Of a DNA stretch of 64,000 bases, positions 1-64,000 are shown one piece after another. This DNA comes from Thalassococcus sp. S3 (GTDB lineage: Bacteria; Pseudomonadota; Alphaproteobacteria; Rhodobacterales; Rhodobacteraceae), in contig NZ_CP022303.1 in assembly GCF_004216475.1 (NCBI RefSeq), positions 2,914,001-2,978,000 of the forward strand, read 5' to 3'. Within the stretch, counting starts at the first letter, position 1. Each line of letters begins with the position of its first letter. Under the pieces are notes generated by a model that worked only from the letters and a program-made list of their open reading frames with translations, searched no databases and was not told where the DNA came from. The position numbers were made by a program, and so were the translations under genes.

Positions 1-2455
1 CATCCTGCAAACCCTCTCTGCCGATCTGGACGGCACAGGTGCCGAGCTGAACGTGACACTCACCGCGACTGCCGATGGCGGGTCGGAAGCCTTTGCGATG
101 CAAAACCTCATCATCGAAGCGTCCGACGACGTCACCGGCACGTCCAGCTACGATGTGGTCTCTGTCAGCGGCGATGACTTCGAGGGGGATACCGGCACCA
201 CGGCCTACACCTTCGAGGTCACGCGTGAGGGCGATCTGAGCAGCGCTGGCAGCGTCGACTTTGCCGTCGCGGGTGACGTGGACGCCGAGGATTTCGGCGG
301 CACACCCCCGTCGGGCACCGTGCATTTCGCCCCGGGTCAATCGTCGGTCACCTTCACCGTCGAGATTGCGGGCGACACCACGAACGAGAGCGACGAGGTC
401 CTTGAAGTGGTCCTGTCCAACCCGGTTGCAGGCACCATCGACACCGGTTCGGCCACGGCGACGGTTCTCAACGACGACGACATCACGCTGATCTCAGAGG
501 TTCAGGGCGACGGCGCCTCCAGCGATCTGGTGGGCGCAGAGGTCACGGTGGAGGCCATCGTCACCTACGTCACAGAAGGCGGCTATTACATCCAGGAAGA
601 GGACAGCGACGCCGACGGCAACGCGAACACCTCCGAAGGCATCTTTGTGAAGGCACCGGCAAGCGAGACACCGCAGGTCGGCGACAAGGTGACACTCCGT
701 GGCACCGTCGGCGAAGACTTCGGCGAGACCGCGATTGAGCAGCAGAACGTGCGTGTCCTGTCGTCGGGCAACGTCCTGCCCAGCGCGGCTCTGGTGCTGC
801 TCGGCCCGGATGCGCAGGATTTCGAGGCCATCGAAGGCATGCGCTTTACGCTGGAAAGCGGCGTCGAAGGCGAAGAGATCACGATCATCGAGAACTTCAA
901 CTTCGACCGGTTCGGAGAGATCTCTGTCTCTGCGGGCATCCAGACCCAGCCCACCCAGCTTTTCGATGCGCAGGACGAGGCGGATGAGGTCGCGGCACTG
1001 GCCGAGGCCAATGCCAACAACCGCCTGATCATCGACGATGGCCGCAGCGAGGAGAACCCGGACGAATTTGCCTATATCGCCAACACGACCGAGGGCGACA
1101 ACGGCAACGGCATCCTCGACAAGGACGACACCTTCACCGCCGAAGGCCCCACCCTGCGGCTGGGGGCCGAGATCGACGGGCCGACCACCGGCGTGATGAC
1201 CTTCGGTTTCGGCGAATACCGGATGCTCGTCGAAGGCACGCTCGACATCGACGAAAGCACCAATTCCGAAGCGCGCCCCGACACGCCGGATCCGGTGGGT
1301 GGCGACATCCAGATCGCGTCGATCAACGTGCTGAACTACTTCACCACCCTGCGCGGCGATCCGGACGGGTCCGGGCCCAACGGCCTCGACCCGCGCGGGG
1401 CGGGCACGCAGGCCGACCTGGACCGGCAGACCGACAAGCTGGTCGACGCGATCCTGGGCACCGAGGCTGAAGTCTTCGCCCTGCAGGAGATCGAGAATGG
1501 CGGTTTCGCCGATGGCGCGGCCATCGACGCGCTGGTGGATGCCCTGAATGCCGAAGCACAGGCGCGCGGCGACAGCGCCGTCTACGCCTTTGTCGATCCG
1601 ACGAACGGCGATCCGGACGGCTTTATCGGGACCGACGCGATTACCACCGGCATCATCTACGACACCACGCAGGTGAACCTCGTCACCTCCGACTATCTCG
1701 TGTTCGACGAGCCGTCTGCCGAGACGACGTTCCAGCTTGCCGATGTCATGAACCCGTTCGTGGACAGCGATTTCCAGGTCGGTGATTTCCAGCGCAACCG
1801 CCCGGCCGTCGCGGCCACCTTCGAGGACGCACAAACCGGGGAGACATTTACCGTCGTCTCCAACCACTTCAAATCGAAAGGTGACAGTGATCTGGAGGAT
1901 CTGGTCGAAGCCGCCCAAGATTACCTTGATGAAGGCGGCACCGGCTTTACCCAGGCCGATATCGACGCGCTGATCGCCGATCCGAACTATGATCAGGGCG
2001 ACGGCCAGGCCTTCTGGAACCAGGTACGCATGGACGCGTCAGAAGAACTCAAAGCGTGGCTCGAGACCGGCTATGCCGGGACCGGGGCGGACGACTACCT
2101 GATCCTTGGCGATCTGAATGCCTATGCCAAGGAAGATCCGGTTCAGACGCTCGCCGACGATCCCGGTCTCGTCGATCTCATCGACAGCTTCGTCGGACAG
2201 GACAACGCCTATAGCTTCGTCTTCGACGGGCAGCGCGGCGCGTTGGACCATGCCCTGGCCTCGGACGATCTGGCGGGCCGGGTGACCGGTCTGACCGAAT
2301 GGCACATCAACGCCGATGAACCGGATCTGCTGGGCTATAACAGCCGCTTCACCGATGCCGGTTTCTACGAGCCCAGCCGCTTTGCCTCCTCGGACCACGA
2401 CCCGCTGATCCTGGGCCTCGACACAGGGCGCGCGGACGACTTGATCGTGGTCTGA
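1..2455 (+). CDS. ExeM/NucH-family extracellular endonuclease, 5'-truncated by window edge
   Basis: Secreted nuclease of the endonuclease/exonuclease/phosphatase superfamily, expected to degrade extracellular DNA. The frame is open back to base 2, so the true start lies outside; 817 residues are visible. In order I see a Calx-beta-like domain (visible residues about 50-155, ending VLNDDD), an OB-fold-like region typical of ExeM (about 160-255, GGYYIQEE), and the catalytic domain (about 435-810). The catalytic domain carries IASINVLNYF, ALQEIENGG, LILGDLNAYAKEDP and the terminal SDHDPLILGL, matching the Asp/Asn/His catalytic set of the superfamily. The protein is very acidic, as expected of a secreted marine enzyme. 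The missing N-terminus may carry a lamin-tail domain or secretion repeats. Family assignment is firm; secretion route is inferred. Confidence 0.88.
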   Translation, partial: ILQTLSADLDGTGAELNVTLTATADGGSEAFAMQNLIIEASDDVTGTSSYDVVSVSGDDFEGDTGTTAYTFEVTREGDLSSAGSVDFAVAGDVDAEDFGGTPPSGTVHFAPGQSSVTFTVEIAGDTTNESDEVLEVVLSNPVAGTIDTGSATATVLNDDDITLISEVQGDGASSDLVGAEVTVEAIVTYVTEGGYYIQEEDSDADGNANTSEGIFVKAPASETPQVGDKVTLRGTVGEDFGETAIEQQNVRVLSSGNVLPSAALVLLGPDAQDFEAIEGMRFTLESGVEGEEITIIENFNFDRFGEISVSAGIQTQPTQLFDAQDEADEVAALAEANANNRLIIDDGRSEENPDEFAYIANTTEGDNGNGILDKDDTFTAEGPTLRLGAEIDGPTTGVMTFGFGEYRMLVEGTLDIDESTNSEARPDTPDPVGGDIQIASINVLNYFTTLRGDPDGSGPNGLDPRGAGTQADLDRQTDKLVDAILGTEAEVFALQEIENGGFADGAAIDALVDALNAEAQARGDSAVYAFVDPTNGDPDGFIGTDAITTGIIYDTTQVNLVTSDYLVFDEPSAETTFQLADVMNPFVDSDFQVGDFQRNRPAVAATFEDAQTGETFTVVSNHFKSKGDSDLEDLVEAAQDYLDEGGTGFTQADIDALIADPNYDQGDGQAFWNQVRMDASEELKAWLETGYAGTGADDYLILGDLNAYAKEDPVQTLADDPGLVDLIDSFVGQDNAYSFVFDGQRGALDHALASDDLAGRVTGLTEWHINADEPDLLGYNSRFTDAGFYEPSRFASSDHDPLILGLDTGRADDLIVV

Positions 2456-2473
2456 TCCCGCTTCGACAGGATC

Positions 2474-2509
2474 GCCCCGGGTGCCTTGCAGCGCCCGGGG
2501 CTTTCTTTT
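2474..2509 (+). terminator. Rho-independent terminator of the nuclease gene
   Basis: An 11-bp GC-rich stem (GCCCCGGGTGC with GCGCCCGGGGC, 6-nt loop) is followed by CTTTCTTTTGG. It lies 18 bases after the nuclease stop codon and isolates it from the next gene. Confidence 0.8.
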
Positions 2510-2596
2510 GGCGCCGTAGGGCCGCGCGCGCCCGGTTGTAGAGCCGCCGCCGATCCCCTAACGATAGCGTCAACTCAGATGCAGGGAGATTTCATC

Positions 2597-3889
2597 ATGA
2601 GCGACGGCCCCACCTATGGCTTCGACACGCTTCAGATCCATGCCGGCGCCCGGCCCGACCCCGCGACCGGCGCGCGGCAGACGCCGATCTACCAGACCAC
2701 GGCTTATGTCTTTCGGGATGCCGATCACGCCGCGGCCCTCTTCAACCTGCAGGAGGTGGGATATATCTATTCCCGCCTCACCAACCCCACCGTTGCCGTG
2801 CTTCAGGAGCGTGTCGCGACGCTGGAGGGCGGCGTGGGCGCCGTCTGCTGCTCCTCGGGTCATGCCGCGCAGATCATGGCGCTGTTCCCGCTGATGGGAC
2901 CGGGCATGAACGTGGTCGCCTCCACCCGCCTTTACGGCGGCACGGTGACCCAGTTCAGCCAGACGATCAAACGCTTCGGCTGGGAAGCCAAGTTTGTCGA
3001 TTTCGACGATCTGGACGCCGTCAAGGCGGCTATCGACGACAACACCCGCGCCGTCTTTTGCGAGGCCATCGCCAATCCCGGCGGCTATATCACGGACCTC
3101 GACGAGATTTCGAAACTCTCCGATGCCGCTGGCGTCCCGCTGATCGTCGACAACACCTCCGCCACCCCCTATCTCTGCCGTCCCATCGAACACGGCGCGA
3201 CGCTGGTGGTGCATTCGACCACCAAATACCTGACCGGCAACGGCACCGTGACGGGGGGCTGCGTGGTGGATTCCGGCAAATTCGACTGGTCCGCCTCTGA
3301 CAAGTTCCCGTCGCTCAGCGCGCCAGAGCCTGCCTATCACGGGCTGAAATTCCACGAAACCTTCGGCCCTCTCGCCTTCACGTTCCATGGCATTGCCGTC
3401 GGCCTGCGCGATCTGGGCATGACGATGAACCCGCAGGCCGCGCATTACACGCTGATGGGCATCGAAACGCTCAGCCTGCGGATGGAGCGGCATGTGGAGA
3501 ATGCCCGCAAGGTCGCCACCTGGCTCGAAGCGGATGACCGGATCGAATACGTCACCTATGCCGGGCTCGAAAGCTCCCCCTACTTCGACCGGGTCGACCG
3601 GATCTGTCCGCGGGGTGCGGGCGGGCTTTTCACCTTCGCGGTCAAGGGTGGCTATGACGCTTGCATCAAGCTGGTGAACGCGCTGGAGATCTTCAGCCAT
3701 GTTGCCAACCTGGGCGATGCGCGGTCGCTGATCATCCATTCGGCCTCCACCACGCACCGCCAGCTGACGCCGGAACAGCAGGACGCGGCAGGGGCCGGTC
3801 AGAACGTGGTGCGCGTCTCCATCGGGATCGAGGATGCCGATGACCTGATCGCCGATCTCGACCAGGCGCTGAGCAAGGCCGCGCATTAG
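2597..3889 (+). CDS. metY: O-acetylhomoserine aminocarboxypropyltransferase (O-acetylhomoserine sulfhydrylase)
   Basis: PLP-dependent enzyme of the Cys/Met-metabolism (trans-sulfuration) family. It condenses O-acetyl-L-homoserine with sulfide to give homocysteine, the direct-sulfhydrylation route to methionine. It has 430 residues, the usual size. Visible landmarks are TPIYQTTAYVF near the N-terminus, YIYSRLTNPT (phosphate-contacting Tyr/Arg), SSGHAAQ, and the PLP-binding lysine K210 in VHSTTKYLTGNGT. The ATG at 2597 is chosen because GCAGGGAGA lies just upstream; the frame extends further 5' but without a ribosome site. It is monocistronic, bounded by a terminator upstream and a convergent gene downstream. 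I saw no SAM riboswitch in the 87-base leader. Confidence 0.93.
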   Translation: MSDGPTYGFDTLQIHAGARPDPATGARQTPIYQTTAYVFRDADHAAALFNLQEVGYIYSRLTNPTVAVLQERVATLEGGVGAVCCSSGHAAQIMALFPLMGPGMNVVASTRLYGGTVTQFSQTIKRFGWEAKFVDFDDLDAVKAAIDDNTRAVFCEAIANPGGYITDLDEISKLSDAAGVPLIVDNTSATPYLCRPIEHGATLVVHSTTKYLTGNGTVTGGCVVDSGKFDWSASDKFPSLSAPEPAYHGLKFHETFGPLAFTFHGIAVGLRDLGMTMNPQAAHYTLMGIETLSLRMERHVENARKVATWLEADDRIEYVTYAGLESSPYFDRVDRICPRGAGGLFTFAVKGGYDACIKLVNALEIFSHVANLGDARSLIIHSASTTHRQLTPEQQDAAGAGQNVVRVSIGIEDADDLIADLDQALSKAAH

Positions 3890-3890
3890 C

Positions 3891-3910
3891 GGCCCTGCCC
3901 TTTGCGGGCC
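3891..3910. terminator. Short hairpin between convergent metY and SIMPL genes
   Basis: GGCCCTGC and GCGGGCC can pair around a CCTTT loop between two convergent stop codons. There is no clear T-tract, so its role as a bidirectional terminator is only a suggestion. Confidence 0.35.
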
Positions 3911-4620
3911 TAGTCGGCGATAGAAAACACCATGTTTACGCTGGCCCGCATGCCCACTTCACCCGCGGCGATGGGAACCGATTGATCCCGCGCCGCGGCC
4001 ATCTCCATCATCATGGAGGGCTGCACCTGCCCCGTGCTTTCAGACATCGACTGCACTGGCCCCAGCGTGATGCCCGCCGCTTCGGCCAGCAACTCCGCCT
4101 TGCGGATCGCATCGCCAACAGCCAGACGCCGCGCTTGGTCCCGCAAGGGCTCTGGTTCCTGCATGCCGAATTGCAAACCGCTCAGATCGTTGGCGCCGTC
4201 CGAAATCACCGCATCCAGCACACCGCCCAACGTATCAAGCGCACGCACACGCACCGTCACCGCATTGCGCGCGACAAAGCCGGTGATGCGCGCGGGCTGG
4301 TCCGGGCTGGAATTATAGCGATTGCTCCAGACCGGGTTCAGCGACAGGCCTGTCGTCTGCATATCCGTGGCGACCACGCCTTGCGCTTCGAGCTGCGCGA
4401 TCACCTGGCTTACCCCGTCGGACACGGCCGCCATCGCAGCACTTGCCTCCTCGGCTTCATGGGTGACGCCGACAGTGAGCGTGGCCATGTCGGGTGCCAC
4501 GTCGACCTGCCCTTCGCCAACCACTGATATGATCCGATCCGCCGGTTCCGCCGCTGCGACAGAGGCCGCCGCGAGCATGGCCGCCCCCAGCACGAATTTT
4601 AGGAATGTCATAGGTTTCAT
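3910..4620 (-). CDS. Exported SIMPL-domain (DUF541) protein
   Basis: A 236-residue protein with a signal peptide (KFVLGAAMLAAASVAAA, cleavage near residue 24) followed by a SIMPL/DUF541 domain over nearly the whole mature chain. Family hallmarks are ISVVGEGQVDVAPDMATLTVGV at the mature N-terminus and the final region MRASVNMVFSI. SIMPL proteins are periplasmic or envelope-associated; members such as BP26/OMP28 of Brucella form ring-shaped oligomers, and the biochemical role is unsettled. It is a single gene, convergent with metY and divergent from the next gene. Function beyond envelope location is not deducible. Confidence 0.85.
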   Translation of the reverse strand: MKPMTFLKFVLGAAMLAAASVAAAEPADRIISVVGEGQVDVAPDMATLTVGVTHEAEEASAAMAAVSDGVSQVIAQLEAQGVVATDMQTTGLSLNPVWSNRYNSSPDQPARITGFVARNAVTVRVRALDTLGGVLDAVISDGANDLSGLQFGMQEPEPLRDQARRLAVGDAIRKAELLAEAAGITLGPVQSMSESTGQVQPSMMMEMAAARDQSVPIAAGEVGMRASVNMVFSIAD

Positions 4621-4771
4621 CTCCTTCCGCTTTCGCCAGTTCTGCGGGTTTTGTGCGTGTGAGCAAGGTCAGGAATTCCCGTCGCTCTTTCCCTCGGCAA
4701 AGACCTGCTCTAAACTCCTTGTAATGCGGGGGGAGGTCCCGTGTAAGCGGTTGGGATGGTAAGCCGAAAAT

Positions 4772-7264
4772 ATGAAACCGGGTTTCGCGCTCTCATTGTC
4801 GTTCGAGGGCATCACATTGATGCAGCGCGCCGCAGGCGGATGGCGCCGCGTCGGGGATGTCGCGCTGAACAGTCAGGATCTCGCGGGTGAGTTGGCCGCC
4901 TTGCGTCGCATGGCCGAAACGCTCAAGCCATCCGGCTTTTTCAGCAAGATCATCATTCCGAACGACCAGATCAAATACCTCACCCTGGCCACCGGATCCG
5001 TCGATGAGGAAAGCCGGCATGCCCGCGCCCGCACAGCCCTGGAAGAGGCGACGCCCTACAGCATTGATGAGCTGGCCTACGACATTTCAATCGATGGCCC
5101 GGTCACCCATGTCGCCGCCGTCGCACGCGACACGCTGGCCGAGGCCGAGGCCTTCGCAGTCGAGCATCAATTCAACCCGCTGAGCTTTGCGGCGATCCCT
5201 GGCGATCAAAATTATCTGGGAGAACCGTTTTTCGGGCCGTCCTCCGTCGCGGGGGACTTGCTGCCCGATGGCGACAGCGTAGAGGCCGACGGTGTCGCGG
5301 TGGTGGTGATCGGAGATCTTGAAACCCACGAGCCCGCTGTCGTCGAAATCGCGGAAGATGACCCTGATCCTGACGAAACCATCTCTGCCGAGCATGAAGC
5401 AGAGCTGCCTTCCTCAGACGACGAGAGTGAGCCGGAAGACGGTGAACCGTCACGGGCCGAAACCGGCGAAACAGAGGATCCGCAGGTTGCTGCGGAGCCT
5501 CTGGAAGACGAGGCCGCATCAGAGCCTGAGAAACCGGAGCAGAAGGCCGACAGCGCCGAAGACGATGCCGATCCGGAGGAGGCCGAGGCCCCGCCAGAGC
5601 CGGTAGAGCAGCCGCCGGTTATTGGATTTTCCAGCCGTCGTGGATCAAACGGCGCCGGTAAGGCACCGCCTCTGGACGGTGTGCGACGGGATGTCCCGCC
5701 GACCAAGGCGCCGAAGGTTCCCGGCCCCGAGACCAAGCCCCAGGCAGCGAAATCCAATGATCCTCCGCCCCTCAAACCGGCGCCGACCGCCCCCCCTCCG
5801 GAGGAATTGGCCGGTTCGCTGGAAGAGAGCAAGATCGCCAAGGCGGCCAAAGCGCGTCTGGGCGGGTTTCTCAGCCGGCGCAAACCGCGCAAGGACCCGC
5901 CACCGATTGCAAAAGAACCGGAGCGTGCGCCCAAGGCCACACCCGAGCTGTCGCCCGCACGGGCCGCTGGCAAGAAGGCAATCGCCGCTGCGGTTGCCGT
6001 GGCGGCACCGCCGCCTCCGGACGAAACGGCGCGGATGACCGTCTTCGGGGCGCGCCAGGAGGTTCAGGTTGGCGGCAAACCCCGGTTCCTGGGTTTGATC
6101 CTAACGGCGATCCTCCTGCTCTTTCTGATCGGCGTGGCCGCCTGGGCCTCCGTCTTCATGGATGAGGGGCTGTCGCGCCTTTTCGACAAATCCGACCCCG
6201 TCGTGGTCGAAGCCCCCGAACCCGAAGAAGAGCCTGTGCCGGTCAGGCTGCCCGAGCCCGCCGAAGATGCGTTGAGCAGCGAGGATGCCGCTGTTCTGGA
6301 CGCTTTGCGCGAACCCCAATTGCCGGCCCCCCTGGATGCGGCCCAGGCGGAGGCGCGTTATGCCGTAACCGGCATATGGCAGCGCGCGCCCGAGGCGCCG
6401 AACCCACCCGACCTGATAGATGTCGAAGATGTCTATCTGACGTCGATCGACGTACAAATTCAGACCAGCGACGCCATCGCGCTGCCAAGCGTTGAAAGCC
6501 TTCAGACGGATTTCGCATATGGCGCGGTGGTCTCTCCGGCCGCTGCGGGAACCCGTTTCGCACTCGACGGCCGTGGCCTTGTGATCCCAACACCGGAAGG
6601 TGCGACCTCTCCGGATGGTATCGTTGTCTATCTGGGGCGCCCGGTCCGCGTGCCGCCCCCCACCCCGACGCGGTTTGAGACAAATCCCGAAACGGAAACC
6701 GCGACTGCGGACCTGCCGGAATTGCGGCCCCGGCTGCGCCCGCAAAACCTGACCGAGGAAGCAGAGCGGACCGCATTGGGCGGGCTGACACGGGATGAGC
6801 TGGCTGGCCTGCGCCCAAGGCTGCGCCCCGCGGTCGAGAAAGAAGAGGCGGAGGAAAACGAAACGCCGACCGAACAGGCCGTTCTGGCCTCTCTGTCCCC
6901 GAACCCGCGGCCCGAAAACTTCGCCCGTGTCGTTTCGCGAGCAGCACCGGCCCCACCGCCCGAAACGCAGGAGGTGGTGGCCGCCGTTGCCCCCCGGACG
7001 GTCACGCCCCGCATCCCGTCATCCGCCTCTGTCGCGCGTCAGGCCACCGTGAACAACGCGATCAACCTGCGCCGGGTTAATCTGATCGGCGTCTACGGGA
7101 CACCGTCCAACCGGCGGGCGTTGGTTCGCCTTCCCAGCGGGCGCTATAAGAAGGTCAAGGTGGGCGACAGCATTGACGGTGGACGCATCTCGGCCATCGG
7201 CGACAGTGAGTTGCGCTATCAAAAAGGTGGTCGCAATCTGGTCCTGAAAATCCCAAGCAGTTAA
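4772..7264 (+). CDS. Bitopic membrane protein, GspL/PilM-like N-terminus and GspC/PilP-like C-terminal domain
   Basis: An 830-residue protein of unusual build. Residues 1-155 resemble the cytoplasmic actin-like part of GspL/PilM (FALSLSFEGITLMQR, then AALEEATPYSIDELAYD-like text). Residues 180-435 are a low-complexity acidic and then Pro/Lys/Arg-rich linker. Residues 439-463 are one clear transmembrane helix. A second Pro/Glu-rich stretch follows, and residues 764-830 form a compact domain, LIGVYGTPSNRRALVRLPSG...VGDSIDGGRI...GGRNLVLKI, with the layout of the GspC/PilP homology region. I infer N-in/C-out inner-membrane topology and a scaffold role. No other type II secretion or type IV pilus gene is nearby. 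The domain assignments rest on motif likeness only. Confidence 0.6.
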   Translation: MKPGFALSLSFEGITLMQRAAGGWRRVGDVALNSQDLAGELAALRRMAETLKPSGFFSKIIIPNDQIKYLTLATGSVDEESRHARARTALEEATPYSIDELAYDISIDGPVTHVAAVARDTLAEAEAFAVEHQFNPLSFAAIPGDQNYLGEPFFGPSSVAGDLLPDGDSVEADGVAVVVIGDLETHEPAVVEIAEDDPDPDETISAEHEAELPSSDDESEPEDGEPSRAETGETEDPQVAAEPLEDEAASEPEKPEQKADSAEDDADPEEAEAPPEPVEQPPVIGFSSRRGSNGAGKAPPLDGVRRDVPPTKAPKVPGPETKPQAAKSNDPPPLKPAPTAPPPEELAGSLEESKIAKAAKARLGGFLSRRKPRKDPPPIAKEPERAPKATPELSPARAAGKKAIAAAVAVAAPPPPDETARMTVFGARQEVQVGGKPRFLGLILTAILLLFLIGVAAWASVFMDEGLSRLFDKSDPVVVEAPEPEEEPVPVRLPEPAEDALSSEDAAVLDALREPQLPAPLDAAQAEARYAVTGIWQRAPEAPNPPDLIDVEDVYLTSIDVQIQTSDAIALPSVESLQTDFAYGAVVSPAAAGTRFALDGRGLVIPTPEGATSPDGIVVYLGRPVRVPPPTPTRFETNPETETATADLPELRPRLRPQNLTEEAERTALGGLTRDELAGLRPRLRPAVEKEEAEENETPTEQAVLASLSPNPRPENFARVVSRAAPAPPPETQEVVAAVAPRTVTPRIPSSASVARQATVNNAINLRRVNLIGVYGTPSNRRALVRLPSGRYKKVKVGDSIDGGRISAIGDSELRYQKGGRNLVLKIPSS

Positions 7265-7377
7265 ACCGGGATGCAAGCGATTTGTCCCGCTTTCAGGCTT
7301 TGTTGATCGGTCGATCTGCGTGGCGAGACCGGCAAGTCGCTGTGCCAGAGCGGCGAACCGGCCAAGGACAGTGACAG

Positions 7378-7986
7378 ATGCCAGCACAAACGCCCCCCAG
7401 GATCGAAGCGGGCCTGCGCCCCGGTCACAGGCAGCAGGCCGCCCGGGGATACTGGGCCGCGTTCTCGCGCAAACTGCAGTACCCTCTTGGTCCGGAAGAA
7501 CGGGGGGTGGCCTTCATCGCCCGTGTCCTAGACCCGTCCCATGCCATCAGCGCCGTGTCGGAGACGGGCGCCTTTCTGGGCGTGGCGGGTTTCAAGACAG
7601 TGCAAGGCGCCTTCGTGGGCGGAGAGTTTGGTGATCTGAGCGCCGTCTACGGCCCTTTCGGCGCGGCATGGCGCGCCTTGCTGGTCAGCGTTCTGGAGCG
7701 GGAGGTGGCGCCTGACACACTGCTCATGGACGGCCTCTTCGTCGAAGAGGCTGGCCGGGGACTTGGGGTTGGAACGGCGCTTTTGTCAGCGGTCGAGGCG
7801 CATGCCGGATCAGCAGGGTTAACGCAGGTCCGTCTTGATGTTGTCGATACCAATCCGCGCGCCCGGTCCCTTTACGAACGGCGGGGCTTTCAAGAAACGG
7901 CGACCAAGTCGATCTGGCCACTCTCGGGCCTGTTCGGATTTGAGGTTGCAACGACGATGATCAAGAAAATCGGCACGCACGCCTGA
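7378..7986 (+). CDS. GNAT-family N-acetyltransferase
   Basis: A 202-residue acyl-CoA-dependent acetyltransferase. The acetyl-CoA-binding motif is seen as LFVEEAGRGLGVGTALLSAVEAHA (R/Q-x-x-G-x-G/A type), followed by VRLDVVDTNPRARSLYERRGF, the standard motif-B region of GNAT enzymes. The substrate cannot be predicted. The ATG is preceded by AAGGA at a 9-base spacing. It stands between the bitopic protein and hppD, convergent with the latter. Confidence 0.85.
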   Translation: MPAQTPPRIEAGLRPGHRQQAARGYWAAFSRKLQYPLGPEERGVAFIARVLDPSHAISAVSETGAFLGVAGFKTVQGAFVGGEFGDLSAVYGPFGAAWRALLVSVLEREVAPDTLLMDGLFVEEAGRGLGVGTALLSAVEAHAGSAGLTQVRLDVVDTNPRARSLYERRGFQETATKSIWPLSGLFGFEVATTMIKKIGTHA

Positions 7987-8000
7987 CTTCTGGGCCATCA

Positions 8001-8030
8001 AAGGGGGGCGGCATAGACTGCCGCCCCCCC
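8001..8030 (-). terminator. Terminator of hppD
   Basis: A perfect 11-bp G/C stem (TGCCGCCCCCC on the plus strand with its complement, 5-nt loop) lies between convergent genes. On the minus strand it is followed by TTTGATGG, so it most probably ends hppD transcription and may work in both directions. Confidence 0.6.
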
Positions 8031-8046
8031 TCCTCCCCGCGCGGCC

Positions 8047-9141
8047 TTATTCTGCCGCGATCTCTCCGTTTGCGATCTGCTCGCGCTCGATACTTTCGAA
8101 GAGGGCTTTGAAATTCCCCTCGCCAAAGCCATCGTCACCCTTGCGCTGGATGAATTCGAAAAAGATCGGTCCGATCACCGTTTTCGAAAAGATCTGGAGC
8201 AGAATGCGTGTCTCTCCTCCATCCACCACCCCTTCGCCATCGATCAGGATGCCGTGTTTCTTCATCCGGGCGAGAGGTTCCTGATGTCCGGACACGCGCT
8301 CCTGGCTGAGATCGTAGTAGGTGTCCGGCGGCCCCGGCATGAAGGTCAGGCCGCGTTCCGCGATCTCGTCGGTGGCGTCATAGATATCGTATGCGCCCAC
8401 CGCGATATGCTGGATGCCCTCGCCATTGTATTTCTTGAGATACGACACGATCTGGCCCGTCTCTCCGCGATCCTCGTTGATCGGGATGCGGATCCGGCCA
8501 CAGGGTGAGGTCAGCGCCCGGCTGTAGAGGCCAGTAAACTTGCCCTCGATGTCAAAAAAGCGAATTTCGCGAAAGTTGAAGAGATCGCCGTAGAACCGGA
8601 ACCACTTGTCCATATTGCCCTTGAACACGTTATGCGTGAGGTGATCGAGGTAATGAAAGCCAACGCCGCGTGGTTTGGACTGCTCCAGCCATTCGAACTC
8701 TTCGTTATAGGGGCTGGTTTCGTAATATTGATCGACGAAATAGAGAAGGGAGCCGCCGATCCCCATGATTGCAGGCACATCCATGGTCTTGTCGTCACCC
8801 TCATAGGGCTGAGCGCCTTTGGCGACGGCATGTTCAAACGCATGCTGCGCATCGACCACGCGCCAGGCCATGGATGGTGCGCAAGGGCCATGCTCTGCCA
8901 CGAAACGATCGGCAAAGCTGCCTTTTTCGGCATTCAGAACGTAGGTGATGTCGCCCTGCTGCCACAATTCGATGTTCTTGTGCTTGTGCCGGGCTGTCTT
9001 GGCATACCCCATCCTGGCGAAAAGCACGCGCAATTCATCAGGGTCGGGATGCGCGAATTCGACAAATTCGAAGCCATCCGTTCCGGCTGGATTTTCAACC
9101 GTAATCTCGGATTTCGGCGCGGTGTGCGGAAAAGGGCCCAT
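8047..9141 (-). CDS. hppD: 4-hydroxyphenylpyruvate dioxygenase
   Basis: Fe(II)-dependent enzyme that converts 4-hydroxyphenylpyruvate to homogentisate in tyrosine catabolism. It has 364 residues, normal for the bacterial enzyme, with two VOC-type halves. The 2-His-1-Glu iron site is visible: His in LDHLTHNVFKG, His in GIQHIAVGAYDIYD, and Glu in GPIFFEFIQRKG. The start at 9141 is chosen over upstream in-frame codons because AGGAGGGAGG sits immediately before it. It is divergent from an Lrp-type regulator, which is the likely local regulator. No other homogentisate-pathway gene is in the window. Confidence 0.95.
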   Translation of the reverse strand: MGPFPHTAPKSEITVENPAGTDGFEFVEFAHPDPDELRVLFARMGYAKTARHKHKNIELWQQGDITYVLNAEKGSFADRFVAEHGPCAPSMAWRVVDAQHAFEHAVAKGAQPYEGDDKTMDVPAIMGIGGSLLYFVDQYYETSPYNEEFEWLEQSKPRGVGFHYLDHLTHNVFKGNMDKWFRFYGDLFNFREIRFFDIEGKFTGLYSRALTSPCGRIRIPINEDRGETGQIVSYLKKYNGEGIQHIAVGAYDIYDATDEIAERGLTFMPGPPDTYYDLSQERVSGHQEPLARMKKHGILIDGEGVVDGGETRILLQIFSKTVIGPIFFEFIQRKGDDGFGEGNFKALFESIEREQIANGEIAAE

Positions 9142-9281
9142 TTCCTCCCTCCTGAATAAGCAAAAACCTGCCGTTAAGATAACCCTTTGGCAGCGCGGTG
9201 ATTGCGCATTCTTTAAACCTGCGCCTAGGGTCGGTGCGGAAACTGCGCATGAGAGGTAAAAATTGCGAGGAATCCCCGCAC
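9142..9281. promoter_or_regulatory. Divergent hppD/lrp-type control region with TGCGCA repeats
   Basis: A 140-base region between divergent genes. TGCGCAT occurs at 9203 and 9244, with TGCGCC at 9220; TGCGCA is its own reverse complement. The outer copies are 41 bases apart, close to four helical turns. This suits binding of an oligomeric Lrp/AsnC-type regulator, but that is inference. Confidence 0.4.
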
Positions 9282-9737
9282 ATGCTGGATGAGACAGATA
9301 CGCGCCTGCTGTCGGCCCTTCAAAAGAACGCACACCTGACCGCACAGGAGTTGGGAGATTTGCTGCACCTGTCGCCCAGCCAGGCCGGGCGGCGCAGACA
9401 GCGCCTTGAGGCGGACGGATATATCGAAGGATATACGGCCCGCCTGGATGCCTCGCGGCTGGGGCTGACGGTGCAGGGTTTCGTGCAGGTTCACCTGGGC
9501 ACGCATGGCCCGGATCAGGCCGACAGCTTTGCCCGGCTTATCCGAACACGCTCGGAAATCACCAGTGCGTGGACGATGACCGGGGAGGCAGATTATCTGC
9601 TGAGGGTCTATTGTGCCGATCTGCCGGCATTGAATACCTTGATTCATGAGGTCCTTTTGCCCCACCCTGCTGTCGCACGGGTGCAAAGCCAGATTGTTAT
9701 GGAGCAGTTGAAACGCGACGCGCCATTGCCGACGTGA
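9282..9737 (+). CDS. Lrp/AsnC-family transcriptional regulator
   Basis: A 151-residue regulator with an N-terminal winged helix-turn-helix (LDETDTRLLSALQKNAHLTAQELGDLLHLSPSQAGRR, residues 1-40) and a C-terminal RAM (AsnC ligand-binding) domain (GFVQVHLGTH to IVMEQLK). The ATG at 9282 fits the family's usual first residues and has GCGAGGAA upstream. Its divergent partner is hppD, so control of aromatic amino-acid breakdown in response to an amino acid is plausible; that link is inferred from position only. Confidence 0.88.
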   Translation: MLDETDTRLLSALQKNAHLTAQELGDLLHLSPSQAGRRRQRLEADGYIEGYTARLDASRLGLTVQGFVQVHLGTHGPDQADSFARLIRTRSEITSAWTMTGEADYLLRVYCADLPALNTLIHEVLLPHPAVARVQSQIVMEQLKRDAPLPT

Positions 9738-9761
9738 TCTACTGCCGAAGGACTTAATTTC

Positions 9762-11642
9762 ATGGATACCTTCCTGTTCCAGGCCTCCATCTATCTGGCG
9801 GCAGCGGTTATTGCTGTGCCGATCGCTGCGCGGCTGGGGCTGGGATCGGTTCTGGGATATCTCGCCGCCGGCATCATCATCGGCCCGGTTCTGGGGCTGG
9901 TGGGCTCCGAAACGCAGGATCTTCAGCACTTCGCCGAATTTGGCGTGGTCATGATGCTGTTCATCATCGGGTTGGAACTGGAGCCCCGCGCGCTTTGGAA
10001 CATGCGCCACCGTCTGATCGGGCTGGGCGGCATGCAGATCGTGATCAGCGCCGCCGCGATCATGGCCGGCGCGATGATGCTGGGTCTGAACTGGTCTGTG
10101 GCCCTGGCCATCGGCATGGCGCTCAGCTTGTCCTCGACCGCAATCGTCCTGCAAACCCTGTCCGAGAAGGGCCTGATGCAGACCGGTGGCGGGCGATCGT
10201 CCTTTTCCGTTCTTCTGACGCAGGATATCGCGGTCATCCCGTTTCTCGCCCTGCTTCCGCTTTTGGCGATGGGCAGCCTGCCCATGGAAATGTCACAGGA
10301 CGGCTCCATTCATCTGACCGCCGAGGATGCCCATGGTGGCCATCACAGCATGTCGCTGGTCGAAGGGCTGCCGGGCTGGGGCGTCACGCTGGTCACCGTC
10401 TCGGCCATCGCAATTGTCATTCTCGCCGGCATCTATCTGACCCGTCCCGTCTTTCGCTTCATCCATGCCGCACGGCTGCGCGAGATGTATACCGCGCTGG
10501 CCCTTTTGATCGTCGTGGGCATCTCTTTCCTGATGATGCTGGTGGGCCTTTCACCTGCGCTTGGAGCCTTTCTGGCCGGTGTCGTTCTTGCCAACAGCGA
10601 GTTCCGGCACGAATTGGAAAGCGATCTTGAACCCTTCAAGGGTCTTCTTCTGGGGCTCTTTTTCATCACCGTGGGCGCCGGCATCAATTTCGAAGTGCTC
10701 TTCCGCGACCCGTTCGGCCTTCTGGCGCTCGCACTCGGCATTATCGTTCTGAAAGGCCTGATCCTTTACGGCCTCAGCATCGCGTTCAAGCTGCACGGGC
10801 GGGACCAGTGGCTTTTCACGCTCTCTCTTGCCCAGGCGGGGGAGTTCGGGTTTGTGCTTGTCTCATTCTCTGTCCAGCAGAACGTCATCCCGGTTGGCAT
10901 CTCCGAAGTTCTGCTTTTGGTGATCGCGCTTTCGATGCTGATCACGCCGCTTCTGTTCATCATCTACGAAGTCATTTCGCGCCGGATAACGGTGGTCGCA
11001 CCCGATCACACGCCTGATGAGATCGACGAGCAGGGCCCGGTGATTATTGCCGGCATCGGACGGTTCGGGCAGATCGTGAACCGGCTGGTGCAGGCCAGCG
11101 GCTTCAAGACGGTCGTGCTCGACCGGGACATGGAAACGATCCAGTTGATGCGCCGCTTCGGGTTCAAGGGATTTCTGGGCGATCCGACACGGCCGGAATT
11201 GCTGCAGGCAGCCGGACTGGAACGGGCGCGGGTTCTTGTCGTTGCCATGGACGACCCAGACTCGGCGCTGCGCCTGGTCAGCTATGCACGGCGCGAACGT
11301 CCCGATCTGCACATCGTCGCCCGCGCGCGGGACCGCACGCAGGTCTACAAGCTCTTCAAGGCGGGCGCCGATGACATCGTGCGCGAGATGTTCGACAGCT
11401 CGTTGCGCGCGGGGCGCTATGTGCTGGAGAATATCGGGCTGAGCGAATACGAGGCCGCGGAGGCCGAACAGACATTCTATCACCACGACCGCTATACGAT
11501 CAGGCAACTGGCAGAGGTCTGGCGCGAAGATATTCCGGCCAGCAAGAACCAGGCCTATATCGACCGCGCCAAGGAATTGCAGAAAGAGCTGGAGACAGCG
11601 CTTCTCAGCCGCGCAAGCGAGATCGAAAAGAAGTCAGCCTAG
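9762..11642 (+). CDS. Kef/CPA2-type monovalent cation:proton antiporter with RCK domain
   Basis: A 626-residue inner-membrane protein. Residues 1-400 hold about a dozen hydrophobic helices of the Na+/H+ exchanger (CPA2) fold, with [15 protein letters not shown] and [11 protein letters not shown] as signature stretches. A short His-rich loop (HGGHHSM) lies near residue 190. A TrkA-N/RCK nucleotide-binding domain follows from about residue 420 ([13 protein letters not shown], GxGxxG). This is the layout of KefB/KefC/YbaL, which exchange K+ for H+. No glutathione-regulatory partner (KefF/KefG) is adjacent. GAAGGAC precedes the ATG. Its stop codon interlocks with that of convergent cobT. Confidence 0.9.
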
Positions 11643-12652
11643 CCGTCCGAGACACCCGCCTCCGCAAAGGTCGCCATCCCCGAATGACAGGCGATGGCCG
11701 CCTTGAGGACAGGGATCGCCAGCGCCGCGCCCGATCCTTCGCCCAAACGAAGGCCAAGGGACAGCAGCGGGGTCTTGCCCAGCGCTTCTAAAAGCGCGGG
11801 ATGCGCGCCCTCGGCGCTTTGATGTCCCGCAAGCGCGTGATCCAGCGCACCTTCCTGTGTCTTTTCGAGACAGAGCGCCGCGGCTGAACATATGAACCCG
11901 TCCAGAAGAACCGGAACGCGCAAGGTTCGCGCGCGCAGGATCGCGCCCACCATCGCGGCCAGTTCCCGGCCCCCCAGCCGGGCCAGCGCCTCTAGCCCAT
12001 CGGAAATCTGCGCAATATGCAGGGCAACCCCCTGCGCCACGACGTCCGTCTTCAGGGAGAGGCCCGTATCATCGACACCGGTCCCACGCCCTGTCCAGTC
12101 AGAGGCCGCGCCGCCCAGCAGCGCATGACAGATTGCGGCGGCCGAGGTCGTGTTACCGATCCCCATCTCCCCGACAACCAGGAGATCGGTATCGGGGCTC
12201 ACCGCATCCCATCCGGTGCGCAGCGCGGCGAGGCAATCAGCCTCTGACATGGCGGGGGCAGCGGTAAAATCCGCTGTGGGGCGGTCGAGATCCAGCGCAT
12301 GCACGTCCATGCGCGCGCCTGCGGCACGGGCAAGCTGGTTGATCGCCGCCCCGCCATGTTCAAAATTCAGCACCATCTGCGCCGTGACCTCTGCCGGGAA
12401 GGCCGACACACCCCGTGCGGTCACACCGTGATTGCCCGCAAAAACGATCACCTGTGGTGCGGCAATCTCGGGCCGGTCCGAGCCTCGCCAGCCCGCATAC
12501 CAGATCGCCAGATCCTCCAGCCGTCCCAGCGCCCCCGGGGGCTTGGTCAATTGGCCATTGCGCGCCTCGGCGCCACCACGGGCGGTTTCGTCAGGTTCCG
12601 GAAGATTGCGCAGAAGCGCGCGCACGGCGTCAAAACTGGACAGGTCGGTCAT
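11639..12652 (-). CDS. cobT: Nicotinate-nucleotide--dimethylbenzimidazole phosphoribosyltransferase
   Basis: Makes alpha-ribazole 5'-phosphate from dimethylbenzimidazole and nicotinate mononucleotide for the lower ligand of cobalamin. It has 337 residues, normal length. Visible signatures are [19 protein letters not shown] near residue 35, [36 protein letters not shown], and [14 protein letters not shown] near the C-terminus. It is divergent from cobS, the next enzyme of nucleotide-loop assembly. No cobalamin riboswitch is visible in the short intergenic space. Confidence 0.94.
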
Positions 12653-12734
12653 GGCGCATCCTCATTGCATCCTTGGTCGGCTGGGTGTTTAACCCATGAA
12701 CCGACAGCCACAAGACCCGCAAAGGCCCTCTTTT

Positions 12735-13496
12735 ATGCCCGAAACCGACAAAGGTCTCCTGCGCCTTTGGGATGTTCCCGTCGCCTTTGCCCTGTTAAGC
12801 CGACTGCCGGTGCCGCACCCGCCCGATGCAGCATTTGCGCGTCAGGCCCGGGGCGCCTGGGCCTTTCCGCTGGTGGGCATCGTCATCGGAGGTCTCAGCC
12901 TGACCGTGGCCAGCCTTGCCATGATGCTGGGCCTTCCGGCCCTGATCGCCGCCGGTTTGGCGCTCGGGACACAGATGGCCCTGACCGGCGCAATGCATGA
13001 AGATGGATTGGCCGACACCGTCGACGGGCTTTGGGGTGGCTGGACGGTCGAACGGCGGCTGGAGATCATGAAGGACAGCCATATCGGCACCTATGGCGTG
13101 CTTGCCCTGATCCTGTCCTTCGGGCTGCGCTGGGTGACGCTCGCCACCGTTCTGATCACGCTGCCCGCGGGCCTCGTTGTTGCAAGCACGCTGTCGCGGG
13201 CTGGGCTGCCTGCGCTGATGACCGCCCTGCCCCAGGCACGCGCATCGGGTCTGTCGCACCGTGTCGGCGTGCCGGGATGGCCTGCCTCGGCCATCGCTCT
13301 TGGCCTGGCTTTGTTTTTTGGCTTCTTCACGGCTGGCCTTCTGATCCTGCCAGCGCTGATCCTGACCGGGGCGGCCATGGCGGGCGTGGGGCTTGTCGCC
13401 AAGGTCCGTATTGGCGGGCAGACCGGGGATATTCTAGGCGCCGCTCAACAGGTGGGTGAAATTGCCTGCCTGCTGACCCTTCTCGTGCTGGCATAA
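12735..13496 (+). CDS. cobS: Adenosylcobinamide-GDP ribazoletransferase (cobalamin synthase)
   Basis: Integral membrane enzyme joining adenosylcobinamide-GDP to alpha-ribazole, the last step of cobalamin assembly. It has 253 residues with about six hydrophobic segments. Family motifs seen are FALLSRLPVP, GALTGAMHEDGLADTVDGLWGG-type text with the Asp-rich HEDGLADTVDG, and MKDSHIGTYG. An in-frame ATG at 12696 would add 13 unconserved residues; I prefer 12735, which has AAAGG at suitable spacing. It works with the divergent cobT product. Confidence 0.92.
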   Translation: MPETDKGLLRLWDVPVAFALLSRLPVPHPPDAAFARQARGAWAFPLVGIVIGGLSLTVASLAMMLGLPALIAAGLALGTQMALTGAMHEDGLADTVDGLWGGWTVERRLEIMKDSHIGTYGVLALILSFGLRWVTLATVLITLPAGLVVASTLSRAGLPALMTALPQARASGLSHRVGVPGWPASAIALGLALFFGFFTAGLLILPALILTGAAMAGVGLVAKVRIGGQTGDILGAAQQVGEIACLLTLLVLA

Positions 13497-13497
13497 A

Positions 13498-13527
13498 AAA
13501 GCCGCGCCCTGCGGCGCGGCTTTCTTG
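13498..13527. terminator. Bidirectional terminator between cobS and carD
   Basis: AAAGCCGCGCC and GGCGCGGCTTT form an 11-bp stem with a CTG loop between convergent genes. A-rich flanks on one side and TTTCTTGTT on the other make it usable from both strands. Confidence 0.85.
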
Positions 13528-13543
13528 TTCAAGTCGACAGCGG

Positions 13544-14053
13544 TCAGGCGGCGCGCGACATCAGCACGTCATCCACCTGCTTGGCGGCCGAAATCTCGTC
13601 TCCACCGCTCACCGCCGCGACCTCGCGGGTCAGACGCTCAAGTGCGGCTTCGTAAAGCTGACGTTCCGAATAGCTCTGCTCGCGCTGATCGTCGGTGCGG
13701 TGCAGGTCGCGCACGACCTCCGCGATCGAGATCAGGTCGCCGGAATTGATCTTCTGCTCGTATTCCTGCGCGCGGCGCGACCACATGGCCCGCTTGACCT
13801 TGGCCTTGCCTTTCAAGGTCGTCATCGCTTTCGAGATCACATCGGGCGAGCTCAGCGAACGCATCCCGATCTCCGTTGCCTTGGCGGTCGGCACCCGCAG
13901 GGTCATCTTGTCCTTTTCAAAAGAAATCACGAACAGTTCCAGCTTGATGCCGGCCACTTCCTGCTCCTCGATCGACACGATCTGACCCACGCCATGCGCC
14001 GGATAGACCACGTATTCGTTCGGGCGAAATTCGAGTTTCTTGGACTTGGTCAT
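13544..14053 (-). CDS. carD: CarD/CdnL-family RNA polymerase-binding transcription factor
   Basis: A 169-residue CarD-type factor. Residues 8-65 form the Tudor-like RNA polymerase-interacting domain (RPNEYVVYPAHGVGQIVSIEEQEVAG...FVISFEKDKMTLRVP), and the rest is the helical DNA-contacting domain with the tryptophan in KRAMWSRRAQEYEQKINSGDL. In alphaproteobacteria CarD/CdnL stabilises open promoter complexes at many housekeeping promoters. It faces cobS across a strong terminator. The 291-base region upstream shows no further gene. Confidence 0.92.
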   Translation of the reverse strand: MTKSKKLEFRPNEYVVYPAHGVGQIVSIEEQEVAGIKLELFVISFEKDKMTLRVPTAKATEIGMRSLSSPDVISKAMTTLKGKAKVKRAMWSRRAQEYEQKINSGDLISIAEVVRDLHRTDDQREQSYSERQLYEAALERLTREVAAVSGGDEISAAKQVDDVLMSRAA

Positions 14054-14344
14054 TCACGTCTTCCTTCGTTGCGGACGCGTCAGGCGACAAAAAGACAGAT
14101 GCGGGCGACTATTTCATCTCCCGATCATCTGCTTATCTTCTGCGCTGTTCTGTCCCCATCAGCGGCAGCCAAAGGGGGGACAGGTCCTTCGTTGACACCA
14201 TTTATTGAAGAAGCATATCACAAAATTGCCGCATTCGGAAGCGGACGTAACGGAAACGTTTGAAAAGATCAGAGATTTTAAGATGTTAACCGGTGATTAA
14301 CATCTTCATCTGAGCTGTCGTGCCAGGCTGACGCGACGAATCGG
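14054..14344. other. Intergenic region upstream of carD, downstream of fdxA
   Basis: This stretch must contain the carD promoter on the minus strand. I see no coding frame with family likeness, no clear terminator and no repeat. Confidence 0.5.
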
Positions 14345-14683
14345 TCAGCCACCCTCGCCCGCGCCTTCGGAGAAGTATTTCTCCAGCTTCCCGGTCTCGC
14401 CATCGCGTTCATCGGCCTCGGGCAGCGGGTCTTTCTTGGTGATGATGACGGGCCACATCTCGGAGTACTTCCGATTGAACTCCACCCACTTGTCCATGTC
14501 AGGCTCAGTGTCCGGGCGGATTGCATCGGCAGGACATTCGGGTTCGCAAACACCGCAATCGATGCATTCATCGGGGTGGATCACCAACATGTTCTCGCCC
14601 TCATAGAAGCAGTCCACCGGACAGACCTCCACGCAGTCCGTGTATTTACACGCGATGCAATTGTCGGTGACGATATATGTCAT
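14345..14683 (-). CDS. fdxA: Seven-iron ferredoxin FdxA
   Basis: A 112-residue ferredoxin of the Azotobacter FdI type carrying one [3Fe-4S] and one [4Fe-4S] cluster. Cysteines fall at 9, 12, 17, 21, 25, 40, 43, 46 and 50. C9/C17/C50 match the 3Fe site and C21/C40/C43/C46 the 4Fe site of the family. The start at 14683 (MTYIVTDNC) is the conserved family N-terminus; an upstream in-frame extension is not conserved. It is followed on the same strand by carD and preceded by the S4-protein gene, a layout common in this family of bacteria. Confidence 0.94.
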
Positions 14684-14736
14684 TGGCGCTTTTCCAAATC
14701 CCCTAGAGCCACGTCTGACTAAAGGACGATTTAGAC

Positions 14737-15123
14737 TCATTCAAGAGACCTGCGTCGAGAAAGATCATATGCGCGCCGGTCCCGTTTCGTCGGGCGTCCC
14801 GTTCCGTCAAAGCCCGGCGCTTTGGACGTCTGTTCCGCAGGCCGCTCCGGATCCGGACCAATCTCCGTATAGAGCGTCTGTGCCTCGGGGGCTGGACCGC
14901 GCCGCACGCCCAGCGCCTCGATACGGACAACGCGCACCTGACGCGCCTGCGCGAAGGTCAGAACATCCCCGACACACACCGATCGGGCGGGCTTGTCGGT
15001 CTTGTCACCGTTGACCCTGACATGTCCTCCGGCCACCTGCCTGGCGGCCAGAGAACGGGTTTTGAAAAAGCGGGCATGCCAGAGCCACTTGTCGAGCCGC
15101 AGCTTGACCGGCGCCTCCGTCAT
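14737..15123 (-). CDS. S4-domain RNA-binding protein (Hsp15-like)
   Basis: A 128-residue protein with an S4 RNA-binding domain in residues 5-65 ([32 protein letters not shown] as the core), like Hsp15/HslR, which in E. coli binds free 50S subunits carrying nascent chains. The C-terminus is a short basic tail ([15 protein letters not shown]), also usual in Hsp15. It begins 4 bases after the end of the helicase gene on the same strand, so the two are likely co-transcribed. Confidence 0.87.
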
Positions 15124-15127
15124 CGGA

Positions 15128-18076
15128 TCAGGTCTTGTCCTTCAACCCCATCAGCGCGGCGGCAAAGGGGTTGTCGGGATCGATTTTCTTGTCCTGCTTG
15201 GGGGGCCGGGCGGCATATGTCTTCGCCCCGCCCTGCTGCGCACCGCGCCCGCCGGGTTTCTTTCCACGCGGAGGCTTGCCGCCGCTGCTGCGGTCCCGCC
15301 GACCGCCACCTTCGGCCTTGTCCTGCGGCTTGCCGCGCCCGCGTTGCCCCTTGGGCCGGTTCTGCTGCTGACGATTGCGCCCCCAGGTAAAGGTGAAAAA
15401 GACCTCAATCTCCGGCTCGGCGAGCTTCGCGTCCGGTGCAGTACCTGTCGGCACCTCTTCCGCCGGCGCCTCGGCGATCTCGGCAGGCACCTCCTGTGCG
15501 TCCGCGGGCTCTGTTGCAAGCTGCGCCTCGCCGGTGTCGGGCAGCGCTTCGGCGGCGGGTGGCACATCCGCGGGGGGCGGCGTCTCGGCGGGCTCCACGG
15601 CCAATCCTTCGGGCGCAGTTTCGGCCTGGTCCATCACCGGTTTATCGGCTGCGCTTTCGGCGGCATTCGGGGCCTCGGGGATCACGGCATCGACCGGCTT
15701 GACCTTTGGCCGCTCTCCCCGTTCGGCCCGATAGCCCAGACCGCCCATCAGATCGGCGAATTGCTCCAGCGTCATGCCGGTGATCGACAGCATGTCCGGT
15801 TTGGCCTCGAACCCGCCCCGGCTGTCCTCGGCCCGCAGCATGTCGGCCAGCCGCTCCAGCATGTCGATGCGGATCGCCCTCTCTCCCGCCGCGCGGTAGC
15901 CGGCCATCGTATCCGCACCGTCCGGCGCGCCCGGCTCGATCGGGATCGTGACCAGACCCGGCGGCGGCGCCTCCGGGAACTCTGCAAGTCCCCGGTCCAG
16001 CGACCAAAGAACCAGCCTCAGCCTTGTGGGCGCGGGTTTCAGCAGCGCCGGCATAAAGATCGTGAACTGCCCGAACCGGATGCCATGCTTGCGCAGCGCG
16101 CCCCGCGCCTCCTGATCCAGCTCCTTGACCTCCTGGGCGACCGTGGCCCGGGTCAAAACGCCCAGGTTTTCGACCATGCGAAAGGCAAAGCCCCGTGCAA
16201 GCCCCGTCAGCGTCTCGTCCTTCTGCATGCCCAGCAAAGGCTCGAAAAGCGCGGCCACCTTGCGGTCGATGAAATGCTGAAGCCTCCGCTGCACCTTTTG
16301 CGCGACATCCGCGCCAGCGGCCTCGTCCACAAAGACCTCGACCTGCGGTTTGAGCGGTTCGGGGCCTTTGGTGAGCTTGCCCACCGCGTGTTCGCCCCAC
16401 ATCAGCCCACCTTGTTCGGTAAAGTCGATCTCTGTATCCGGTGCGTTGTAAAAGCGGTCCGCGCGCAAATGAAATTGCGGCGCCAGCGCCTGGAGCGACG
16501 CGGCTTTCAGCGCCTTCTCGTCCGCGCCAGCGCTTCCCTTGTCCTGGATAAACCGGAACCCCTCAAGCCGTCCGACGAATTCTCCTTCGACGGTGACCTC
16601 ACCCTTGTCGTTCACTTCGGCCAACAGGGCCTCCTTCTGTTTGAGCCGGCGCAAAAGCACGGATGTGCGCCGGTCCACAAATCTTTGGGTCAGACGTTCG
16701 TGCAGCGCATCCGACACCCTGTCTTCTACAGCGCGGGTTTCGCCGCGCCAATGGCTTTCATCCTGCACCCAGCCTTTGCGCTGCGCGACATACGTCCATG
16801 TGCGGATATACGCCAGCCTTTTACTCAGCGCGTCGATATCTCCGTCGGTCCGGTCGATGCGCTTGATCTGCCGGGCGAACCAGTCATTCGGCACCGCACC
16901 ACTCTCGTGCAGATAGCCAAAGATCGCCTCCAGCAGGCTGGCATGCTCGGCATGACTGATCCCCCGGAAGTCCGGGATGCGGCAGACATCCCACAGCAGC
17001 CTGACCGATGGCCCGTCCGAGGCGCGCGCCGCGACCTCCGCCACCTGCGCCAGCGATTTCAGCGCCATCAGGTCATCCGCCTCACGCGCCTTGACCAGAT
17101 TGTCGAGCTTGGGGCTCTCCTCCAGAGACCGGATCAGCGCGTCGACCGACCCGAAGGTCAGCGCGGCATTGCGCCAGTTGAGCTTTTTGAGCGGCGTGAA
17201 CCGATGATCCATGATCGCCTGCGCCACACCGTCTTCGAGCGGAGGCGCCTCGCCCGTCACCCCGAACGTGCCGTCCGACATGCCGCGCCCCGCACGACCT
17301 GCGATCTGGGCAAGCTCATTGGGCGCCAGAGGCCGCATGCGGCGCCCGTCGAACTTGGTCAGCGCCGAAAAGGCCACATGGTCGATATCGAGGTTCAGAC
17401 CCATCCCGATGGCATCCGTGGCCACCAGGTAATCCACCTCTCCGTTCTGGTAGAGCGCGACTTGAGCGTTGCGCGTGCGCGGGCTGAGCGCGCCCATCAC
17501 GACTGCGGCCCCGCCCTTCTGGCGGCGGATCAGTTCGGCAATGGCATAGACGTTATCGACCGAAAAACCGACGATAGCGCTGCGCGGCGGCATGCGGCTG
17601 ACCTTCTTGGCACCCGCATAGACAAGTTGCGACATCCGCTCGCGCCGGACGAATTGCGCCTCCGGCACCAGTGCGCTGATCGGCCCGCGCATCGTGTCCG
17701 AGCCCAAAAACAGCGTCTCGTGCAGGCCGCGCGCGCGCAAAAGACGGTCGGTAAAGACATGGCCCCTCTCCGGGTCCGCGCAAAGCTGGATCTCGTCGAC
17801 AGCCAGAAAATCGCAGCCCATCCCCTCGGGCATCGCCTCGACCGTGCAGACCCAGTATTGCGTTCGGGGCGGCACGATCCGCTCCTCTCCCGTCACCAGC
17901 GCCACGACCGACGGGCCGCGCACGGCCACAATCCGGTCATAGACCTCGCGCGCGAGCAGCCGCAGCGGCAGGCCGATCACCCCCGTACGGTGACCGAGCA
18001 TCCGTTCGATCGCATATGTGGTTTTGCCTGTATTGGTCGGGCCGAGAACGGCCGCGATCCGGGATGACGATGCCAC
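15128..18076 (-). CDS. SUV3-like ATP-dependent RNA/DNA helicase
   Basis: A 982-residue superfamily 2 helicase. It has Walker A GPTNTGKTT (residues 12-20), the DEIQ box (94-97), motif V ATDAIGMGLNLDIDHVAF and motif VI QIAGRAGRG, followed by SUV3-type C-terminal helices. Residues beyond about 750 are Ala/Glu/Pro-rich, and the last 70 are very basic and Gly/Arg/Lys-rich, probably an RNA-binding tail. The family includes mitochondrial SUV3, partner of RNA-decay enzymes; the bacterial role is not well fixed. The start is GTG. The opposite strand holds a long open frame that I treat as a shadow. Confidence 0.9.
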   Translation of the reverse strand: MASSSRIAAVLGPTNTGKTTYAIERMLGHRTGVIGLPLRLLAREVYDRIVAVRGPSVVALVTGEERIVPPRTQYWVCTVEAMPEGMGCDFLAVDEIQLCADPERGHVFTDRLLRARGLHETLFLGSDTMRGPISALVPEAQFVRRERMSQLVYAGAKKVSRMPPRSAIVGFSVDNVYAIAELIRRQKGGAAVVMGALSPRTRNAQVALYQNGEVDYLVATDAIGMGLNLDIDHVAFSALTKFDGRRMRPLAPNELAQIAGRAGRGMSDGTFGVTGEAPPLEDGVAQAIMDHRFTPLKKLNWRNAALTFGSVDALIRSLEESPKLDNLVKAREADDLMALKSLAQVAEVAARASDGPSVRLLWDVCRIPDFRGISHAEHASLLEAIFGYLHESGAVPNDWFARQIKRIDRTDGDIDALSKRLAYIRTWTYVAQRKGWVQDESHWRGETRAVEDRVSDALHERLTQRFVDRRTSVLLRRLKQKEALLAEVNDKGEVTVEGEFVGRLEGFRFIQDKGSAGADEKALKAASLQALAPQFHLRADRFYNAPDTEIDFTEQGGLMWGEHAVGKLTKGPEPLKPQVEVFVDEAAGADVAQKVQRRLQHFIDRKVAALFEPLLGMQKDETLTGLARGFAFRMVENLGVLTRATVAQEVKELDQEARGALRKHGIRFGQFTIFMPALLKPAPTRLRLVLWSLDRGLAEFPEAPPPGLVTIPIEPGAPDGADTMAGYRAAGERAIRIDMLERLADMLRAEDSRGGFEAKPDMLSITGMTLEQFADLMGGLGYRAERGERPKVKPVDAVIPEAPNAAESAADKPVMDQAETAPEGLAVEPAETPPPADVPPAAEALPDTGEAQLATEPADAQEVPAEIAEAPAEEVPTGTAPDAKLAEPEIEVFFTFTWGRNRQQQNRPKGQRGRGKPQDKAEGGGRRDRSSGGKPPRGKKPGGRGAQQGGAKTYAARPPKQDKKIDPDNPFAAALMGLKDKT

Positions 18077-18100
18077 CTGGGGCCCCTTGCTTGCTGCGCC

Positions 18101-18691
18101 CTAGAGCGCCTGACCGTCCACCTTGGTTTTCACCCGCTCCACCGCCTGCAATACGTCCTCGTGATGCGGATGTATAGTCAGCGCGCGCTGATAGGCGTCA
18201 AAGGCGCGGTCGTAATCCTCGAAGGTTTCGAGGATCGTGCCAAGGCCGAAAATGGCATTGTAATTGTTGGGGTTCAGAAAAAGCGCCCGCTCAAGATCAC
18301 TCACCGCCGGGCCGTACATTTCCTTTTCGAAGTAAACCGATGCCCTGGCATGCCAGCCTTCGGCAAAGTCGGGCGCGTGATCGGTCAGCGCCGTCAGATG
18401 TTCAAGCGCCGCATCCGCATCGCCCACCTCGATGGCATCGCGTCCGCGCCGCAGGAGCAGATCCATGGCCGACGATCCGCTCTTGCGCCAAAGCGCCTGA
18501 AGCTGGCGGTCCAGATGCGCCGCTTCGGCCTTGTCGGCGCCCGCCAATCGCTCCAGAAGCTCCGCCTCATCGGTCAGATCGGCGGCAGGTCTTTGCTCTT
18601 GCGCGTGTAAAGGTAAGGAAAACGTGACTAACAGCAGAAATGCCGCCACGATAAGTTTGAGAAAGGGTCGCTGAAGGCTCATAACAGCCAT
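18101..18691 (-). CDS. Exported tetratricopeptide-repeat protein
   Basis: A 196-residue protein with a signal peptide (LIVAAFLLLVTFSLPLHA, cleaved near residue 30) and three TPR-like units in residues 90-190 (DADAALEHLTALTDHAPDFAEGW, then AVSDLERALFLNPNNYNAIFGLG, then AFDAYQRALTIHPHHEDVL). A second ATG at 18682 (MSLQRPF) is an equally good start. It probably acts as a periplasmic protein-protein adaptor; partner unknown. It lies 24 bases upstream of the helicase gene on the same strand. Confidence 0.82.
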   Translation of the reverse strand: MAVMSLQRPFLKLIVAAFLLLVTFSLPLHAQEQRPAADLTDEAELLERLAGADKAEAAHLDRQLQALWRKSGSSAMDLLLRRGRDAIEVGDADAALEHLTALTDHAPDFAEGWHARASVYFEKEMYGPAVSDLERALFLNPNNYNAIFGLGTILETFEDYDRAFDAYQRALTIHPHHEDVLQAVERVKTKVDGQAL

Positions 18692-18753
18692 GAGTGTAAC
18701 GCAGCGCGCACGGAAAACCAGAGGGTGCGCGTCAACTAACCGAGAGGGTATTC

Positions 18754-19044
18754 ATGAGCGACATTCTGAGCCAGGCCGTGACCGAGCTGAACTCCAAACT
18801 GGAGACGGCCGGTTTCGACAGCACCGCCAAGTTCGACATCGAAGGCGAAGGCAGCATTGTCATGGATGGCGAAGGCGCCCGCGTGTCTGACGATCCCGCC
18901 GACGTGACGATGAGCGCGGATGCCGACACCTTCCGGTCGATCCTCGACGGAGATCTGAACCCCACGGCGGCCTTCATGAGCGGCAAGCTCAGCGTGGACG
19001 GCGACATGGGCGTGGCCATGAAACTGGCATCGGTGCTGGCGTAA
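18754..19044 (+). CDS. SCP2 sterol-binding-domain protein
   Basis: A 96-residue protein made entirely of an SCP2 lipid-binding fold (SILSQ...AKFDIEGEGSIVMDGEGARVSDDPADVTMSADADTF...NPTAAFMSGKLSVDGDM). The closing FMSGKLSVDGDMGVAMKL is typical. Such single-domain bacterial members bind hydrophobic ligands such as acyl-CoA or lipids. GAGAGGG precedes the ATG. Its stop overlaps the start of the following hydrolase by one base, so the two are translationally coupled and may share a lipid-related role. Confidence 0.88.
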   Translation: MSDILSQAVTELNSKLETAGFDSTAKFDIEGEGSIVMDGEGARVSDDPADVTMSADADTFRSILDGDLNPTAAFMSGKLSVDGDMGVAMKLASVLA

Positions 19045-20012
19045 TGGCTTTGACCGCGGCCCCTTTTCATGCCGACGTGGCCGAGGGGCCGGGGTCCGGC
19101 GCGGCGTATTGGCTGACCACCACCGACGGCGTTCGGGTGCGGGTCGCCTATTGGCCGCTCAAAGACGCGCGGGGGACGCTTTTCCTGTTCCCCGGGCGCA
19201 CGGAATACGTTGAAAAATATGGCATGATGGCCGCCGAAATGGCCAGGCGCGGCTATGCGATGATGGCCATCGACTGGCGCGGCCAGGGAATTGCCGACCG
19301 TCTTCTGCCCGACCGCCGTGTGGGTCATGTGGGCAAGTTTCACGACTACCAGCACGACGTTGCCGCCTTCCTGGACGCAGCGGAAGTGCTGAATGTGCCC
19401 AAGCCCTTTCACGTGCTGGGCCATTCCATGGGCGGCGCCATCGGCCTGCGGGCCGTTATGGACGGTCTGCCCGTCAAAAGCTGCGCCTTCACCGGTCCGA
19501 TGTGGGGCATCCGCATCGCGGGTCTCTTGCGGCCCATCGCGTGGGGGCTTTATTACGCCAGCGGTTGGGCCAATCAGGGCCACCGCCTGCCGCCCACCAC
19601 ACGCTATGAAAACTATGTCATGGCGGAGGAGTTCGAGGGCAACATGCTCACGACCGACCCCGAGATGTATGCGCTGATGCGCCGGCAGATCACCGCCTAT
19701 CCCGACCTGGCTCTGGGCGGGCCCAGCGTGACATGGGTGGGGGAAGCGCTGCGCGAATGCCAGATCCTCGGCAAGCGCCCGGCGCCCGGTATCCCGGCCC
19801 TGACCATCGCGGGCAGCGGCGAGATCATCGTGGATGTCGACAAGATGCGCGATCGGATGAATGCCTGGCCGGACGGGCGCTTCCACCTGCTGGAAGACGC
19901 CAATCACGAGGTCCTGATGGAGACGCCCGAGAAGCGGGGCGAGGTATTCGACATGCTCGAAGACCTGTTCGTGAGCGCCGAAAGCGACCGCAGCCGCGCC
20001 CAAAGCGCCTGA
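19044..20012 (+). CDS. Alpha/beta hydrolase (lysophospholipase/monoacylglycerol-lipase type)
   Basis: A 322-residue serine hydrolase. The nucleophile is S128 in VLGHSMGGAIG; GRTEYVEKYG and DWRGQGIADR are typical of the serine aminopeptidase/monoacylglycerol-lipase group (PF12146). The acid and histidine are likely in the region after VDVDKMRD and in DANHEVLME. No signal peptide is seen, so it is cytoplasmic. It is coupled to the SCP2-domain gene upstream, suggesting lysophospholipid or acylglycerol turnover; the substrate is inferred. Confidence 0.87.
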   Translation: MALTAAPFHADVAEGPGSGAAYWLTTTDGVRVRVAYWPLKDARGTLFLFPGRTEYVEKYGMMAAEMARRGYAMMAIDWRGQGIADRLLPDRRVGHVGKFHDYQHDVAAFLDAAEVLNVPKPFHVLGHSMGGAIGLRAVMDGLPVKSCAFTGPMWGIRIAGLLRPIAWGLYYASGWANQGHRLPPTTRYENYVMAEEFEGNMLTTDPEMYALMRRQITAYPDLALGGPSVTWVGEALRECQILGKRPAPGIPALTIAGSGEIIVDVDKMRDRMNAWPDGRFHLLEDANHEVLMETPEKRGEVFDMLEDLFVSAESDRSRAQSA

Positions 20013-20057
20013 TCCACCGGGCTGGCGCCGGGGCGCGGCCGCGCTATGCTCGCTCCC

Positions 20058-21068
20058 ATGACACGCGATCCGGTCCTCACCTTCACATCCCGCGGCATCT
20101 ATTGCCCCGCCGGTGATTTCTACATCGACCCCTGGCGCCCGGTGGACCGCGCGCTGATTACGCATGGCCATGCCGATCACGCGCGGCCCGGCCACGCCCG
20201 CTATCTCTGCACCGATGCTGCCGCCCCCGTGATGCGCCACCGGCTGGGCGAGATCACGCTGGAAACCATCCCCTACGGCGAAGCCCGCACCATCGGCGGC
20301 GCGACCGTCTCGTTTCACCCCGCAGGCCACGTGCCGGGCTCTGCCCAGATCCGGGTCGAGGTGGCGGGCGAGGTCTGGGTCGCCTCGGGCGATTACAAGA
20401 TGATCGACGACGGACTTTCCACCCCGTTCGAACCCGTCCGCTGCCACAGCTTCATCACCGAAAGCACCTTTGGCCTACCCGTCTTCCGCTGGGCTCCGCA
20501 GGCAGAGGTGTCAGAGGCGCTGAACAACTGGTGGCGCAGCAGTATCGCAGACGGCAAGACCCCGATCCTCGGCGCCTATGCCCTCGGCAAGGCCCAGCGC
20601 CTTTTGTCGATGCTGGACGCCGGGATCGGCCCGATCCTGACCCATGGCGCCATCGAGAACACCAATGCTGTCCTGCGTGCTCAGGGGGTCGTCCTGCCCG
20701 ACACCGTGCATGTCACGCCGGAGACCAAGGCCGCTGATCACCCCGGCGCGCTGGTCCTGGCACCACCCTCGGCGCTGTCGGGCACATGGGCGCGGCGCTT
20801 CGGCACGCGGTCGTCGGCCTTTGCAAGCGGATGGATGCAATTGCGCGGCGTCCGGCGCCGCAGGGCTGCCGACCGGGGCTTTGTCATCTCCGACCACGCC
20901 GATTGGGACGGGCTGAACCGGGCCATCCGCGAGACAGGCGCGGAAAACATATATGTCACGCACGGTTACACTGACATCTTCACACGCTGGTTGAATGATC
21001 AGGGCTACAATGCCGCCGTGGTGCCGACCGAATACGAAGGCGAAAGCCTCGACGAACAGGCCGCCTGA
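20058..21068 (+). CDS. Ligase-associated DNA exonuclease (metallo-beta-lactamase/beta-CASP fold)
   Basis: A 336-residue metallo-hydrolase with the metal-binding motif HGHADHARPGH near residue 40 and further histidines in FHPAGHVPGS and SDHAD. It belongs to the group annotated as ligase-associated DNA damage-response exonuclease, related to mRNA 3'-end/SNM1-type nucleases. An in-frame ATG at 20046 gives four more residues; the second ATG at 20058 (MTRDPVLTFTSRGIYCPAG) matches the family better. Its stop overlaps the ligase start, so the two enzymes are made together, presumably for end-processing and sealing. Confidence 0.9.
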   Translation: MTRDPVLTFTSRGIYCPAGDFYIDPWRPVDRALITHGHADHARPGHARYLCTDAAAPVMRHRLGEITLETIPYGEARTIGGATVSFHPAGHVPGSAQIRVEVAGEVWVASGDYKMIDDGLSTPFEPVRCHSFITESTFGLPVFRWAPQAEVSEALNNWWRSSIADGKTPILGAYALGKAQRLLSMLDAGIGPILTHGAIENTNAVLRAQGVVLPDTVHVTPETKAADHPGALVLAPPSALSGTWARRFGTRSSAFASGWMQLRGVRRRRAADRGFVISDHADWDGLNRAIRETGAENIYVTHGYTDIFTRWLNDQGYNAAVVPTEYEGESLDEQAA

Positions 21069-22660
21069 TGAAGGACTTCGCCGCCCTTTTCACCCGGATC
21101 GACCAAAGCACCAAGACCAACGTCAAGGTTGCGGCGCTGGCCGATTACTTCCGCACCGCGCCCGATGACGACAAGCTCTGGACCATCGCGCTGTTCTCCG
21201 GCCGTCGCCCCAAACGGGCGGTCACCACGACCAGGCTGCGCGAATGGGCGGCAGAGCGGGCAGGCTATCCCCTCTGGCTCTTTGAGGAAGCCTATCCTAT
21301 CGTGGGCGATCTGGCCGAGACCATAGCGCTCTTCCTGCCTCCGCCATCGAGCGAAAGTGATCTAGGTTTAACGCATTGGATCATGCAGTTACGCGGCCTT
21401 TCTCATCTTTCTGATGAGGAGCGTCAGAAAGAGGTCCTTGCCGCCTGGGATCAACTCGACACCGTGGACCGGTTCCTCTTCAACAAGCTGATCACCGGCG
21501 GGTTCCGCATCGGGATCAGCCAGAAACTGATGACCCGCGCCCTCGCTCAGGCCACTGACAAGCCGGAGGCTGAACTCGCCCACCGCCTGATGGGCAACTG
21601 GACGCCCGATGACGTCACCTTCCACAGCCTAATCGAGGCCGAGGATGCCGGCGCCGACGCCTCGCGCCCCTATCCCTTCTACCTCGCCTACGGGCTGGAG
21701 GACCCGCCCGACAGCCTTGGCGCGCCTCAGGATTGGCGGGCCGAGTGGAAATGGGACGGCATCCGTGGCCAGCTTATCCTGCGCGACAACCAGCATTTCG
21801 TCTGGTCGCGGGGAGAAGAGCTAATGACCGACCGCTTCCCCGAACTCGCCCGCGCCCGCGATTTCCTGCCCAACGGCACCGTGATCGACGGAGAGATCGC
21901 CGCCTGGGACGGCACAGCCCCCCTGCCGTTCAACGCCCTTCAAAAGCGGATCGGGCGCAAGACCGTGCCCAAAAAACTGCTCACCGAAGCGCCCGTGGCG
22001 TTACTCGCCTATGATCTCTTGGAAGCGGACGGCACCGACCAGCGTGACCGCCCCTTCGCCGAGCGCCGCGCGCGGCTCGAAGGCATGTTGGGCGATCTGC
22101 CCGCCGACGCGCCCGTCCACCTCTCCCCGCAACTCGCCTTCGATGACTGGGGCGCCCTCGCGGCCATCCGCGAAACCGCGCGGGACGCCAAGGCCGAAGG
22201 GCTGATGCTGAAACGCGCGGACAGCCCCTATCTGTCCGGCCGAAAGAAGGGCGATTGGTGGAAATGGAAGCTCGACCCGCTCACCATAGACGCGGTGATG
22301 ATCTACGCTCAGCAGGGCCATGGTCGCCGCGCAAACCTCTTTACCGATTTCACCTTCGCCGTCTGGCAGGGCAACGATCTGGTCCCCTTCACCAAGGCCT
22401 ATTCCGGCCTGACCGACGCCGAGTTTCGTAAGATCACCTCCTGGGTCCGCAAGAACACCCTGCAACGCTTTGGCCCCGTCCGGCAGGTCACCCCCGAACA
22501 TGTGTTCGAAATCGCCTTCGAAGGCATCCACGAAAGCCCCCGCCACAAATCCGGCGTGGCCTTGCGCTTCCCCCGCATGTCGCGCTGGCGCGAGGACAAG
22601 CCCGTGCAGGAGGCCAATTCGCTCGACGATCTCAAGGAGATGCTGCGTGTCTACGGTTGA
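21068..22660 (+). CDS. ATP-dependent DNA ligase (DNA damage-response type)
   Basis: A 530-residue ATP-dependent DNA ligase. The AMP-accepting lysine is K228 in EWKWDGIR. Downstream come motif III-like TVIDGEIAAWDG, motif IV KAEGLMLKRADSPYLSGRK, and motif V DWWKWK, then an OB-fold. Residues 1-200 are the helical DNA-binding domain. It belongs to the LigC/LigB-like group that pairs with the preceding exonuclease, elsewhere also with an Lhr-type helicase and a PdeM phosphoesterase; those two are not next to it here. The start overlaps the exonuclease stop (TGATG-type junction). Confidence 0.92.
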   Translation: MKDFAALFTRIDQSTKTNVKVAALADYFRTAPDDDKLWTIALFSGRRPKRAVTTTRLREWAAERAGYPLWLFEEAYPIVGDLAETIALFLPPPSSESDLGLTHWIMQLRGLSHLSDEERQKEVLAAWDQLDTVDRFLFNKLITGGFRIGISQKLMTRALAQATDKPEAELAHRLMGNWTPDDVTFHSLIEAEDAGADASRPYPFYLAYGLEDPPDSLGAPQDWRAEWKWDGIRGQLILRDNQHFVWSRGEELMTDRFPELARARDFLPNGTVIDGEIAAWDGTAPLPFNALQKRIGRKTVPKKLLTEAPVALLAYDLLEADGTDQRDRPFAERRARLEGMLGDLPADAPVHLSPQLAFDDWGALAAIRETARDAKAEGLMLKRADSPYLSGRKKGDWWKWKLDPLTIDAVMIYAQQGHGRRANLFTDFTFAVWQGNDLVPFTKAYSGLTDAEFRKITSWVRKNTLQRFGPVRQVTPEHVFEIAFEGIHESPRHKSGVALRFPRMSRWREDKPVQEANSLDDLKEMLRVYG

Positions 22661-22723
22661 CGCCATTGCGCCGCGCCGGAAAGCCCCCATGTCCCTGTTG
22701 AACGCGGACCAAGCAGGATCGGC

Positions 22724-23401
22724 ATGACACGCCTCACGGCATATCTCACGGCATTGGCTCTCGCCCTCGGCAGCCTGCTGAGCGATGCCGCCAGCGCCGA
22801 AGAGAACCCGCGCACTGGCCTGATGTGGAACCGCACCGGCCTGCCCGCCGTCTTCCCCCTGCAGGTGAAATCCCCGCCCGGACGTAATTACTATCTCACC
22901 CTGCGTGATCCCGACACCGACGCGCCCGCCCTCGCCGCCTTCATCGAAGGGGGCCGGTTCTTCCGCGTCCTCGTCCCGCCCGGCACCTTCACCCTGCGCT
23001 TTGCCAGCGGCGCGACATGGCTGGGCGAAGACGTACTTTTCGGCCCCGGCGACCGCACGCATATCTTCGATCTGGCCGAACCGCTCACCTTCGAAGTGCG
23101 CGGCGTTGCGGTCAAATCGGGCCATATCGTCGACCTCACCAACATGGCCCCCGATACGATGGCGATGGCCCCGGTCACGCCCCAGCGCATCTGCCAGACC
23201 TTTCGCAGCGACATCCCCGCCTATCAACTCTCGTTCGAGGCCGGCGGAGAAGACCGCATCTTTCGCCACCTGCGCGGCACCGAAACCGTCACCTGGACCG
23301 ACCGCCTCCCCCTCCGTCGCGACCCGCTGGAGCGGCTCCAAGACCCGCTCGACAACCCCCTCGTGCTGCGCCGCTCCGACCTGCGCGCCCGGCCCTGCTG
23401 A
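22724..23401 (+). CDS. Exported protein of unknown function
   Basis: A 225-residue protein with a signal peptide (TAYLTALALALGSLLSDAASA, cleaved near residue 26). I recognise no domain. The mature part has a beta-rich look (PGRNYYLTLRDPDT, FFRVLVPPGTFTLRFASGATWLGEDVLFGPG) that may be a small Ig- or carbohydrate-binding-like fold. It contains one cysteine pair candidate at RICQTF and the C-terminal RARPC. It follows the ligase gene by 63 bases on the same strand, but its exported nature argues against a repair role. Confidence 0.7.
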   Translation: MTRLTAYLTALALALGSLLSDAASAEENPRTGLMWNRTGLPAVFPLQVKSPPGRNYYLTLRDPDTDAPALAAFIEGGRFFRVLVPPGTFTLRFASGATWLGEDVLFGPGDRTHIFDLAEPLTFEVRGVAVKSGHIVDLTNMAPDTMAMAPVTPQRICQTFRSDIPAYQLSFEAGGEDRIFRHLRGTETVTWTDRLPLRRDPLERLQDPLDNPLVLRRSDLRARPC

Positions 23402-23476
23402 GACCCGGCCCGCAAACCGCTTGTGATGCCCGCCCCCGCGCCCTAAGTGTCTGGGACGTCATAAAGAGGTCCCACC

Positions 23477-25297
23477 ATGCTCCACCTGCCCTTCCCCGTC
23501 CGCGATGCCAACGCTGCAGGAGGTGACAAGAACCTCGGCGATTTGCCGGAATGGAACCTCGATGACCTCTATACCGGCGAGGATGCGGCAGAGTTGAAGC
23601 GTGACCTTGACTGGCTGGAGGAGGCATGCGCCAGCTTCGCGAAGGACTACGAGGGGAAACTGGCCGATCTCGACGCCAAGGGCCTCCTCGACTGCGTCTT
23701 GCGCAACGAAAAGATCAATCAGGTCGCGGGCCGCATCATGTCCTTTGCCGGATTGCGCTATTACCAGGTGACGACCGATGCGGGCCGGGCGAAGTTCATG
23801 TCCGACGCGCAGGAGAAGATCACGAACTACACCACGCCGCTGGTCTTCTTCACGCTGGAACTGAACCGGCTGGAGGACGACCACCTCTCCGCCCTTCTGG
23901 ACGAAAACGCCGATCTGGCCCGCTACAAACCCGTTTTCGACCGCATCCGCGCGATGAAGCCCTATCAACTCTCCGACGAGTTGGAGAAATTCCTCCACGA
24001 CCTCGGCGTTGTCGGCGACGCGTGGGAGCGGCTCTTTGACGAGACCATCGCCGGGCTCAGCTTTGACGTGAACGGCGAGACGCTGAACATCGAAGGCACG
24101 CTGAACTTCCTCACCGACCCCGACCGCACCAAGCGCGAAGCCGCCGCGCGCGAGTTGGCGCAGGTTTTCGAGGCCAACATCAAGACCTTTGCCCGCGTCC
24201 ACAACACGCAAGCCAAGGAGAAAGAGATCATCGACCGCTGGCGCGGCATGCCCACGCCCCAGACTGGGCGGCACCTGAGCAATCAGGTCGAACCCGAAGT
24301 GGTCGAAGCCCTGCGCAGCGCCGTCGTTGCCGCCTACCCCAAGCTGAGCCACCGCTACTACGAGCTCAAGCGCAAATGGCTGGGCCTCGACAAGATGCAG
24401 GTCTGGGATCGCAACGCGCCCCTGCCCTTGGAGGACCCTCGCATCGTCGACTGGGCCGAGGCTGAGCGCACGGTGATGGACGCCTACAATGCCTTCGACC
24501 CGCGCATGGGCGAATTGGCCCAGCCCTTCTTCAACAAGGGCTGGATCGACGCCGCCGTCAAACCCGGCAAGGCGCCAGGCGCCTTCGCGCATCCCACCGT
24601 GACCAACGTGCACCCTTACGTGATGCTCAACTACCTCGGCAAACCGCGCGACGTGATGACGCTGGCGCATGAGCTGGGCCACGGCGTCCATCAGGTTCTG
24701 GCGGCAGGCCAGGGCGAGATGCTGTCGTCCACGCCGCTCACGCTGGCCGAAACAGCAAGCGTCTTCGGCGAGATGCTGACCTTCCGCAAGATGCTGGACG
24801 CCGCCGAAACCGACGCCCAGCGCAAGGTGCTGCTGGCCGGCAAGGTCGAGGATATGATCAACACGGTCGTCCGCCAGATCGCGTTCTACGACTTCGAGTG
24901 CAAACTCCACGATGCCCGCCGGGGCGGCGAACTGACGCCCGACGACATCAACGGCATCTGGATGAGCGTTCAGGGCGAAAGCCTCGGTCCCGCCTTCGAA
25001 TACATGGACGGGTACGAGACCTTCTGGGCCTACATCCCCCACTTCGTCCACTCGCCCTTCTACGTCTATGCCTATGCCTTCGGCGACGGACTGGTGAACG
25101 CGCTCTACTCGGTCTACGCCGAGGGGGATGCCGGATTCGAGGACAAGTATTTCGAGATGCTCAAGGCCGGTGGCTCCAAACACCACAAAGAGCTTCTGGC
25201 CCCCTTCGGCCTCGACGCCTCCGACCCGCAATTCTGGGACAAGGGTCTCAGCATGATCTCCGGCTTCATCGACGAGTTGGAGGCGATGGAGGGGTGA
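23477..25297 (+). CDS. pepF: M3-family oligoendopeptidase F
   Basis: A 606-residue cytoplasmic zinc metallopeptidase of family M3, which cuts short peptides. The zinc motif HELGH is at residues 398-402, with the third ligand Glu in LAETASVFGEM just downstream. The N-terminal helical part begins GDLPEWNLDDLYTGEDAAEL, typical of PepF. AGAGGT precedes the ATG. Its TGA stop overlaps the GTG start of the next small exported protein. Confidence 0.93.
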   Translation: MLHLPFPVRDANAAGGDKNLGDLPEWNLDDLYTGEDAAELKRDLDWLEEACASFAKDYEGKLADLDAKGLLDCVLRNEKINQVAGRIMSFAGLRYYQVTTDAGRAKFMSDAQEKITNYTTPLVFFTLELNRLEDDHLSALLDENADLARYKPVFDRIRAMKPYQLSDELEKFLHDLGVVGDAWERLFDETIAGLSFDVNGETLNIEGTLNFLTDPDRTKREAAARELAQVFEANIKTFARVHNTQAKEKEIIDRWRGMPTPQTGRHLSNQVEPEVVEALRSAVVAAYPKLSHRYYELKRKWLGLDKMQVWDRNAPLPLEDPRIVDWAEAERTVMDAYNAFDPRMGELAQPFFNKGWIDAAVKPGKAPGAFAHPTVTNVHPYVMLNYLGKPRDVMTLAHELGHGVHQVLAAGQGEMLSSTPLTLAETASVFGEMLTFRKMLDAAETDAQRKVLLAGKVEDMINTVVRQIAFYDFECKLHDARRGGELTPDDINGIWMSVQGESLGPAFEYMDGYETFWAYIPHFVHSPFYVYAYAFGDGLVNALYSVYAEGDAGFEDKYFEMLKAGGSKHHKELLAPFGLDASDPQFWDKGLSMISGFIDELEAMEG

Positions 25298-25761
25298 AAA
25301 CGCTCCTCTGGGTCATGGCCTTGATGCTGTCCGCTCAGATCTGCAGCGCCGAAAGCCTCGTCGGCACATGGCGCTGCGAGCTGATTGCATCAACCGACCC
25401 GGATTTCATCTCCAACGCAGAAACCGTCACCTATCTGCCGGATGGCTCTCTTCGGACCGAAGTCACGACAGAGTATCAATTCTGGGACGCTCCGATCAGT
25501 CTTGCAGCCCGTGCGACCGGAACGTGGGTCTTGGAGAACTCAACCTTGCAGACGGACTATATGTCTCTGGAGATCTTGCGGCTGACCCTCAGCGGAAACG
25601 ATCACACTGACACACCGCTCGCAGAGAGCATGAAAGACAAGGTATTTGACCTTGATATCGCGCCGGCGACGATCACGTACGACGGATCCGACCGGTTCTA
25701 TTACGATGACGGAACAGACCGGCAGATGTGCCACCGCATTCCGGAACGCGCCATTTCTTGA
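25294..25761 (+). CDS. Small exported protein, lipocalin-like, unknown function
   Basis: A 155-residue protein read from a GTG that overlaps the pepF stop (GTGA). It has a signal peptide (LLWVMALMLSAQICSA, cleaved near residue 19), then SLVGTWRCELIAS, followed by alternating beta-rich text (TVTYLPDGSLRTEVTTEYQFW, ATGTWVLENSTLQTDYMSLEI). This is the look of lipocalin-like or DUF4488-type 'GTW' domains. Two cysteines flank the mature part (C in WRCEL and in QMCHR) and may form a disulfide. An ATG at 25315 is too deep in the signal peptide. Function unknown. Confidence 0.68.
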   Translation: MKTLLWVMALMLSAQICSAESLVGTWRCELIASTDPDFISNAETVTYLPDGSLRTEVTTEYQFWDAPISLAARATGTWVLENSTLQTDYMSLEILRLTLSGNDHTDTPLAESMKDKVFDLDIAPATITYDGSDRFYYDDGTDRQMCHRIPERAIS

Positions 25762-25769
25762 CCGCTTGT

Positions 25770-26264
25770 ATGCAATTCACCCCGCACCCGATCACTCTCA
25801 CCCCCCTTTCGCGCAACGATCTGCCACGCGTCTCCCACATCATTGTCGCGCCCGATCAGGTGCGGTTTTCAGGCACCGTGCGAGAAGCGTTCGAGGCGGA
25901 CGAAGCCGACGTGGACTTCCACGGCGTCTTTGCAGATGACCATGCGGTGGGGTTCTTCAAGATCGACCGACGGTTTCACAAGCGGATGGGCTTTGCCAAG
26001 CGGGGCGAGTTGGGCCTGCGCGCCTTCCTGATCGACCTCAGTCAGCAGGGCAAGGGATACGCGACCGCAGCCGTGGCCGCCCTGCCCGCCTACCTGCCCC
26101 GGCACTACCCCAAGGCGCCCGCCATTGTATTGACCGTAAATATGATCAACCCGCCCGCGATTGCCTGCTACCGCAAGGGCGGATTTCGCGACACGGGCCA
26201 AGTCTATCCGCATGGGCAGGCCGGACCTCAACACGTCATGCGGATGCGCCTTGGCGCGACATAG
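25770..26264 (+). CDS. GNAT-family N-acetyltransferase
   Basis: A 164-residue acetyltransferase. The acetyl-CoA-binding motif is LIDLSQQGKGYATAAVAAL (Q-x-G-K-G), followed by IVLTVNMINPPAIACYRKGGFRDTG, the usual motif B. The N-terminus (ITLTPLSRNDLPRVSHI) is the normal GNAT opening. Substrate unknown. It starts 8 bases after the preceding gene ends. Confidence 0.83.
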   Translation: MQFTPHPITLTPLSRNDLPRVSHIIVAPDQVRFSGTVREAFEADEADVDFHGVFADDHAVGFFKIDRRFHKRMGFAKRGELGLRAFLIDLSQQGKGYATAAVAALPAYLPRHYPKAPAIVLTVNMINPPAIACYRKGGFRDTGQVYPHGQAGPQHVMRMRLGAT

Positions 26265-26320
26265 GCATTGCGCCTCCGCCCACGCCGACTAGCATAGGCT
26301 CGGCACGTGGGGAGGCGATC

Positions 26321-27496
26321 ATGCGCACATTCGGCAAATGGCTTGGACGTTTTCTGCTTCTGCTGGCGCTGATTGTTGCGGCCTTTCTCTATTTTGCTCC
26401 CGGCTATCTTGAGCGGCAGCGCAACGCAGTCGTCCTGCATGACCCCTACCCGGTCTCGCAAGATGCGCAGGCGCTGCACGACACGCTCACCGTGGGCGAC
26501 TGGCACGCCGACAGCCTGCTCTGGAACCGCGATCTGACCAAACGCGGCGATTACGGCCATGTCGACCTGCCGCGTCTGATCGAGGGCAACGTGGCGCTGC
26601 AGGTTTTCACTGCAGTCACCAAAAGTCCGGCGGGTCAGAATTACGACGAGAACTCTGCCGAGGCGTTCGACAACATCACGCCTCTGGCCATCGGGCAGCT
26701 TTGGCCGATCCGCACCTGGGGCAGCCTGCTGGAGCGTGCCGTTTACCAGGCCGAGCGTCTGCACCGCTACGAGGCCCGCGCGCCGGAGATGCTGAAAATC
26801 ATCCGCAGCCGCGCCGATCTTGACGCGCTGCTGGAGGCGCGCGCGGCGGGTGCCCAGACGGTCGGCGGCATTCTGGGGATCGAGGGCGCCCATCCGCTGG
26901 AAGGTGACCTTGCCAATCTCGACCGGCTCATCGACGAAGGCTACCGGCTTGTCGGTCTCCAGCACTTCTTTGACAACGAACTGGGCGGTTCGCTTCATGG
27001 CGAAGGCGGGCATGGGCTGACCGACTTTGGCCGCGCCGTCGTGGCAGAGGTGGAGGCGCGCGGGTTGATCCTGGATCTCGCGCATTCCAGCCCGCAGGTG
27101 GCCCGCGACGTGGTGGCAATGACAGACATGCCCCTGGTGGTCAGCCATACCGGCCTGCATGGCCATTGCCCGGTCAATCGTAATTTCACCGACGACTTGA
27201 TGCGGGAGATCGCGGCGACCGGGGGGGTGATCGGCATCGGCTATTGGGCCGAGGTCGCCTGCGACCAGATCGACCCTGCGGGGATCGCCACGATGATCGT
27301 CGCCGCCATCGACGCTTTGGGCGAAGACCACGTCTCTCTCGGCTCCGATTTCGACGGCTCGGTCACCACAGCCTTTGACACATCCGAGATCGCCGCGCTC
27401 ACCCACGCCCTGATGGAGGCCGGTCTGACCGACGCGCGGATCCGCAAGGTCATGGGCGAGAATATGATCCGGGTGCTGCGCCAAACCCTTCGCTAA
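26321..27496 (+). CDS. Membrane-anchored dipeptidase, peptidase family M19
   Basis: A 391-residue renal-dipeptidase-type metallohydrolase. A single N-terminal membrane segment (residues 8-27, FLLLLALIVAAFLYFAPGYL) anchors it, with the catalytic domain outside the cytoplasm. Metal-site motifs are present: WHADSLLW (His-x-Asp), GIEGAHPLEG (bridging Glu), VVSHTGLHGHC (two His) and LGSDFDG (Asp). The family hydrolyses dipeptides, including some with a D-residue at the C-terminal position. It is a single gene convergent with rpoH. Confidence 0.9.
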   Translation: MRTFGKWLGRFLLLLALIVAAFLYFAPGYLERQRNAVVLHDPYPVSQDAQALHDTLTVGDWHADSLLWNRDLTKRGDYGHVDLPRLIEGNVALQVFTAVTKSPAGQNYDENSAEAFDNITPLAIGQLWPIRTWGSLLERAVYQAERLHRYEARAPEMLKIIRSRADLDALLEARAAGAQTVGGILGIEGAHPLEGDLANLDRLIDEGYRLVGLQHFFDNELGGSLHGEGGHGLTDFGRAVVAEVEARGLILDLAHSSPQVARDVVAMTDMPLVVSHTGLHGHCPVNRNFTDDLMREIAATGGVIGIGYWAEVACDQIDPAGIATMIVAAIDALGEDHVSLGSDFDGSVTTAFDTSEIAALTHALMEAGLTDARIRKVMGENMIRVLRQTLR

Positions 27497-27644
27497 CCGC
27501 CGGGAGCGCGGAGGATCGCAAAAGCGACCGGCTCAAAGGTCTATCTGCAGTGCTCAATCGACGCCTGCGCGCTGATCAGGATCCCTGAAAACCAAAACCC
27601 CCGCATGGCAGAACATGCGGGGGCCCGAGGGTCCTGGGTTTGGA
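27497..27644. other. Intergenic region between convergent dipeptidase gene and rpoH
   Basis: It contains the rpoH terminator at 27598-27623 and nothing else that I recognise. Confidence 0.6.
27598..27623 (-). terminator. Rho-independent terminator of rpoH
   Basis: On the minus strand, CCCCCGCATG and its complement form a 10-bp stem with a 6-nt loop, followed by TTTTGGTTTTC. It lies 22 bases after the rpoH stop. Confidence 0.85.
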
Positions 27645-28541
27645 TCAGGCTGTTGCGAGCATACCTTTCTCCCGCGCCAGGTCGCGCATCTTCTTCTGCA
27701 GCTTCTCGAAGGCGCGAACCTCGATCTGCCGGATGCGTTCGCGGCTCACATTGTACTGGCCGCTTAGCTCTTCCAGCGTGACGGCCTGCTCGGCCAGCCG
27801 GCGCTGGGTCAGAATATCTTTCTCGCGATCGTTAAGCACGTCCAGCGCTTCGGCCAGCAATTCACGGCGCGCATCCATCTCGTCGCGCGCCTCGTAATCG
27901 GCGGCCTGGTCGGCGTCTTCGTCCTCCAGCCAGTCCTGCCATTGCATGGCACTGTCGCCTTCGGTGCCTACGGTGGCGTTCAGCGAGGCATCGCCGCCCG
28001 ACAGGCGCCGGTTCATGCTGATCACCTCATCCTCGGTCACGCCCAGATCGGTCGCAATCTGCTTGACGTTGTCGGGATGCATGTCGCCCTCTTCCAGCGC
28101 GCCGATCTTGGCCTTGGCCTTGCGCAGGTTGAAGAACAGCTTTTTCTGGGCCGAGGTCGTTCCGAGTTTCACAAGGCTCCACGAGCGCAGGATATATTCC
28201 TGGATCGAGGCCCGGATCCACCACATGGCATAGGTCGCTAGACGGAACCCTTTTTCAGGATCAAACCGCTTCACGGCCTGCATCAGACCAACATTGGCTT
28301 CGGAAATCACCTCGGCCTGGGGCAGGCCATAGCCGCGATACCCCATCGCGATCTTCGCCGCGAGGCGCAGGTGGCTTGTGACCATCTTGTGGGCCGCGCC
28401 TGTGTCCTCTTTCTCGACCCAGGCCTTGGCCAGCATGTATTCTTCCTCTGGCTCAAGCAGGGGAAACTTGCGAATTTCCTGCATATAGCGGTTCAGACCA
28501 CCTTCGGGCGTCGGTGCTGGCAGGTTTGCATAATTGGCCAT
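27645..28541 (-). CDS. rpoH: RNA polymerase sigma-32 factor RpoH
   Basis: A 298-residue heat-shock sigma factor. Region 2 contains KRFDPEKGFRLATYAMWWIRASIQEYIL (residues 91-118), and the RpoH box QKKLFFNLR is at 132-140, which separates it from RpoD-type factors. Region 4 ends LEELSGQYNVSRERIRQIEVRAFEKLQKKM. It directs transcription of chaperone and protease genes. It has its own terminator downstream. The 152-base upstream region carries a possible minus-strand -35 (CTTGAAT) but no convincing -10. Confidence 0.95.
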   Translation of the reverse strand: MANYANLPAPTPEGGLNRYMQEIRKFPLLEPEEEYMLAKAWVEKEDTGAAHKMVTSHLRLAAKIAMGYRGYGLPQAEVISEANVGLMQAVKRFDPEKGFRLATYAMWWIRASIQEYILRSWSLVKLGTTSAQKKLFFNLRKAKAKIGALEEGDMHPDNVKQIATDLGVTEDEVISMNRRLSGGDASLNATVGTEGDSAMQWQDWLEDEDADQAADYEARDEMDARRELLAEALDVLNDREKDILTQRRLAEQAVTLEELSGQYNVSRERIRQIEVRAFEKLQKKMRDLAREKGMLATA

Positions 28542-28693
28542 GGTTCTGTCCCTCCCAATGTTTACGGGTTTAACATACCAGATAAGTCGAGAATATACCT
28601 ATTCAAGAGCATACAGGTTTAACAAATTGTAAAGTGGGGCGGACGTCCGTCCTGTAGAAGATTTGCGACACTGCGCTCACGCGCATGTGCTGT

Positions 28694-29728
28694 TCATGAC
28701 AGTTTTTGCCGAAGAACCGTGCAAAGATCAGCCATATCTTGCGACATATCGGATTCAAACCGCAACATTTCGCTTTTTGAAGGGTGTTCGAACCCCAAAA
28801 CAGCCGCATGGAGCGCTTGCCGGGGGAATTCGCGCACGGCCGCTCTTGCGGGTTCAGAAAGGGCACGCGCAGCCAGCGACCGACGTCCGCCATAAACGGG
28901 ATCCCCGACCAATCCATGCCCGACATGCGCCATGTGAACCCGAATCTGATGGGTCCGACCGGTTTCAAGCCAGCAGGTCACGCGCGCGATCACCGACGGT
29001 GTGCCGAACCGCTCGACGGTGCGCACGCGGGTTACGGCGTGACGCCCGCCTTCGAAGAGAACGGCCTGACGCTGCCGGTCGGTTTTGTGCCGGGCCAACT
29101 GCGTGGTGATGCGAAGGACGTTTCCGGGTTCGAAATGCGTGCCCCGGATCCCCCGCAGGCGCGGATCGTTTGCGTCGGGCACCCCGTAAACCAACGCCTC
29201 GTAGGCGCGCTCGACGCTGTGTTTGGCGAATTGCGCGGCGAGCCCGTGATGTGCTGCATCGGACTTGGCCACCACGAGCAGACCGCTGGTGTCCTTGTCG
29301 ATCCGGTGAACGATGCCGGGGCGCTTTACACCGCCAACGCCAGAAAGATCGTCGCCGAAGTGATGCAGCAGCGCGTTGACCAACGTGCCTGAGGGTGAGC
29401 CAGGCGCGGGGTGCACGACCATTCCTGCCGGCTTGTTCACCACGATCAGGTCGTCATCCTCGTACCGGATGTCGAGCGGGATGGGTTCCGGCGCGATGTG
29501 GCTGTCTTCGGACGCCTCTATCGTGACCGACACCGCGGCCCCCTCGGTCACGCGGGCCTTTGGATCCCGGATGACCGCGCCGTCCACTGTCACCGCACCG
29601 GCCTCGATCAACCGGGCCAGACGCGTGCGCGACAGCGCCGCCTCGTCTGGCACATCACGCGAAAGCGCCTTATCAAGGCGCGGCGGCGGATCGGCCGCGA
29701 TGGTGAATGTAACGCGGGTCTCGCCCAT
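28694..29728 (-). CDS. RluA/RluD-family 23S rRNA pseudouridine synthase
   Basis: A 344-residue enzyme with an N-terminal S4 domain (PPRLDKALSRDVPDEAALSRTRLARLIEAGAVTVDG, residues 14-50) and the RluA catalytic domain. The catalytic Asp lies in GIVHRIDKDTSGLLVVAKSD, with VNKPAGMVVHPAPGS and LETGRTHQIRVHMAHVGHGLVGDPVYGG as further family motifs. The domain layout is that of RluD, which modifies helix 69 of 23S rRNA. The start at 29728 is set by the family N-terminus. Its ATG overlaps the ATG of the divergent DUF6476 gene, so each gene's translation signals lie inside the other gene. Confidence 0.92.
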   Translation of the reverse strand: MGETRVTFTIAADPPPRLDKALSRDVPDEAALSRTRLARLIEAGAVTVDGAVIRDPKARVTEGAAVSVTIEASEDSHIAPEPIPLDIRYEDDDLIVVNKPAGMVVHPAPGSPSGTLVNALLHHFGDDLSGVGGVKRPGIVHRIDKDTSGLLVVAKSDAAHHGLAAQFAKHSVERAYEALVYGVPDANDPRLRGIRGTHFEPGNVLRITTQLARHKTDRQRQAVLFEGGRHAVTRVRTVERFGTPSVIARVTCWLETGRTHQIRVHMAHVGHGLVGDPVYGGRRSLAARALSEPARAAVREFPRQALHAAVLGFEHPSKSEMLRFESDMSQDMADLCTVLRQKLS

Positions 29729-30029
29729 GACTGATCCTTCCGACACCCCGCCCGAACCGGCCAACCTGCGCTTTCTGCGCCTTCTGGTGACGGTCCTGAC
29801 GGCGGTGATGATTGCGGGGCTTGTAATTGTCATCACCCTGCTTGTCACCCGCTTCCCGAAGGTGCAGGCGCCTCTGCCCGACACGATCACGCTGCCTGAC
29901 GGCACGACACCGACCGCGTTTACCCGCGGGGCTGGATGGTATGCAGTGGTGACCGATGACAATCGCATCCTGATCTTCAGCCAAAGCTCGGGCGCGTTGC
30001 GCCAAACCATTGAAATCGAAGCGGATTGA
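29727..30029 (+). CDS. DUF6476-family single-pass membrane protein
   Basis: A 100-residue protein with one transmembrane helix (residues 16-41, LLVTVLTAVMIAGLVIVITLLV) and a small outside domain (LPDTITLPDGTTPTAFTRGAGWYAVVTDDNRILIFSQSSG). The family is conserved in Rhodobacteraceae and has no known function. It is divergent from the pseudouridine synthase with overlapping start codons, and its stop lies 6 bases from the 3' end of the convergent tRNA-His gene. Confidence 0.8.
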   Translation: MTDPSDTPPEPANLRFLRLLVTVLTAVMIAGLVIVITLLVTRFPKVQAPLPDTITLPDGTTPTAFTRGAGWYAVVTDDNRILIFSQSSGALRQTIEIEAD

Positions 30030-30035
30030 GTTGGA

Positions 30036-30112
30036 TGGTACCGCCTCCCTGGCTTGAACAGGGGACCTCTGGATCCACAATCCAGCGCTCTAACCAACTG
30101 AGCTAAGGCGGC
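30036..30112 (-). tRNA. tRNA-His (anticodon GUG), CCA encoded
   Basis: The minus strand folds as a full cloverleaf. Acceptor arm: GCCGCCT with AGGCGGT. D arm: GCTC/GAGC. Anticodon arm: CTGGA-TTGTGGA-TCCAG with GTG anticodon. T arm: CCCTG/CAGGG with TTCAAGC loop. The first acceptor pair is G-U (G1:U72), the discriminator is A73, and CCA is encoded. The base before position 1 is T, so the extra G-1 found in most bacterial tRNA-His genes is not encoded. This is the alphaproteobacterial type. Confidence 0.93.
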
Positions 30113-30156
30113 ACTGCACGGCGATGTAGCCAACAGCTATCGTGAATGCAAGCGGA

Positions 30157-30639
30157 TTAAAGGTCAATCCGCCAGCTTTGTTCCACGAGATCGCAGCCAA
30201 AGGAATGCACGGGTTTGGAGGAGACCAACTCCCATCCCGTGGCGCGGTAGAGCGCACAGGCGGCCTCGTGGCTCTCATGGGTCCAGAGCTGCATGTCGCG
30301 GTAGCCGGTATCGCGCGCGAACTCCATGCAGGTGGCCAAGAGCCGTTTGCCCAGCCCCTTGCCCCGCGCCTCCGGCATCAGTAGAAAGAGGCGGAGTTTC
30401 GCGGTGGTCTCGCTCAGCGCCACGCAAGAGATGCTGCCCAGCCTTTGCCCATGCCCTTCGGCGATCCAGCCACGCTCCCGCATGGGATCGTGGTCAGCGT
30501 TGAACTCGGCAAGGATCGAGGCCACAAGGGGGCCGAACGTGTCGTCAAACCCCTCGTCGCGGGCGTAATAGAGCCCGTGTTGGTCAACCAGCCAATCGGT
30601 ATCGGCGGCGGTGAAGGGGCGGATCTGGACGTCGTTCAT
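30157..30639 (-). CDS. GNAT-family N-acetyltransferase
   Basis: A 160-residue acetyltransferase, MarR-GNAT-like in its C-terminal half. The acetyl-CoA motif is FLLMPEARGKGLGKRLLATCMEFA (R-G-K-G-L-G), followed by MQLWTHESHEAACALYRATGWELV. The opening QIRPFTAADTDWLVDQHGLYYARDEGFDDTF is typical of the group often fused to MarR regulators, but no MarR domain is present here. The start at 30639 is chosen as the conserved one; the frame extends 15 codons upstream. Substrate unknown. Confidence 0.85.
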   Translation of the reverse strand: MNDVQIRPFTAADTDWLVDQHGLYYARDEGFDDTFGPLVASILAEFNADHDPMRERGWIAEGHGQRLGSISCVALSETTAKLRLFLLMPEARGKGLGKRLLATCMEFARDTGYRDMQLWTHESHEAACALYRATGWELVSSKPVHSFGCDLVEQSWRIDL

Positions 30640-30718
30640 ACGCACATCAAGACGCAGCGCGTCTTGCTTTTCAAGCCTCTGCACGCTAGCACGCAGGCCT
30701 TGTCAGAGGAGCGGCGCC

Positions 30719-30907
30719 ATGGGCATCAACAGCGAAAGCGATATCGAGGCCAACTTGCAGATCGGCCCCACCGACAAGGGCATGGTACGCATCTATGTCG
30801 AGGCGCGGGGCGTTGAAATCCCAATGGATTTCGATCCTGAGGAAGCAGAGGAAATCGCCGAGGAAATCCGCGCCGCCGCCAAGGCCGCGCAAGCGCTCAG
30901 AACGTAA
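30719..30907 (+). CDS. DUF6324-family small protein
   Basis: A 62-residue acidic protein (INSESDIEANLQIGPTDKGMVRIYVEARG, then a Glu/Ala-rich helix to the end). It matches what I recall as DUF6324, a short family of Rhodobacteraceae with no known role. AGAGGAGCGG precedes the ATG. The stop is 11 bases past the mmcB stop on the opposite strand, so the two genes overlap tail to tail by 11 bases. Confidence 0.72.
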   Translation: MGINSESDIEANLQIGPTDKGMVRIYVEARGVEIPMDFDPEEAEEIAEEIRAAAKAAQALRT

Positions 30908-31361
30908 GGCAACCCGGGTCGCGCAGGCTTTGCAGTCGCCGCGCGGCGTGGGTGGCGAATTTCTGGATCACGGCTTTGCGGCGCGCGGGCGCCAGCTTGT
31001 CTTCGGGCGCCATGCGGATGATCTCGGCATCGTAGGCGTCCGCGATCATCAGTCCGGTGCCCTCGGGCAACAGATCGGTCGGAAAATCCTGATCAACCGC
31101 CCAGAAATAGCGGTCGCACCATTCCAGATAGCCCTGCCATTTCCCGTCTGACTGATAGTCGGCGCGCGAAGATTTGCATTCGATCACCCAGATCTCGCCC
31201 TTCGGGCCCAGCCCCATCACATCCACGCGCAGACCCCGCGCCGGGCAGAATTCTTCGACCGATGCATAGGCATGGCTGGCCAGGTGTCGCGCGACGCCCC
31301 GCGCAAGCACTTGGCCCGGCATCATCTCGGTCAGGTTCTGGATCGGCCGCATGTCGGTCAT
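30897..31361 (-). CDS. mmcB: MmcB-family DNA repair protein
   Basis: A 154-residue protein with a restriction-endonuclease-like core: VEEFCPARGLRVDVMGLGPKGEIWVIECKSSRADYQSDGKW. The Asp and the E-x-K motif (IECKSS) are the catalytic set of the PD-(D/E)xK fold. In Caulobacter mmcB is SOS-regulated and contributes to mitomycin C resistance. An exact alphaproteobacterial SOS box lies just upstream at 31374-31388. Another in-frame start at 31379 would fall inside that box, so the MTDMRP start at 31361 is preferred; MRPIQNL at 31352 is also possible. Confidence 0.87.
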   Translation of the reverse strand: MTDMRPIQNLTEMMPGQVLARGVARHLASHAYASVEEFCPARGLRVDVMGLGPKGEIWVIECKSSRADYQSDGKWQGYLEWCDRYFWAVDQDFPTDLLPEGTGLMIADAYDAEIIRMAPEDKLAPARRKAVIQKFATHAARRLQSLRDPGCLTF

Positions 31362-31373
31362 ACACAAAGGTAT

Positions 31374-31388
31374 GAACATTACGTGAAC
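31374..31388 (-). promoter_or_regulatory. LexA-binding SOS box upstream of mmcB
   Basis: The minus strand reads GTTCACGTAATGTTC, an exact GTTC-N7-GTTC direct repeat, the known LexA site of alphaproteobacteria. It ends 13 bases before the chosen mmcB start codon. Confidence 0.85.
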
Positions 31389-31459
31389 AAAATCAAGCCT
31401 GCTTTGTCTGACTGCCGCAAGCCCCTAGATTAACCCCTGTTCTTTTCGAGGAAGCGCTC

Positions 31460-32758
31460 ATGTCCGATCACGAACTCACCCAAGCCGAGGCCCGCGGCGT
31501 GCGCTACGCGCGCGAGCTTGAGGACCATCTGGGTTGGCTCGACACCTTCTCGGGCACGGCCCTTGGCGTGCTGGCGGTGGCGTCTGGCATCTACACCTAT
31601 CTGGGTGTGTCGTCGCTGCTGGATGAGAACGGCGCGATGTCGATCTTCGCGGCCATCGCCTATTCGGTCGCCGTCTCGGTTGGTATCTTCGTTTTCTGGT
31701 CCTACATGTTGCGTCTTTTTCCCGCCGTGCGCACGGCGGGCGCGCGGATCGGGCTGCTGGCGACAATGGGCCTTGGCTCCCTCGCCATCGTGGCGATGTC
31801 AAGCTGGCTGAACGCAGCGGCCTTGGCCGGGTCAGCGGCAGTGGAGCAACACCTGGCCGAGACGGTGCAAAGCTATCAGGACGCGCTGGAGGAGACCCAC
31901 GAGGTCGCGCTGACCGCACAAGGGCTGGAGCGGGACGTGGCCCGCGTGCGTCAAAGCTTCGAGGATCTCAGCGAATTAGAGGCGACGGGCAACCTCTCTG
32001 GCCTCGCCGGGCGCGGCGCGGTGTTTCGTGTGCTACGCCAGAAATCGGCGGAACTGGCCGCCCTTGAGGCGCAGATCGCCAGCCAGACCCCGTTGGTCGA
32101 TGCAGCCTTTGACGAGGGCAACATGATCCTCAGCCGGATGCGCGCGCTGACCGTCGAACCGGGCGCGGTGGCGGCGCGTTCTGTTGAGTTTTCCGAACAA
32201 GCGGTCCGACTGGCAGGCCTCATCTCGCAGATGCGTCAGCTCTCTGTCGCACCTCTGGTGGAGCGCGCGGCGCAGGATCTCGCCGCCTCTGTCGTGCTGC
32301 CGGAACTCGATGGCCGGACAGAGGAGACGCGCGGCGATCAGGCGGCCACGATCACCTCGGTGCTGGAAGTGCTCGCCCAGCGGGCCGAGACCCTGGAGAC
32401 CGCCGCGCAGGCCGTGCAGGCGCTGCAGACCCCGCCGGACGTGACCTACACCCCGATTTCCAGCGCTGACGCGGTGATCCTTTATGCCGGCAATTTCGTC
32501 CCCTCCTGGGCCGGGGCCATTGCAATTGATCTCTTGCCCGCCGTGCTGGTCTTCATCCTCGCCATCACGCGGGCTGCGATCCGGCAAGGACGCGAAGGGT
32601 CTGCTGTCGAGGACACAATGACGCTTGCCGAGTTGCGCGCGGCCCTGTCAGCCATCCGTGATGTGGAGGTGGCCATGCAGGCCATGCCGGAAGCGGACGA
32701 CAAAGCACCGAAGAAACCACCGGCGGAGGTGAAACAGCTTCCGGGCAAAGGCGCATGA
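31460..32758 (+). CDS. Polytopic membrane protein with long coiled-coil, unknown function
   Basis: A 432-residue protein. Three hydrophobic helices lie in the first 125 residues (TALGVLAVASGIYTYLGV, SIFAAIAYSVAVSVGIFVFWSYML, LATMGLGSLAIVAMSSWL). A long, mostly helical, Glu/Gln/Ala-rich region follows (about 125-330: TVQSYQDALEETHEVALTA, LRQKSAELAALEAQIASQ), then a final membrane helix (about 350-370, WAGAIAIDLLPAVLVFILAI) and a charged tail ending KKPPAEVKQLPGKGA. I recognise no named family. Its stop overlaps the start of the next gene by four bases, so the two form a unit. GAGGAAGC precedes the ATG. Confidence 0.75.
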   Translation: MSDHELTQAEARGVRYARELEDHLGWLDTFSGTALGVLAVASGIYTYLGVSSLLDENGAMSIFAAIAYSVAVSVGIFVFWSYMLRLFPAVRTAGARIGLLATMGLGSLAIVAMSSWLNAAALAGSAAVEQHLAETVQSYQDALEETHEVALTAQGLERDVARVRQSFEDLSELEATGNLSGLAGRGAVFRVLRQKSAELAALEAQIASQTPLVDAAFDEGNMILSRMRALTVEPGAVAARSVEFSEQAVRLAGLISQMRQLSVAPLVERAAQDLAASVVLPELDGRTEETRGDQAATITSVLEVLAQRAETLETAAQAVQALQTPPDVTYTPISSADAVILYAGNFVPSWAGAIAIDLLPAVLVFILAITRAAIRQGREGSAVEDTMTLAELRAALSAIRDVEVAMQAMPEADDKAPKKPPAEVKQLPGKGA

Positions 32759-33480
32759 CCGGCCCCGTCGTCGGGCGCGTCCTCCGCGGCGTGCTGATCT
32801 TTCAGCTTTTCATCGGTGCCTTTCTGGTTCTGGGCGATGTGCAGGGCGGGCTGCGCATGCCCAGCTTTGGCCCCTCCGCACCTGCGCTGACCGAACCGGT
32901 GCGTCCGGGCGATCAGCGGCGCGATTTCAACCCCGGGCGCACCGGCCCCGGCCCGTCCGGCCCCCTGCCCGACCGTCTGACACTGACAGCTGTGGATGGC
33001 GGCGTGTATCGTCTGGAAGGCGCCATCGACGCCGGCGACGCCGCGCGCATCATCTCGCAATTGGAGCAGGCCACGCCAGCAGTCGAGACGCTGCTCCTGC
33101 AATCGCCGGGAGGGTCGGTGACCGATGCGCTCGATCTGGGGCGCCATGTGCGGGAGGCCGGCATCAACACCGCCCTGCGCGGGCAGGATGTGTGTTATTC
33201 CGCCTGTCCCTACCTGCTGGCCGCCGGGGTGGAGCGGGAGATAGACGAGACCGCCTCCGTCGGCGTGCACCAGCACTATTTCGGGGAAAGCAGCCTGCTG
33301 CCCGCCTTTGTGGCGGTCGAAGATATTCAGCGCGGACAGGGTGAGGTGATGGTCTATCTCGATGCGATGGGGATCGACCCGCTGGTGATGCAACACGCGC
33401 TGACGACACCGCCGGATGAGATTTACGTGCTGCTGCCAGAGCAGTTGCAGGACTACGGATTTGTGACGGCGGATCAATAG
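32755..33480 (+). CDS. Membrane-anchored ClpP/crotonase-like serine protease-type protein (COG3904-like)
   Basis: A 241-residue protein with an N-terminal membrane anchor (residues 9-29), a Pro/Gly-rich linker, and a ClpP-like domain from residue 75. Motifs are LLLQSPGGSVTDALDLGRHV (oxyanion-hole type SPGGSV), then VCYSACPYLLAAG with the candidate nucleophile serine, and VGVHQHYFGES with candidate histidines. This arrangement matches COG3904-type periplasmic proteins related to ClpP/SppA/NfeD proteases. Catalysis is inferred from motifs. It overlaps the preceding coiled-coil membrane protein gene (ATGA), suggesting a joint envelope function. Confidence 0.75.
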   Translation: MTGPVVGRVLRGVLIFQLFIGAFLVLGDVQGGLRMPSFGPSAPALTEPVRPGDQRRDFNPGRTGPGPSGPLPDRLTLTAVDGGVYRLEGAIDAGDAARIISQLEQATPAVETLLLQSPGGSVTDALDLGRHVREAGINTALRGQDVCYSACPYLLAAGVEREIDETASVGVHQHYFGESSLLPAFVAVEDIQRGQGEVMVYLDAMGIDPLVMQHALTTPPDEIYVLLPEQLQDYGFVTADQ

Positions 33481-33611
33481 GTCGCACTTATCGTTCGCAG
33501 CGTTCGCCTGACAGCCAGACCGGATCGGCGCTGAACTCGGTTTTTGGCGGGCTTCCAAAATCGAAACTTTCAATGAAAATCCACGCTTTAAGATAATCTC
33601 ACGCGCGACGC

Positions 33612-33640
33612 TTGACATGATACCAAACGGTTTCTTATCT
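33612..33640 (+). promoter_or_regulatory. Sigma-70-type promoter of the ArsR/SRPBCC operon
   Basis: TTGACA at 33612-33617 and TTATCT at 33635-33640 are separated by 17 bases. The start codon is at 33676. Confidence 0.6.
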
Positions 33641-33644
33641 AATA

Positions 33645-33662
33645 TGATACCAAATAGTATCA
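33645..33662. promoter_or_regulatory. Candidate ArsR-type operator, perfect palindrome
   Basis: TGATAC-N6-GTATCA is a perfect inverted repeat placed over the expected transcription start. Its left half, TGATACCAAA, recurs at 33618-33627 between -35 and -10. This fits repression of the operon by its own first product. Confidence 0.6.
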
Positions 33663-33675
33663 CAAAGGAACCGTC

Positions 33676-33996
33676 ATGCCCCCGGCCCTGCAACCGGCCT
33701 TTCGCGCCCTGGCTGACCCCACCCGGCGCGAGATCCTCGTCATGCTCGGGCGCTCTGACATGACAATTGGAGAGGTCTCGGCCCGCTTCCAGATGACCCG
33801 GGCCGCGGTGAAAAAGCATCTCACCGTGCTGGAAGAAGGCGACCTGATCTCGGTCCGCAGTGCGGGCCGCGAGCGGATCAACAGCCTGAACCCGAACGCC
33901 CTGCGCCCTGTTACGACCTGGCTGAGTTACTTCGATCAGTTCTGGGACGACAAACTGGCCAATCTCAAAGAGACCATCGAAGGAGACCCCACATGA
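33676..33996 (+). CDS. ArsR-family winged-helix repressor
   Basis: A 106-residue regulator with one winged helix: LQPAFRALADPTRREILVMLGRSDMTIGEVSARFQMTRAAVKKHLTVLEEGDLISVR. ADPTRREIL is the classic ArsR opening. No metal-binding cysteine motif (CxC) is seen, so it belongs to the non-metal class that is commonly paired with SRPBCC proteins. AAAGGA precedes the ATG. It overlaps the next gene by four bases and has a palindromic operator candidate upstream. Confidence 0.88.
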   Translation: MPPALQPAFRALADPTRREILVMLGRSDMTIGEVSARFQMTRAAVKKHLTVLEEGDLISVRSAGRERINSLNPNALRPVTTWLSYFDQFWDDKLANLKETIEGDPT

Positions 33997-34421
33997 CCGA
34001 CACCATTGCCCGTTCCGATACGACCATCCGAAAATCCGTATTCCTGAAAGCCGACAAGGCGACGGTCTGGGCGCATCTGACCGATGCCAAGAAACTGGGA
34101 GACTGGTTCCACCCCGCCGACAAGGACATGGTGGAAGGCGCACCGTTTCGTCTCACCTCGCAAAATGACGGCGAGCGGATGTGCTGGGGCATGGTCGAGA
34201 AGATGGAGCCCACGGATTACATGCGATGGGCCTTCACCGTCGGTCCGCTCAACGGGATCATGACGACAGTCGAATGGAGGCTGGAGGAGGCTCCGGGCGG
34301 AACGCGGCTCACGCTCACCCATTCCGGCCTGCCCGAGGATGCCGAGGGTTATTCCCTCGTCTTCAACATGGACAAGGGATGGCACGGCTTTCTGGGTAAT
34401 CTGCACAACCTGGCGGTCTGA
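33993..34421 (+). CDS. SRPBCC (AHSA1-like) domain protein
   Basis: A 142-residue protein of the START-like AHSA1 family (IRKSVFLKADKATVWAHLTDAKKLGDWFHPADKDMVEGAPFRL..., then TTVEWRLEEAPGGTRLTLTHSGLPEDAEGY, then GWHGFLGNL). The fold makes a hydrophobic cavity that binds small ligands; the ligand is unknown. Its start overlaps the ArsR-type repressor stop (ATGA). This two-gene arrangement is widespread, and the SRPBCC protein may influence or accompany the regulator's response. Confidence 0.87.
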   Translation: MTDTIARSDTTIRKSVFLKADKATVWAHLTDAKKLGDWFHPADKDMVEGAPFRLTSQNDGERMCWGMVEKMEPTDYMRWAFTVGPLNGIMTTVEWRLEEAPGGTRLTLTHSGLPEDAEGYSLVFNMDKGWHGFLGNLHNLAV

Positions 34422-34450
34422 GACTTGCCGCCCCACCCGTCACGGCTTAG

Positions 34451-34624
34451 GTAAGGCGGTGGCGGGTTCTGCCCTTCTCGTGCAAGGTTGCATTCCGGTG
34501 GCCTTAAGCAAATCCGAGGGAGCTGGCTCTGTCCGGGCCCTGGTCCGGTTACCTGGCGCCCACCTGTATATACAGGTCCTCGGGAATCAGAACCACACGG
34601 TTGCCTGGTGGTCCCGCCGCTTAC
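34451..34624 (+). ncRNA. ssrS: 6S RNA candidate (ssrS)
   Basis: No coding frame, but strong rod-like pairing. GGCGGG (34461) pairs with CCCGCC (34613), or the outer GTAAG with CTTAC. GGTTCTG pairs with CAGAACC and TTCTCG with CGGGAA. A GC-rich terminal arm lies around GGCTC-TGTCC-GGGCC. ACCTGTATATACAGGT forms a hairpin on the 3' side. A TTGCCG-N17-TAGGTA promoter-like pair precedes it. An antisense small membrane protein gene lies immediately downstream, as reported for ssrS and sspA in Rhodobacter sphaeroides. Ends are approximate; the 5' end may be near 34460. Confidence 0.68.
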
Positions 34625-34941
34625 TTCCTGCGAAAGCGTGAGATGCGTTTGTCGTCGTCCACGCGCACGGGAATGGCAACGTGATCGCGGAGACCTGGGC
34701 CGCGCGGCGTCTCATCCTCTTCACGGCCAAGTTGCATGATGGCGTAGCCGAATTGGACGCCTGCAAAGACGATACCGTTCATGAACCAAAGCAGAAAGAC
34801 CGCCATCAGACCGGCATCGTTATGCGTCACGAGATACCAGAGGTTCATCACGTTGAAATACAAAAGACCGGCGACGAAAACCGCAGCGATCCCAAAACCA
34901 ATGGCAACTTGACGAATGTAAAGCTTGATCAGATCCGGCAT
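34621..34941 (-). CDS. Small two-helix membrane protein, SspA-like (salt-stress-associated)
   Basis: A 106-residue protein with two transmembrane helices (about residues 11-30, VAIGFGIAAVFVAGLLYFNV, and 44-65, MAVFLLWFMNGIVFAGVQFGYAI) and a charged C-terminus (REEDETPRGPGLRDHVAIPVRVDDDKRISRFRRK). The start at 34941 has GGGGAAA upstream; an upstream extension is not convincing. Its position, antisense and directly after the 6S RNA candidate, matches the Rhodobacter sspA gene, whose product was described as a putative salt-stress-induced membrane protein. The identity is inferred from context and topology, not from sequence I can compare. Confidence 0.68.
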   Translation of the reverse strand: MPDLIKLYIRQVAIGFGIAAVFVAGLLYFNVMNLWYLVTHNDAGLMAVFLLWFMNGIVFAGVQFGYAIMQLGREEDETPRGPGLRDHVAIPVRVDDDKRISRFRRK

Positions 34942-35106
34942 GACATTTCCCCTGTGGCGCACAACAAACAGTAAGTGTTGCGTTCGCGATGTCCAGCCCG
35001 TTGCGACAATTGAGGCCGGTTTCGGCCAAAACTCCGGTCTTGTTGCGAAGCGATGCATCACGAGGGTATCGCAGCGTCGCCCCGCCGGTTGGTCATGTGC
35101 GCTGCA

Positions 35107-35844
35107 TCAGTGGCTTAGCACCTGATCGAGAAACGCACGTGTGCGCGCGCTTTTGGGAGTGGTGAAGAAGGCTTCGGGTTCATCCTCCTCGATGATCTCG
35201 CCTGCATCCATGAAGATCACGCGATCGGCAACCTTGCGGGCAAAGCCCATCTCATGCGTGACGCAGATCATGGTCATCCCCTCTTGTGCCAAAGTGACCA
35301 TCACATCAAGCACCTCGCCGATCATCTCCGGATCAAGCGCCGAGGTCGGCTCATCGAAAAGGAGGATCTCGGGCTTCATGCAAAGCGCCCGGGCAATCGC
35401 AACGCGCTGTTGCTGGCCCCCCGAAAGTTGGCCGGGATACTTTTGCGCCTGATTTGCAATCTGAACCTTTTCCAGAAAACCCATCGCCGTTGTTTCGGCT
35501 TCGGCCTGCGGCACCTTCCGCGACAGCATTGGCGCCAGGGTGCAATTCTCAAGGATCGTCATGTGCGGGAAAAGGTTGAAGTGCTGGAACACCATTCCGA
35601 CTTCGCGCCTCAGATCGTCGATGTTCGGCGCGTCGGCGGCGATCTCGTCCCCGTTGATGCGGATGGCGCCGGACTGATGCTCCTCCAGCTGATTGATCGT
35701 CCGGATCATCGTTGATTTGCCCGAGCCTGACGGGCCGCAAACCACCACCTTCTCGCCTTTGCCGACGGTCAGATCAATGTCCTTGAGGGCGTGAAAGTTG
35801 CCGTAAAACTTATTGACCTTCTGCATTTGCACCGCGGGTGTCAT
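35107..35844 (-). CDS. aapP: Polar amino-acid ABC transporter, ATP-binding subunit (AapP/GlnQ type)
   Basis: A 245-residue ATPase with Walker [11 protein letters not shown]-loop [14 protein letters not shown] signature [15 protein letters not shown], Walker [13 protein letters not shown] and the switch histidine in VTHEMGFA. The closest type is the polar-amino-acid (PAAT) group. It ends the minus-strand operon that begins with the FAD oxidoreductase. No permease is next to it. The matching binding protein and permeases lie about 13 kb to the right at the other end of the island, and I infer that the two parts form one transporter. Confidence 0.9.
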
Positions 35845-35901
35845 GGGTCGGTTCTCCTGTTGGGGCGGGACTTTGGTCTGCTTTTTCAGTGTCGGTTCCG
35901 G

Positions 35902-37821
35902 TCAGGCTGTCGGTTCCTCGGCCAGCAGCCCACGGGCCAGAAGCGCGGCGCTGATTTCCTCCAGAATGACCGGGTCGTCGATTGCGGCTGGCATCTTGAA
36001 CGCGGCGCGATCCGCGATCTTCTGCATCGTCCCGCGCAGAACCTTGCCCGAGCGTGTTTTCGGCAATCGTGCGACCGCGACAGCCGTCTTGAAGGCCGCG
36101 ACCGCTCCGATCTTCTGTCGTACGAGAGCCACAAGCTCCCGTTCGATCTCGGCCTCGGGTCGGTCGACACCGGCATTGGTGACAAAAAAGCCAAGCGGCA
36201 GTTGGCCTTTGAGGGGATCGGCGCGTCCGACAACGGCGCATTCCGCCACATCGGGGTGACTTGCGATCACCTCCTCCATCGCGCCGGTCGACAGGCGGTG
36301 GCCAGCCACGTTGATGATGTCATCGGTGCGGGCCATGATGAAGACGTATCCATCGGCGTCGATAATGCCGGCATCCGAGGTGGCATAGTAGCCCGGAAAC
36401 TCTTCGAGGTAAGCCGAACGGAAGCGCGCTTCGGCCTGCCAGAGCGTTGGCGTACCCGAAGGTGGCAAGGGCAGTTTGATCACGATGTTGCCCAGCGTGC
36501 CCGCGGGAACGGGATGGCCTGCGTCATCCAGCACCTGAATGTCATAGCCCGGCATCGGCACGCCCGGCGAGCCGTGTTTGACGGGGAGTGCCCCCAGTCC
36601 GACGGGGTTGCCCGACATGGCCCAGCCCGTCTCGGTCTGCCACCAATGGTCGATGACCGGACGGTTGAGATGCGTCTCGGCCCAGGCCACGGTCGCTGGA
36701 TCAGACCGCTCACCCGCCAGAAAGAGCGTGCGAAACCCGCTGAGATCATAGTTTCCGATCAAGCGGCCCTCAGGGTCTTCCTTTTTGATCGCCCGGAAGG
36801 CTGTCGGCGCGGTGAAAAGCGCCGTAACGCGATGTTCGCTGATCACCCGCCAGAACGCGCCGGCATCCGGTGTGCCGACGGGTTTGCCTTCGTAAAGCAC
36901 GGTGGCACAGCCATGCAGCAGCGGGCCGTAACAGATATAGGAATGCCCCACGACCCAGCCGACATCCGAGGCCGCCCAGAAGACCTCTCCAGGCGAAAGA
37001 CCGTAATGGTGCGACATGCTCCATTTCAGGGCAACCATATGGCCGCCATTGTCCCGCACCACCCCTTTGGGCTGACCGGTCGTGCCCGAAGTGTAAAGAA
37101 TATAAAGGGGGTCTGTCGCTGCCACCGGCACGCACCCGGCACGCCGTCCGGCCTCCCGCGCTTCAGAAACACGATACGCATAATCGTGATCACGACCCGA
37201 GACGAGATCGCACCGCAGCGCCTCTCTCTGAAGGATCAGGCAGGCATCGGGCTTGGCCGCGGCAATCTCTATGGCCTCATCCAGCAGAGGCTTGTAAGGC
37301 ACGATCCTGTTCGTCTCGATCCCGCAAGAGGCCGAGATGATCGCCTTTGGCGCGGCATCGTCAATCCGGGTGGCCAGCTCGTTGGCCGCAAACCCGCCAA
37401 AGACAACCGAATGAATGGCACCCAGTCTTGCGCAAGCCAGCATGGCAAAGACAGCTTCCGGCACCATCGGCATGTAAATGATCACCCGGTCGCCCTTGCC
37501 CACGCCAAGATCGCCTAGAACCGAGGCAAGCGCGCTCACCTCGTCGAGCAAATCCGCGAATGTGAACCGTTGTACAATTCCGGTAACTGGGCTGTCGTGA
37601 ACAAGCGCCAGCCGCGCGCCGTGACCGGCCTCCACATGCCGGTCGACGCAATTCCAGCAGGTATTGCACAAGGCCCCCTCGAACCAGCGGCCATAGACGC
37701 CACTGCCCGGATCAAAGGCCTTCTGGGCGGGACGGATCCAATCAATCTCGGTCGCGACTTCGGCCCAAAAGGCTTCCGGATCGGCCTTCCATCTGGCATA
37801 TGTCTCGGCGTAGCGGCTCAT
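35902..37821 (-). CDS. prpE: Propionyl-CoA synthetase-like acyl-CoA ligase (PrpE type)
   Basis: A 639-residue AMP-forming ligase of the acetyl-/propionyl-CoA synthetase group. Motifs: YILYTSGTTGQPKGVVRDNGGH (P-loop), WWQTETGW, YYATSDAG and DGYVFIMARTDDIINVAGHRLS, and the adenylation lysine in TRSGKVLRGTM near the C-terminus. WNCVDRHVEAGHGARLALVHDSP near the N-terminus is typical of PrpE. Activation of propionate, acrylate or a related short acid is the expected reaction. It begins 3 bases after the SDR gene ends, in the same operon, so it should activate the acid made by the pathway; the actual acid is unknown. Confidence 0.88.
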   Translation of the reverse strand: MSRYAETYARWKADPEAFWAEVATEIDWIRPAQKAFDPGSGVYGRWFEGALCNTCWNCVDRHVEAGHGARLALVHDSPVTGIVQRFTFADLLDEVSALASVLGDLGVGKGDRVIIYMPMVPEAVFAMLACARLGAIHSVVFGGFAANELATRIDDAAPKAIISASCGIETNRIVPYKPLLDEAIEIAAAKPDACLILQREALRCDLVSGRDHDYAYRVSEAREAGRRAGCVPVAATDPLYILYTSGTTGQPKGVVRDNGGHMVALKWSMSHHYGLSPGEVFWAASDVGWVVGHSYICYGPLLHGCATVLYEGKPVGTPDAGAFWRVISEHRVTALFTAPTAFRAIKKEDPEGRLIGNYDLSGFRTLFLAGERSDPATVAWAETHLNRPVIDHWWQTETGWAMSGNPVGLGALPVKHGSPGVPMPGYDIQVLDDAGHPVPAGTLGNIVIKLPLPPSGTPTLWQAEARFRSAYLEEFPGYYATSDAGIIDADGYVFIMARTDDIINVAGHRLSTGAMEEVIASHPDVAECAVVGRADPLKGQLPLGFFVTNAGVDRPEAEIERELVALVRQKIGAVAAFKTAVAVARLPKTRSGKVLRGTMQKIADRAAFKMPAAIDDPVILEEISAALLARGLLAEEPTA

Positions 37822-37824
37822 CGG

Positions 37825-38568
37825 TCAGACGACGTAGTTCAGGCCAAGACGGCCACCATCGACGTAAATCGTCTCTCCCGTGACATAGCTGGCCTTGCGC
37901 GAGCAGAGAAATGCAACGACATCCCCGATCTCACGCGCGGTGCCCATGCGCTGTAGAGGCGTGCGTGACATGGCCATTTTCATGGCGTCGGGGTTCGCAT
38001 TGACGCCCGCCATCATCTCGGTGTCGATGGAGCCTGGCCCGACGGCATTGACCCTGATGTTGTGGGGCGCAAGGGCAAGTGCCGCAACCTTAGTCAATTG
38101 CATGACCCCGCCTTTCGAGGCGCAATAGGCCGGGATTGCCGGAATGGCGACCTGCGCGTTGATGGACGACATGTTCACGATGGCCCCTTCGATCCCGGCC
38201 TCGACCATCATGTTCGCAGCCCGCTGCGTGGCCAGGAACACGCCGCGCAGGTTGACATCGAGAACCCGCGCGAACGCGTCGAGATCGTAGCTGAGAAAGT
38301 CACCCGGCATCGCGATGCCTGCGTTGTTCACCAGCGCGGCAACGGGGCCGTGATCCGCAGCGATCCGGTCAAAGAGCGTGCCGATCGCGGCCACATCGCC
38401 CATGTCGCAGACATAACCGGCGCCGCCCAGTTCCTTGGCGGCGTCGTGAACGCTCTCTTTGACGTCGGCCAGAACCACAAAGTATCCATCATCGGCCAGG
38501 GCCTGCCCGCAGGCCAGGCCGATCCCCTGGGCGCCGCCCGTGACAAGCGCGATAGGTGTGTCAGTCAT
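37825..38568 (-). CDS. SDR-family NAD(P)-dependent oxidoreductase
   Basis: A 247-residue classical short-chain dehydrogenase. Nucleotide-binding motif TGGAQGIG (residues 10-17), ADV giving the acidic residue that favours NAD over NADP, NNAGIA, catalytic Ser in NMSSINA, and the Y-x-x-x-K pair in AYCASKGG. The C-terminus TGETIYVDGGRLGLNYVV is typical. The ATG at 38568 has AAGGAGA at 5-6 bases; a TTG one codon upstream is the alternative. It overlaps the hyuB stop. Substrate unknown; an alcohol or 2-/3-hydroxy acid of the pathway is expected. Confidence 0.88.
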   Translation of the reverse strand: MTDTPIALVTGGAQGIGLACGQALADDGYFVVLADVKESVHDAAKELGGAGYVCDMGDVAAIGTLFDRIAADHGPVAALVNNAGIAMPGDFLSYDLDAFARVLDVNLRGVFLATQRAANMMVEAGIEGAIVNMSSINAQVAIPAIPAYCASKGGVMQLTKVAALALAPHNIRVNAVGPGSIDTEMMAGVNANPDAMKMAMSRTPLQRMGTAREIGDVVAFLCSRKASYVTGETIYVDGGRLGLNYVV

Positions 38569-40225
38569 CAATCTCTCCTTGATCGTTCAGGCCGTAATCC
38601 GTTTTGGCCTGCTCCGACGTAATGAAACCGGCCTCAAGGTCCGCGGCAACCCTGTCGCGCGCCCGTTCCTTGGGATCGCCGAAACCGCCCCCTCCGGGCA
38701 GGCTCAGCCGTAGCCGCTGGCCCGGTGCGATCCGTTGGCGGCCCTTGCTGCGCAAGGGTGTGCCATCTGTCAGCTCGACCGCGCCCGCAGCCCCCGCCGC
38801 CCCGCCATCGCGTCCGCGCGCGGGATGTTCGACACGGTCGAACATGGCGTTGAACCAGAATTCATAACCGTCGCGGGCCTCGATCTCGATCACCTGCCCC
38901 AAGCCGCCCCGCAAGGCGCCCGCACCACCGGAACCTTCGCGCAGGTCCTTGCGCCAGACCGTGATCGGGCCGACATGTTCGGTCGCCTCAACACTCATCG
39001 TCGAGACGCCGGAGGGAAAGGCCGTCGCGCTCAGCCCGTCGACCAGGGGCCGCGCGCCGGTCCCGCCGGAGTTGAACATCAGAACCTCGCGATTGGGTAA
39101 TCCGCTTTCCGGATCCAGCGGGCGCGCGGAAATCTGGATGTTCCAAAGTGCGGACGCGCCTTCAGCCGGAACCACACCCGGCAGCGCCTTGTGCAACGCG
39201 CCCAGGACCACATCCGGCACAAGATGCCCCAGCACGTGACGAACAGAAACGGGTGCCGGGCGCTTCGCCGCCAGAATGCACCCCTCCGGTGCAGTAATCT
39301 CGAACGGGTCGAGCGACCCCGTGTTGTTGGGCACGTCAGGCGCAATGGCGCATTTCAGGCCGTAACAGGCATAGGCCCGGGTATAGACTTCGGGGACATT
39401 CACACCAAAGGCGCTCATGCCGCTGGTGCCCTCGAAATCGGCGACCAGCCTGTCTGCGTCGATGCGAAGCGAGACCGCCATGTGCACCGGCTTGTCGTAG
39501 CCGTCGACCTGCATGGTGTGGGCATATGTGCCATCCGGAACTTTGGCGATGGCCGCGTGCGTCGCCTTGCGGGACGTTTCGATGATGAAGTCCGACAGAT
39601 CCTGAAGATCGTTGATGCCGAACTCTTCCATCATGCTTTGCAACCGCCGCTCGCCAGCCTCGTTGCAAGCCGCCAGCGAATAGATGTCACCCACGGTCTG
39701 GTCCGGCGTCCTCACGTTGGCCCGGATCAGCTGAACCAGAAGCGCCTGCACCTGACCCCGCTCCGCAAACTTGGTGATCGGGATCAGCAGCCCTTCCTCG
39801 TAGACCTCGTTTCCATCGGGGCCGAACCCGCGCCCGCCGATATCGACGACATGGGCCGTGCAAGCGAAATAACCGATATGAATATCGTTGCGAAAGACGG
39901 GCGTGACGACCGTGATGTCGTGTAGATGTCCGGTCCCGAGCCAGGGATCATTGGTGATGAAGACATCGCCCGGATAAGTGTTCTGCGGCGTAATTTCAGC
40001 CGCGAAATGCGTCACGCTTTCGGCCATGGCATTCACGTGACCCGGCGTTCCGGTCACCGCCTGGGCCATCATCCGCCCCTGACGATCAAACAGACCCGCT
40101 GAAAGATCACCGGCCTCCCGCACCGAAGTGGAAAACGCGGTGCGGATAAGGGTCGTCGCCTGTTCCTCCACCACGGCGATCAAGCGGTTCCACATGATCT
40201 GGTGGTCGATGGTTGTAGGGTTCAT
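38561..40225 (-). CDS. hyuB: Hydantoinase/oxoprolinase B subunit
   Basis: A 554-residue HyuB-family protein. Conserved text includes IRTAFSTSVREAGDLSAGLFDRQGRMMAQAVTGTPGHVNAMAESV near the N-terminus, NDPWLGTGHLHDITVVTPVF, CTAHVVDIGGRGFG, and RPAPVSVRHVLGHLVPDVVLGAL. Together with HyuA it forms the ATP-dependent N-methylhydantoinase / 5-oxoprolinase family, which opens cyclic amides; related pairs act in acetone and acetophenone carboxylases. Its start overlaps the hyuA stop (ATGA), so the subunits are coupled. Family assignment is firm; the substrate is open. Confidence 0.92.
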   Translation of the reverse strand: MNPTTIDHQIMWNRLIAVVEEQATTLIRTAFSTSVREAGDLSAGLFDRQGRMMAQAVTGTPGHVNAMAESVTHFAAEITPQNTYPGDVFITNDPWLGTGHLHDITVVTPVFRNDIHIGYFACTAHVVDIGGRGFGPDGNEVYEEGLLIPITKFAERGQVQALLVQLIRANVRTPDQTVGDIYSLAACNEAGERRLQSMMEEFGINDLQDLSDFIIETSRKATHAAIAKVPDGTYAHTMQVDGYDKPVHMAVSLRIDADRLVADFEGTSGMSAFGVNVPEVYTRAYACYGLKCAIAPDVPNNTGSLDPFEITAPEGCILAAKRPAPVSVRHVLGHLVPDVVLGALHKALPGVVPAEGASALWNIQISARPLDPESGLPNREVLMFNSGGTGARPLVDGLSATAFPSGVSTMSVEATEHVGPITVWRKDLREGSGGAGALRGGLGQVIEIEARDGYEFWFNAMFDRVEHPARGRDGGAAGAAGAVELTDGTPLRSKGRQRIAPGQRLRLSLPGGGGFGDPKERARDRVAADLEAGFITSEQAKTDYGLNDQGEIDD

Positions 40226-42300
40226 GCCCGCTCTCCTTTTCGGATCAAGAGAAGGCTGCCGTCGGATTGTCCCACCGCCCGATAGGCCGATGTCACGATG
40301 GTCGATGTCTCAGCCTCTACGATCACCGCGGGCCCTTCGACCGACGCGCCTGCAATCATGTCGCTGCGCAGGATCTCCTGCGCTTGCACGGTGGCGCGCA
40401 GGGCGGCGTCAAAGAACTCCCGCGTCTTGGCAACCGGTGCATGGGATTGTCCGCCAAGACGGGCAACCTGTGTTGCTTCGGGCAGCACGGTCGCCACGAC
40501 AAGCGACCAGTTTGTGATCTCGGCCTCCAGACCGTCTATCGTCCGACCAAAAAGCGTCCGGTAAGCCTTCTCGAAAGCTGTTTCGATCATCGCGATATCG
40601 TCTTCACACAAGGCGCGATAGGGCAACGACACCGGGATCTCCCATCCCTGCCCTGCATATCTCATGAATGCGGTAAGCCGGATGGTGGTCTCAGCCCCAT
40701 CCGCACCCGCCGCGACAAAGGCCCGGGCTTCCTCTTCAAGTTCCGTCAGCGCGGCGTTGACCGCTGCCGCGTCAAAGGCCTTGAGGCGCTGGAAAAACCC
40801 GCGCGTCGCCTCGTAACTGACCGGCGCCTTCAGAAAGCCGATGGCCGAGCCCACACCGGCGCCCGGCGGCACCAGCAGCGCTTCGATCCCCAGCTTCTCG
40901 CACAGGCGGCAGGCATGAAGCGGGGCGCCGCCACCGAATGCAATCATCGTGAAATGTTCGATTTCACGCCCGTTTTCCACCGTATGAACCCGGGCCGCGT
41001 TCGCCATGTTCTCGTCGACCATTTCGGTCACGCCAAAAGCCGCGTCCGGTTCGGAAAACCCGGCCAGCCGTTCCGTCATGGCGCCCTTCGACTGCTGAAC
41101 CGAAAGCGGGATCGCCCCGCCCGCAAAATTGTTCGGATCCAGACGCCCCAGCAGCAGGTTCGCGTCGGTCACCGTCGGCTCCGTTCCCCCGCGCTGATAG
41201 CAGGCGGGTCCGGGTTCGGACGCGGCAGAGCGGGGTCCAACCTGGATACGGCCCATCGCGTCGATGGATGCAATCGAACCGCCGCCGGCGCCGATTTCGA
41301 CCATTTCCACCACCGGCGTCGACACGGTCATGCCCGAGCCTTTCTTGAACCGATAGGTACGCGCAACCTCGAACGTGCTCGCGGTCTTGGGCGCGCCGTC
41401 CTCAATCAGGCAGATCTTTGCCGTCGTTCCGCCCATATCGAAGCTGAGCACCTTATCAAGGTCATGCGCGCGCGCGTAGTCAGCGGCAAAGATTGCGCCC
41501 CCCGCAGGTCCCGATTCCAGCAGGCGCACCGGTTGTTCCGCCGCCGTCTGAACTGAAATCAATCCGCCGCCCGAATGCAGCATGAAAACCGACGCCTCGA
41601 TCCCGGTTTCCCGCAACCGCGCGACGAGCCGCCCGAGATAATCGGCGACTTGAGGCTGAACGTAAGCATTCGCGATCACCGTGTTAAAGCGCGGGAGTTC
41701 CCGCATTTGCGGTGAGATGACGGAGGACAGGGAGATCGACAGATCCGGCAAGGCCGCGCGCAGAGCCTCTGCCATGCGCACCTCATGATTGTCGTTGGCA
41801 TAGGCATGCATGAACCCGATCGCCACCGCCTGATATCCGCCGGCCCGGATCGAAGCGACAAGACGTTCCACCTCGGCCCCGTCCAGGGGAAGAAGCACCT
41901 CGCCGTCCGGGCCAATCCTCTCTCGCGCCGTCAGGCGGTGCTGCCGCGCGACCAGCGGTTCGGGCAGCGCGAGGTTCAGGTCATATTGTTCGAACCGGTT
42001 CTCAGACCGCATTTCGATCACGTCGCGAAAGCCTTCGGTGGTGATAAAGGCAGTGTGCGCACCCCGCCTCTCGATCAGAGCATTCGTGACCAATGTGGTG
42101 CCATGGATCACCTGGCCGATCTCGCCCAGCGCCACGCCCGAGCGATCCGCGGCCTGCAGGATGCCATCGAGAATGGCCTGTTCCGGCTGGCCGTATGTGG
42201 TCAGCACCTTGGCGGTCGCAAGTCCGCCGGGATGCATTAGGGCAACGTCGGTAAATGTGCCGCCGATATCAACGCCGACACGGATGGGAGGAGTGGTCAT
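40222..42300 (-). CDS. hyuA: Hydantoinase/oxoprolinase A subunit
   Basis: A 692-residue HyuA-family protein with the ATPase fold of the ASKHA group: RVGVDIGGTFTDVALMHPGG at the N-terminus and LSFDMGGTTAKICLIEDG near residue 285. HGTTLVTNALIERRGAHTAFITTEGFRD is a strong family signature, and MVEIGAGGGSIASID and GGGAPLHACRLCEKLG follow. It uses ATP to activate the cyclic amide (hydantoin, oxoproline or similar) that HyuB helps open. It starts 6 bases after the FAD oxidoreductase gene ends. Substrate not predictable from sequence. Confidence 0.93.
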   Translation of the reverse strand: MTTPPIRVGVDIGGTFTDVALMHPGGLATAKVLTTYGQPEQAILDGILQAADRSGVALGEIGQVIHGTTLVTNALIERRGAHTAFITTEGFRDVIEMRSENRFEQYDLNLALPEPLVARQHRLTARERIGPDGEVLLPLDGAEVERLVASIRAGGYQAVAIGFMHAYANDNHEVRMAEALRAALPDLSISLSSVISPQMRELPRFNTVIANAYVQPQVADYLGRLVARLRETGIEASVFMLHSGGGLISVQTAAEQPVRLLESGPAGGAIFAADYARAHDLDKVLSFDMGGTTAKICLIEDGAPKTASTFEVARTYRFKKGSGMTVSTPVVEMVEIGAGGGSIASIDAMGRIQVGPRSAASEPGPACYQRGGTEPTVTDANLLLGRLDPNNFAGGAIPLSVQQSKGAMTERLAGFSEPDAAFGVTEMVDENMANAARVHTVENGREIEHFTMIAFGGGAPLHACRLCEKLGIEALLVPPGAGVGSAIGFLKAPVSYEATRGFFQRLKAFDAAAVNAALTELEEEARAFVAAGADGAETTIRLTAFMRYAGQGWEIPVSLPYRALCEDDIAMIETAFEKAYRTLFGRTIDGLEAEITNWSLVVATVLPEATQVARLGGQSHAPVAKTREFFDAALRATVQAQEILRSDMIAGASVEGPAVIVEAETSTIVTSAYRAVGQSDGSLLLIRKGERA

Positions 42301-42306
42301 GGGGAA

Positions 42307-43581
42307 CTACAGGCTCTTGAGGATCTGATTTGCGGTAAAGGCGGTCTGGTAGAACCACGACGCCACCGGGGCGCTGGCGACAGTCTTGGGATCCGTGATC
42401 GGCAGGGGCAAGTCCTTGGGATCCATACCTGTCAGCAAATCCGCCATTGCCTGCCCAAAGATCGTCCCCGTGGTAATTCCGCGACCGTTGTAACCGATTG
42501 CCGTATAAATCCCACGATCCAGCAGATGAACGCGCGGCAGATGATCGGGCGTCATCGCAATCTGCCCGTGCCAGGCATCCTCAAACTCCACCGGGCCTAG
42601 CGACGGGAAAATCCGCGCGATCTGCTTGCGCGCCCAGCGATGCGACAGGCCGCGATCCACGTCACCGACAATCTTGCCCATGGATCCGATCACCAGCCGG
42701 TCATAGGCGTCGCGGCGCAGGCTGAACATGATCTGGCCCGTGTCCCACAGCCCCTGTCGGTCAGGCAGGATATGCGCGGCATCCGGCCCCAGCGGTTTGG
42801 TGGCCAGTTGGAAATAATTGATCATCGTGAAGTTCTGCTTCAGATCCGGCCACAAATCATCCGTGTAGGCATTGGTGCCCAAAACGACATTGCGGGCCTT
42901 GAGCTGACCCTGATCCGTCTCGACAATCCACAGATCGCCGTCCCTGACCAGCCCTGTGACGCGCACGTTGGTGCTGATCTTCGCCCCCGCGCCCAGCGCC
43001 GCCCTTGCCAGCCCCCGGCAATAGGCCATCGGGTTAACCGTTCCGGCCCGGCGATCGACGAGGCCGCCGAAAAAAACGTCGGATCCGATCAGATCGGCCA
43101 CCTCCGAGCGATCAAGAAGATCCACGGGCTCACCCAGGCGCTGCCACTCGGCATGTCGGTCCTGCAGATCCTTGAACCCGCTGGGCGCATGTGCGGCATG
43201 GATCGTGCCGGTCCGGGTCGCCTCGCAGCGGATCTGATGCTGTTCGATCAGCGAAAAGACGTATTCAGGGGCCCGTCCGAACCGTTCGACAAAACGCGGC
43301 CCATAGGTCTGCCCCAGCTTCTCACGCACCTTCGCGGGCGGAAGCCATGCGGCTGCATTCACAAGACCGACATTCCGGCCCGATCCGCCATATCCGATCT
43401 GATGCGCTTCCAAGACATGCGCACCAAGACTCTTTTGGGCGCAATGCAGGGCGGTCGAAAGACCCGTAAACCCCCCGCCGACAATCGCGACATCAACCAC
43501 CCCGTCAGAGGAGAAAGGCGCCGCATAGTCCTGTTCCTGCGCCGAACTGTCCCAAAGCGAAATCGGATTTTCAATGGTCAT
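42307..43581 (-). CDS. DAO-type FAD-dependent amine/amino-acid oxidoreductase
   Basis: A 424-residue flavoprotein of the D-amino-acid oxidase / PuuB group. The FAD-binding motif VAIVGGGFTGLSTALHCAQKSLG begins at residue 32, and GGSGRNVGLVNAA and the C-terminal IYTAIGYNGRGITTGTIFGQAMADLL complete the fold. Enzymes of this type oxidise secondary or N-substituted amino compounds (sarcosine, gamma-glutamylputrescine, D-amino acids). It is the first gene of the operon that continues with hyuA, hyuB, SDR, prpE-like and the ABC ATPase. It is divergent from the rhodanese gene. Confidence 0.9.
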   Translation of the reverse strand: MTIENPISLWDSSAQEQDYAAPFSSDGVVDVAIVGGGFTGLSTALHCAQKSLGAHVLEAHQIGYGGSGRNVGLVNAAAWLPPAKVREKLGQTYGPRFVERFGRAPEYVFSLIEQHQIRCEATRTGTIHAAHAPSGFKDLQDRHAEWQRLGEPVDLLDRSEVADLIGSDVFFGGLVDRRAGTVNPMAYCRGLARAALGAGAKISTNVRVTGLVRDGDLWIVETDQGQLKARNVVLGTNAYTDDLWPDLKQNFTMINYFQLATKPLGPDAAHILPDRQGLWDTGQIMFSLRRDAYDRLVIGSMGKIVGDVDRGLSHRWARKQIARIFPSLGPVEFEDAWHGQIAMTPDHLPRVHLLDRGIYTAIGYNGRGITTGTIFGQAMADLLTGMDPKDLPLPITDPKTVASAPVASWFYQTAFTANQILKSL

Positions 43582-43703
43582 CGTATGGCGCGTCCGGTTC
43601 GGTTATCACTGCGTCTATGTTGGGAATGTTGCTACAGCCCCCTTGTTGTGTCAACATATGAAAAACATGTTCCAAATGTCAGCACAAAGGATCCTATGCA
43701 CCG
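43582..43703. promoter_or_regulatory. Divergent promoter region, FAD-oxidoreductase operon / rhodanese
   Basis: The 122-base region holds a minus-strand TTGACA (43649-43654) with a weak -10 (CAACAT) at 17 bases. It also has the 13-base inverted repeat TGTTG-N3-CAACA at 43644-43656 and a second inverted repeat AACAT-N9-ATGTT at 43653-43671. An IclR-type operator here is plausible. Confidence 0.45.
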
Positions 43704-44108
43704 ATGGCAGAACTCAAAACGACCGCGGCCGAGATGGTTGCCGCCGCGCGCGCCCGAATCGAGGAAGTCGAAACTAAAGACCTGATCGCGATGCATGACG
43801 ATCCCGATGTTGTCGTCGTCGACATAAGAGACGTCCGGGAAAGACAGCGGAGCGGTTTCATTCCCGGTAGCTTTCACGCCCCTCGTGGCATGATAGAGTT
43901 CTGGGTCGATCCTGACAGCCCCTATTACAAGGACGTCTTTGGCCAGGAGGGCAAGAAATACGTCTTTCACTGCGCCTCAGGCTGGCGCTCGGCCCTGACG
44001 GTGGCCACGCTGCAGGACATGGGCTTTGACGCGGCCCATCTGAAAGAAGGGTTTTCGACCTGGGAGAAGCAGGGCGGCCCCGTTGATTTCCCAGATCAGA
44101 AGGACTGA
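43704..44108 (+). CDS. Rhodanese-like sulfurtransferase
   Basis: A 134-residue single-domain rhodanese. The catalytic cysteine is C90 in FHCASGWRSALT, within a six-residue active loop followed by Arg/Ser as in sulfurtransferases. VVVVDIRDVRERQRSGFIPGSFHAPRGMIEFWVD is the usual N-terminal CDC25/rhodanese signature. No signal peptide is seen, so it is cytoplasmic. It could move or detoxify sulfane sulfur released by the C-S lyase of the same island. It is convergent with the IclR gene and divergent from the FAD-oxidoreductase operon. Confidence 0.88.
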   Translation: MAELKTTAAEMVAAARARIEEVETKDLIAMHDDPDVVVVDIRDVRERQRSGFIPGSFHAPRGMIEFWVDPDSPYYKDVFGQEGKKYVFHCASGWRSALTVATLQDMGFDAAHLKEGFSTWEKQGGPVDFPDQKD

Positions 44109-44204
44109 GCTTCGCGCAGCTGACGCCGGCAGCGCATCGAATGCCCGATCAGACTGCTTCCGGACCACCAATGACGACGCGCATCGGGTCACCCAACGCG
44201 CCGC

Positions 44205-44975
44205 TCAGCTCCGCGCCAATTTCGACGAAACGCTTTCGGCTGCCTCCTGGACGAGGCCGCCGATCCACGAGGCACCGTTCTCCGGCAGGTTGATATCGGG
44301 CAAGGATGCCCCGATGGCACCAATCGCTTCCCCGTTGGGCAAAAGGACCGCAGCGCCGAAACTCAGGATCCTGTCGCGAAATTCGCCGGTATCGAACGCG
44401 TAGCCGCGTGCTTGCGTCTCGGCCATGTCGGCATCCAGCGCCTTGAGCGTCGTGAGGGTTCGGTTGGTATGTCGCGTCAGCTTGCCTGCGACCTTGTCTC
44501 GCAATGTCTCGTAGTTCGCCGCGAGAATGGATTTGCCGGTCCCAACGCAATGGATCGGGGCCATGCCACCCACAGGGTTCCAGGACCGGATCGGCTTTTG
44601 GCTCTCGATCTTGTCGATGTAGATGACGTTCAGGCCCTCCAGCACGGCCAGATAGATCGTCTCGCCCGTCTTTTGCGCGAGAAAGCTCATCTCGGGACCC
44701 GCCAATGCCCTCAGGTTCAGCGTCTCGACCGACGCGCGCCCGACCTGCCAGGTTTTCAGTGTCGCCGAATATGTCTTGTCGTCCCCGTGTTTGACATAGC
44801 CCAGCGTCGTGAGGGTCTGGAGCAGACGAAACGTGTTGGATTTGGTCAGCCCAAGCTCCTTGGACAGCTCCGTGACCCCTTTGCCGCGTTGTGCAGCCGC
44901 CAGGTTTTCGAGGATCGCAAGACCTTTGGACAAGGTCGAATCGACCTTCGGAGGCTTGGCAATGGCGTCAGTCAT
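44205..44975 (-). CDS. IclR-family transcriptional regulator
   Basis: A 256-residue regulator with an N-terminal winged helix (STLSKGLAILENLAAAQRGKGVTELSKELGLTKSNTFRLLQTLTTLGYVKHG, residues 13-65) and a C-terminal effector-binding IclR domain (GETIYLAVLEGLNVIYIDKIESQKPIR, then PIHCVGTGKSILA, then GAAVLLPNGEAIGAIGASLPDINL). The ATG at 44975 lies inside the end of the molybdenum-enzyme gene (8-base overlap), so the two are co-expressed. Its central place among the island's four transcription units makes it the likely pathway regulator, with a pathway compound as ligand. Confidence 0.9.
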   Translation of the reverse strand: MTDAIAKPPKVDSTLSKGLAILENLAAAQRGKGVTELSKELGLTKSNTFRLLQTLTTLGYVKHGDDKTYSATLKTWQVGRASVETLNLRALAGPEMSFLAQKTGETIYLAVLEGLNVIYIDKIESQKPIRSWNPVGGMAPIHCVGTGKSILAANYETLRDKVAGKLTRHTNRTLTTLKALDADMAETQARGYAFDTGEFRDRILSFGAAVLLPNGEAIGAIGASLPDINLPENGASWIGGLVQEAAESVSSKLARS

Positions 44976-47319
44976 GATGTCTCTGCTCGGTTGGCTGGCA
45001 GTCCAGGCTATCAGAGCTGGCCTGGTTGCGAAAGGCGGGCGGATCATGCGCCTGCACCGGAGGGGCCGTACCGTCCCAGCGGCGGAGGTGGATGCGCGCG
45101 GAATGTGCCGCGGGGCTTTGCGACAGGCTCGACGTGCGCAGATCATGTGTCAGAACGTTGGGATTGCCGTGCCGGTCCAGATGGTCCGGCAGCTCGAAGT
45201 CGGGATCATACCATGCGCCCGTCCACAAAAAGGCACAGCCCTGCCGGATCTCATCCGTGACACGCGCGCCGGCCAGACAGCGACCGCGGGCGTTGAAAAG
45301 CTCAACCACGTCTCCGTCCCGAATACCGCGCGCCTGCGCATCCTCGGGGTGCAGCAAGACCGGCTCCCGGCCTGCGATCTTGTGCGACAGGCTATAGGCT
45401 CCGTTATCAAGCTGGCTGTGCAACCGTGTCTTTGGCTGTCCGGACAGAAGATAAAGATCCCCCTCCCCCGCAGCATCCCGAGGCGCCATCCATGTGGCAT
45501 GGCCCTTGCAGTCCGGCAAATCGAACCCAGCGATGGTTTCCGAGAATAACTCAATACGCCCGCTTGGGGTCGGAAGCGGATTGCGCAGCGGGTCTGCGCG
45601 ATATGCCTGCAGGAAGACCTGGTCCGGTGACGGGTCAGTCAGATGCACAACATCACCGTCCAGAAAGCTGTCGAAGTCGGGCAGATCGAGATGGGCCGCC
45701 CGGGCGGCCGCCTGTGTCTGGGACCAGATATCGCGGATCCAGTCTTCGGAGGACTTGCCCTCGGTGAAGGCACCCAACGATCCCAGACGCGCGGCCAAAT
45801 CCGAATAGATGTCGTATTCAATTCGGGCCTCGCCCGGCGGTTGGGCCAGCACGGGCATGGGAACGAGGGCGTTGTCGGATTTGCCGCCCCCGATATCCAT
45901 TCGTTCCTCGGCGGCGGCCACCGGCAAGACGATGTCCGCGTGCCGCGCGGTCGCCGTCCAGTTCACCTCGTTCACGATGATGGTTTCCGGTCTCTGAAAG
46001 GCCTGTCTGAGACGGTTGAGATCCTGATGATGATGAAACGGATTGCCGCCCGCCCACCAGACCATCCGAATATCTGGAAAGCGGAATGTGCTTCCGTTAT
46101 ACGCATAAGCTTCGCCCGGACGCAGCAGCAAGTCCGAGATCATCGCGACGGGGATGACCGTCTCCACGGGGTTTGTCCCCTGCGGAAGAGACCCCCAGCG
46201 AAAGGGGCGTTCGACATTGCCGATATTGGCGTTCACACCGTACCCGATCGTGTAACCGCCACCGGGCAAACCGATCTGACCCAGCATCGCGGCAAGCGTC
46301 ACCGTCATCCAGAGCGGTTGCTCTCCCCAATCGGCGCGCTGCACGCCGGCGGCGGTTGAAATCATCGTGCGCCCGGCGGCCATCTCGCGGGCCAGTTGCC
46401 GCAGACGACTTGCTTCCAGCCCGGATTGGGCCGCGGCCCATTCGGGTGTTTTCGGGAGGCCGTCGCTTTCCCCCCGCAGATAAGAGGCGACCTTGTCGAA
46501 CCCAACAGTGTATTTGTCCAGAAAACCCCTGTCACAGAGCCCTTCGGTCAGAAGCACATAAGCCAGGCCCATCATGATGGCCGTATCCGAGCCTGGACGC
46601 GGCGGCAGCCATTCGGCCTGCAACGACGCCTCCGCATCCGACCTCAGCGGACTAATATTGACGAAGCGTACACCGGCCTTCGCGCAGGCCTGCAGATTGT
46701 CCGACATGCGATGCCGGGCAACGCCCCCGTCGCTGACCTGGGTGTTGCGTTTGGCTATCCCGCCGAACATGACCACCAGATCGGTATGTTCCGCGATCAC
46801 CGACCACCGCGTCGCCTGGGCCACATGGCTCCGGAAGGGACCCACGATATGGGGCATCAGCACCAGGGCGGCATTATAGCTGTAATTGCCTTCCGACCTG
46901 ACAAAGCCGCCCTGTGTGTTCAGAAAGCGTTTCAACTGGCCCTGCGCATGGTGAAACCGCCCCGCGCTCGACCACCCGTATGAACCAGAAAAGAGGCTTT
47001 CATTGCCATGGGTTTCTCGCACGCGCCGCATCTCGGCTGCGACCAGATCCAGCGCGTCGTCCCAGCTCACTTCGACGAAGGGATCCCGCCCGCGTTCGCC
47101 CGCCCGCGCCGTGGGCCCGTGATCCAGCCAAGCCGCGCGGACCGCCGGGCGCAACACCCGGGCCCGCCCGCCCAGACTGCCGGCAATGTTGTCATTGATC
47201 CGGGACGGGGACGGATCGTCCGGATGTGGCGCGACCGAGACGATGCGCCCATCTGCAACCTGGGCCACGCCGACGCCCCAGTGATTGGCGGTTAAGGCCT
47301 GCTTTTGATGTTCCGTCAT
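44968..47319 (-). CDS. bisC: Molybdopterin-dependent S-/N-oxide reductase, BisC type
   Basis: A 783-residue enzyme of the DMSO-reductase family, type without iron-sulfur cluster: there is no N-terminal CxxC motif, and the molybdenum-ligand serine lies in SYGWSSAGRFHHAQ, as in BisC/TorA/DorA. There is no twin-arginine signal, so it is cytoplasmic like biotin sulfoxide reductase (about 777 residues). E. coli BisC also reduces free methionine-S-sulfoxide. GIAKRNTQVSDGGVARH, GGGYTIGYGVNANIGN and WTGAWYDPDFE...DRHGNPNVLTHD are family text. It is followed by and overlaps iclR. The substrate here is inferred to be an S-oxide carried in by the island's transporter. Confidence 0.9.
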   Translation of the reverse strand: MTEHQKQALTANHWGVGVAQVADGRIVSVAPHPDDPSPSRINDNIAGSLGGRARVLRPAVRAAWLDHGPTARAGERGRDPFVEVSWDDALDLVAAEMRRVRETHGNESLFSGSYGWSSAGRFHHAQGQLKRFLNTQGGFVRSEGNYSYNAALVLMPHIVGPFRSHVAQATRWSVIAEHTDLVVMFGGIAKRNTQVSDGGVARHRMSDNLQACAKAGVRFVNISPLRSDAEASLQAEWLPPRPGSDTAIMMGLAYVLLTEGLCDRGFLDKYTVGFDKVASYLRGESDGLPKTPEWAAAQSGLEASRLRQLAREMAAGRTMISTAAGVQRADWGEQPLWMTVTLAAMLGQIGLPGGGYTIGYGVNANIGNVERPFRWGSLPQGTNPVETVIPVAMISDLLLRPGEAYAYNGSTFRFPDIRMVWWAGGNPFHHHQDLNRLRQAFQRPETIIVNEVNWTATARHADIVLPVAAAEERMDIGGGKSDNALVPMPVLAQPPGEARIEYDIYSDLAARLGSLGAFTEGKSSEDWIRDIWSQTQAAARAAHLDLPDFDSFLDGDVVHLTDPSPDQVFLQAYRADPLRNPLPTPSGRIELFSETIAGFDLPDCKGHATWMAPRDAAGEGDLYLLSGQPKTRLHSQLDNGAYSLSHKIAGREPVLLHPEDAQARGIRDGDVVELFNARGRCLAGARVTDEIRQGCAFLWTGAWYDPDFELPDHLDRHGNPNVLTHDLRTSSLSQSPAAHSARIHLRRWDGTAPPVQAHDPPAFRNQASSDSLDCQPTEQRHHD

Positions 47320-47418
47320 CCGATTATTGTGCCGCTATACAATACATATATCCCGAATATTGACACGCCTTTGCCGGACTGTCATCCTCACATTTGATAT
47401 CCATACGCAGGTCCCGGC
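47320..47418. promoter_or_regulatory. Divergent promoter region, BisC-type gene / C-S lyase gene
   Basis: Plus-strand TTGACA at 47360-47365 with a weak -10 (CATCCT) at 17 bases serves the lyase gene. An imperfect dyad TTGT-N8-ACAA at 47327-47342 sits next to the BisC-type start codon. It resembles TTGTACCGTATAT in the leader of the binding-protein gene (near 52576). Confidence 0.4.
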
Positions 47419-48609
47419 GTGCCGCAAGATCCACTTAATATTGCTGACCATCTGGTTCAGGCCGGCCGACCCGAACGGGCGGAAGGTCGTCATGTCAACA
47501 TGCCGATCGAGCTTGGCTCGACGATGGTATTCGACACATTGGCCGCATTCGAAGCCGCGCGCGACGCGCGATATGACAGCGGTACAGTTTATTACGGCAG
47601 ATATGGGAACCATGCCTCCTTCCAGCTAGAGGCGATGCTGGCCCGGCTGGAAAAAGCCGATGGTGTCACGCTGACGTCATCCGGTGTGGCCGCGATTTCC
47701 CTCACGCTGCTTGCCCTGACCCGTCCGGGCAGTCACCTTCTGGTCGCCGACCATGTCTATGGCAATACGCGGGGATTTTGCGACACGGTGCTCGCCTCGC
47801 AGGGCGTCGATATCGAATACTTTGATCCGATGATCGGGGGCGGCATCACGGATCTGATCCGTCCAGACACAGCGGCCATCATGTTCGAAGCCCCAGGATC
47901 CGGCACGTTCGAGATACCCGACATCCCGGCCATCACGACCGTAGCACGCGCGAAAAAGGTGCCGACCGTGTTCGACAACACATGGGCCACACCGCTCTTC
48001 TGTCAGCCGCTTTTGATGAATGTGGATGTCTCGGTCGCTTCGGGGTCGAAATACATCTGCGGGCATTCCGACTGTATGCTGGGGATCATCGCAGCCAGTG
48101 GCCCGCTGGGCGAAAAAATCCGCAGAATGGTGATGGCCATCGGCGACAAGCCGGGCGCGCAAGAGGTGTTTCTGGCCTTGAGGGGTCTGCGGACACTTCG
48201 GATGCGCATGGCATATGTGGACGCCGCCGGACGGGACATGGCCAACTGGCTCGCAAAGCAGCCCCAGGTGAAACGCATGCTGCACCCGGCCCATGCCGAC
48301 TGCCCCGGGCACGCGCTGTGGCAACGTGATTTCTCGGGCGCCGCAGGGCTTTTTGGGGTGGTGTTCCACCCCTGCAGCGATGCCCAGATCCGCAGCTTCG
48401 TCGAGACCCTGCATCATTTCGGGATCGGCGTGAGTTGGGGCGGATATGAAAGTCTTGTCCTGCCGGTGACACCGACCCGGACCGCAACACCCTGGGTGGA
48501 AGACGGCCAACTGGTCCGCTTCAACATCGGCTTTGAGGATCCCGAGACGTTGAAGGCGGATCTTGCCGCCGCCCTGCCCCACCTGAACAGCGCACCGGAG
48601 CGAACATGA
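47419..48609 (+). CDS. MetC-like PLP-dependent carbon-sulfur lyase
   Basis: A 396-residue member of the Cys/Met-metabolism PLP family, closest in look to cystathionine beta-lyase MetC. YYGRYGNHASFQLEAML carries the phosphate-binding Tyr/Arg, TSSGVAAISLTLL is the PLP-ring region, and K211 in ASGSKYICGHSDCMLG is the PLP lysine (MetC has TKYxxGHSD). SWGGYESLVLP is the substrate-carboxylate region. The start is GTG with GCAGGT upstream; an internal ATG would remove the normal N-terminus. Beta- or gamma-elimination from a sulfur amino acid is expected. It is coupled to the VOC-fold gene by a four-base overlap. Confidence 0.88.
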   Translation: MPQDPLNIADHLVQAGRPERAEGRHVNMPIELGSTMVFDTLAAFEAARDARYDSGTVYYGRYGNHASFQLEAMLARLEKADGVTLTSSGVAAISLTLLALTRPGSHLLVADHVYGNTRGFCDTVLASQGVDIEYFDPMIGGGITDLIRPDTAAIMFEAPGSGTFEIPDIPAITTVARAKKVPTVFDNTWATPLFCQPLLMNVDVSVASGSKYICGHSDCMLGIIAASGPLGEKIRRMVMAIGDKPGAQEVFLALRGLRTLRMRMAYVDAAGRDMANWLAKQPQVKRMLHPAHADCPGHALWQRDFSGAAGLFGVVFHPCSDAQIRSFVETLHHFGIGVSWGGYESLVLPVTPTRTATPWVEDGQLVRFNIGFEDPETLKADLAAALPHLNSAPERT

Positions 48610-49241
48610 AAAACAAGATCGACCACTTTGCCGTGGGCGCAACCTCTCTGGAAGAAGGGGTGGCTGCCCTGCAAACCGCTCTTGGCGTCGAGGTGCCGCG
48701 CGGCGGCAAGCATGACGCAATGAGCACGCACAATTGTGTCATGCAGGCGGGCAATGAAAGCTTTTTTGAACTCATCGCGATCGATCCGGAGGCTGGCGAT
48801 CCGGGGCGAACGCGCTGGTTCACGCTGGACGATCCGGCCACGCAAAGCCGGCTCTCAGAACGGCCCCGTGCCCTGTGTTGGGTGGTGAACACCGATGATC
48901 TGGATGCGGTGATGTCGGCCAGCCCGGTTGATCTGGGTGAGGTTGTGACATTCACGCGGGGCACACGGTCGTGGCGTTTGACCGTGCCAAAGGATGGCAG
49001 CCTGCCGGAAGGCGGGTTGCTTCCGGCCTTTATCGAATGGTCCCCCGGTCCGCATCCCAGCACGGGCCAGCAGGATCTTGGCGTGAGGCTCATGGCGATC
49101 CGCCTCAGTCATCCCGACCCAGACTGTCTGAAGGGCATGCTGCGGCGTCTTCAGGTCGATCAACTTGCCGAGGTGAGCGAGGGGGATCCGGCGCTTTCTT
49201 TTGTGCTGGAGACACCGGACGGACCTGTTGTGATCGACTAA
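48606..49241 (+). CDS. VOC-superfamily (glyoxalase-like domain) protein
   Basis: A 211-residue protein of the glyoxalase-like PF13468 type: IDHFAVGATSLEEGVAALQTALGVEVPRGGKHDAMSTHNCVMQAGNESFFELIAIDPEA. The His in IDHFAVG and the Glu in FFELI are the standard metal-ligand positions of the first half; the second half is less regular. It overlaps the lyase stop (ATGA), so it likely acts on a compound of the same pathway, but the reaction is unknown. It is convergent with the permease gene only 7 bases away. Confidence 0.8.
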   Translation: MKNKIDHFAVGATSLEEGVAALQTALGVEVPRGGKHDAMSTHNCVMQAGNESFFELIAIDPEAGDPGRTRWFTLDDPATQSRLSERPRALCWVVNTDDLDAVMSASPVDLGEVVTFTRGTRSWRLTVPKDGSLPEGGLLPAFIEWSPGPHPSTGQQDLGVRLMAIRLSHPDPDCLKGMLRRLQVDQLAEVSEGDPALSFVLETPDGPVVID

Positions 49242-49248
49242 GTCCTCT

Positions 49249-50328
49249 TCAGCGTTCCGATACGGTCATTCGGCTTTTGAGATATTCGCCATACTGGCCC
49301 AGCGAGAAGATGAAGATCCAGTAGATCGCGCCGACGAAAGCGTAGACTTCAAGATAGTAAGGCGCCCATTGTCCGGTCCCGAAGGCGGCATTGGCCGACG
49401 CCAATATGTCGAAGAAGCCGATGATGATGACGATCGCCGTCTCTTTGAACGTGACCACCACCATGTTGATCGTCGATGGCAAGGCGTGTCGGAACACCTG
49501 CGGCAGCACGATGCGAAAGAGGATGTGCCAATAGCTGAGACCAAGCGCCTTGCCAGCCTCGAACTGACCTTTCGGGATGGCTTGAAAACCGCCCCGAAAG
49601 ACCTCGGCCTGATAACAGGCGAAAAAGAGCGCGAAGGCGATGATGACCCGCCAGATCTTGTCCCCCTGCAACCAGTCCGGCAGCAGGATCGGAATGACCA
49701 CCGCGGCTGTGAACAGGGTCGTCAGCAGCGGCAGCGAGCGGATGAAATCGATCAGCAATGTCGCAAAGAGACGGACCACCGGCATGTCCGAGCGTCGCAT
49801 CAGCGCCAGCCCCAGACCCATCGGCATGCCCAAAAGCACGACGGATGCGAAGAGAAACAGCGTCAGTGACAGCCCGCCCCATTGGTCGGTCGTGACCTGT
49901 TGGAGACCGAGCAGGCTGCCTTCCATCAGCAGGTAATATGCCGCGAAGCCCCCGATCCACAGCGTCGTCAACCGCTTGGCCGTCCATGTCCAAGGGACGC
50001 ATGATGCGATCACGGTGCCGATGATCGCCAGACAGGCCAGGGTCGAACGCCAGTGTTCGTCATAGGGATAAAGACCGAACAGGATCAGCCGGTGCCGCGC
50101 ATCGATCACCGACCAGCACGCACCCTCCTTGCTGCATTGATCGGCATTCTCGGCACTCCAGACCGCGTTGAACACCGCCCAGTCCGCGAACAGCCAGATC
50201 AGGTAGGCCAGAAATCCGAAGACAACCACCGATATCGCGCTGTCCTTTGGATTGCCAAACGCGCGTTTTTGCAGGCGCGTCAGGATCCGCGCGCCGCGAC
50301 CCGGGGCTGCATGTGCGACAGTCGCCAT
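49249..50328 (-). CDS. aapM: Amino-acid ABC transporter permease, AapM type
   Basis: A 359-residue inner-membrane permease of the polar amino-acid group. About eight hydrophobic segments are seen, with the large periplasmic loop NADQCSKEGACWSVIDARHRLILFGLYPYDEHWR typical of AapM, and the ATPase-coupling EAA loop EAGKALGLSYWHILFRIVLPQ. It starts 1 base after aapQ ends, so the permeases are coupled. It pairs with AapQ as a heterodimer and needs an ATPase, the nearest being the AapP-type gene at the left end of the island. Confidence 0.91.
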   Translation of the reverse strand: MATVAHAAPGRGARILTRLQKRAFGNPKDSAISVVVFGFLAYLIWLFADWAVFNAVWSAENADQCSKEGACWSVIDARHRLILFGLYPYDEHWRSTLACLAIIGTVIASCVPWTWTAKRLTTLWIGGFAAYYLLMEGSLLGLQQVTTDQWGGLSLTLFLFASVVLLGMPMGLGLALMRRSDMPVVRLFATLLIDFIRSLPLLTTLFTAAVVIPILLPDWLQGDKIWRVIIAFALFFACYQAEVFRGGFQAIPKGQFEAGKALGLSYWHILFRIVLPQVFRHALPSTINMVVVTFKETAIVIIIGFFDILASANAAFGTGQWAPYYLEVYAFVGAIYWIFIFSLGQYGEYLKSRMTVSER

Positions 50329-50329
50329 A

Positions 50330-51463
50330 TCAATGCGCCTTCAGTTGAAGCCGCGCATTCAGCCAATTGACGAATTGCGCAAGCGTGAAGTTGATCAGCA
50401 GGAACGCCCCCATCAGGATCGCGATCAACTCCAAAGTCTGACCGGACTGGGTGATCGAGGTGGAAACGATATAGAAGAGATCTGAAAACCCGATGGCCAC
50501 ACCAATGGTCGTGGCCTTCATGATAAAGATCCACTGGTTTCCCAAAGGTGGAATGATCGTGCGCAAGGCCATCGGCAGTTTGATCCGCGACCAGATCGAA
50601 GCGGGGCTAAGACCCAGCGCCTGGCCCGCCTCCACCAGTCCTTTCGGCACCTCCTTGAGCCCGCCCCGCACAACCTCCGCGATGTAAGCGGATCCATAAA
50701 GGACGATGGACACGATCATGGCCACCAATTCGATGGAAACGGTCAGCCCTCCGACAAAACGCAAACCCCGCAGCTCGGGAACCGAAAAGATCGTCTCATC
50801 CGCAGGCACCAGGGTGATGGCGCTTGCAATCGCGAGGGCCAGAACCCCGGCGATCCAAAGTGCCAGCGCCCGCATCAAAGAGGTCTTGCGCCAGACCAAA
50901 AAGGCCGCAAGCGCAAGGCTCGTAAGCAGAAGGATCGCGGCGGCCCCCAGCGACAGGTTGAGCGTCGGCAACATCAATCCCCGGTTCGACAGAAAGGCCG
51001 CCTCTCCCAAAGAGTAAGCCTGACGCGGGCCTGGCATATGGATCATGATCGCGTACCAAAAGACCGCCTGCAGGATCAGGGGAATGTTACGAAAGATCTG
51101 AACAAACACGTTGGCCGCCGATGCCAGCGCGAGATTTCGCATGTCGCGGGCCGTGCCGACGATAAAACCCAGAATTGTGGCCAGGATGATGGACACGCCC
51201 CCGACAAACAGGGTGTTCAGAAACCCGATTGTCAGTGTCCGCGCATAGCTGTCATCGATGTTCCGTTCCAGCAGAGAAAACGAGTAACTCCATCCGGTGG
51301 AGCGGTCGAGAAAGCCAAATCCGCTTGTGATGCCCAGCGCAGAGAGATTTGTCTGCGCGCTGCTGACCGCCGACCAAACGATCGCGATGGTTCCAACGAG
51401 AATGACAGCTTGAATGGCGTATTGACGGCGCTTGGCCCGCGCCTTGAGTTCTGCCGGGGACAT
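50330..51463 (-). CDS. aapQ: Amino-acid ABC transporter permease, AapQ type
   Basis: A 377-residue permease with about eight hydrophobic helices and the coupling loop EAGQALGLSPASIWSRIKLP. The N-terminal part with a long periplasmic loop (LDRSTGWSYSFSLLERNIDDSYARTLTIGFLNTL) is typical of AapQ/BztB, larger than single-domain GlnP permeases. GGAGG is placed 6 bases before the ATG at 51463, better than the ATG one codon upstream. A strong stem-loop separates it from the binding-protein gene. Confidence 0.91.
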   Translation of the reverse strand: MSPAELKARAKRRQYAIQAVILVGTIAIVWSAVSSAQTNLSALGITSGFGFLDRSTGWSYSFSLLERNIDDSYARTLTIGFLNTLFVGGVSIILATILGFIVGTARDMRNLALASAANVFVQIFRNIPLILQAVFWYAIMIHMPGPRQAYSLGEAAFLSNRGLMLPTLNLSLGAAAILLLTSLALAAFLVWRKTSLMRALALWIAGVLALAIASAITLVPADETIFSVPELRGLRFVGGLTVSIELVAMIVSIVLYGSAYIAEVVRGGLKEVPKGLVEAGQALGLSPASIWSRIKLPMALRTIIPPLGNQWIFIMKATTIGVAIGFSDLFYIVSTSITQSGQTLELIAILMGAFLLINFTLAQFVNWLNARLQLKAH

Positions 51464-51485
51464 CATACGCCTCCGTCCGGGGAAA

Positions 51486-51512
51486 GGGCCATTCCAGATG
51501 GTGGAATGGCCC
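51486..51512 (-). terminator. Intra-operon stem-loop between aapJ and aapQ
   Basis: A perfect 10-bp stem (GGGCCATTCC with GGAATGGCCC, 7-nt loop) lies 17 bases after the aapJ stop and is followed on the minus strand by TTTCCCC. Such elements after binding-protein genes usually protect the upstream mRNA or partly stop transcription, giving more binding protein than permease. Confidence 0.7.
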
Positions 51513-51529
51513 GGTTGACGATACGTGGA

Positions 51530-52558
51530 TCAGTCGAGGATCGGGGCGTAGAGAACGCCGCCGTGGCTCCAAAGGTTGTTCAGGCCGCGATCCAGCTTGT
51601 AAGGGCTGCCTTCACCGAGGTTGCGATCGTAGATCTCACCGAAGTTACCGACTGCCGCGATCATCTCTTTCGCCCAGGTATCCCGCAGTCCCAGCCGTTC
51701 GCCCATGCCCGGATCGACCCCCAGCAAACGGGCAACGCGGGGGTTTGGCGGCGTTGCCGCCATCTCCTCGACATTGGCCATGGTCACGCCTTCTTCCTCA
51801 GCGATCAGAAGGGCGGAGAGCATCCAGTTCACCACGTCAACGAACTCTTCATCGCCCTGACGCATGGCTGCGGAAATGGGTTCAGAGGACAATTGATCAT
51901 CGAGGATCACATGCGCGTCGGGATTGTCGATTTCGGTTGCCCGCAAAACGGCGAGGTTCGGCCCCCACCCCGCGAAGGCATCACACCGGTTGGCCAGATA
52001 GGCCGCGCGCAGTTCCGATGCCTTTTCATAGGACACGATCGTATGATCGACATCGATGGTTTTCATATAATTCGCCGCGATGCGCTCAATCGTGGTGCCG
52101 GCTTCCACGCAAATCGTTCCCCCTTCGAGATCCTTGGCCTCAGAGATACCAAGATCGCCATGCGCCATGAACTGGGTGCCTCCGAAGAAATACGGCAACG
52201 AGAACTGGAGCCCAAGCTCCGTATCGCGGCCCATCGTCCAGCCTGTCGCCTTGATGATGATATCGACATCACCCGATTGCAGGGCGGGGAAACGCTGGGC
52301 CCAGCTCAGCGGGACGATCTGCACCTTGTTCGGATCGCCCAGAATAGCGGTTGTGAGCGCGCGGCAGATATCAATGTCGAGGCCCTTCCACTCGTTTCTG
52401 TCGTTCACTTCGACAAATCCGAAATAGCTGCCGTTGTGACCGGAACACAGCATCGTGCCCCGATCTTCGATTTGCTTCACCGTGGCGCTTTCCGCCGCGG
52501 CCCATGTCGGAGCGCAGACCACCGCCGCGATCGCCCCCAGTTTGGCGAAATGGTTCAT
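51530..52558 (-). CDS. aapJ: Amino-acid ABC transporter periplasmic binding protein, AapJ type
   Basis: A 342-residue protein with a signal peptide (FAKLGAIAAVVCAPTWAAA, cleaved near residue 22) and a type-2 periplasmic binding fold (SBP_bac_3). Visible family text: VKQIEDRGTMLCSGHNGSYFGFVEVNDRNEWKGLDIDICRALTTAILG, RFPALQSGDVDII, then GTTIERIAANYM. The AapJ/BztA group binds a wide range of L-amino acids. GGAGG gives a 6-base spacing to the ATG at 52558. It is the first gene of the transporter operon. It sets the substrate of the island, but the ligand cannot be read from sequence. Confidence 0.92.
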   Translation of the reverse strand: MNHFAKLGAIAAVVCAPTWAAAESATVKQIEDRGTMLCSGHNGSYFGFVEVNDRNEWKGLDIDICRALTTAILGDPNKVQIVPLSWAQRFPALQSGDVDIIIKATGWTMGRDTELGLQFSLPYFFGGTQFMAHGDLGISEAKDLEGGTICVEAGTTIERIAANYMKTIDVDHTIVSYEKASELRAAYLANRCDAFAGWGPNLAVLRATEIDNPDAHVILDDQLSSEPISAAMRQGDEEFVDVVNWMLSALLIAEEEGVTMANVEEMAATPPNPRVARLLGVDPGMGERLGLRDTWAKEMIAAVGNFGEIYDRNLGEGSPYKLDRGLNNLWSHGGVLYAPILD

Positions 52559-52561
52559 CAT

Positions 52562-52872
52562 TAACCTCCATGTAGTTGTACCGTATATCAGCACATTTGT
52601 TCTGTTATTGAGAATGTCGAGTCAAAAGACACCTGTCAACAGGTTTGAGATCCGCCCCGTCCCGAGACCGGTGCAAAGCTGTTTGACTGTGCAGAGAAAG
52701 GGCATCTTGCGCCGCTCTGGCATTCAACTCCGGGGCGCGGGCATGCGGATCAAGGGCCTTGCCGCCGGAACCCTGCCCGCCTTGGCTGCGGACGGGCGCC
52801 CGCCCGCATGATCATATGTCCGGGCAGTCCAGGTGAGGGCCAGCCGGGTCGTCACTTGCGGAGCGTTCGCAC
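52562..52872. promoter_or_regulatory. Intergenic region with likely aapJ promoter
   Basis: Minus-strand TTGACA at 52634-52639 lies inside the hairpin-like ACCTG-TCAA-CAGGT, with a weak -10 (CATTCT) at 17 bases; the leader is about 45 bases. The rest of the stretch shows no gene that I can support. Confidence 0.45.
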
Positions 52873-52906
52873 AAAAAAGGCCCCGGCAGGTTTCCCTGCC
52901 GGAGCC
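52873..52906 (-). terminator. Rho-independent terminator of hcp
   Basis: On the minus strand, GGCTCCGGCAGG and CCTGCCGGGGCC form a 12-bp stem (one mismatch, 4-nt loop) followed directly by TTTTTTG. It lies just after the hcp stop. Confidence 0.9.
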
Positions 52907-52928
52907 CGTAATACGTATTGGCGCCAGA

Positions 52929-53405
52929 TTAGGCCGCGAGCGTCGTCTTGAGGTCGTAGGACGCGATCATCGGCGACATCGGGCTGTGGTTCTCATCATG
53001 CGGGATGTACTTCACTTCCATCTTGGTGAAGTTCAGCCGGATGGTTTCCATCGGACGGTCACCTGCCGTGCTGACGCTGTATTCGGCAATCAGCGTGTTC
53101 GTCAGTTTGTATTCCACGTACATGATGCCCGGGCTACCGGTGGTCACAAGGTGGATCACGGTGTTCTTGCCCAGCCGGCCAGTGCAGGCTTCGGCGAACA
53201 GTTTCGTGGACGAACTGTCGGTCACTTTGGTGAGAACAAGCTCGCTGACGGTCGGCTCGGACGCTTCACGGTTCGCCGTGGAGCCCGCCTGAGTATTCAT
53301 ATTGCGCGACACATTCCAGTGAAGCGATTCGATGTCCATCCAGTTCTTATGCTCTTCTTGAGTCGCATCGCCCGGAATTCCATCCAGCTGCATGTAGATC
53401 GGCAT
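52929..53405 (-). CDS. hcp: Type VI secretion tube protein Hcp
   Basis: A 158-residue Hcp, the protein that stacks as hexameric rings to form the inner tube and is itself secreted. Family text: MPIYMQLDGIPGDATQEEHKNWMDIESLHWNVSR at the N-terminus, and KLFAEACTGRLGKNTVIHL with MYVEYKLTNTLIAEYSVS in the core. AGGAG lies 8 bases before the ATG. It is flanked by terminators on both sides: one overlapping the tssH stop upstream and one after its own stop, so it may have its own promoter or depend on read-through. Confidence 0.94.
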   Translation of the reverse strand: MPIYMQLDGIPGDATQEEHKNWMDIESLHWNVSRNMNTQAGSTANREASEPTVSELVLTKVTDSSSTKLFAEACTGRLGKNTVIHLVTTGSPGIMYVEYKLTNTLIAEYSVSTAGDRPMETIRLNFTKMEVKYIPHDENHSPMSPMIASYDLKTTLAA

Positions 53406-53447
53406 TCTTTATAACTCCTGGTAAGAAAGTCGTAAGATTTGGTGTTC

Positions 53448-53479
53448 GAAAAAGCACAACAGAATCACGGTGCTTTTTC
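53448..53479 (-). terminator. Terminator overlapping the tssH stop, upstream of hcp
   Basis: GAAAAAGCAC and GTGCTTTTTC form a perfect 10-bp stem with a 12-nt loop. On the minus strand the 3' arm ends CTTTTTC, so the U-tract is part of the stem. It shares bases with the tssH TGA. Confidence 0.7.
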
Positions 53480-56069
53480 AGCTTGCGAGGCGCCTCCTCT
53501 TGCCAACAGGGGCGACGGAAAACCCGTCTTCGTTGTCGACGCCAACCTCAACAGCGCGCGGCATCATACCGCTCGCCACTGAATCCAGAAAAAAGTCGGC
53601 CAGCCGCGGCAGCACGCTCCGCGCCAGCATCGTTTCGATAGCCCGTGCTCCGGTGTCCCCGGTTCGGGCGCGTTCCGCCAAAAGGTCCCGCGCGCTATCG
53701 GTGACCGTCATCTCTGCCTGATAGCTTTCCCGGACCCGCTCGCTGATCTTGGACAATTGAAGCTCCACGATCTGCGCCAGCGTTGCATCGTTCAGCGGCA
53801 GGTAAGGCACAATCGAGAGACGTCCCAGGAAGGCCGGTTTGAAGTCGCGGCTCAGATCGGCCTGCAGAAGATCCGGCAGTTCAGACGGCTCCGGCATGGT
53901 CTCGGGGTCTTCGGCAAGCGTGGCGAGCGTGTCGCTGCCAGTATTTGCCGTCATCAGGATCGTGGTGTTTCTAAAATCCACGTCCCGCCCCTCGCCATCC
54001 CGCAGCACGCCCTTGTCGAACACCTGATAAAAGATCTCCTGCACGCCGGGATGTGCCTTGTCGATTTCATCAAGCAAAAGAACGCTGTAGGGACGACGCC
54101 GCACCGCCTCGGTCAGCACCCCGCCCTCTCCATAGCCTACATATCCGGGGGGCGAGCCCATCAGCAGCGAGACTTTGTGCTCCTCCTTGAATTCGGACAT
54201 GTTGATCACCGTCAGGCCTTGCGCCCCGCCGTAAAGCTCATCCGCCAAGGCCAGCGCCGTCTCGGTCTTGCCGATGCCGGACATGCCAACCAGCAGGAAC
54301 ACACCTTGCGGGCGGCGGGCGTCTTGCAGTCCGGCCTGGGCGATGCGCATCGCTTCGCAAATGCGATCAACGGCGGCATCCTGCCCCAACACCCGCGACT
54401 TGATCCGGTCGCCAAGGCTGCCGACAGCGGCGATCTGGCTTCGCATCAGTCGCCCGGTGGGTACGCCGGTCCAGCGCCCGATCACCGCCGCAACCGCTTC
54501 GGCATCAACGACCCGGTGCACCAGCGGCGCCTCCCCCCCGGCACGCGCCAGCTTTTTCTCAAGCGCGCCCAGACGTTGCAATGCGTCCTCTCCACCCTCA
54601 CCGGCAACCTGATCCGCGGCGTCCGCCAGGGCCCGCTGCTCTGTCAGCTTGGCTGAAATTGCGGCGGCCTCTGCTTCCTCGGTCTGCAGCTTCCTGCGGA
54701 GATCCCTGAGATCTCGCGCCAATCCGGCACGCGGCGGCTCTGTTGCCAGCCGCTCGATTTCGACGCTCAGATCCCGGGCCTCGATCTCATGTCGGGCGAG
54801 ATCGTCCGGGGTCACTTCGCGGCTGAGTTTGACCGCGGCCGCTGCCGTATCAATCACGCTGACCGCCTTGTCGGGCAATTGCCGCTCAGGCAGGTAGCGG
54901 GCGGACAATTCCACCGCAGCGCGCAGCGCGCTTTCGCGGATCGGCACGCCGTGATGTTCCTGAAACTTTGGTGCTACGGCGCGCAGCATGCGAATGGCCG
55001 TCTCGATCTCCGGTTCGGCAACCTTCACGGGATTGAAACGCCGCGTCAGCGCCGCGTCCTTTTCGAAATGCTTTTTGTATTCGCCCCATGTCGTGGCGGC
55101 GATGGTGCGCAACTCTCCCCGCGCCAGCGCTGGCTTGAGGATATTGGCGGCATCCCCCTGTCCGGCGGCCCCGCCCGCGCCGATCAGGCTGTGGGCTTCG
55201 TCGATAAAAAGAATGATCGGCGTTTCGGAGGCCCGAACCTGATCAAGCACCCCGCTGAGACGCCTTTCGAACTCGCCCTTCACACCAGCTCCGGCCTGCA
55301 ACAGGTTGAGATCCAGCGCAAAAACAGAAACGTGCTTGAGAGGCGAAGGTGCATCGCCATCGGCGATCATGACTGCGAATGCCTCGACAACCGCGGTCTT
55401 ACCGACCCCTGCTTCGCCCAGAAGGATCGGGTTGTTTTGTCGACGTCGCAGCAGGATATCGACCATCTGGCGCAGTTCGGTTTCCCGCCCGACGATCCGG
55501 TCGATGTGACCTGCGCGCGCTTCGGCCGTCAGGTCCGTGGCATAGGCCGACAGAAAGTCTTCGGCGCCCCCGGATGCCTGCGGAAGAGGTGTGGCGTTGT
55601 CTGAAGGAAGGCTTGCGGCCTTGGCCTGAACCGCCTCTTCGAGCGCGCCGAGGCTGAGGTTGAGAAGCGCTGGCGCGACGCGCCGAACCTGCGCCCGCAG
55701 GCCGGTGTCTGAAACGAGCGTCAGCAGCAAAAGCTCCACGCTCACCCGCGACTGTCCAAAGCGTAGGGAGGCCGCGGTCCATGCTTCGCGGGCCAAGTCG
55801 ATCACGGCGGTCGACATCGACGGCGTACCACCGGCCTGACGCGGCAGGCTATCGACCGCGCGCACAGCTTCCGCGTGTGCCCGTGCGGGATCGGACCCTG
55901 CAGCTTCGATGGTCGAAGCCGCCTCTCCCGCACACAAAACGGCCAGCCAGTGCTCAAGCTCAACAGAGGCATGAGCATGCCGCACGGCAAGCGCTGCTGC
56001 TTGTTCGAGCGAGACCGCGACCTCTGGAGACAAGCGGGAAATCAAGACATGTAAATCGATGGCAGACAT
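53478..56069 (-). CDS. tssH: Type VI secretion ATPase TssH (ClpV)
   Basis: An 863-residue AAA+ unfoldase that disassembles the contracted TssB/TssC sheath for reuse. N-domain: residues 1-150. First ATPase module: Walker A GEAGVGKTAVVEAFA near 220 and Walker B ILFIDEAHSL. A coiled middle region follows near 410-520. Second module: GMSGIGKTETALALADELYGG near 600, with LLLDEIDKAHPGVQEIFYQVFDKG. YGEGGVLTEAVRRRPYSV is the pore-2 region of ClpV. Length is normal. It is divergent from the tssA operon and followed by hcp. Confidence 0.95.
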   Translation of the reverse strand: MSAIDLHVLISRLSPEVAVSLEQAAALAVRHAHASVELEHWLAVLCAGEAASTIEAAGSDPARAHAEAVRAVDSLPRQAGGTPSMSTAVIDLAREAWTAASLRFGQSRVSVELLLLTLVSDTGLRAQVRRVAPALLNLSLGALEEAVQAKAASLPSDNATPLPQASGGAEDFLSAYATDLTAEARAGHIDRIVGRETELRQMVDILLRRRQNNPILLGEAGVGKTAVVEAFAVMIADGDAPSPLKHVSVFALDLNLLQAGAGVKGEFERRLSGVLDQVRASETPIILFIDEAHSLIGAGGAAGQGDAANILKPALARGELRTIAATTWGEYKKHFEKDAALTRRFNPVKVAEPEIETAIRMLRAVAPKFQEHHGVPIRESALRAAVELSARYLPERQLPDKAVSVIDTAAAAVKLSREVTPDDLARHEIEARDLSVEIERLATEPPRAGLARDLRDLRRKLQTEEAEAAAISAKLTEQRALADAADQVAGEGGEDALQRLGALEKKLARAGGEAPLVHRVVDAEAVAAVIGRWTGVPTGRLMRSQIAAVGSLGDRIKSRVLGQDAAVDRICEAMRIAQAGLQDARRPQGVFLLVGMSGIGKTETALALADELYGGAQGLTVINMSEFKEEHKVSLLMGSPPGYVGYGEGGVLTEAVRRRPYSVLLLDEIDKAHPGVQEIFYQVFDKGVLRDGEGRDVDFRNTTILMTANTGSDTLATLAEDPETMPEPSELPDLLQADLSRDFKPAFLGRLSIVPYLPLNDATLAQIVELQLSKISERVRESYQAEMTVTDSARDLLAERARTGDTGARAIETMLARSVLPRLADFFLDSVASGMMPRAVEVGVDNEDGFSVAPVGKRRRLAS

Positions 56070-56304
56070 CTAATCCAGTCAGGTAAATTCGGCTGAGTAA
56101 GCGACAGTTCAAATCTTGTAAGAGAGGTCGATTCCAGACCTCCCTGTCCCTTTTATGTTTCAGCAGACGGCGGCTCGTTCAACCGCTCCGGACCGTCTGT
56201 TTCAGCCTCAGGTTGCTGTAACGTGGTCTTGCGAATCGAGCAGGAAAAAACTCCAAACATCTGATTTAAATTGATTTTTTGATCTCAAAAAACTGGGGGA
56301 ACAC
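56070..56304. promoter_or_regulatory. Divergent control region of the type VI secretion locus
   Basis: The 235-base region between tssH and tssA contains two inverted repeats: GAGGTC-N7-GACCTC (56124-56142), followed by a T-rich stretch, and CAGACGG...CCGTCTG (56164-56199). AT-rich sequence lies just before tssA. No clear sigma-54 site was found. Confidence 0.45.
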
Positions 56305-57345
56305 ATGTCGGAAGCGCCCGAACAGCAGGACGAAGCTCAATCTGTCGGCGACGACCCGCGCAAATCGCCGCAGGGTCTGGCGAAATACCGCGATCTGCGG
56401 GATGCGCGCTCGGCGGCGCGAGCGGAAGAGCGCCGACAGGACGGCGAAGATCCGAGCATTCGGAGCCTAAAAGCGCCGATGGACTGGTCTCGCGTACAGG
56501 AAATTGCACATCTCATATTGGCCGACATTGGCCAGGATATTGAGGTCGCTGTTTGGCTGATCGAGGCGGAAACGCGCATTTCGGGTCACTCCGGATTGGC
56601 CCGCACGATGGCTCGATTGACAGAAATGGTTTCACGTTATGGGCGAATGTTGCACCCCCAACCCGAAGACAATCTCGACGAGCCGTTCGATATGATCGCC
56701 GCCCTGAACGGGGTCGGGCGCGAGGGCGCTCTCATTCAGCCGTTGCGGCTGACGCCGCTCGTGCCGGGCCTCAGCTATGGCGAGGCGAGCCTGTGGCACG
56801 CGATGGCCACCGACAGCCAGGATGAAATGCGCACCATGCTGACAGAGCCCGGCATGGATGCCGTTGCCAAGAAGCTGGCCGAGATCGATGACGCGCGCAG
56901 CGCGGTCTATGCCTGTGACCGTGCCCTGACCGATCTGCTTGGGGCCGATGCGCCGCCCTTCGGGCAAATCGTCGATGTGCTGGATGAAAGCGAGCGGATG
57001 ATCCAGAACCTCGCACCCGGCGTGCAGATGTCGATGGCAGCCGCGGAAGAGGCCGCGGAGGATCCTGACACGCCCCCGGACGCGGCGCCTACCCCCAAGG
57101 TCAAAACCGGTGAGATCGCCAGCCGCGAGGAGGCCTTTGAACAGCTCCTGAAAATCGCTGCTTTTTTCAGACGGACCGAGCCTCATTCGCCCATGGGCGA
57201 CGCGCTGGAGACCATCGTCCGGCGCGGGCGCATGGATTTCATGGCGCTGATCGAAGAGCTGATCCCGGACCCGAATATCAGGCGGGCGATGATGACCACG
57301 GCTGGCATCGGCAACAAACCCGACAACGAAGGGAGCAATCATTGA
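56305..57345 (+). CDS. tssA: Type VI secretion protein TssA
   Basis: A 346-residue TssA with the ImpA N-terminal domain (residues 50-170: DWSRVQEIAHLILADIGQDIEVAVWLIEAETRISGHSGLARTMARLTEMVSRYGRMLHP). The C-terminal part (EAFEQLLKIAAFFRRTEPHSPMGDALETIVRRGRMDFMALIEELIPD) is the short class of TssA. TssA guides assembly of tube and sheath on the baseplate. GGGGGA precedes the ATG. It is the first gene of the plus-strand T6SS operon. Confidence 0.92.
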   Translation: MSEAPEQQDEAQSVGDDPRKSPQGLAKYRDLRDARSAARAEERRQDGEDPSIRSLKAPMDWSRVQEIAHLILADIGQDIEVAVWLIEAETRISGHSGLARTMARLTEMVSRYGRMLHPQPEDNLDEPFDMIAALNGVGREGALIQPLRLTPLVPGLSYGEASLWHAMATDSQDEMRTMLTEPGMDAVAKKLAEIDDARSAVYACDRALTDLLGADAPPFGQIVDVLDESERMIQNLAPGVQMSMAAAEEAAEDPDTPPDAAPTPKVKTGEIASREEAFEQLLKIAAFFRRTEPHSPMGDALETIVRRGRMDFMALIEELIPDPNIRRAMMTTAGIGNKPDNEGSNH

Positions 57346-57453
57346 CCGCCCCATAGTCCGAAGGTGCGACCCGATTTGGATATCGCACACCGCGGGGCCG
57401 CATGACCTATCGCAGCAAAATCACTTTTTAAGGATCTGACCAAGGAGATGCAG

Positions 57454-57969
57454 ATGGCCAGCATTCACGATAAACTGGATAACGTGCGCAAACCGCGCGT
57501 TCACATTAAGTACGAAGTCGAAACCGAAGGCGCCGCCGTTGAGAAGGAACTTCCCTTCGTTGTCGGCGTGCTAGGAGACTATTCAGGCGACCCCACCGAA
57601 GAGCTTGCCCCGTTTGGGGAGCGGAAATTCGTCCAGATCGACAAGGACAATTTCGATCAGGTGATGGCGCGCATGACACCGGGTCTGAACCTGCAGGTCG
57701 AAAATACGCTGAGCGAAGAAGACGAGATGATGAAGGTGAACCTGGCCTTTTCATCGCTGTCTGATTTTGAGCCTGCCCGGGTTGTCGACCAGGTTCCCGC
57801 ACTCAAGACGCTGCTGGAGAACCGCAACCAGCTGCGAGACCTGCTCAGCAAGGCCGATCGCTCTGAAGAGCTGGAAACGCTTCTGGAAACGATGCTGCAG
57901 GACAATGAAGCGCTCAAGAAGATCATGGGTCAGCTGCAATCCGATACACCCGCAGAGGAGGCCAAATAA
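57454..57969 (+). CDS. tssB: Type VI secretion sheath small subunit TssB
   Basis: A 171-residue TssB (VipA/ImpB) that forms the contractile sheath with TssC. Text: VRKPRVHIKYEVETEGAAVEKELPFVVGVLGDYSG at the N-terminus, then KFVQIDKDNFDQVMARMTPGLNLQVEN. The ATG at 57454 is chosen because AAGGAG lies 6 bases upstream; an ATG at 57448 directly abuts the ribosome site. It overlaps tssC by one base. Confidence 0.94.
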   Translation: MASIHDKLDNVRKPRVHIKYEVETEGAAVEKELPFVVGVLGDYSGDPTEELAPFGERKFVQIDKDNFDQVMARMTPGLNLQVENTLSEEDEMMKVNLAFSSLSDFEPARVVDQVPALKTLLENRNQLRDLLSKADRSEELETLLETMLQDNEALKKIMGQLQSDTPAEEAK

Positions 57970-59447
57970 TGGCGTCAAACGCACAACAAAGCACGGCCGT
58001 CGAGACGACCGGAGTAACCGAAGATCTGCTGAGCCAGGTGATCGGCGCAACCCGGCAGACCGAACCCGACCGGACCAAGGAATTGCTGCGCACCCTGACG
58101 GATGCGGCCCTCGACGGCACGGTCAGCTATTCGCGCAACCTGACCATCACGCTGACCAAGGCGATTGAGCAGATCGACGCAAAGATCTCTGAACAGCTCG
58201 CTGCGATCATGCAAGCAGAGGACTTCGCAAAGCTGGAGGGAAGCTGGAGGGGTCTTTGGCATCTGGTTCAGAACTCCAACACCTCTTCGAACCTGAAGAT
58301 CCGGGTTCTGAACGCCTCGAAGAAAGAGATTGGTCGAGATCTCTCGAAGGCGGTGGAATTCGATCAGTCCCGTCTTTTCAAGTCGATCTACGAGGACGAA
58401 TTCGGAACGCCCGGCGGCGAGCCGATGGGTGTTCTGATCGGTGATTTCGAATTCGACAACAGCTTTGAGGATGTCGAGTGCCTGCGCGATATCAGCCAGG
58501 TGTCGGCTGCGGCGTTCGCCCCTTTCATATCGGCGGCAAGCGCCAAGCTTTTCGGCTTTGACGATTTCACGGAGCTGTCGAAACCACGCGACCTGTCCAA
58601 GATCTTCGATGCCACCGAATATGCCAAATGGCGCGGCTTCCGCGAGACCGAGGAATCCCGCTTCGTCTCTCTGACGCTTCCCCGCGTGCTGGCCCGCACA
58701 CCCTATGGTCCAAACACCAAGACCATTGACGAATTCGTCTACGATGAAGCGATCGCTTATGAAGGTGACCGTATCCCGCATGAAAACTACTGCTGGATGA
58801 ATGCCGCCTATGTCATGGGCACCCGCCTGACCGAGGCGTTCAACCAGACAGGGTGGTGCACCGCAATCCGCGGGGCCGAGAATGGCGGCAAGGTGCAAGG
58901 GCTGCCGATGCATCTGTTCTCGACCGACCAGGGCGATACCGACATTAAGTGCCCCACTGAAATCGGCATCACCGACCGGCGCGACAGCGAATTGGGCGCG
59001 ATGGGTTTTCTGCCGCTGTGTCACTACAAGAACACCGACTATGCCGTGTTCTTCGGTGCACAAACGGCGCACAAACCCGCAAAGTACGACCGCCCCGAAG
59101 CAACGGCCAATGCCGCGATCTCGGCACGTCTGCCCTATGTGATGGCCACGTCCCGCTTTGCCCACTACCTCAAGGTCATCGCGCGGGACAAAATCGGCTC
59201 CTTCATGGAGGCCGAGGATTGCGAGGAATGGCTGAACCGCTGGCTGAACAACTACGTGAACGCCAACGACAATGCCGGCCCCGACATGCGCGCGGTTTAT
59301 CCCCTGCGCGATTCCAAGGTGAAGGTCGAGGAAGTGCCGGGCAAGCCCGGAAGCTACAACGCCGTCGCATGGCTCCAGCCCTGGCTGCAGATGGAGGAAC
59401 TGACGACATCGCTCCGCATGGTCGCTCGGATCCCCGAGAAGGTCTAA
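57969..59447 (+). CDS. tssC: Type VI secretion sheath large subunit TssC
   Basis: A 492-residue TssC (VipB/ImpC). Text: QLAAIMQAEDFAKLEGSWRGLWHLVQNSNTSSNLKIRVLNASKKEIGRDL, FKSIYEDEFGTPGGEPMGVLIGDFEF, and ATSRFAHYLKVIARDKIGSFMEAEDCEEWLNRWL. The first half is the structural sheath domain, and the C-terminal half carries the region recognised with TssB by ClpV. Length is normal. It overlaps tssB and is followed after 3 bases by a paralogue. Confidence 0.95.
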   Translation: MASNAQQSTAVETTGVTEDLLSQVIGATRQTEPDRTKELLRTLTDAALDGTVSYSRNLTITLTKAIEQIDAKISEQLAAIMQAEDFAKLEGSWRGLWHLVQNSNTSSNLKIRVLNASKKEIGRDLSKAVEFDQSRLFKSIYEDEFGTPGGEPMGVLIGDFEFDNSFEDVECLRDISQVSAAAFAPFISAASAKLFGFDDFTELSKPRDLSKIFDATEYAKWRGFRETEESRFVSLTLPRVLARTPYGPNTKTIDEFVYDEAIAYEGDRIPHENYCWMNAAYVMGTRLTEAFNQTGWCTAIRGAENGGKVQGLPMHLFSTDQGDTDIKCPTEIGITDRRDSELGAMGFLPLCHYKNTDYAVFFGAQTAHKPAKYDRPEATANAAISARLPYVMATSRFAHYLKVIARDKIGSFMEAEDCEEWLNRWLNNYVNANDNAGPDMRAVYPLRDSKVKVEEVPGKPGSYNAVAWLQPWLQMEELTTSLRMVARIPEKV

Positions 59448-59450
59448 GCC

Positions 59451-60860
59451 ATGGACGCCCCGGTTCTGCATGCCGGGGCAGCGCCAAGCTACGATAGCGC
59501 AATCGGGCGCGGCGACGTGATCGCCGCGCGCATTGACCGTCTCATCGTGGCGATAGACGCTGCTTTGGCCGCGCAGGTGAACGCAATCCTGAACGCGCCC
59601 CGGTTTCGTGAGATGGAGGGCCGCTGGCACGCGCTTGCGCGCTTGCTCGATCAGATCGATTCCGAGCAGGTCACGCTGCGTTTGCTGGACGTCAACTGGC
59701 GGGTTCTGTCACGCGATCTCGAACGGGCGGTGGAGTTTGATCAAAGCCATCTCTACCGGCTGGTCTATGATGGCGAATTCGGGATGCCCGGGGGCCTTCC
59801 GTTCGGCCTGATTGTGGCGGATTACCATGTATCGGCGCGCACAGATCCAGAGCGCGGGGATCAGGTGGACACGTTGCAAAGCCTGGCGGGCGTCGCGGCC
59901 GCCGCGTTTTGCCCGGTTATTCTGGGCACGGCGCCCGATCTTCTTGGTGTGAACCGGTTCGACGAACTCCGCGCGACGTCGGATCTGGCGGAGTTGCGGC
60001 TTGGGCGGCATACCGAACGCGACCTGCGGCGCTGGACAACATTGCGACAGCGCGAAGACAGCCGGTTTCTTGGGATCGTGGCCCCCGATCTGGTCCTGCG
60101 ATCTCCTTATCGCCGATACGACGCCGAGCGGGCGGATCAATTCACCTTTGACGAAGGGCCCGAAAATCCGCTTTTCGTGAACGCCGCCTTTGCCTTTGCC
60201 TCGACCGTCATTGCCACCTTTCAGGAGAGCGGTTGGTTTGCCGCGATCCGGGGCGCCTATCAGGACGAGGAAGGTGGCGGACGTGTGCCCGCTTTTGGCT
60301 CTTACGACTTCGAAACGGACGGTCATGGCATCTCTGCCCAGGCGCCGGTTCGCATCCGTTTTACCGCGGCCCAGGAAAACGCGCTGATCGAACGGGGTAT
60401 CGTTCCGCTTTCGGCGCTCTTTCTCGAGCCTCAGGCCGTGTTCAACGCCAATCCTTCCGTGCATCAGCCTCCCACCTACGAAACGCCGGTGGCCAACGAG
60501 AACGCGCGGCTGGGTGCCATGCTGCAATATGTGCTCTGCACGTCACGCTTTGCCCATTACCTCAAGGTCATGATGCGGGACGAGATCGGTTCGGCCGCAG
60601 ATCCCGCGACAATCGAATACCGCCTGAACAGCTGGTTGCGGGAATACTGCCTTGGCAACGACGACGCGGCTGCGTCCCTGAAGGCGCAATATCCCCTGCG
60701 CGACGCGGGTGTGACGGTCAATGCCGTGCCCGGAAAGCCCGGCTGCTATGCCGCGACCATCCGGCTGCAACCTCATTTCCAGCTCGATGATATCGCAACC
60801 ACGTTCCACCTGATCTCAGAAGCGCCGCGGGCAGCAGATCTTGAAAAGGGTGTTTCATGA
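59451..60860 (+). CDS. Second TssC-family sheath protein (ImpD/TssC40-type paralogue)
   Basis: A 469-residue paralogue of the preceding TssC: PRFREMEGRWHALARLLDQIDSEQVTLRLLDVNWRVLSRDLERAVEFDQSHLYRLVYDGEFGMPGGLPFGLIVADY, and CTSRFAHYLKVMMRDEIGSAADPATIEYRLNSWL. The same landmarks recur in the same order but with much divergence. Rhizobium and Agrobacterium imp loci also carry two TssC-type genes. Whether it is a sheath subunit or an accessory is not decided by sequence. Its stop overlaps tagJ by four bases. Confidence 0.9.
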   Translation: MDAPVLHAGAAPSYDSAIGRGDVIAARIDRLIVAIDAALAAQVNAILNAPRFREMEGRWHALARLLDQIDSEQVTLRLLDVNWRVLSRDLERAVEFDQSHLYRLVYDGEFGMPGGLPFGLIVADYHVSARTDPERGDQVDTLQSLAGVAAAAFCPVILGTAPDLLGVNRFDELRATSDLAELRLGRHTERDLRRWTTLRQREDSRFLGIVAPDLVLRSPYRRYDAERADQFTFDEGPENPLFVNAAFAFASTVIATFQESGWFAAIRGAYQDEEGGGRVPAFGSYDFETDGHGISAQAPVRIRFTAAQENALIERGIVPLSALFLEPQAVFNANPSVHQPPTYETPVANENARLGAMLQYVLCTSRFAHYLKVMMRDEIGSAADPATIEYRLNSWLREYCLGNDDAAASLKAQYPLRDAGVTVNAVPGKPGCYAATIRLQPHFQLDDIATTFHLISEAPRAADLEKGVS

Positions 60861-61651
60861 CACAAACGACCACACTGACCGACCTCTTGTCGAACGACGA
60901 TCTGGACCAGGCGCTGAGCCTGGCTGCTGGCCGCGTCAAGTATCAGCCGAAATCGACAGCGCGGCGGATGGAATTTGCCCAACTTCTGGTGCTCGGCGGC
61001 GAGCTGGAACGGGCGGATACGCAGGCGCGCCTTGCCCAGCAATTCGACCCGGCAAGCGCCCCGTCGCTGACGCCCTTTCGCCAGTATTTACGCGGCCTCG
61101 AAGCGCGGGAAAGATGGTGGTCCGAAGGCGCCCTGCCCGATTTCCCCCTAGGTGCGACACAAGCCGACAAGCTGGCCCTGGCACTGAACGTGGCCATCCG
61201 GACCGGCGCCACCGAGACCGAGGTGCGCCGCGCCGGTGCAGAGCTGGAGGCGGTACGGCTCGCCTGTCCCGTGGTCTGGAACTCGACCGAGCACGCGGAT
61301 CTGCGGGACCTAGATGATCGCCTTCCGCACGCGCTTGAGGCGATTACCAGCGGTGGCCGCTATCTTTGGATTGATTTCACCAAGTTCAGCGAGGTGACTT
61401 TTGCGCCCGTCAGCGCGCCGCTCGATCTGACGCTGCGCTCAGCGCGGGTCAGCCTGAAAGACGGCTCCTCCGCCGATCTTCTGATCCCCGCAATCTACGA
61501 CGCGCCGCGCATGCCGGCCGAACATCTGGCGCGCCAGACGGATTTCGAGGATCTGCCCGGCGGTCTGACCCGTGCTTTTGGACAACGGGCCTTCCTGGTC
61601 GAGGACGGCATGGCACCGATCCTTGAGGCAGAAACGTGGCTCTTTCGATGA
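60857..61651 (+). CDS. tagJ: Type VI secretion accessory protein TagJ (ImpE)
   Basis: A 264-residue ImpE-family protein: LLSNDDLDQALSLAAGRVKYQPKSTARRMEFAQLLVLGGELERADTQARLAQQFDP (TPR-like helices, residues 8-65) and GGRYLWIDFTKFSEVTFAPVSAPLDLTLRSARVSLKDGSSADLLIPAIYD in the C-terminal domain. TagJ of Pseudomonas aeruginosa interacts with ClpV and TssB. It overlaps the second tssC gene and is itself overlapped by tssE (ATGA). Confidence 0.9.
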   Translation: MTQTTTLTDLLSNDDLDQALSLAAGRVKYQPKSTARRMEFAQLLVLGGELERADTQARLAQQFDPASAPSLTPFRQYLRGLEARERWWSEGALPDFPLGATQADKLALALNVAIRTGATETEVRRAGAELEAVRLACPVVWNSTEHADLRDLDDRLPHALEAITSGGRYLWIDFTKFSEVTFAPVSAPLDLTLRSARVSLKDGSSADLLIPAIYDAPRMPAEHLARQTDFEDLPGGLTRAFGQRAFLVEDGMAPILEAETWLFR

Positions 61652-62175
61652 CTGGCCCTCCGCGCATATCCAAAGGGGGCTCAATGCGGCTGGCGCCATC
61701 ACTGCTGGACCGGCTGATCGACCTCGAACCGGATCTCGAACGCGATCCAAACCCGGCATCCGCCGAGAGCTTTGACGGCATCCGCGCGGCCTTGCGGCGC
61801 GATCTGGAAATCCTGCTCAATACGCGCTGTACGCCGTCGTCACCGGCCAGCGCCTATCCCGAGCTTGCCGACAGCCTGCTCGCCTACGGCGTGGAGGATT
61901 TCTTTGCCGCCAGCCTGGCCTCTCCCATCCAGCGTGAGGATTTCGCACGGCGGCTTCAGGAGCGGATAGCACGGTTCGAGACCCGGCTTGAGGACGTTTC
62001 GGTGACGCTTGTCGCGGATGCGACGCCACACCAGCGCAAGCTGCGATTGCGCATCTCTGCACATTACCACGCGCGGCCCGGCCTGCCCCCGCTTGTCTTC
62101 GAGACCAGCCTCGATCCTGTCGCCGGGCGCTTTCTGGTGGCAGATATGCGGATGGCGGAGACCCGTCGTGGCTAA
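61648..62175 (+). CDS. tssE: Type VI secretion baseplate subunit TssE
   Basis: A 175-residue gp25-like baseplate protein. The core is SFDGIRAALRRDLEILLNTRCTPSSPASAYPELADSLLAYGVEDFFAASLASPIQREDFARRLQERIARFETRLEDVSVTL. The E-x-R-type signature of gp25 proteins corresponds to the RRDLEILLNTR stretch. The start at 61648 overlaps the tagJ stop (ATGA); an upstream in-frame GTG at 61636 is less likely. Its stop overlaps the GTG start of tssF. Confidence 0.92.
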   Translation: MTGPPRISKGGSMRLAPSLLDRLIDLEPDLERDPNPASAESFDGIRAALRRDLEILLNTRCTPSSPASAYPELADSLLAYGVEDFFAASLASPIQREDFARRLQERIARFETRLEDVSVTLVADATPHQRKLRLRISAHYHARPGLPPLVFETSLDPVAGRFLVADMRMAETRRG

Positions 62176-63946
62176 CCGTTTTCTTGAATTCTACAATGCC
62201 GAACTCGGCGCGATCCGCGAACGCGCGGGCCGCTTTGCAACGGCGTATCCCAAGATTGCGGGGCGTCTGCGTCTGGCCAAGGACACCGCCGACGATCCCC
62301 ATGTCGAGCGCCTGATCCAGAGTTTCGCCTACACCGCCGCCCGGGTCCGGCAAAAGATCGATGACAGCCTGCCGGAGCTGACCGACAGCCTGCTGGAGAC
62401 GCTTTATCCTCACTATCTGGCCCCCATCCCGGCCTTATCGATTGTCAGCTTTGCCCCCGCGCCCGACCTCGACGCGATGCGGATTGTTCCGCGCGGCACG
62501 GATGTGACATCGGAGCCGATCGAAGGCGACACCGTACGGTTCACCACGACGCAAGACACCCAGGTGGCACCGATCAGGCTGACAGAGGTTCGCATGATGG
62601 CGCGCCCCTTCGAAGCGCCTCCGGCACCCACTGCGCGCGCGGGAAGTTGCCTGCGCCTCGCGATAACACCCAGTGCCGCGCCCCGCCTCAACGAACTTGG
62701 GCTGGACAAGCTGCGCCTTTATCTATCGGGACCGGCACAGGAGGCCACGGCACTCGCACGGCTGCTGTTTCAGCATTGCAAGGGCGTGACGCTGGCCGCT
62801 CACGCCGCGGACCCGGAGGCACGGCGTCTCGATCCATCCGTCCTGAGACCGGTAGGTTTCGAGCCGGACGCGGCGCTTTTCCCATATCCCGATGGAAGCT
62901 TCCAAGGGTATCGGATGCTTTCGGAATTCTCGGCCTTGCCGGAAAAGTTTCTGTTCTTCGACATCGCGCTTCCAGAGATTTCCCAGCGGGACCGGCTTGA
63001 CCTCTATCTCTATTTCGACATCCCGCCAGACGATGCGGTCCGTTCGGTCGGACTGAATTCGGTGACGTTGTTTGCGACGCCTGTCGTAAACCTCTTTCGC
63101 GCGCGGGCAGAGCCGGTGGCGCTGGATGGCACCCGGTCGGCCTATCCTCTTGCCGCGGACGCGCGCCGTCCAAAAACCCGCCAGGTCCATTCGGTGCGAC
63201 GTGTGACGCTGACCGATGACGACGGTGCGGTCGATCTTTGCCAGCCGTTCTTTCACCGACTGACGGATCACGCGACAAATGGTGTCTATTGGCATCTGCG
63301 GCGCCATTCCGGTGCGGATGGTGCGCCCGAAGGGTCAACCACGATCGCGTTCGTGGACGCCCGGCAATCCCCTGCCTCCCGCGCGGGAATGACCGCCAGT
63401 GTCGAGGTGCTGGCCACAAACGGGGCGCTGCCCCGTCGCCTGCCCTATGGCGGCGGGCAGCCGCGGCTGCGTATCGGGTCGAGCATCGATTTCGTAAGTT
63501 CGGTTTTCTGTCTCAGGGCCCCCACCCCTCCGCGCGCCACCAACGGCGCGGACAACCGGGCGTGGCGACTGATGTCGCATCTGTCGCTCAATCATTTATC
63601 CCTCAGCACCTCGGGTGCTGCGGCGCTGAAGGACATTCTGCGGCTCTATGCCACCAGCGAGAGCCCTGAAACGGGACAGATGATCGACGCCATTGACACG
63701 CTGCAAACGCAAACCGGGCTGGGGCGGGTCGGCGGCGTGACGGTGACAGGCACCGACGTGACCCTTGTCTTCGAAGACAGCCGGATTTCCCCCGGCCAGG
63801 CCGTGCTCTTTGCCTCCGTGCTTGACCGTTTCCTGGGCTGCTACACAAGTCTGAACACCTTCACCCGGCTCTCCGTCCGGATGAAGGACCGCTCTGATCT
63901 GCTCGCCCGTTTCCCGGCGCGGGCCGGAGAGGAGGCGCTGATATGA
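62168..63946 (+). CDS. tssF: Type VI secretion baseplate subunit TssF
   Basis: A 592-residue TssF (VasA/ImpG). The N-terminus NRFLEFYNAELGAIRERAGRFATAYPKIAGRLRLAKDTADDPHVERLIQSFAYTAARVRQKIDDSLPELTDSLLETLYPHYLAPIPALSI is diagnostic. The start is GTG at 62168, inside the tssE end. TssF joins TssG, TssE and TssK to make the baseplate wedge. It overlaps tssG by four bases. Confidence 0.95.
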   Translation: MANRFLEFYNAELGAIRERAGRFATAYPKIAGRLRLAKDTADDPHVERLIQSFAYTAARVRQKIDDSLPELTDSLLETLYPHYLAPIPALSIVSFAPAPDLDAMRIVPRGTDVTSEPIEGDTVRFTTTQDTQVAPIRLTEVRMMARPFEAPPAPTARAGSCLRLAITPSAAPRLNELGLDKLRLYLSGPAQEATALARLLFQHCKGVTLAAHAADPEARRLDPSVLRPVGFEPDAALFPYPDGSFQGYRMLSEFSALPEKFLFFDIALPEISQRDRLDLYLYFDIPPDDAVRSVGLNSVTLFATPVVNLFRARAEPVALDGTRSAYPLAADARRPKTRQVHSVRRVTLTDDDGAVDLCQPFFHRLTDHATNGVYWHLRRHSGADGAPEGSTTIAFVDARQSPASRAGMTASVEVLATNGALPRRLPYGGGQPRLRIGSSIDFVSSVFCLRAPTPPRATNGADNRAWRLMSHLSLNHLSLSTSGAAALKDILRLYATSESPETGQMIDAIDTLQTQTGLGRVGGVTVTGTDVTLVFEDSRISPGQAVLFASVLDRFLGCYTSLNTFTRLSVRMKDRSDLLARFPARAGEEALI

Positions 63947-64000
63947 AAGACGCGGCACCCGGGCCAAATCTCTTCGACACCCTCGAACGCGACCCGCACA
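63943..64000 (+). CDS. tssG: Type VI secretion baseplate subunit TssG, 3'-truncated by window edge
   Basis: Only the first 19 codons are present (MKDAAPGPNLFDTLERDPH). The ATG overlaps the tssF TGA (ATGA), and tssG follows tssF in nearly all T6SS loci. The call rests on position and on the F-x-x-L-E-R-type opening seen in TssG. Confidence 0.75.
   Translation, partial: MKDAAPGPNLFDTLERDPH

Follow-up and report, generated by a model that had tools for sequence, protein, structure and literature searches.

The window, that is, the whole analysed stretch of 64,000 nucleotides from Thalassococcus sp. S3, contains an island of 14 neighbouring genes (positions 35107–52558). An ORF check and profile searches with Pfam and NCBIfam showed that all the genes named in the original prediction are present at the places and in the families given there, but that the four tight transcription units it described should be counted as five units with 14 genes, namely aapJQM, metC-voc, bisC-iclR, rhodanese and dao-hyuA-hyuB-sdr-prpE-aapP. 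The last of these lies on the reverse strand and encodes a DAO-type flavoenzyme resembling the OrdL/AmaA amine oxidases (42307–43581; PF01266), a HyuA-type ATP-dependent subunit (40222–42300; PF01968 and PF05378), a HyuB-type subunit (38561–40225; PF02538), a short-chain dehydrogenase/reductase, SDR (37825–38568, with an ATG start at 38568; PF13561), a PrpE/Acs-like acyl-CoA ligase (35902–37821) and an aapP-like ABC transporter ATPase (35107–35844; PF00005), whose nearest families, GlnQ and EhuA, were matched below their cut-offs. Since the gap between prpE and aapP is only 57 bp, aapP may be the last gene of this large operon. The forward strand carries the gene of a single-domain rhodanese (43704–44108; PF00581) with a CxxGxR loop and a cysteine at residue 90, as well as the genes of a MetC-type C-S beta-lyase (47419–48609) and a VOC protein (48606–49241; PF13468, Glyoxalase_3). 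The remaining genes are on the reverse strand and encode an IclR-family regulator, proposed to be a repressor (44205–44975; PF01614 and PF09339), a cytoplasmic BisC-family molybdenum S/N-oxide reductase (44968–47319), aapM-like and aapQ-like permeases (49249–50328 and 50330–51466; both PF00528) and an aapJ-like periplasmic amino-acid-binding protein (51530–52558; PF00497), which has an ATG start and a longer GTG frame from 52594.

Among the island enzymes, only MetC passed a curated NCBIfam cut-off, that of cystathionine beta-lyase (TIGR01324; 373.3 bits against 365.9), so that the AmaA, caprolactamase, PrpE and BisC functions are assigned by resemblance. The nearest solved relative of MetC is a cysteine-S-conjugate beta-lyase, and its putative reaction is the beta-cleavage of a cysteine thioether. 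BisC scored below the cut-off of TIGR00509 (896.6 against 1017.55 bits); its alignment retains SYGW and NYS, which we take to be the serine ligand and tyrosine motifs of the DMSO-reductase type. The NCBIfam model nearest to the DAO protein is L-pipecolate oxidase AmaA (NF050086), although the score is under the cut-off (452 against 600 bits); a fold search with its predicted structure placed it closest to glycine/sarcosine oxidases and proline dehydrogenase, which defines it at the level of a broad oxidase family only. HyuA and HyuB matched the caprolactamase subunits CapAB (NF050156 and NF050157) with 437.1 and 192 bits, below the cut-offs of 1000 bits each, and the nearest solved relative of HyuA is an N-methylhydantoinase. 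The PrpE-like protein was also below the cut-offs, both for propionate-CoA ligase NF007815 (715 against 955 bits) and for TIGR02316 (678.7 against 827.4 bits). The VOC protein had no match in NCBIfam and no sequence match in the PDB, and its structure model was poor (pLDDT 63).

All four components of an AapJQMP-type transporter (binding protein, two permeases and ATPase) are encoded in the island. The AapJ proteins of the module form a clade with 83–88% identity, compared with at most 47% to other AapJ proteins; a relative is found in the PDB (4z9n). Copies of aapP (84–86%) lie 3' of prpE in the five genera that carry the full module. Comparison of clades indicated that the AapJ and MetC copies of the module are dedicated to it, and the transporter is predicted to be the island's own importer of the amino-acid type.

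A 17-bp palindromic operator, usually paired at a distance of 21 bp, was found in all three control regions of the island. The pair between dao and the rhodanese gene (43648–43685, reverse strand) includes the top match of the window and has a genome E-value of 4.9e-7. The pair between bisC and metC (47329–47366, forward strand; genome E-value 1.4e-6) provides the third match and overlaps a TTGACA box at 47360. Upstream of aapJ (52578–52615, reverse strand), a strong copy at 52578 and a weaker one 21 bp away at 52599 represent the second and fourth matches; the genome model found this operator only as a partial match with an E-value of 1.6. Scores like those of the third and fourth window matches are also reached in shuffled windows. 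The operator matrix was built from promoters of relatives. When the promoter type in question was left out of the matrix, the aapJ, dao/rhodanese and bisC/metC promoters of the window ranked first, second and third, respectively, of 127,968 positions. De novo motifs derived from one promoter type were weaker than this leave-one-out test: the motif of the bisC/metC promoters ranked the other two 1 and 5, that of the dao/rhodanese promoters 2 and 46, and that of the aapJ promoters 12 and 1. A scan of the 5 Mb genome gave three operator matches at E ≤ 5, all of them in the island, the one at aapJ being weak. The operator was also found upstream of bisC, metC/iclR and dao in Paracoccus seriniphilus and at bisC/aapJ, sdr and dao in one Vibrio, at sites that were not used in building the matrix.

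The presence of the operator was compared with that of the IclR regulator in 32 genomes. It was found in 15 of the 16 genomes with an IclR orthologue and in 1 of the 16 without it; the sites of the model come mostly from the counted genomes, and with these excluded the association was 3/4 against 0/15, where one of the remaining genomes (G333) is nearly identical to one that supplied sites to the model. The two exceptions are G200, which has the operator without IclR, and G338, in which IclR is present but no operator was matched at E < 0.01. The distribution of the operator tracks the regulator, and IclR is the protein predicted to bind it.

Collinear copies of the island with 62–88% identity were revealed in five other genera, two of the copies (G229 and G333) being near-identical, and a rearranged version was found in one Vibrio; the arrangement is therefore not due to chance. 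Three of the genes flanking the island in the window (ArsR, AHSA1 and Hcp), used as queries, gave no match at E ≤ 1e-6 in the collinear and Vibrio loci. The Vibrio island contains 12 of the 14 genes, lacking the PrpE-like ligase and the rhodanese, and is located behind a tRNA-Gly gene followed by an integrase; no G+C contrast was observed, and no repeat of the tRNA end of at least 14 bp was found in the DNA examined on the far side. In P. seriniphilus, the set is divided between two plasmids, and in another genome (G295) it is spread over three chromosomal places. All five full-module genera, the Vibrio, P. seriniphilus and G295 retain the metC-voc pair; DAO, SDR and HyuAB are retained in the five genera, the Vibrio and P. 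seriniphilus. Of the 14 genomes with the BisC clade, 10 also carry the DAO clade (p 1.2e-8, a value that ignores kinship).

The expectation that the genes would stay together in related genomes was borne out for the full module: five genera have complete sets, one Vibrio a rearranged set and P. seriniphilus a two-plasmid set, and the operator common to the units is kept where these are dispersed. Independent assortment, which would have refuted the original prediction, is therefore not seen for the module as a whole. Some of its parts do assort separately, which points to a modular origin: the rhodanese/DAO-HyuAB-SDR group is also found where no BisC, MetC or Aap genes lie close by, and BisC occurs alone or with rhodanese or iclR. 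Since BisC can stand apart in this way and DAO-SDR occurs without HyuAB, not every step is obligatory. HyuA was rejected as a module marker: most of the module was missing from its 16 examined neighbourhoods (from 12 genera of the same family plus 3 genomes further away) and from 79 of the best 80 named HyuA loci (19 of the 80 were shorter than 15 kb). This kind of HyuAB appears to be a general enzyme that the island has recruited. BisC, followed by DAO, serves better as a marker. Among the best 120 matches for each of DAO and VOC, close relatives bore names that include Sulfitobacter, Antarctobacter, Planktomarina, Roseovarius, Leisingera, Tateyamaria and Epibacterium, or originated from metagenomes; judging from these names, the trait looks widespread.

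Some relatives carry additional genes. In four loci (L163, L164, L167 and L205), the set is joined by a persulfide-dioxygenase-like gene that matches the dioxygenase half of Blh; the L167 copy (4731–5621) covers only positions 136–423 of the 423 in the Blh model (NF040641) and is under its cut-off (370.9 against 625 bits). A RidA gene (PF01042) was also found in four loci. In P. seriniphilus, a gene resembling piperideine/pyrroline-carboxylate reductases (OCD) lies between bisC and aapJ; a search of 32 other genomes gave no match to it at E ≤ 1e-40, and, not being accepted as a module member, it remains a hint. Further neighbours are a Tpa gene adjoining voc-metC in P. seriniphilus, with a 77% copy in L223, an MttB-like methyltransferase gene adjoining sdr-dao in L223, and BioY near the bisC-aap block of P. 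seriniphilus.

Gene content, conservation of the set and the common operator are read directly from the sequences, and the conserved sets and shared operator uphold the idea that the genes work as a unit, served by an amino-acid ABC transporter of its own and a single regulator. Its probable role is to take up and degrade an oxidised compound that contains sulfur and resembles an amino acid. With a probability of about 55%, we consider the island to be a single, horizontally mobile regulon under IclR control for the catabolism of a sulfur compound that derives from cysteine and enters through a dedicated AapJQMP importer. The sulfur compound of the original prediction is supported by the beta-lyase cut-off passed by MetC and by the Blh-type dioxygenase gene in four loci; an imine or cyclic amine is supported by the similarity of DAO to L-pipecolate oxidase, the RidA genes and the reductase-like gene of P. 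seriniphilus. Searches of open-licence PMC papers found no description of the 14-gene set.

In the proposed route, IclR would repress the three control regions from the 17-bp palindromes and be released in the presence of the substrate or an early product. AapJQMP would take up a cysteine-derived S-oxide that contains a ring or a secondary amine. BisC would reduce the sulfoxide, giving a thioether, after which the ring C-N bond would be oxidised by the pipecolate-oxidase-like DAO. The SDR would convert the hydrated imine to a lactam, which HyuAB could open with ATP, yielding a free S-carboxyalkyl-cysteine-type alpha-amino acid. MetC could then cleave this product, giving pyruvate, ammonia and a mercapto acid, from which the rhodanese would remove sulfur, in some relatives together with the persulfide dioxygenase. 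RidA, where present, may hydrolyse the imine, and the PrpE-like ligase would feed the carbon to CoA metabolism; the VOC protein is given no step. The best single candidate for the substrate is thiomorpholine-3-carboxylate S-oxide ('chondrine'), the sulfur analogue of pipecolate, but this is a guess with the odds well against it. It is equally tentative that marine roseobacters and a vibrio share a complete, mobile, IclR-regulated 'thia-pipecolate' route for chondrine-type cyclic sulfur imino-acid S-oxides, which would lead from a cyclic sulfoxide amino acid of algal origin to pyruvate, ammonia and oxidised sulfur. Two other substrates were rejected. Biotin sulfoxide came into question because BisC relatives act on it and because of the BioY gene near the P. 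seriniphilus block, but with this substrate the amino-acid importer and the beta-lyase would be left without a role; among the gene families shared by at least three loci, which were not individually annotated, no biotin gene was recognised from its N-terminal sequence. In cycloalliin, the ring carbon next to the nitrogen bears a methyl group, which makes a lactam impossible; the titles and abstract openings of 8 of the 27 matching open-licence PMC papers showed none on its bacterial catabolism.

The same genes could also form one regulon for an N-oxide or N-alkyl substrate, with BisC as an N-oxide reductase, DAO oxidising or dealkylating a secondary amine, HyuAB opening a hydantoin or lactam, and MetC and rhodanese finishing a minor sulfur branch only. 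The S/N-oxide reductase family matched by BisC, the predicted fold of DAO nearest to sarcosine and glycine oxidases, the relation of HyuA to N-methylhydantoinase and the MttB-like gene beside sdr-dao are consistent with this; nevertheless, the wide retention of metC-voc and the Blh-type dioxygenase gene in four loci point to sulfur release as a main step, and we regard an N-oxide substrate as unlikely. Somewhat less likely still are unrelated pathways answering one signal such as algal exudate, where Aap, BisC and MetC would serve methionine sulfoxide repair or uptake and DAO, HyuAB and SDR a lactam/hydantoin branch. The separate occurrence of the rhodanese/DAO-HyuAB-SDR core and of BisC in other genera agrees with such a division, but both halves are kept under one operator even across replicons or distant sites, and the joint occurrence of the BisC and DAO clades also argues against it.

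A simple breakdown of methionine sulfoxide or S-methylcysteine sulfoxide with the other enzymes as accessories appears very improbable. BisC-type enzymes can reduce these sulfoxides and MetC-type enzymes cleave S-alkylcysteines, so that both would suit such compounds, as would an importer of the amino-acid type. However, a beta-lyase does not fit methionine, and DAO, SDR and HyuAB stay unexplained despite their conservation; these points speak against methionine sulfoxide, put forward in the original prediction as one possible substrate. If the cysteine-derived sulfur regulon is real, marine bacteria own a dedicated, transferable route to use an oxidised organic sulfur-nitrogen compound. The operator offers a direct handle, since a promoter fusion can screen for the inducing compound, and such a screen would make vaguely annotated genes a testable pathway.

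Comparison with known systems revealed partial similarity in each case. L-pipecolate catabolism uses AmaA and AmaB; the island DAO is nearest to AmaA, but it is under the AmaA cut-off, no AmaB-type aldehyde dehydrogenase is among the 14 genes, and DAO is joined here to BisC, MetC, HyuAB and a transporter. Both Hyu subunits are homologous over their full length to the caprolactamase, N-methylhydantoinase and 5-oxoprolinase family, though far short of the caprolactamase cut-offs. Compared with Blh, L163, L164, L167 and L205 contain the rhodanese and dioxygenase halves as separate, unfused genes, whereas the window's own module has the rhodanese only. BhcR (NF045644), the regulator of the beta-hydroxyaspartate regulon, is the NCBIfam model nearest to the island IclR, but the score is under the cut-off (154 against 350 bits) and the target genes differ. 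Finally, the island has the same four components as the general L-amino-acid permease aapJQMP, which are contiguous in the Vibrio and P. seriniphilus sets; in the window they are split by 13 kb and placed under the island operator, and the island AapJ belongs to a clade separate from the genome's other AapJ (40%).

The window spans positions 2914001–2978000 of a 5.0-Mb genome, and 14 genes in it, between 35107 and 52558, were assigned to families via Pfam and NCBIfam. They form five units, namely aapJ-aapQ-aapM, bisC-iclR and dao-hyuA-hyuB-sdr-prpE-aapP on the minus strand and metC-voc and rhodanese on the plus strand, with intra-unit gene spacing of -8 to +63 bp. An ArsR/AHSA1 pair is located to the left of the island. 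To the right, type VI secretion genes (Hcp, ClpV/TssH, TssA; 52929–57345) start directly beside aapJ.

HyuA alone is a poor marker of this module: among the best 80 named loci listed by HyuA alignment, one (L047, uncultured Vibrio) contained most of the set. BisC is a better marker. BisC and DAO were surveyed in 394 genomes of Rhodobacteraceae, each under its own genus. BisC matched in 119 of them at E ≤ 1e-150; besides the window, 14 genomes carry a close BisC (64–72% alike), separated by a gap from the next at 53%. The complete set, including aapP, was found in the same order and with 62–88% identity in five of these 14 neighbourhoods (G229, G333, G089, G370 and G153), the copies of G229 and G333 being near-identical. 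The neighbourhood in G152 reads bisC-iclR-dao-hyuAB-sdr and that in G227 holds dao, a 38% rhodanese, iclR, bisC, metC, aapMQJ and prpE fragments, while the remaining seven have bisC by itself or with rhodanese, iclR or SDR pieces. In two loci lacking the remaining module (L174 and L175), rhodanese and BisC sit together, either convergent or adjacent, which suggests that rhodanese may serve BisC. Decaying copies were also seen: L208 has prpE frameshifts and a truncated bisC, L170 has prpE fragments without HyuAB-SDR, and on the SC52 plasmid (L181) HyuAB is gone from between dao and sdr.

DAO matched in 78 of the 394 genomes (E ≤ 1e-100), with a close form (54–76% alike, the next at 48% after a gap) in 37 besides the window. 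All 37 neighbourhoods, 30 of them additional to the BisC neighbourhoods and seven shared with those, were searched with the window genes, and a same-clade HyuA adjoins DAO in 18. In L223 (1–10397), DAO-SDR adjoins genes for an MttB-like methyltransferase and sulfoacetaldehyde acetyltransferase, and a 77% Tpa copy lies at the locus end. The BisC and DAO clades, found in 14 and 37 genomes respectively, overlap in 10 (p = 1.2e-8, kinship ignored). In G295, the set is dispersed over three sites, with bisC-iclR at one, the metC-to-aapP block and dao-hyuAB at another and aapJ at the third, and the module aapJ is the sole AapJ match of that genome at E ≤ 1e-30. The BisC and DAO neighbourhoods therefore delineate a core (rhodanese/dao-hyuAB-sdr) and a full module. 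The original prediction had proposed a search for the same neighbourhood across the family; the full module was recovered in five genera, and parts were also found apart. Independent assortment, the main objection to a single pathway, does not apply to the full module, though parts occur separately.

The Vibrio module has the order metC-voc-dao-hyuA-hyuB, then iclR, an MFS transporter, sdr and bisC on the opposite strand, followed by aapJQMP. Identity to the window is 51–75% in L047, and in the adjoining L131 it is 70% for aapM and 69% for aapP; PrpE and rhodanese had no match in these two stretches. A tRNA-Gly gene and a phage-type integrase precede the module (L047, 2808–4849). Its G+C content showed no contrast with the flank (0.429 vs. 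0.427), and no far-end repeat (at least 14 bp of the tRNA end) was found in the stretch of far-side sequence analysed. In Paracoccus seriniphilus DSM 14827, one plasmid carries voc-metC/iclR/rhodanese/dao-hyuAB-sdr-prpE and another bisC and aapJQMP. On the latter (L178), bisC and aapJ flank a cyclic-imino-acid-reductase-like gene (12603–13505), and past aapP comes a BioY-type biotin transporter (17830–19744). A 56–57% BisC relative is found near folate genes on plasmids from three vibrios, V. fortis, V. pelagius and Vibrio sp. THAF190c (L179, L180 and L182), and the annotation covered contains none of the remaining set genes.

Inspection of the intergenic DNA revealed a recurring palindrome, GTGCTGATATATAGAAC. 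A matrix was built from 18 sites of the relatives only, with no Vibrio or Paracoccus sites, and its four top window matches are all at the island's three control regions. Those at 43669 (20.4) and 52578 (19.9) exceed the best score in 40 block-shuffled windows (18.4), and those at 47329 (16.8) and 52599 (13.2) lie below it. When each promoter type was left out in turn, the bisC/metC, dao/rhodanese and aapJ regions ranked 3rd, 2nd and 1st of 127,968 window positions, and 16 of 17 relatives' promoters examined likewise ranked 1–4 in their own locus (L166 aapJ ranked 53). The top matches of the 18-site matrix in P. seriniphilus were bisC (19.0) on one plasmid and metC/iclR (16.6) and dao/rhodanese (15.7) on the other. 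In the Vibrio they were bisC/aapJ (17.2) and the regions upstream of sdr (15.4) and dao (12.4); a single match outside the module scored 14.0.

A second operator copy was found at 21 bp (mean score of 1.9 vs. -8.7 for the next-best spacing; 33 regions), and the pair scored at least 18 in 22 of the 33 regions, aapJ promoters falling below 18. A 38-bp pair model of these 22 regions was run on whole genomes. In the window's genome, where scoring covered 150 of 278 first-look candidates, it gave three matches at E ≤ 5, all inside the island (4.9e-7, 1.4e-6 and a partial 1.6 at aapJ). In G295, bisC (1.2e-6) and dao/rhodanese (2.2e-6) each carry a match; a weak one (1.15) directly precedes aapJ, and another at 1.15 lies away from the set genes. 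One of the copies at metC shares bases with a -35-like TTGACA, which suggests repression. Among 32 genomes, an operator match (E < 0.01) was found in 15 of 16 with the IclR orthologue vs. 1 of 16 without it (p = 8.6e-7), the exceptions being G200 and G338. Without the 13 site-donor genomes, the counts were 3/4 vs. 0/15 (p = 0.004), with the near copy G333 among the three. The original observation of this gene set is confirmed and strengthened.

Judging by sequence, AapJ and MetC of the island are dedicated copies: module AapJ proteins are 83–88% alike among themselves and at most 47% alike to other AapJ proteins (seven genomes), with corresponding values of 69–72% and at most 31% for MetC. MetC scores above the cystathionine beta-lyase cut-off. 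BisC keeps the DMSO-reductase motifs and scores below the family cut-off. DAO is nearest to L-pipecolate oxidase, with a score under that cut-off; its predicted fold (pLDDT 80) is nearest to glycine and sarcosine oxidases and proline dehydrogenase, and 9u3b, among the relatives listed, was crystallised with L-thioproline. A further gene adjoins voc in L163, L164, L167 and L205, and the L167 copy matches the dioxygenase half of Blh. RidA-family genes, two of the four tested against Pfam, lie between prpE and aapP in L167, L205 and L208 and after sdr in L210. The P. seriniphilus gene between bisC and aapJ is nearest to Delta1-piperideine/pyrroline-2-carboxylate reductases and had no counterpart at E ≤ 1e-40 in 32 other genomes.

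These additional genes, together with the resemblances of MetC, BisC and DAO, point to the release of sulfur and to an amine that is cyclic or secondary. The simplest chemistry employing the island enzymes would be S-oxide reduction, ring oxidation, ATP-driven lactam opening and C-S cleavage, each step being an inference. Chondrine is thiomorpholine-3-carboxylate S-oxide. A pathway dedicated to a sulfur amino acid is plausible, with this compound as a tentative candidate substrate. Chondrine is named as a red-alga amino acid in the title of a reference cited by PMC3280528, and thiomorpholine-3-carboxylic acid is described in PMC7545470 as a reduced cyclic ketimine.
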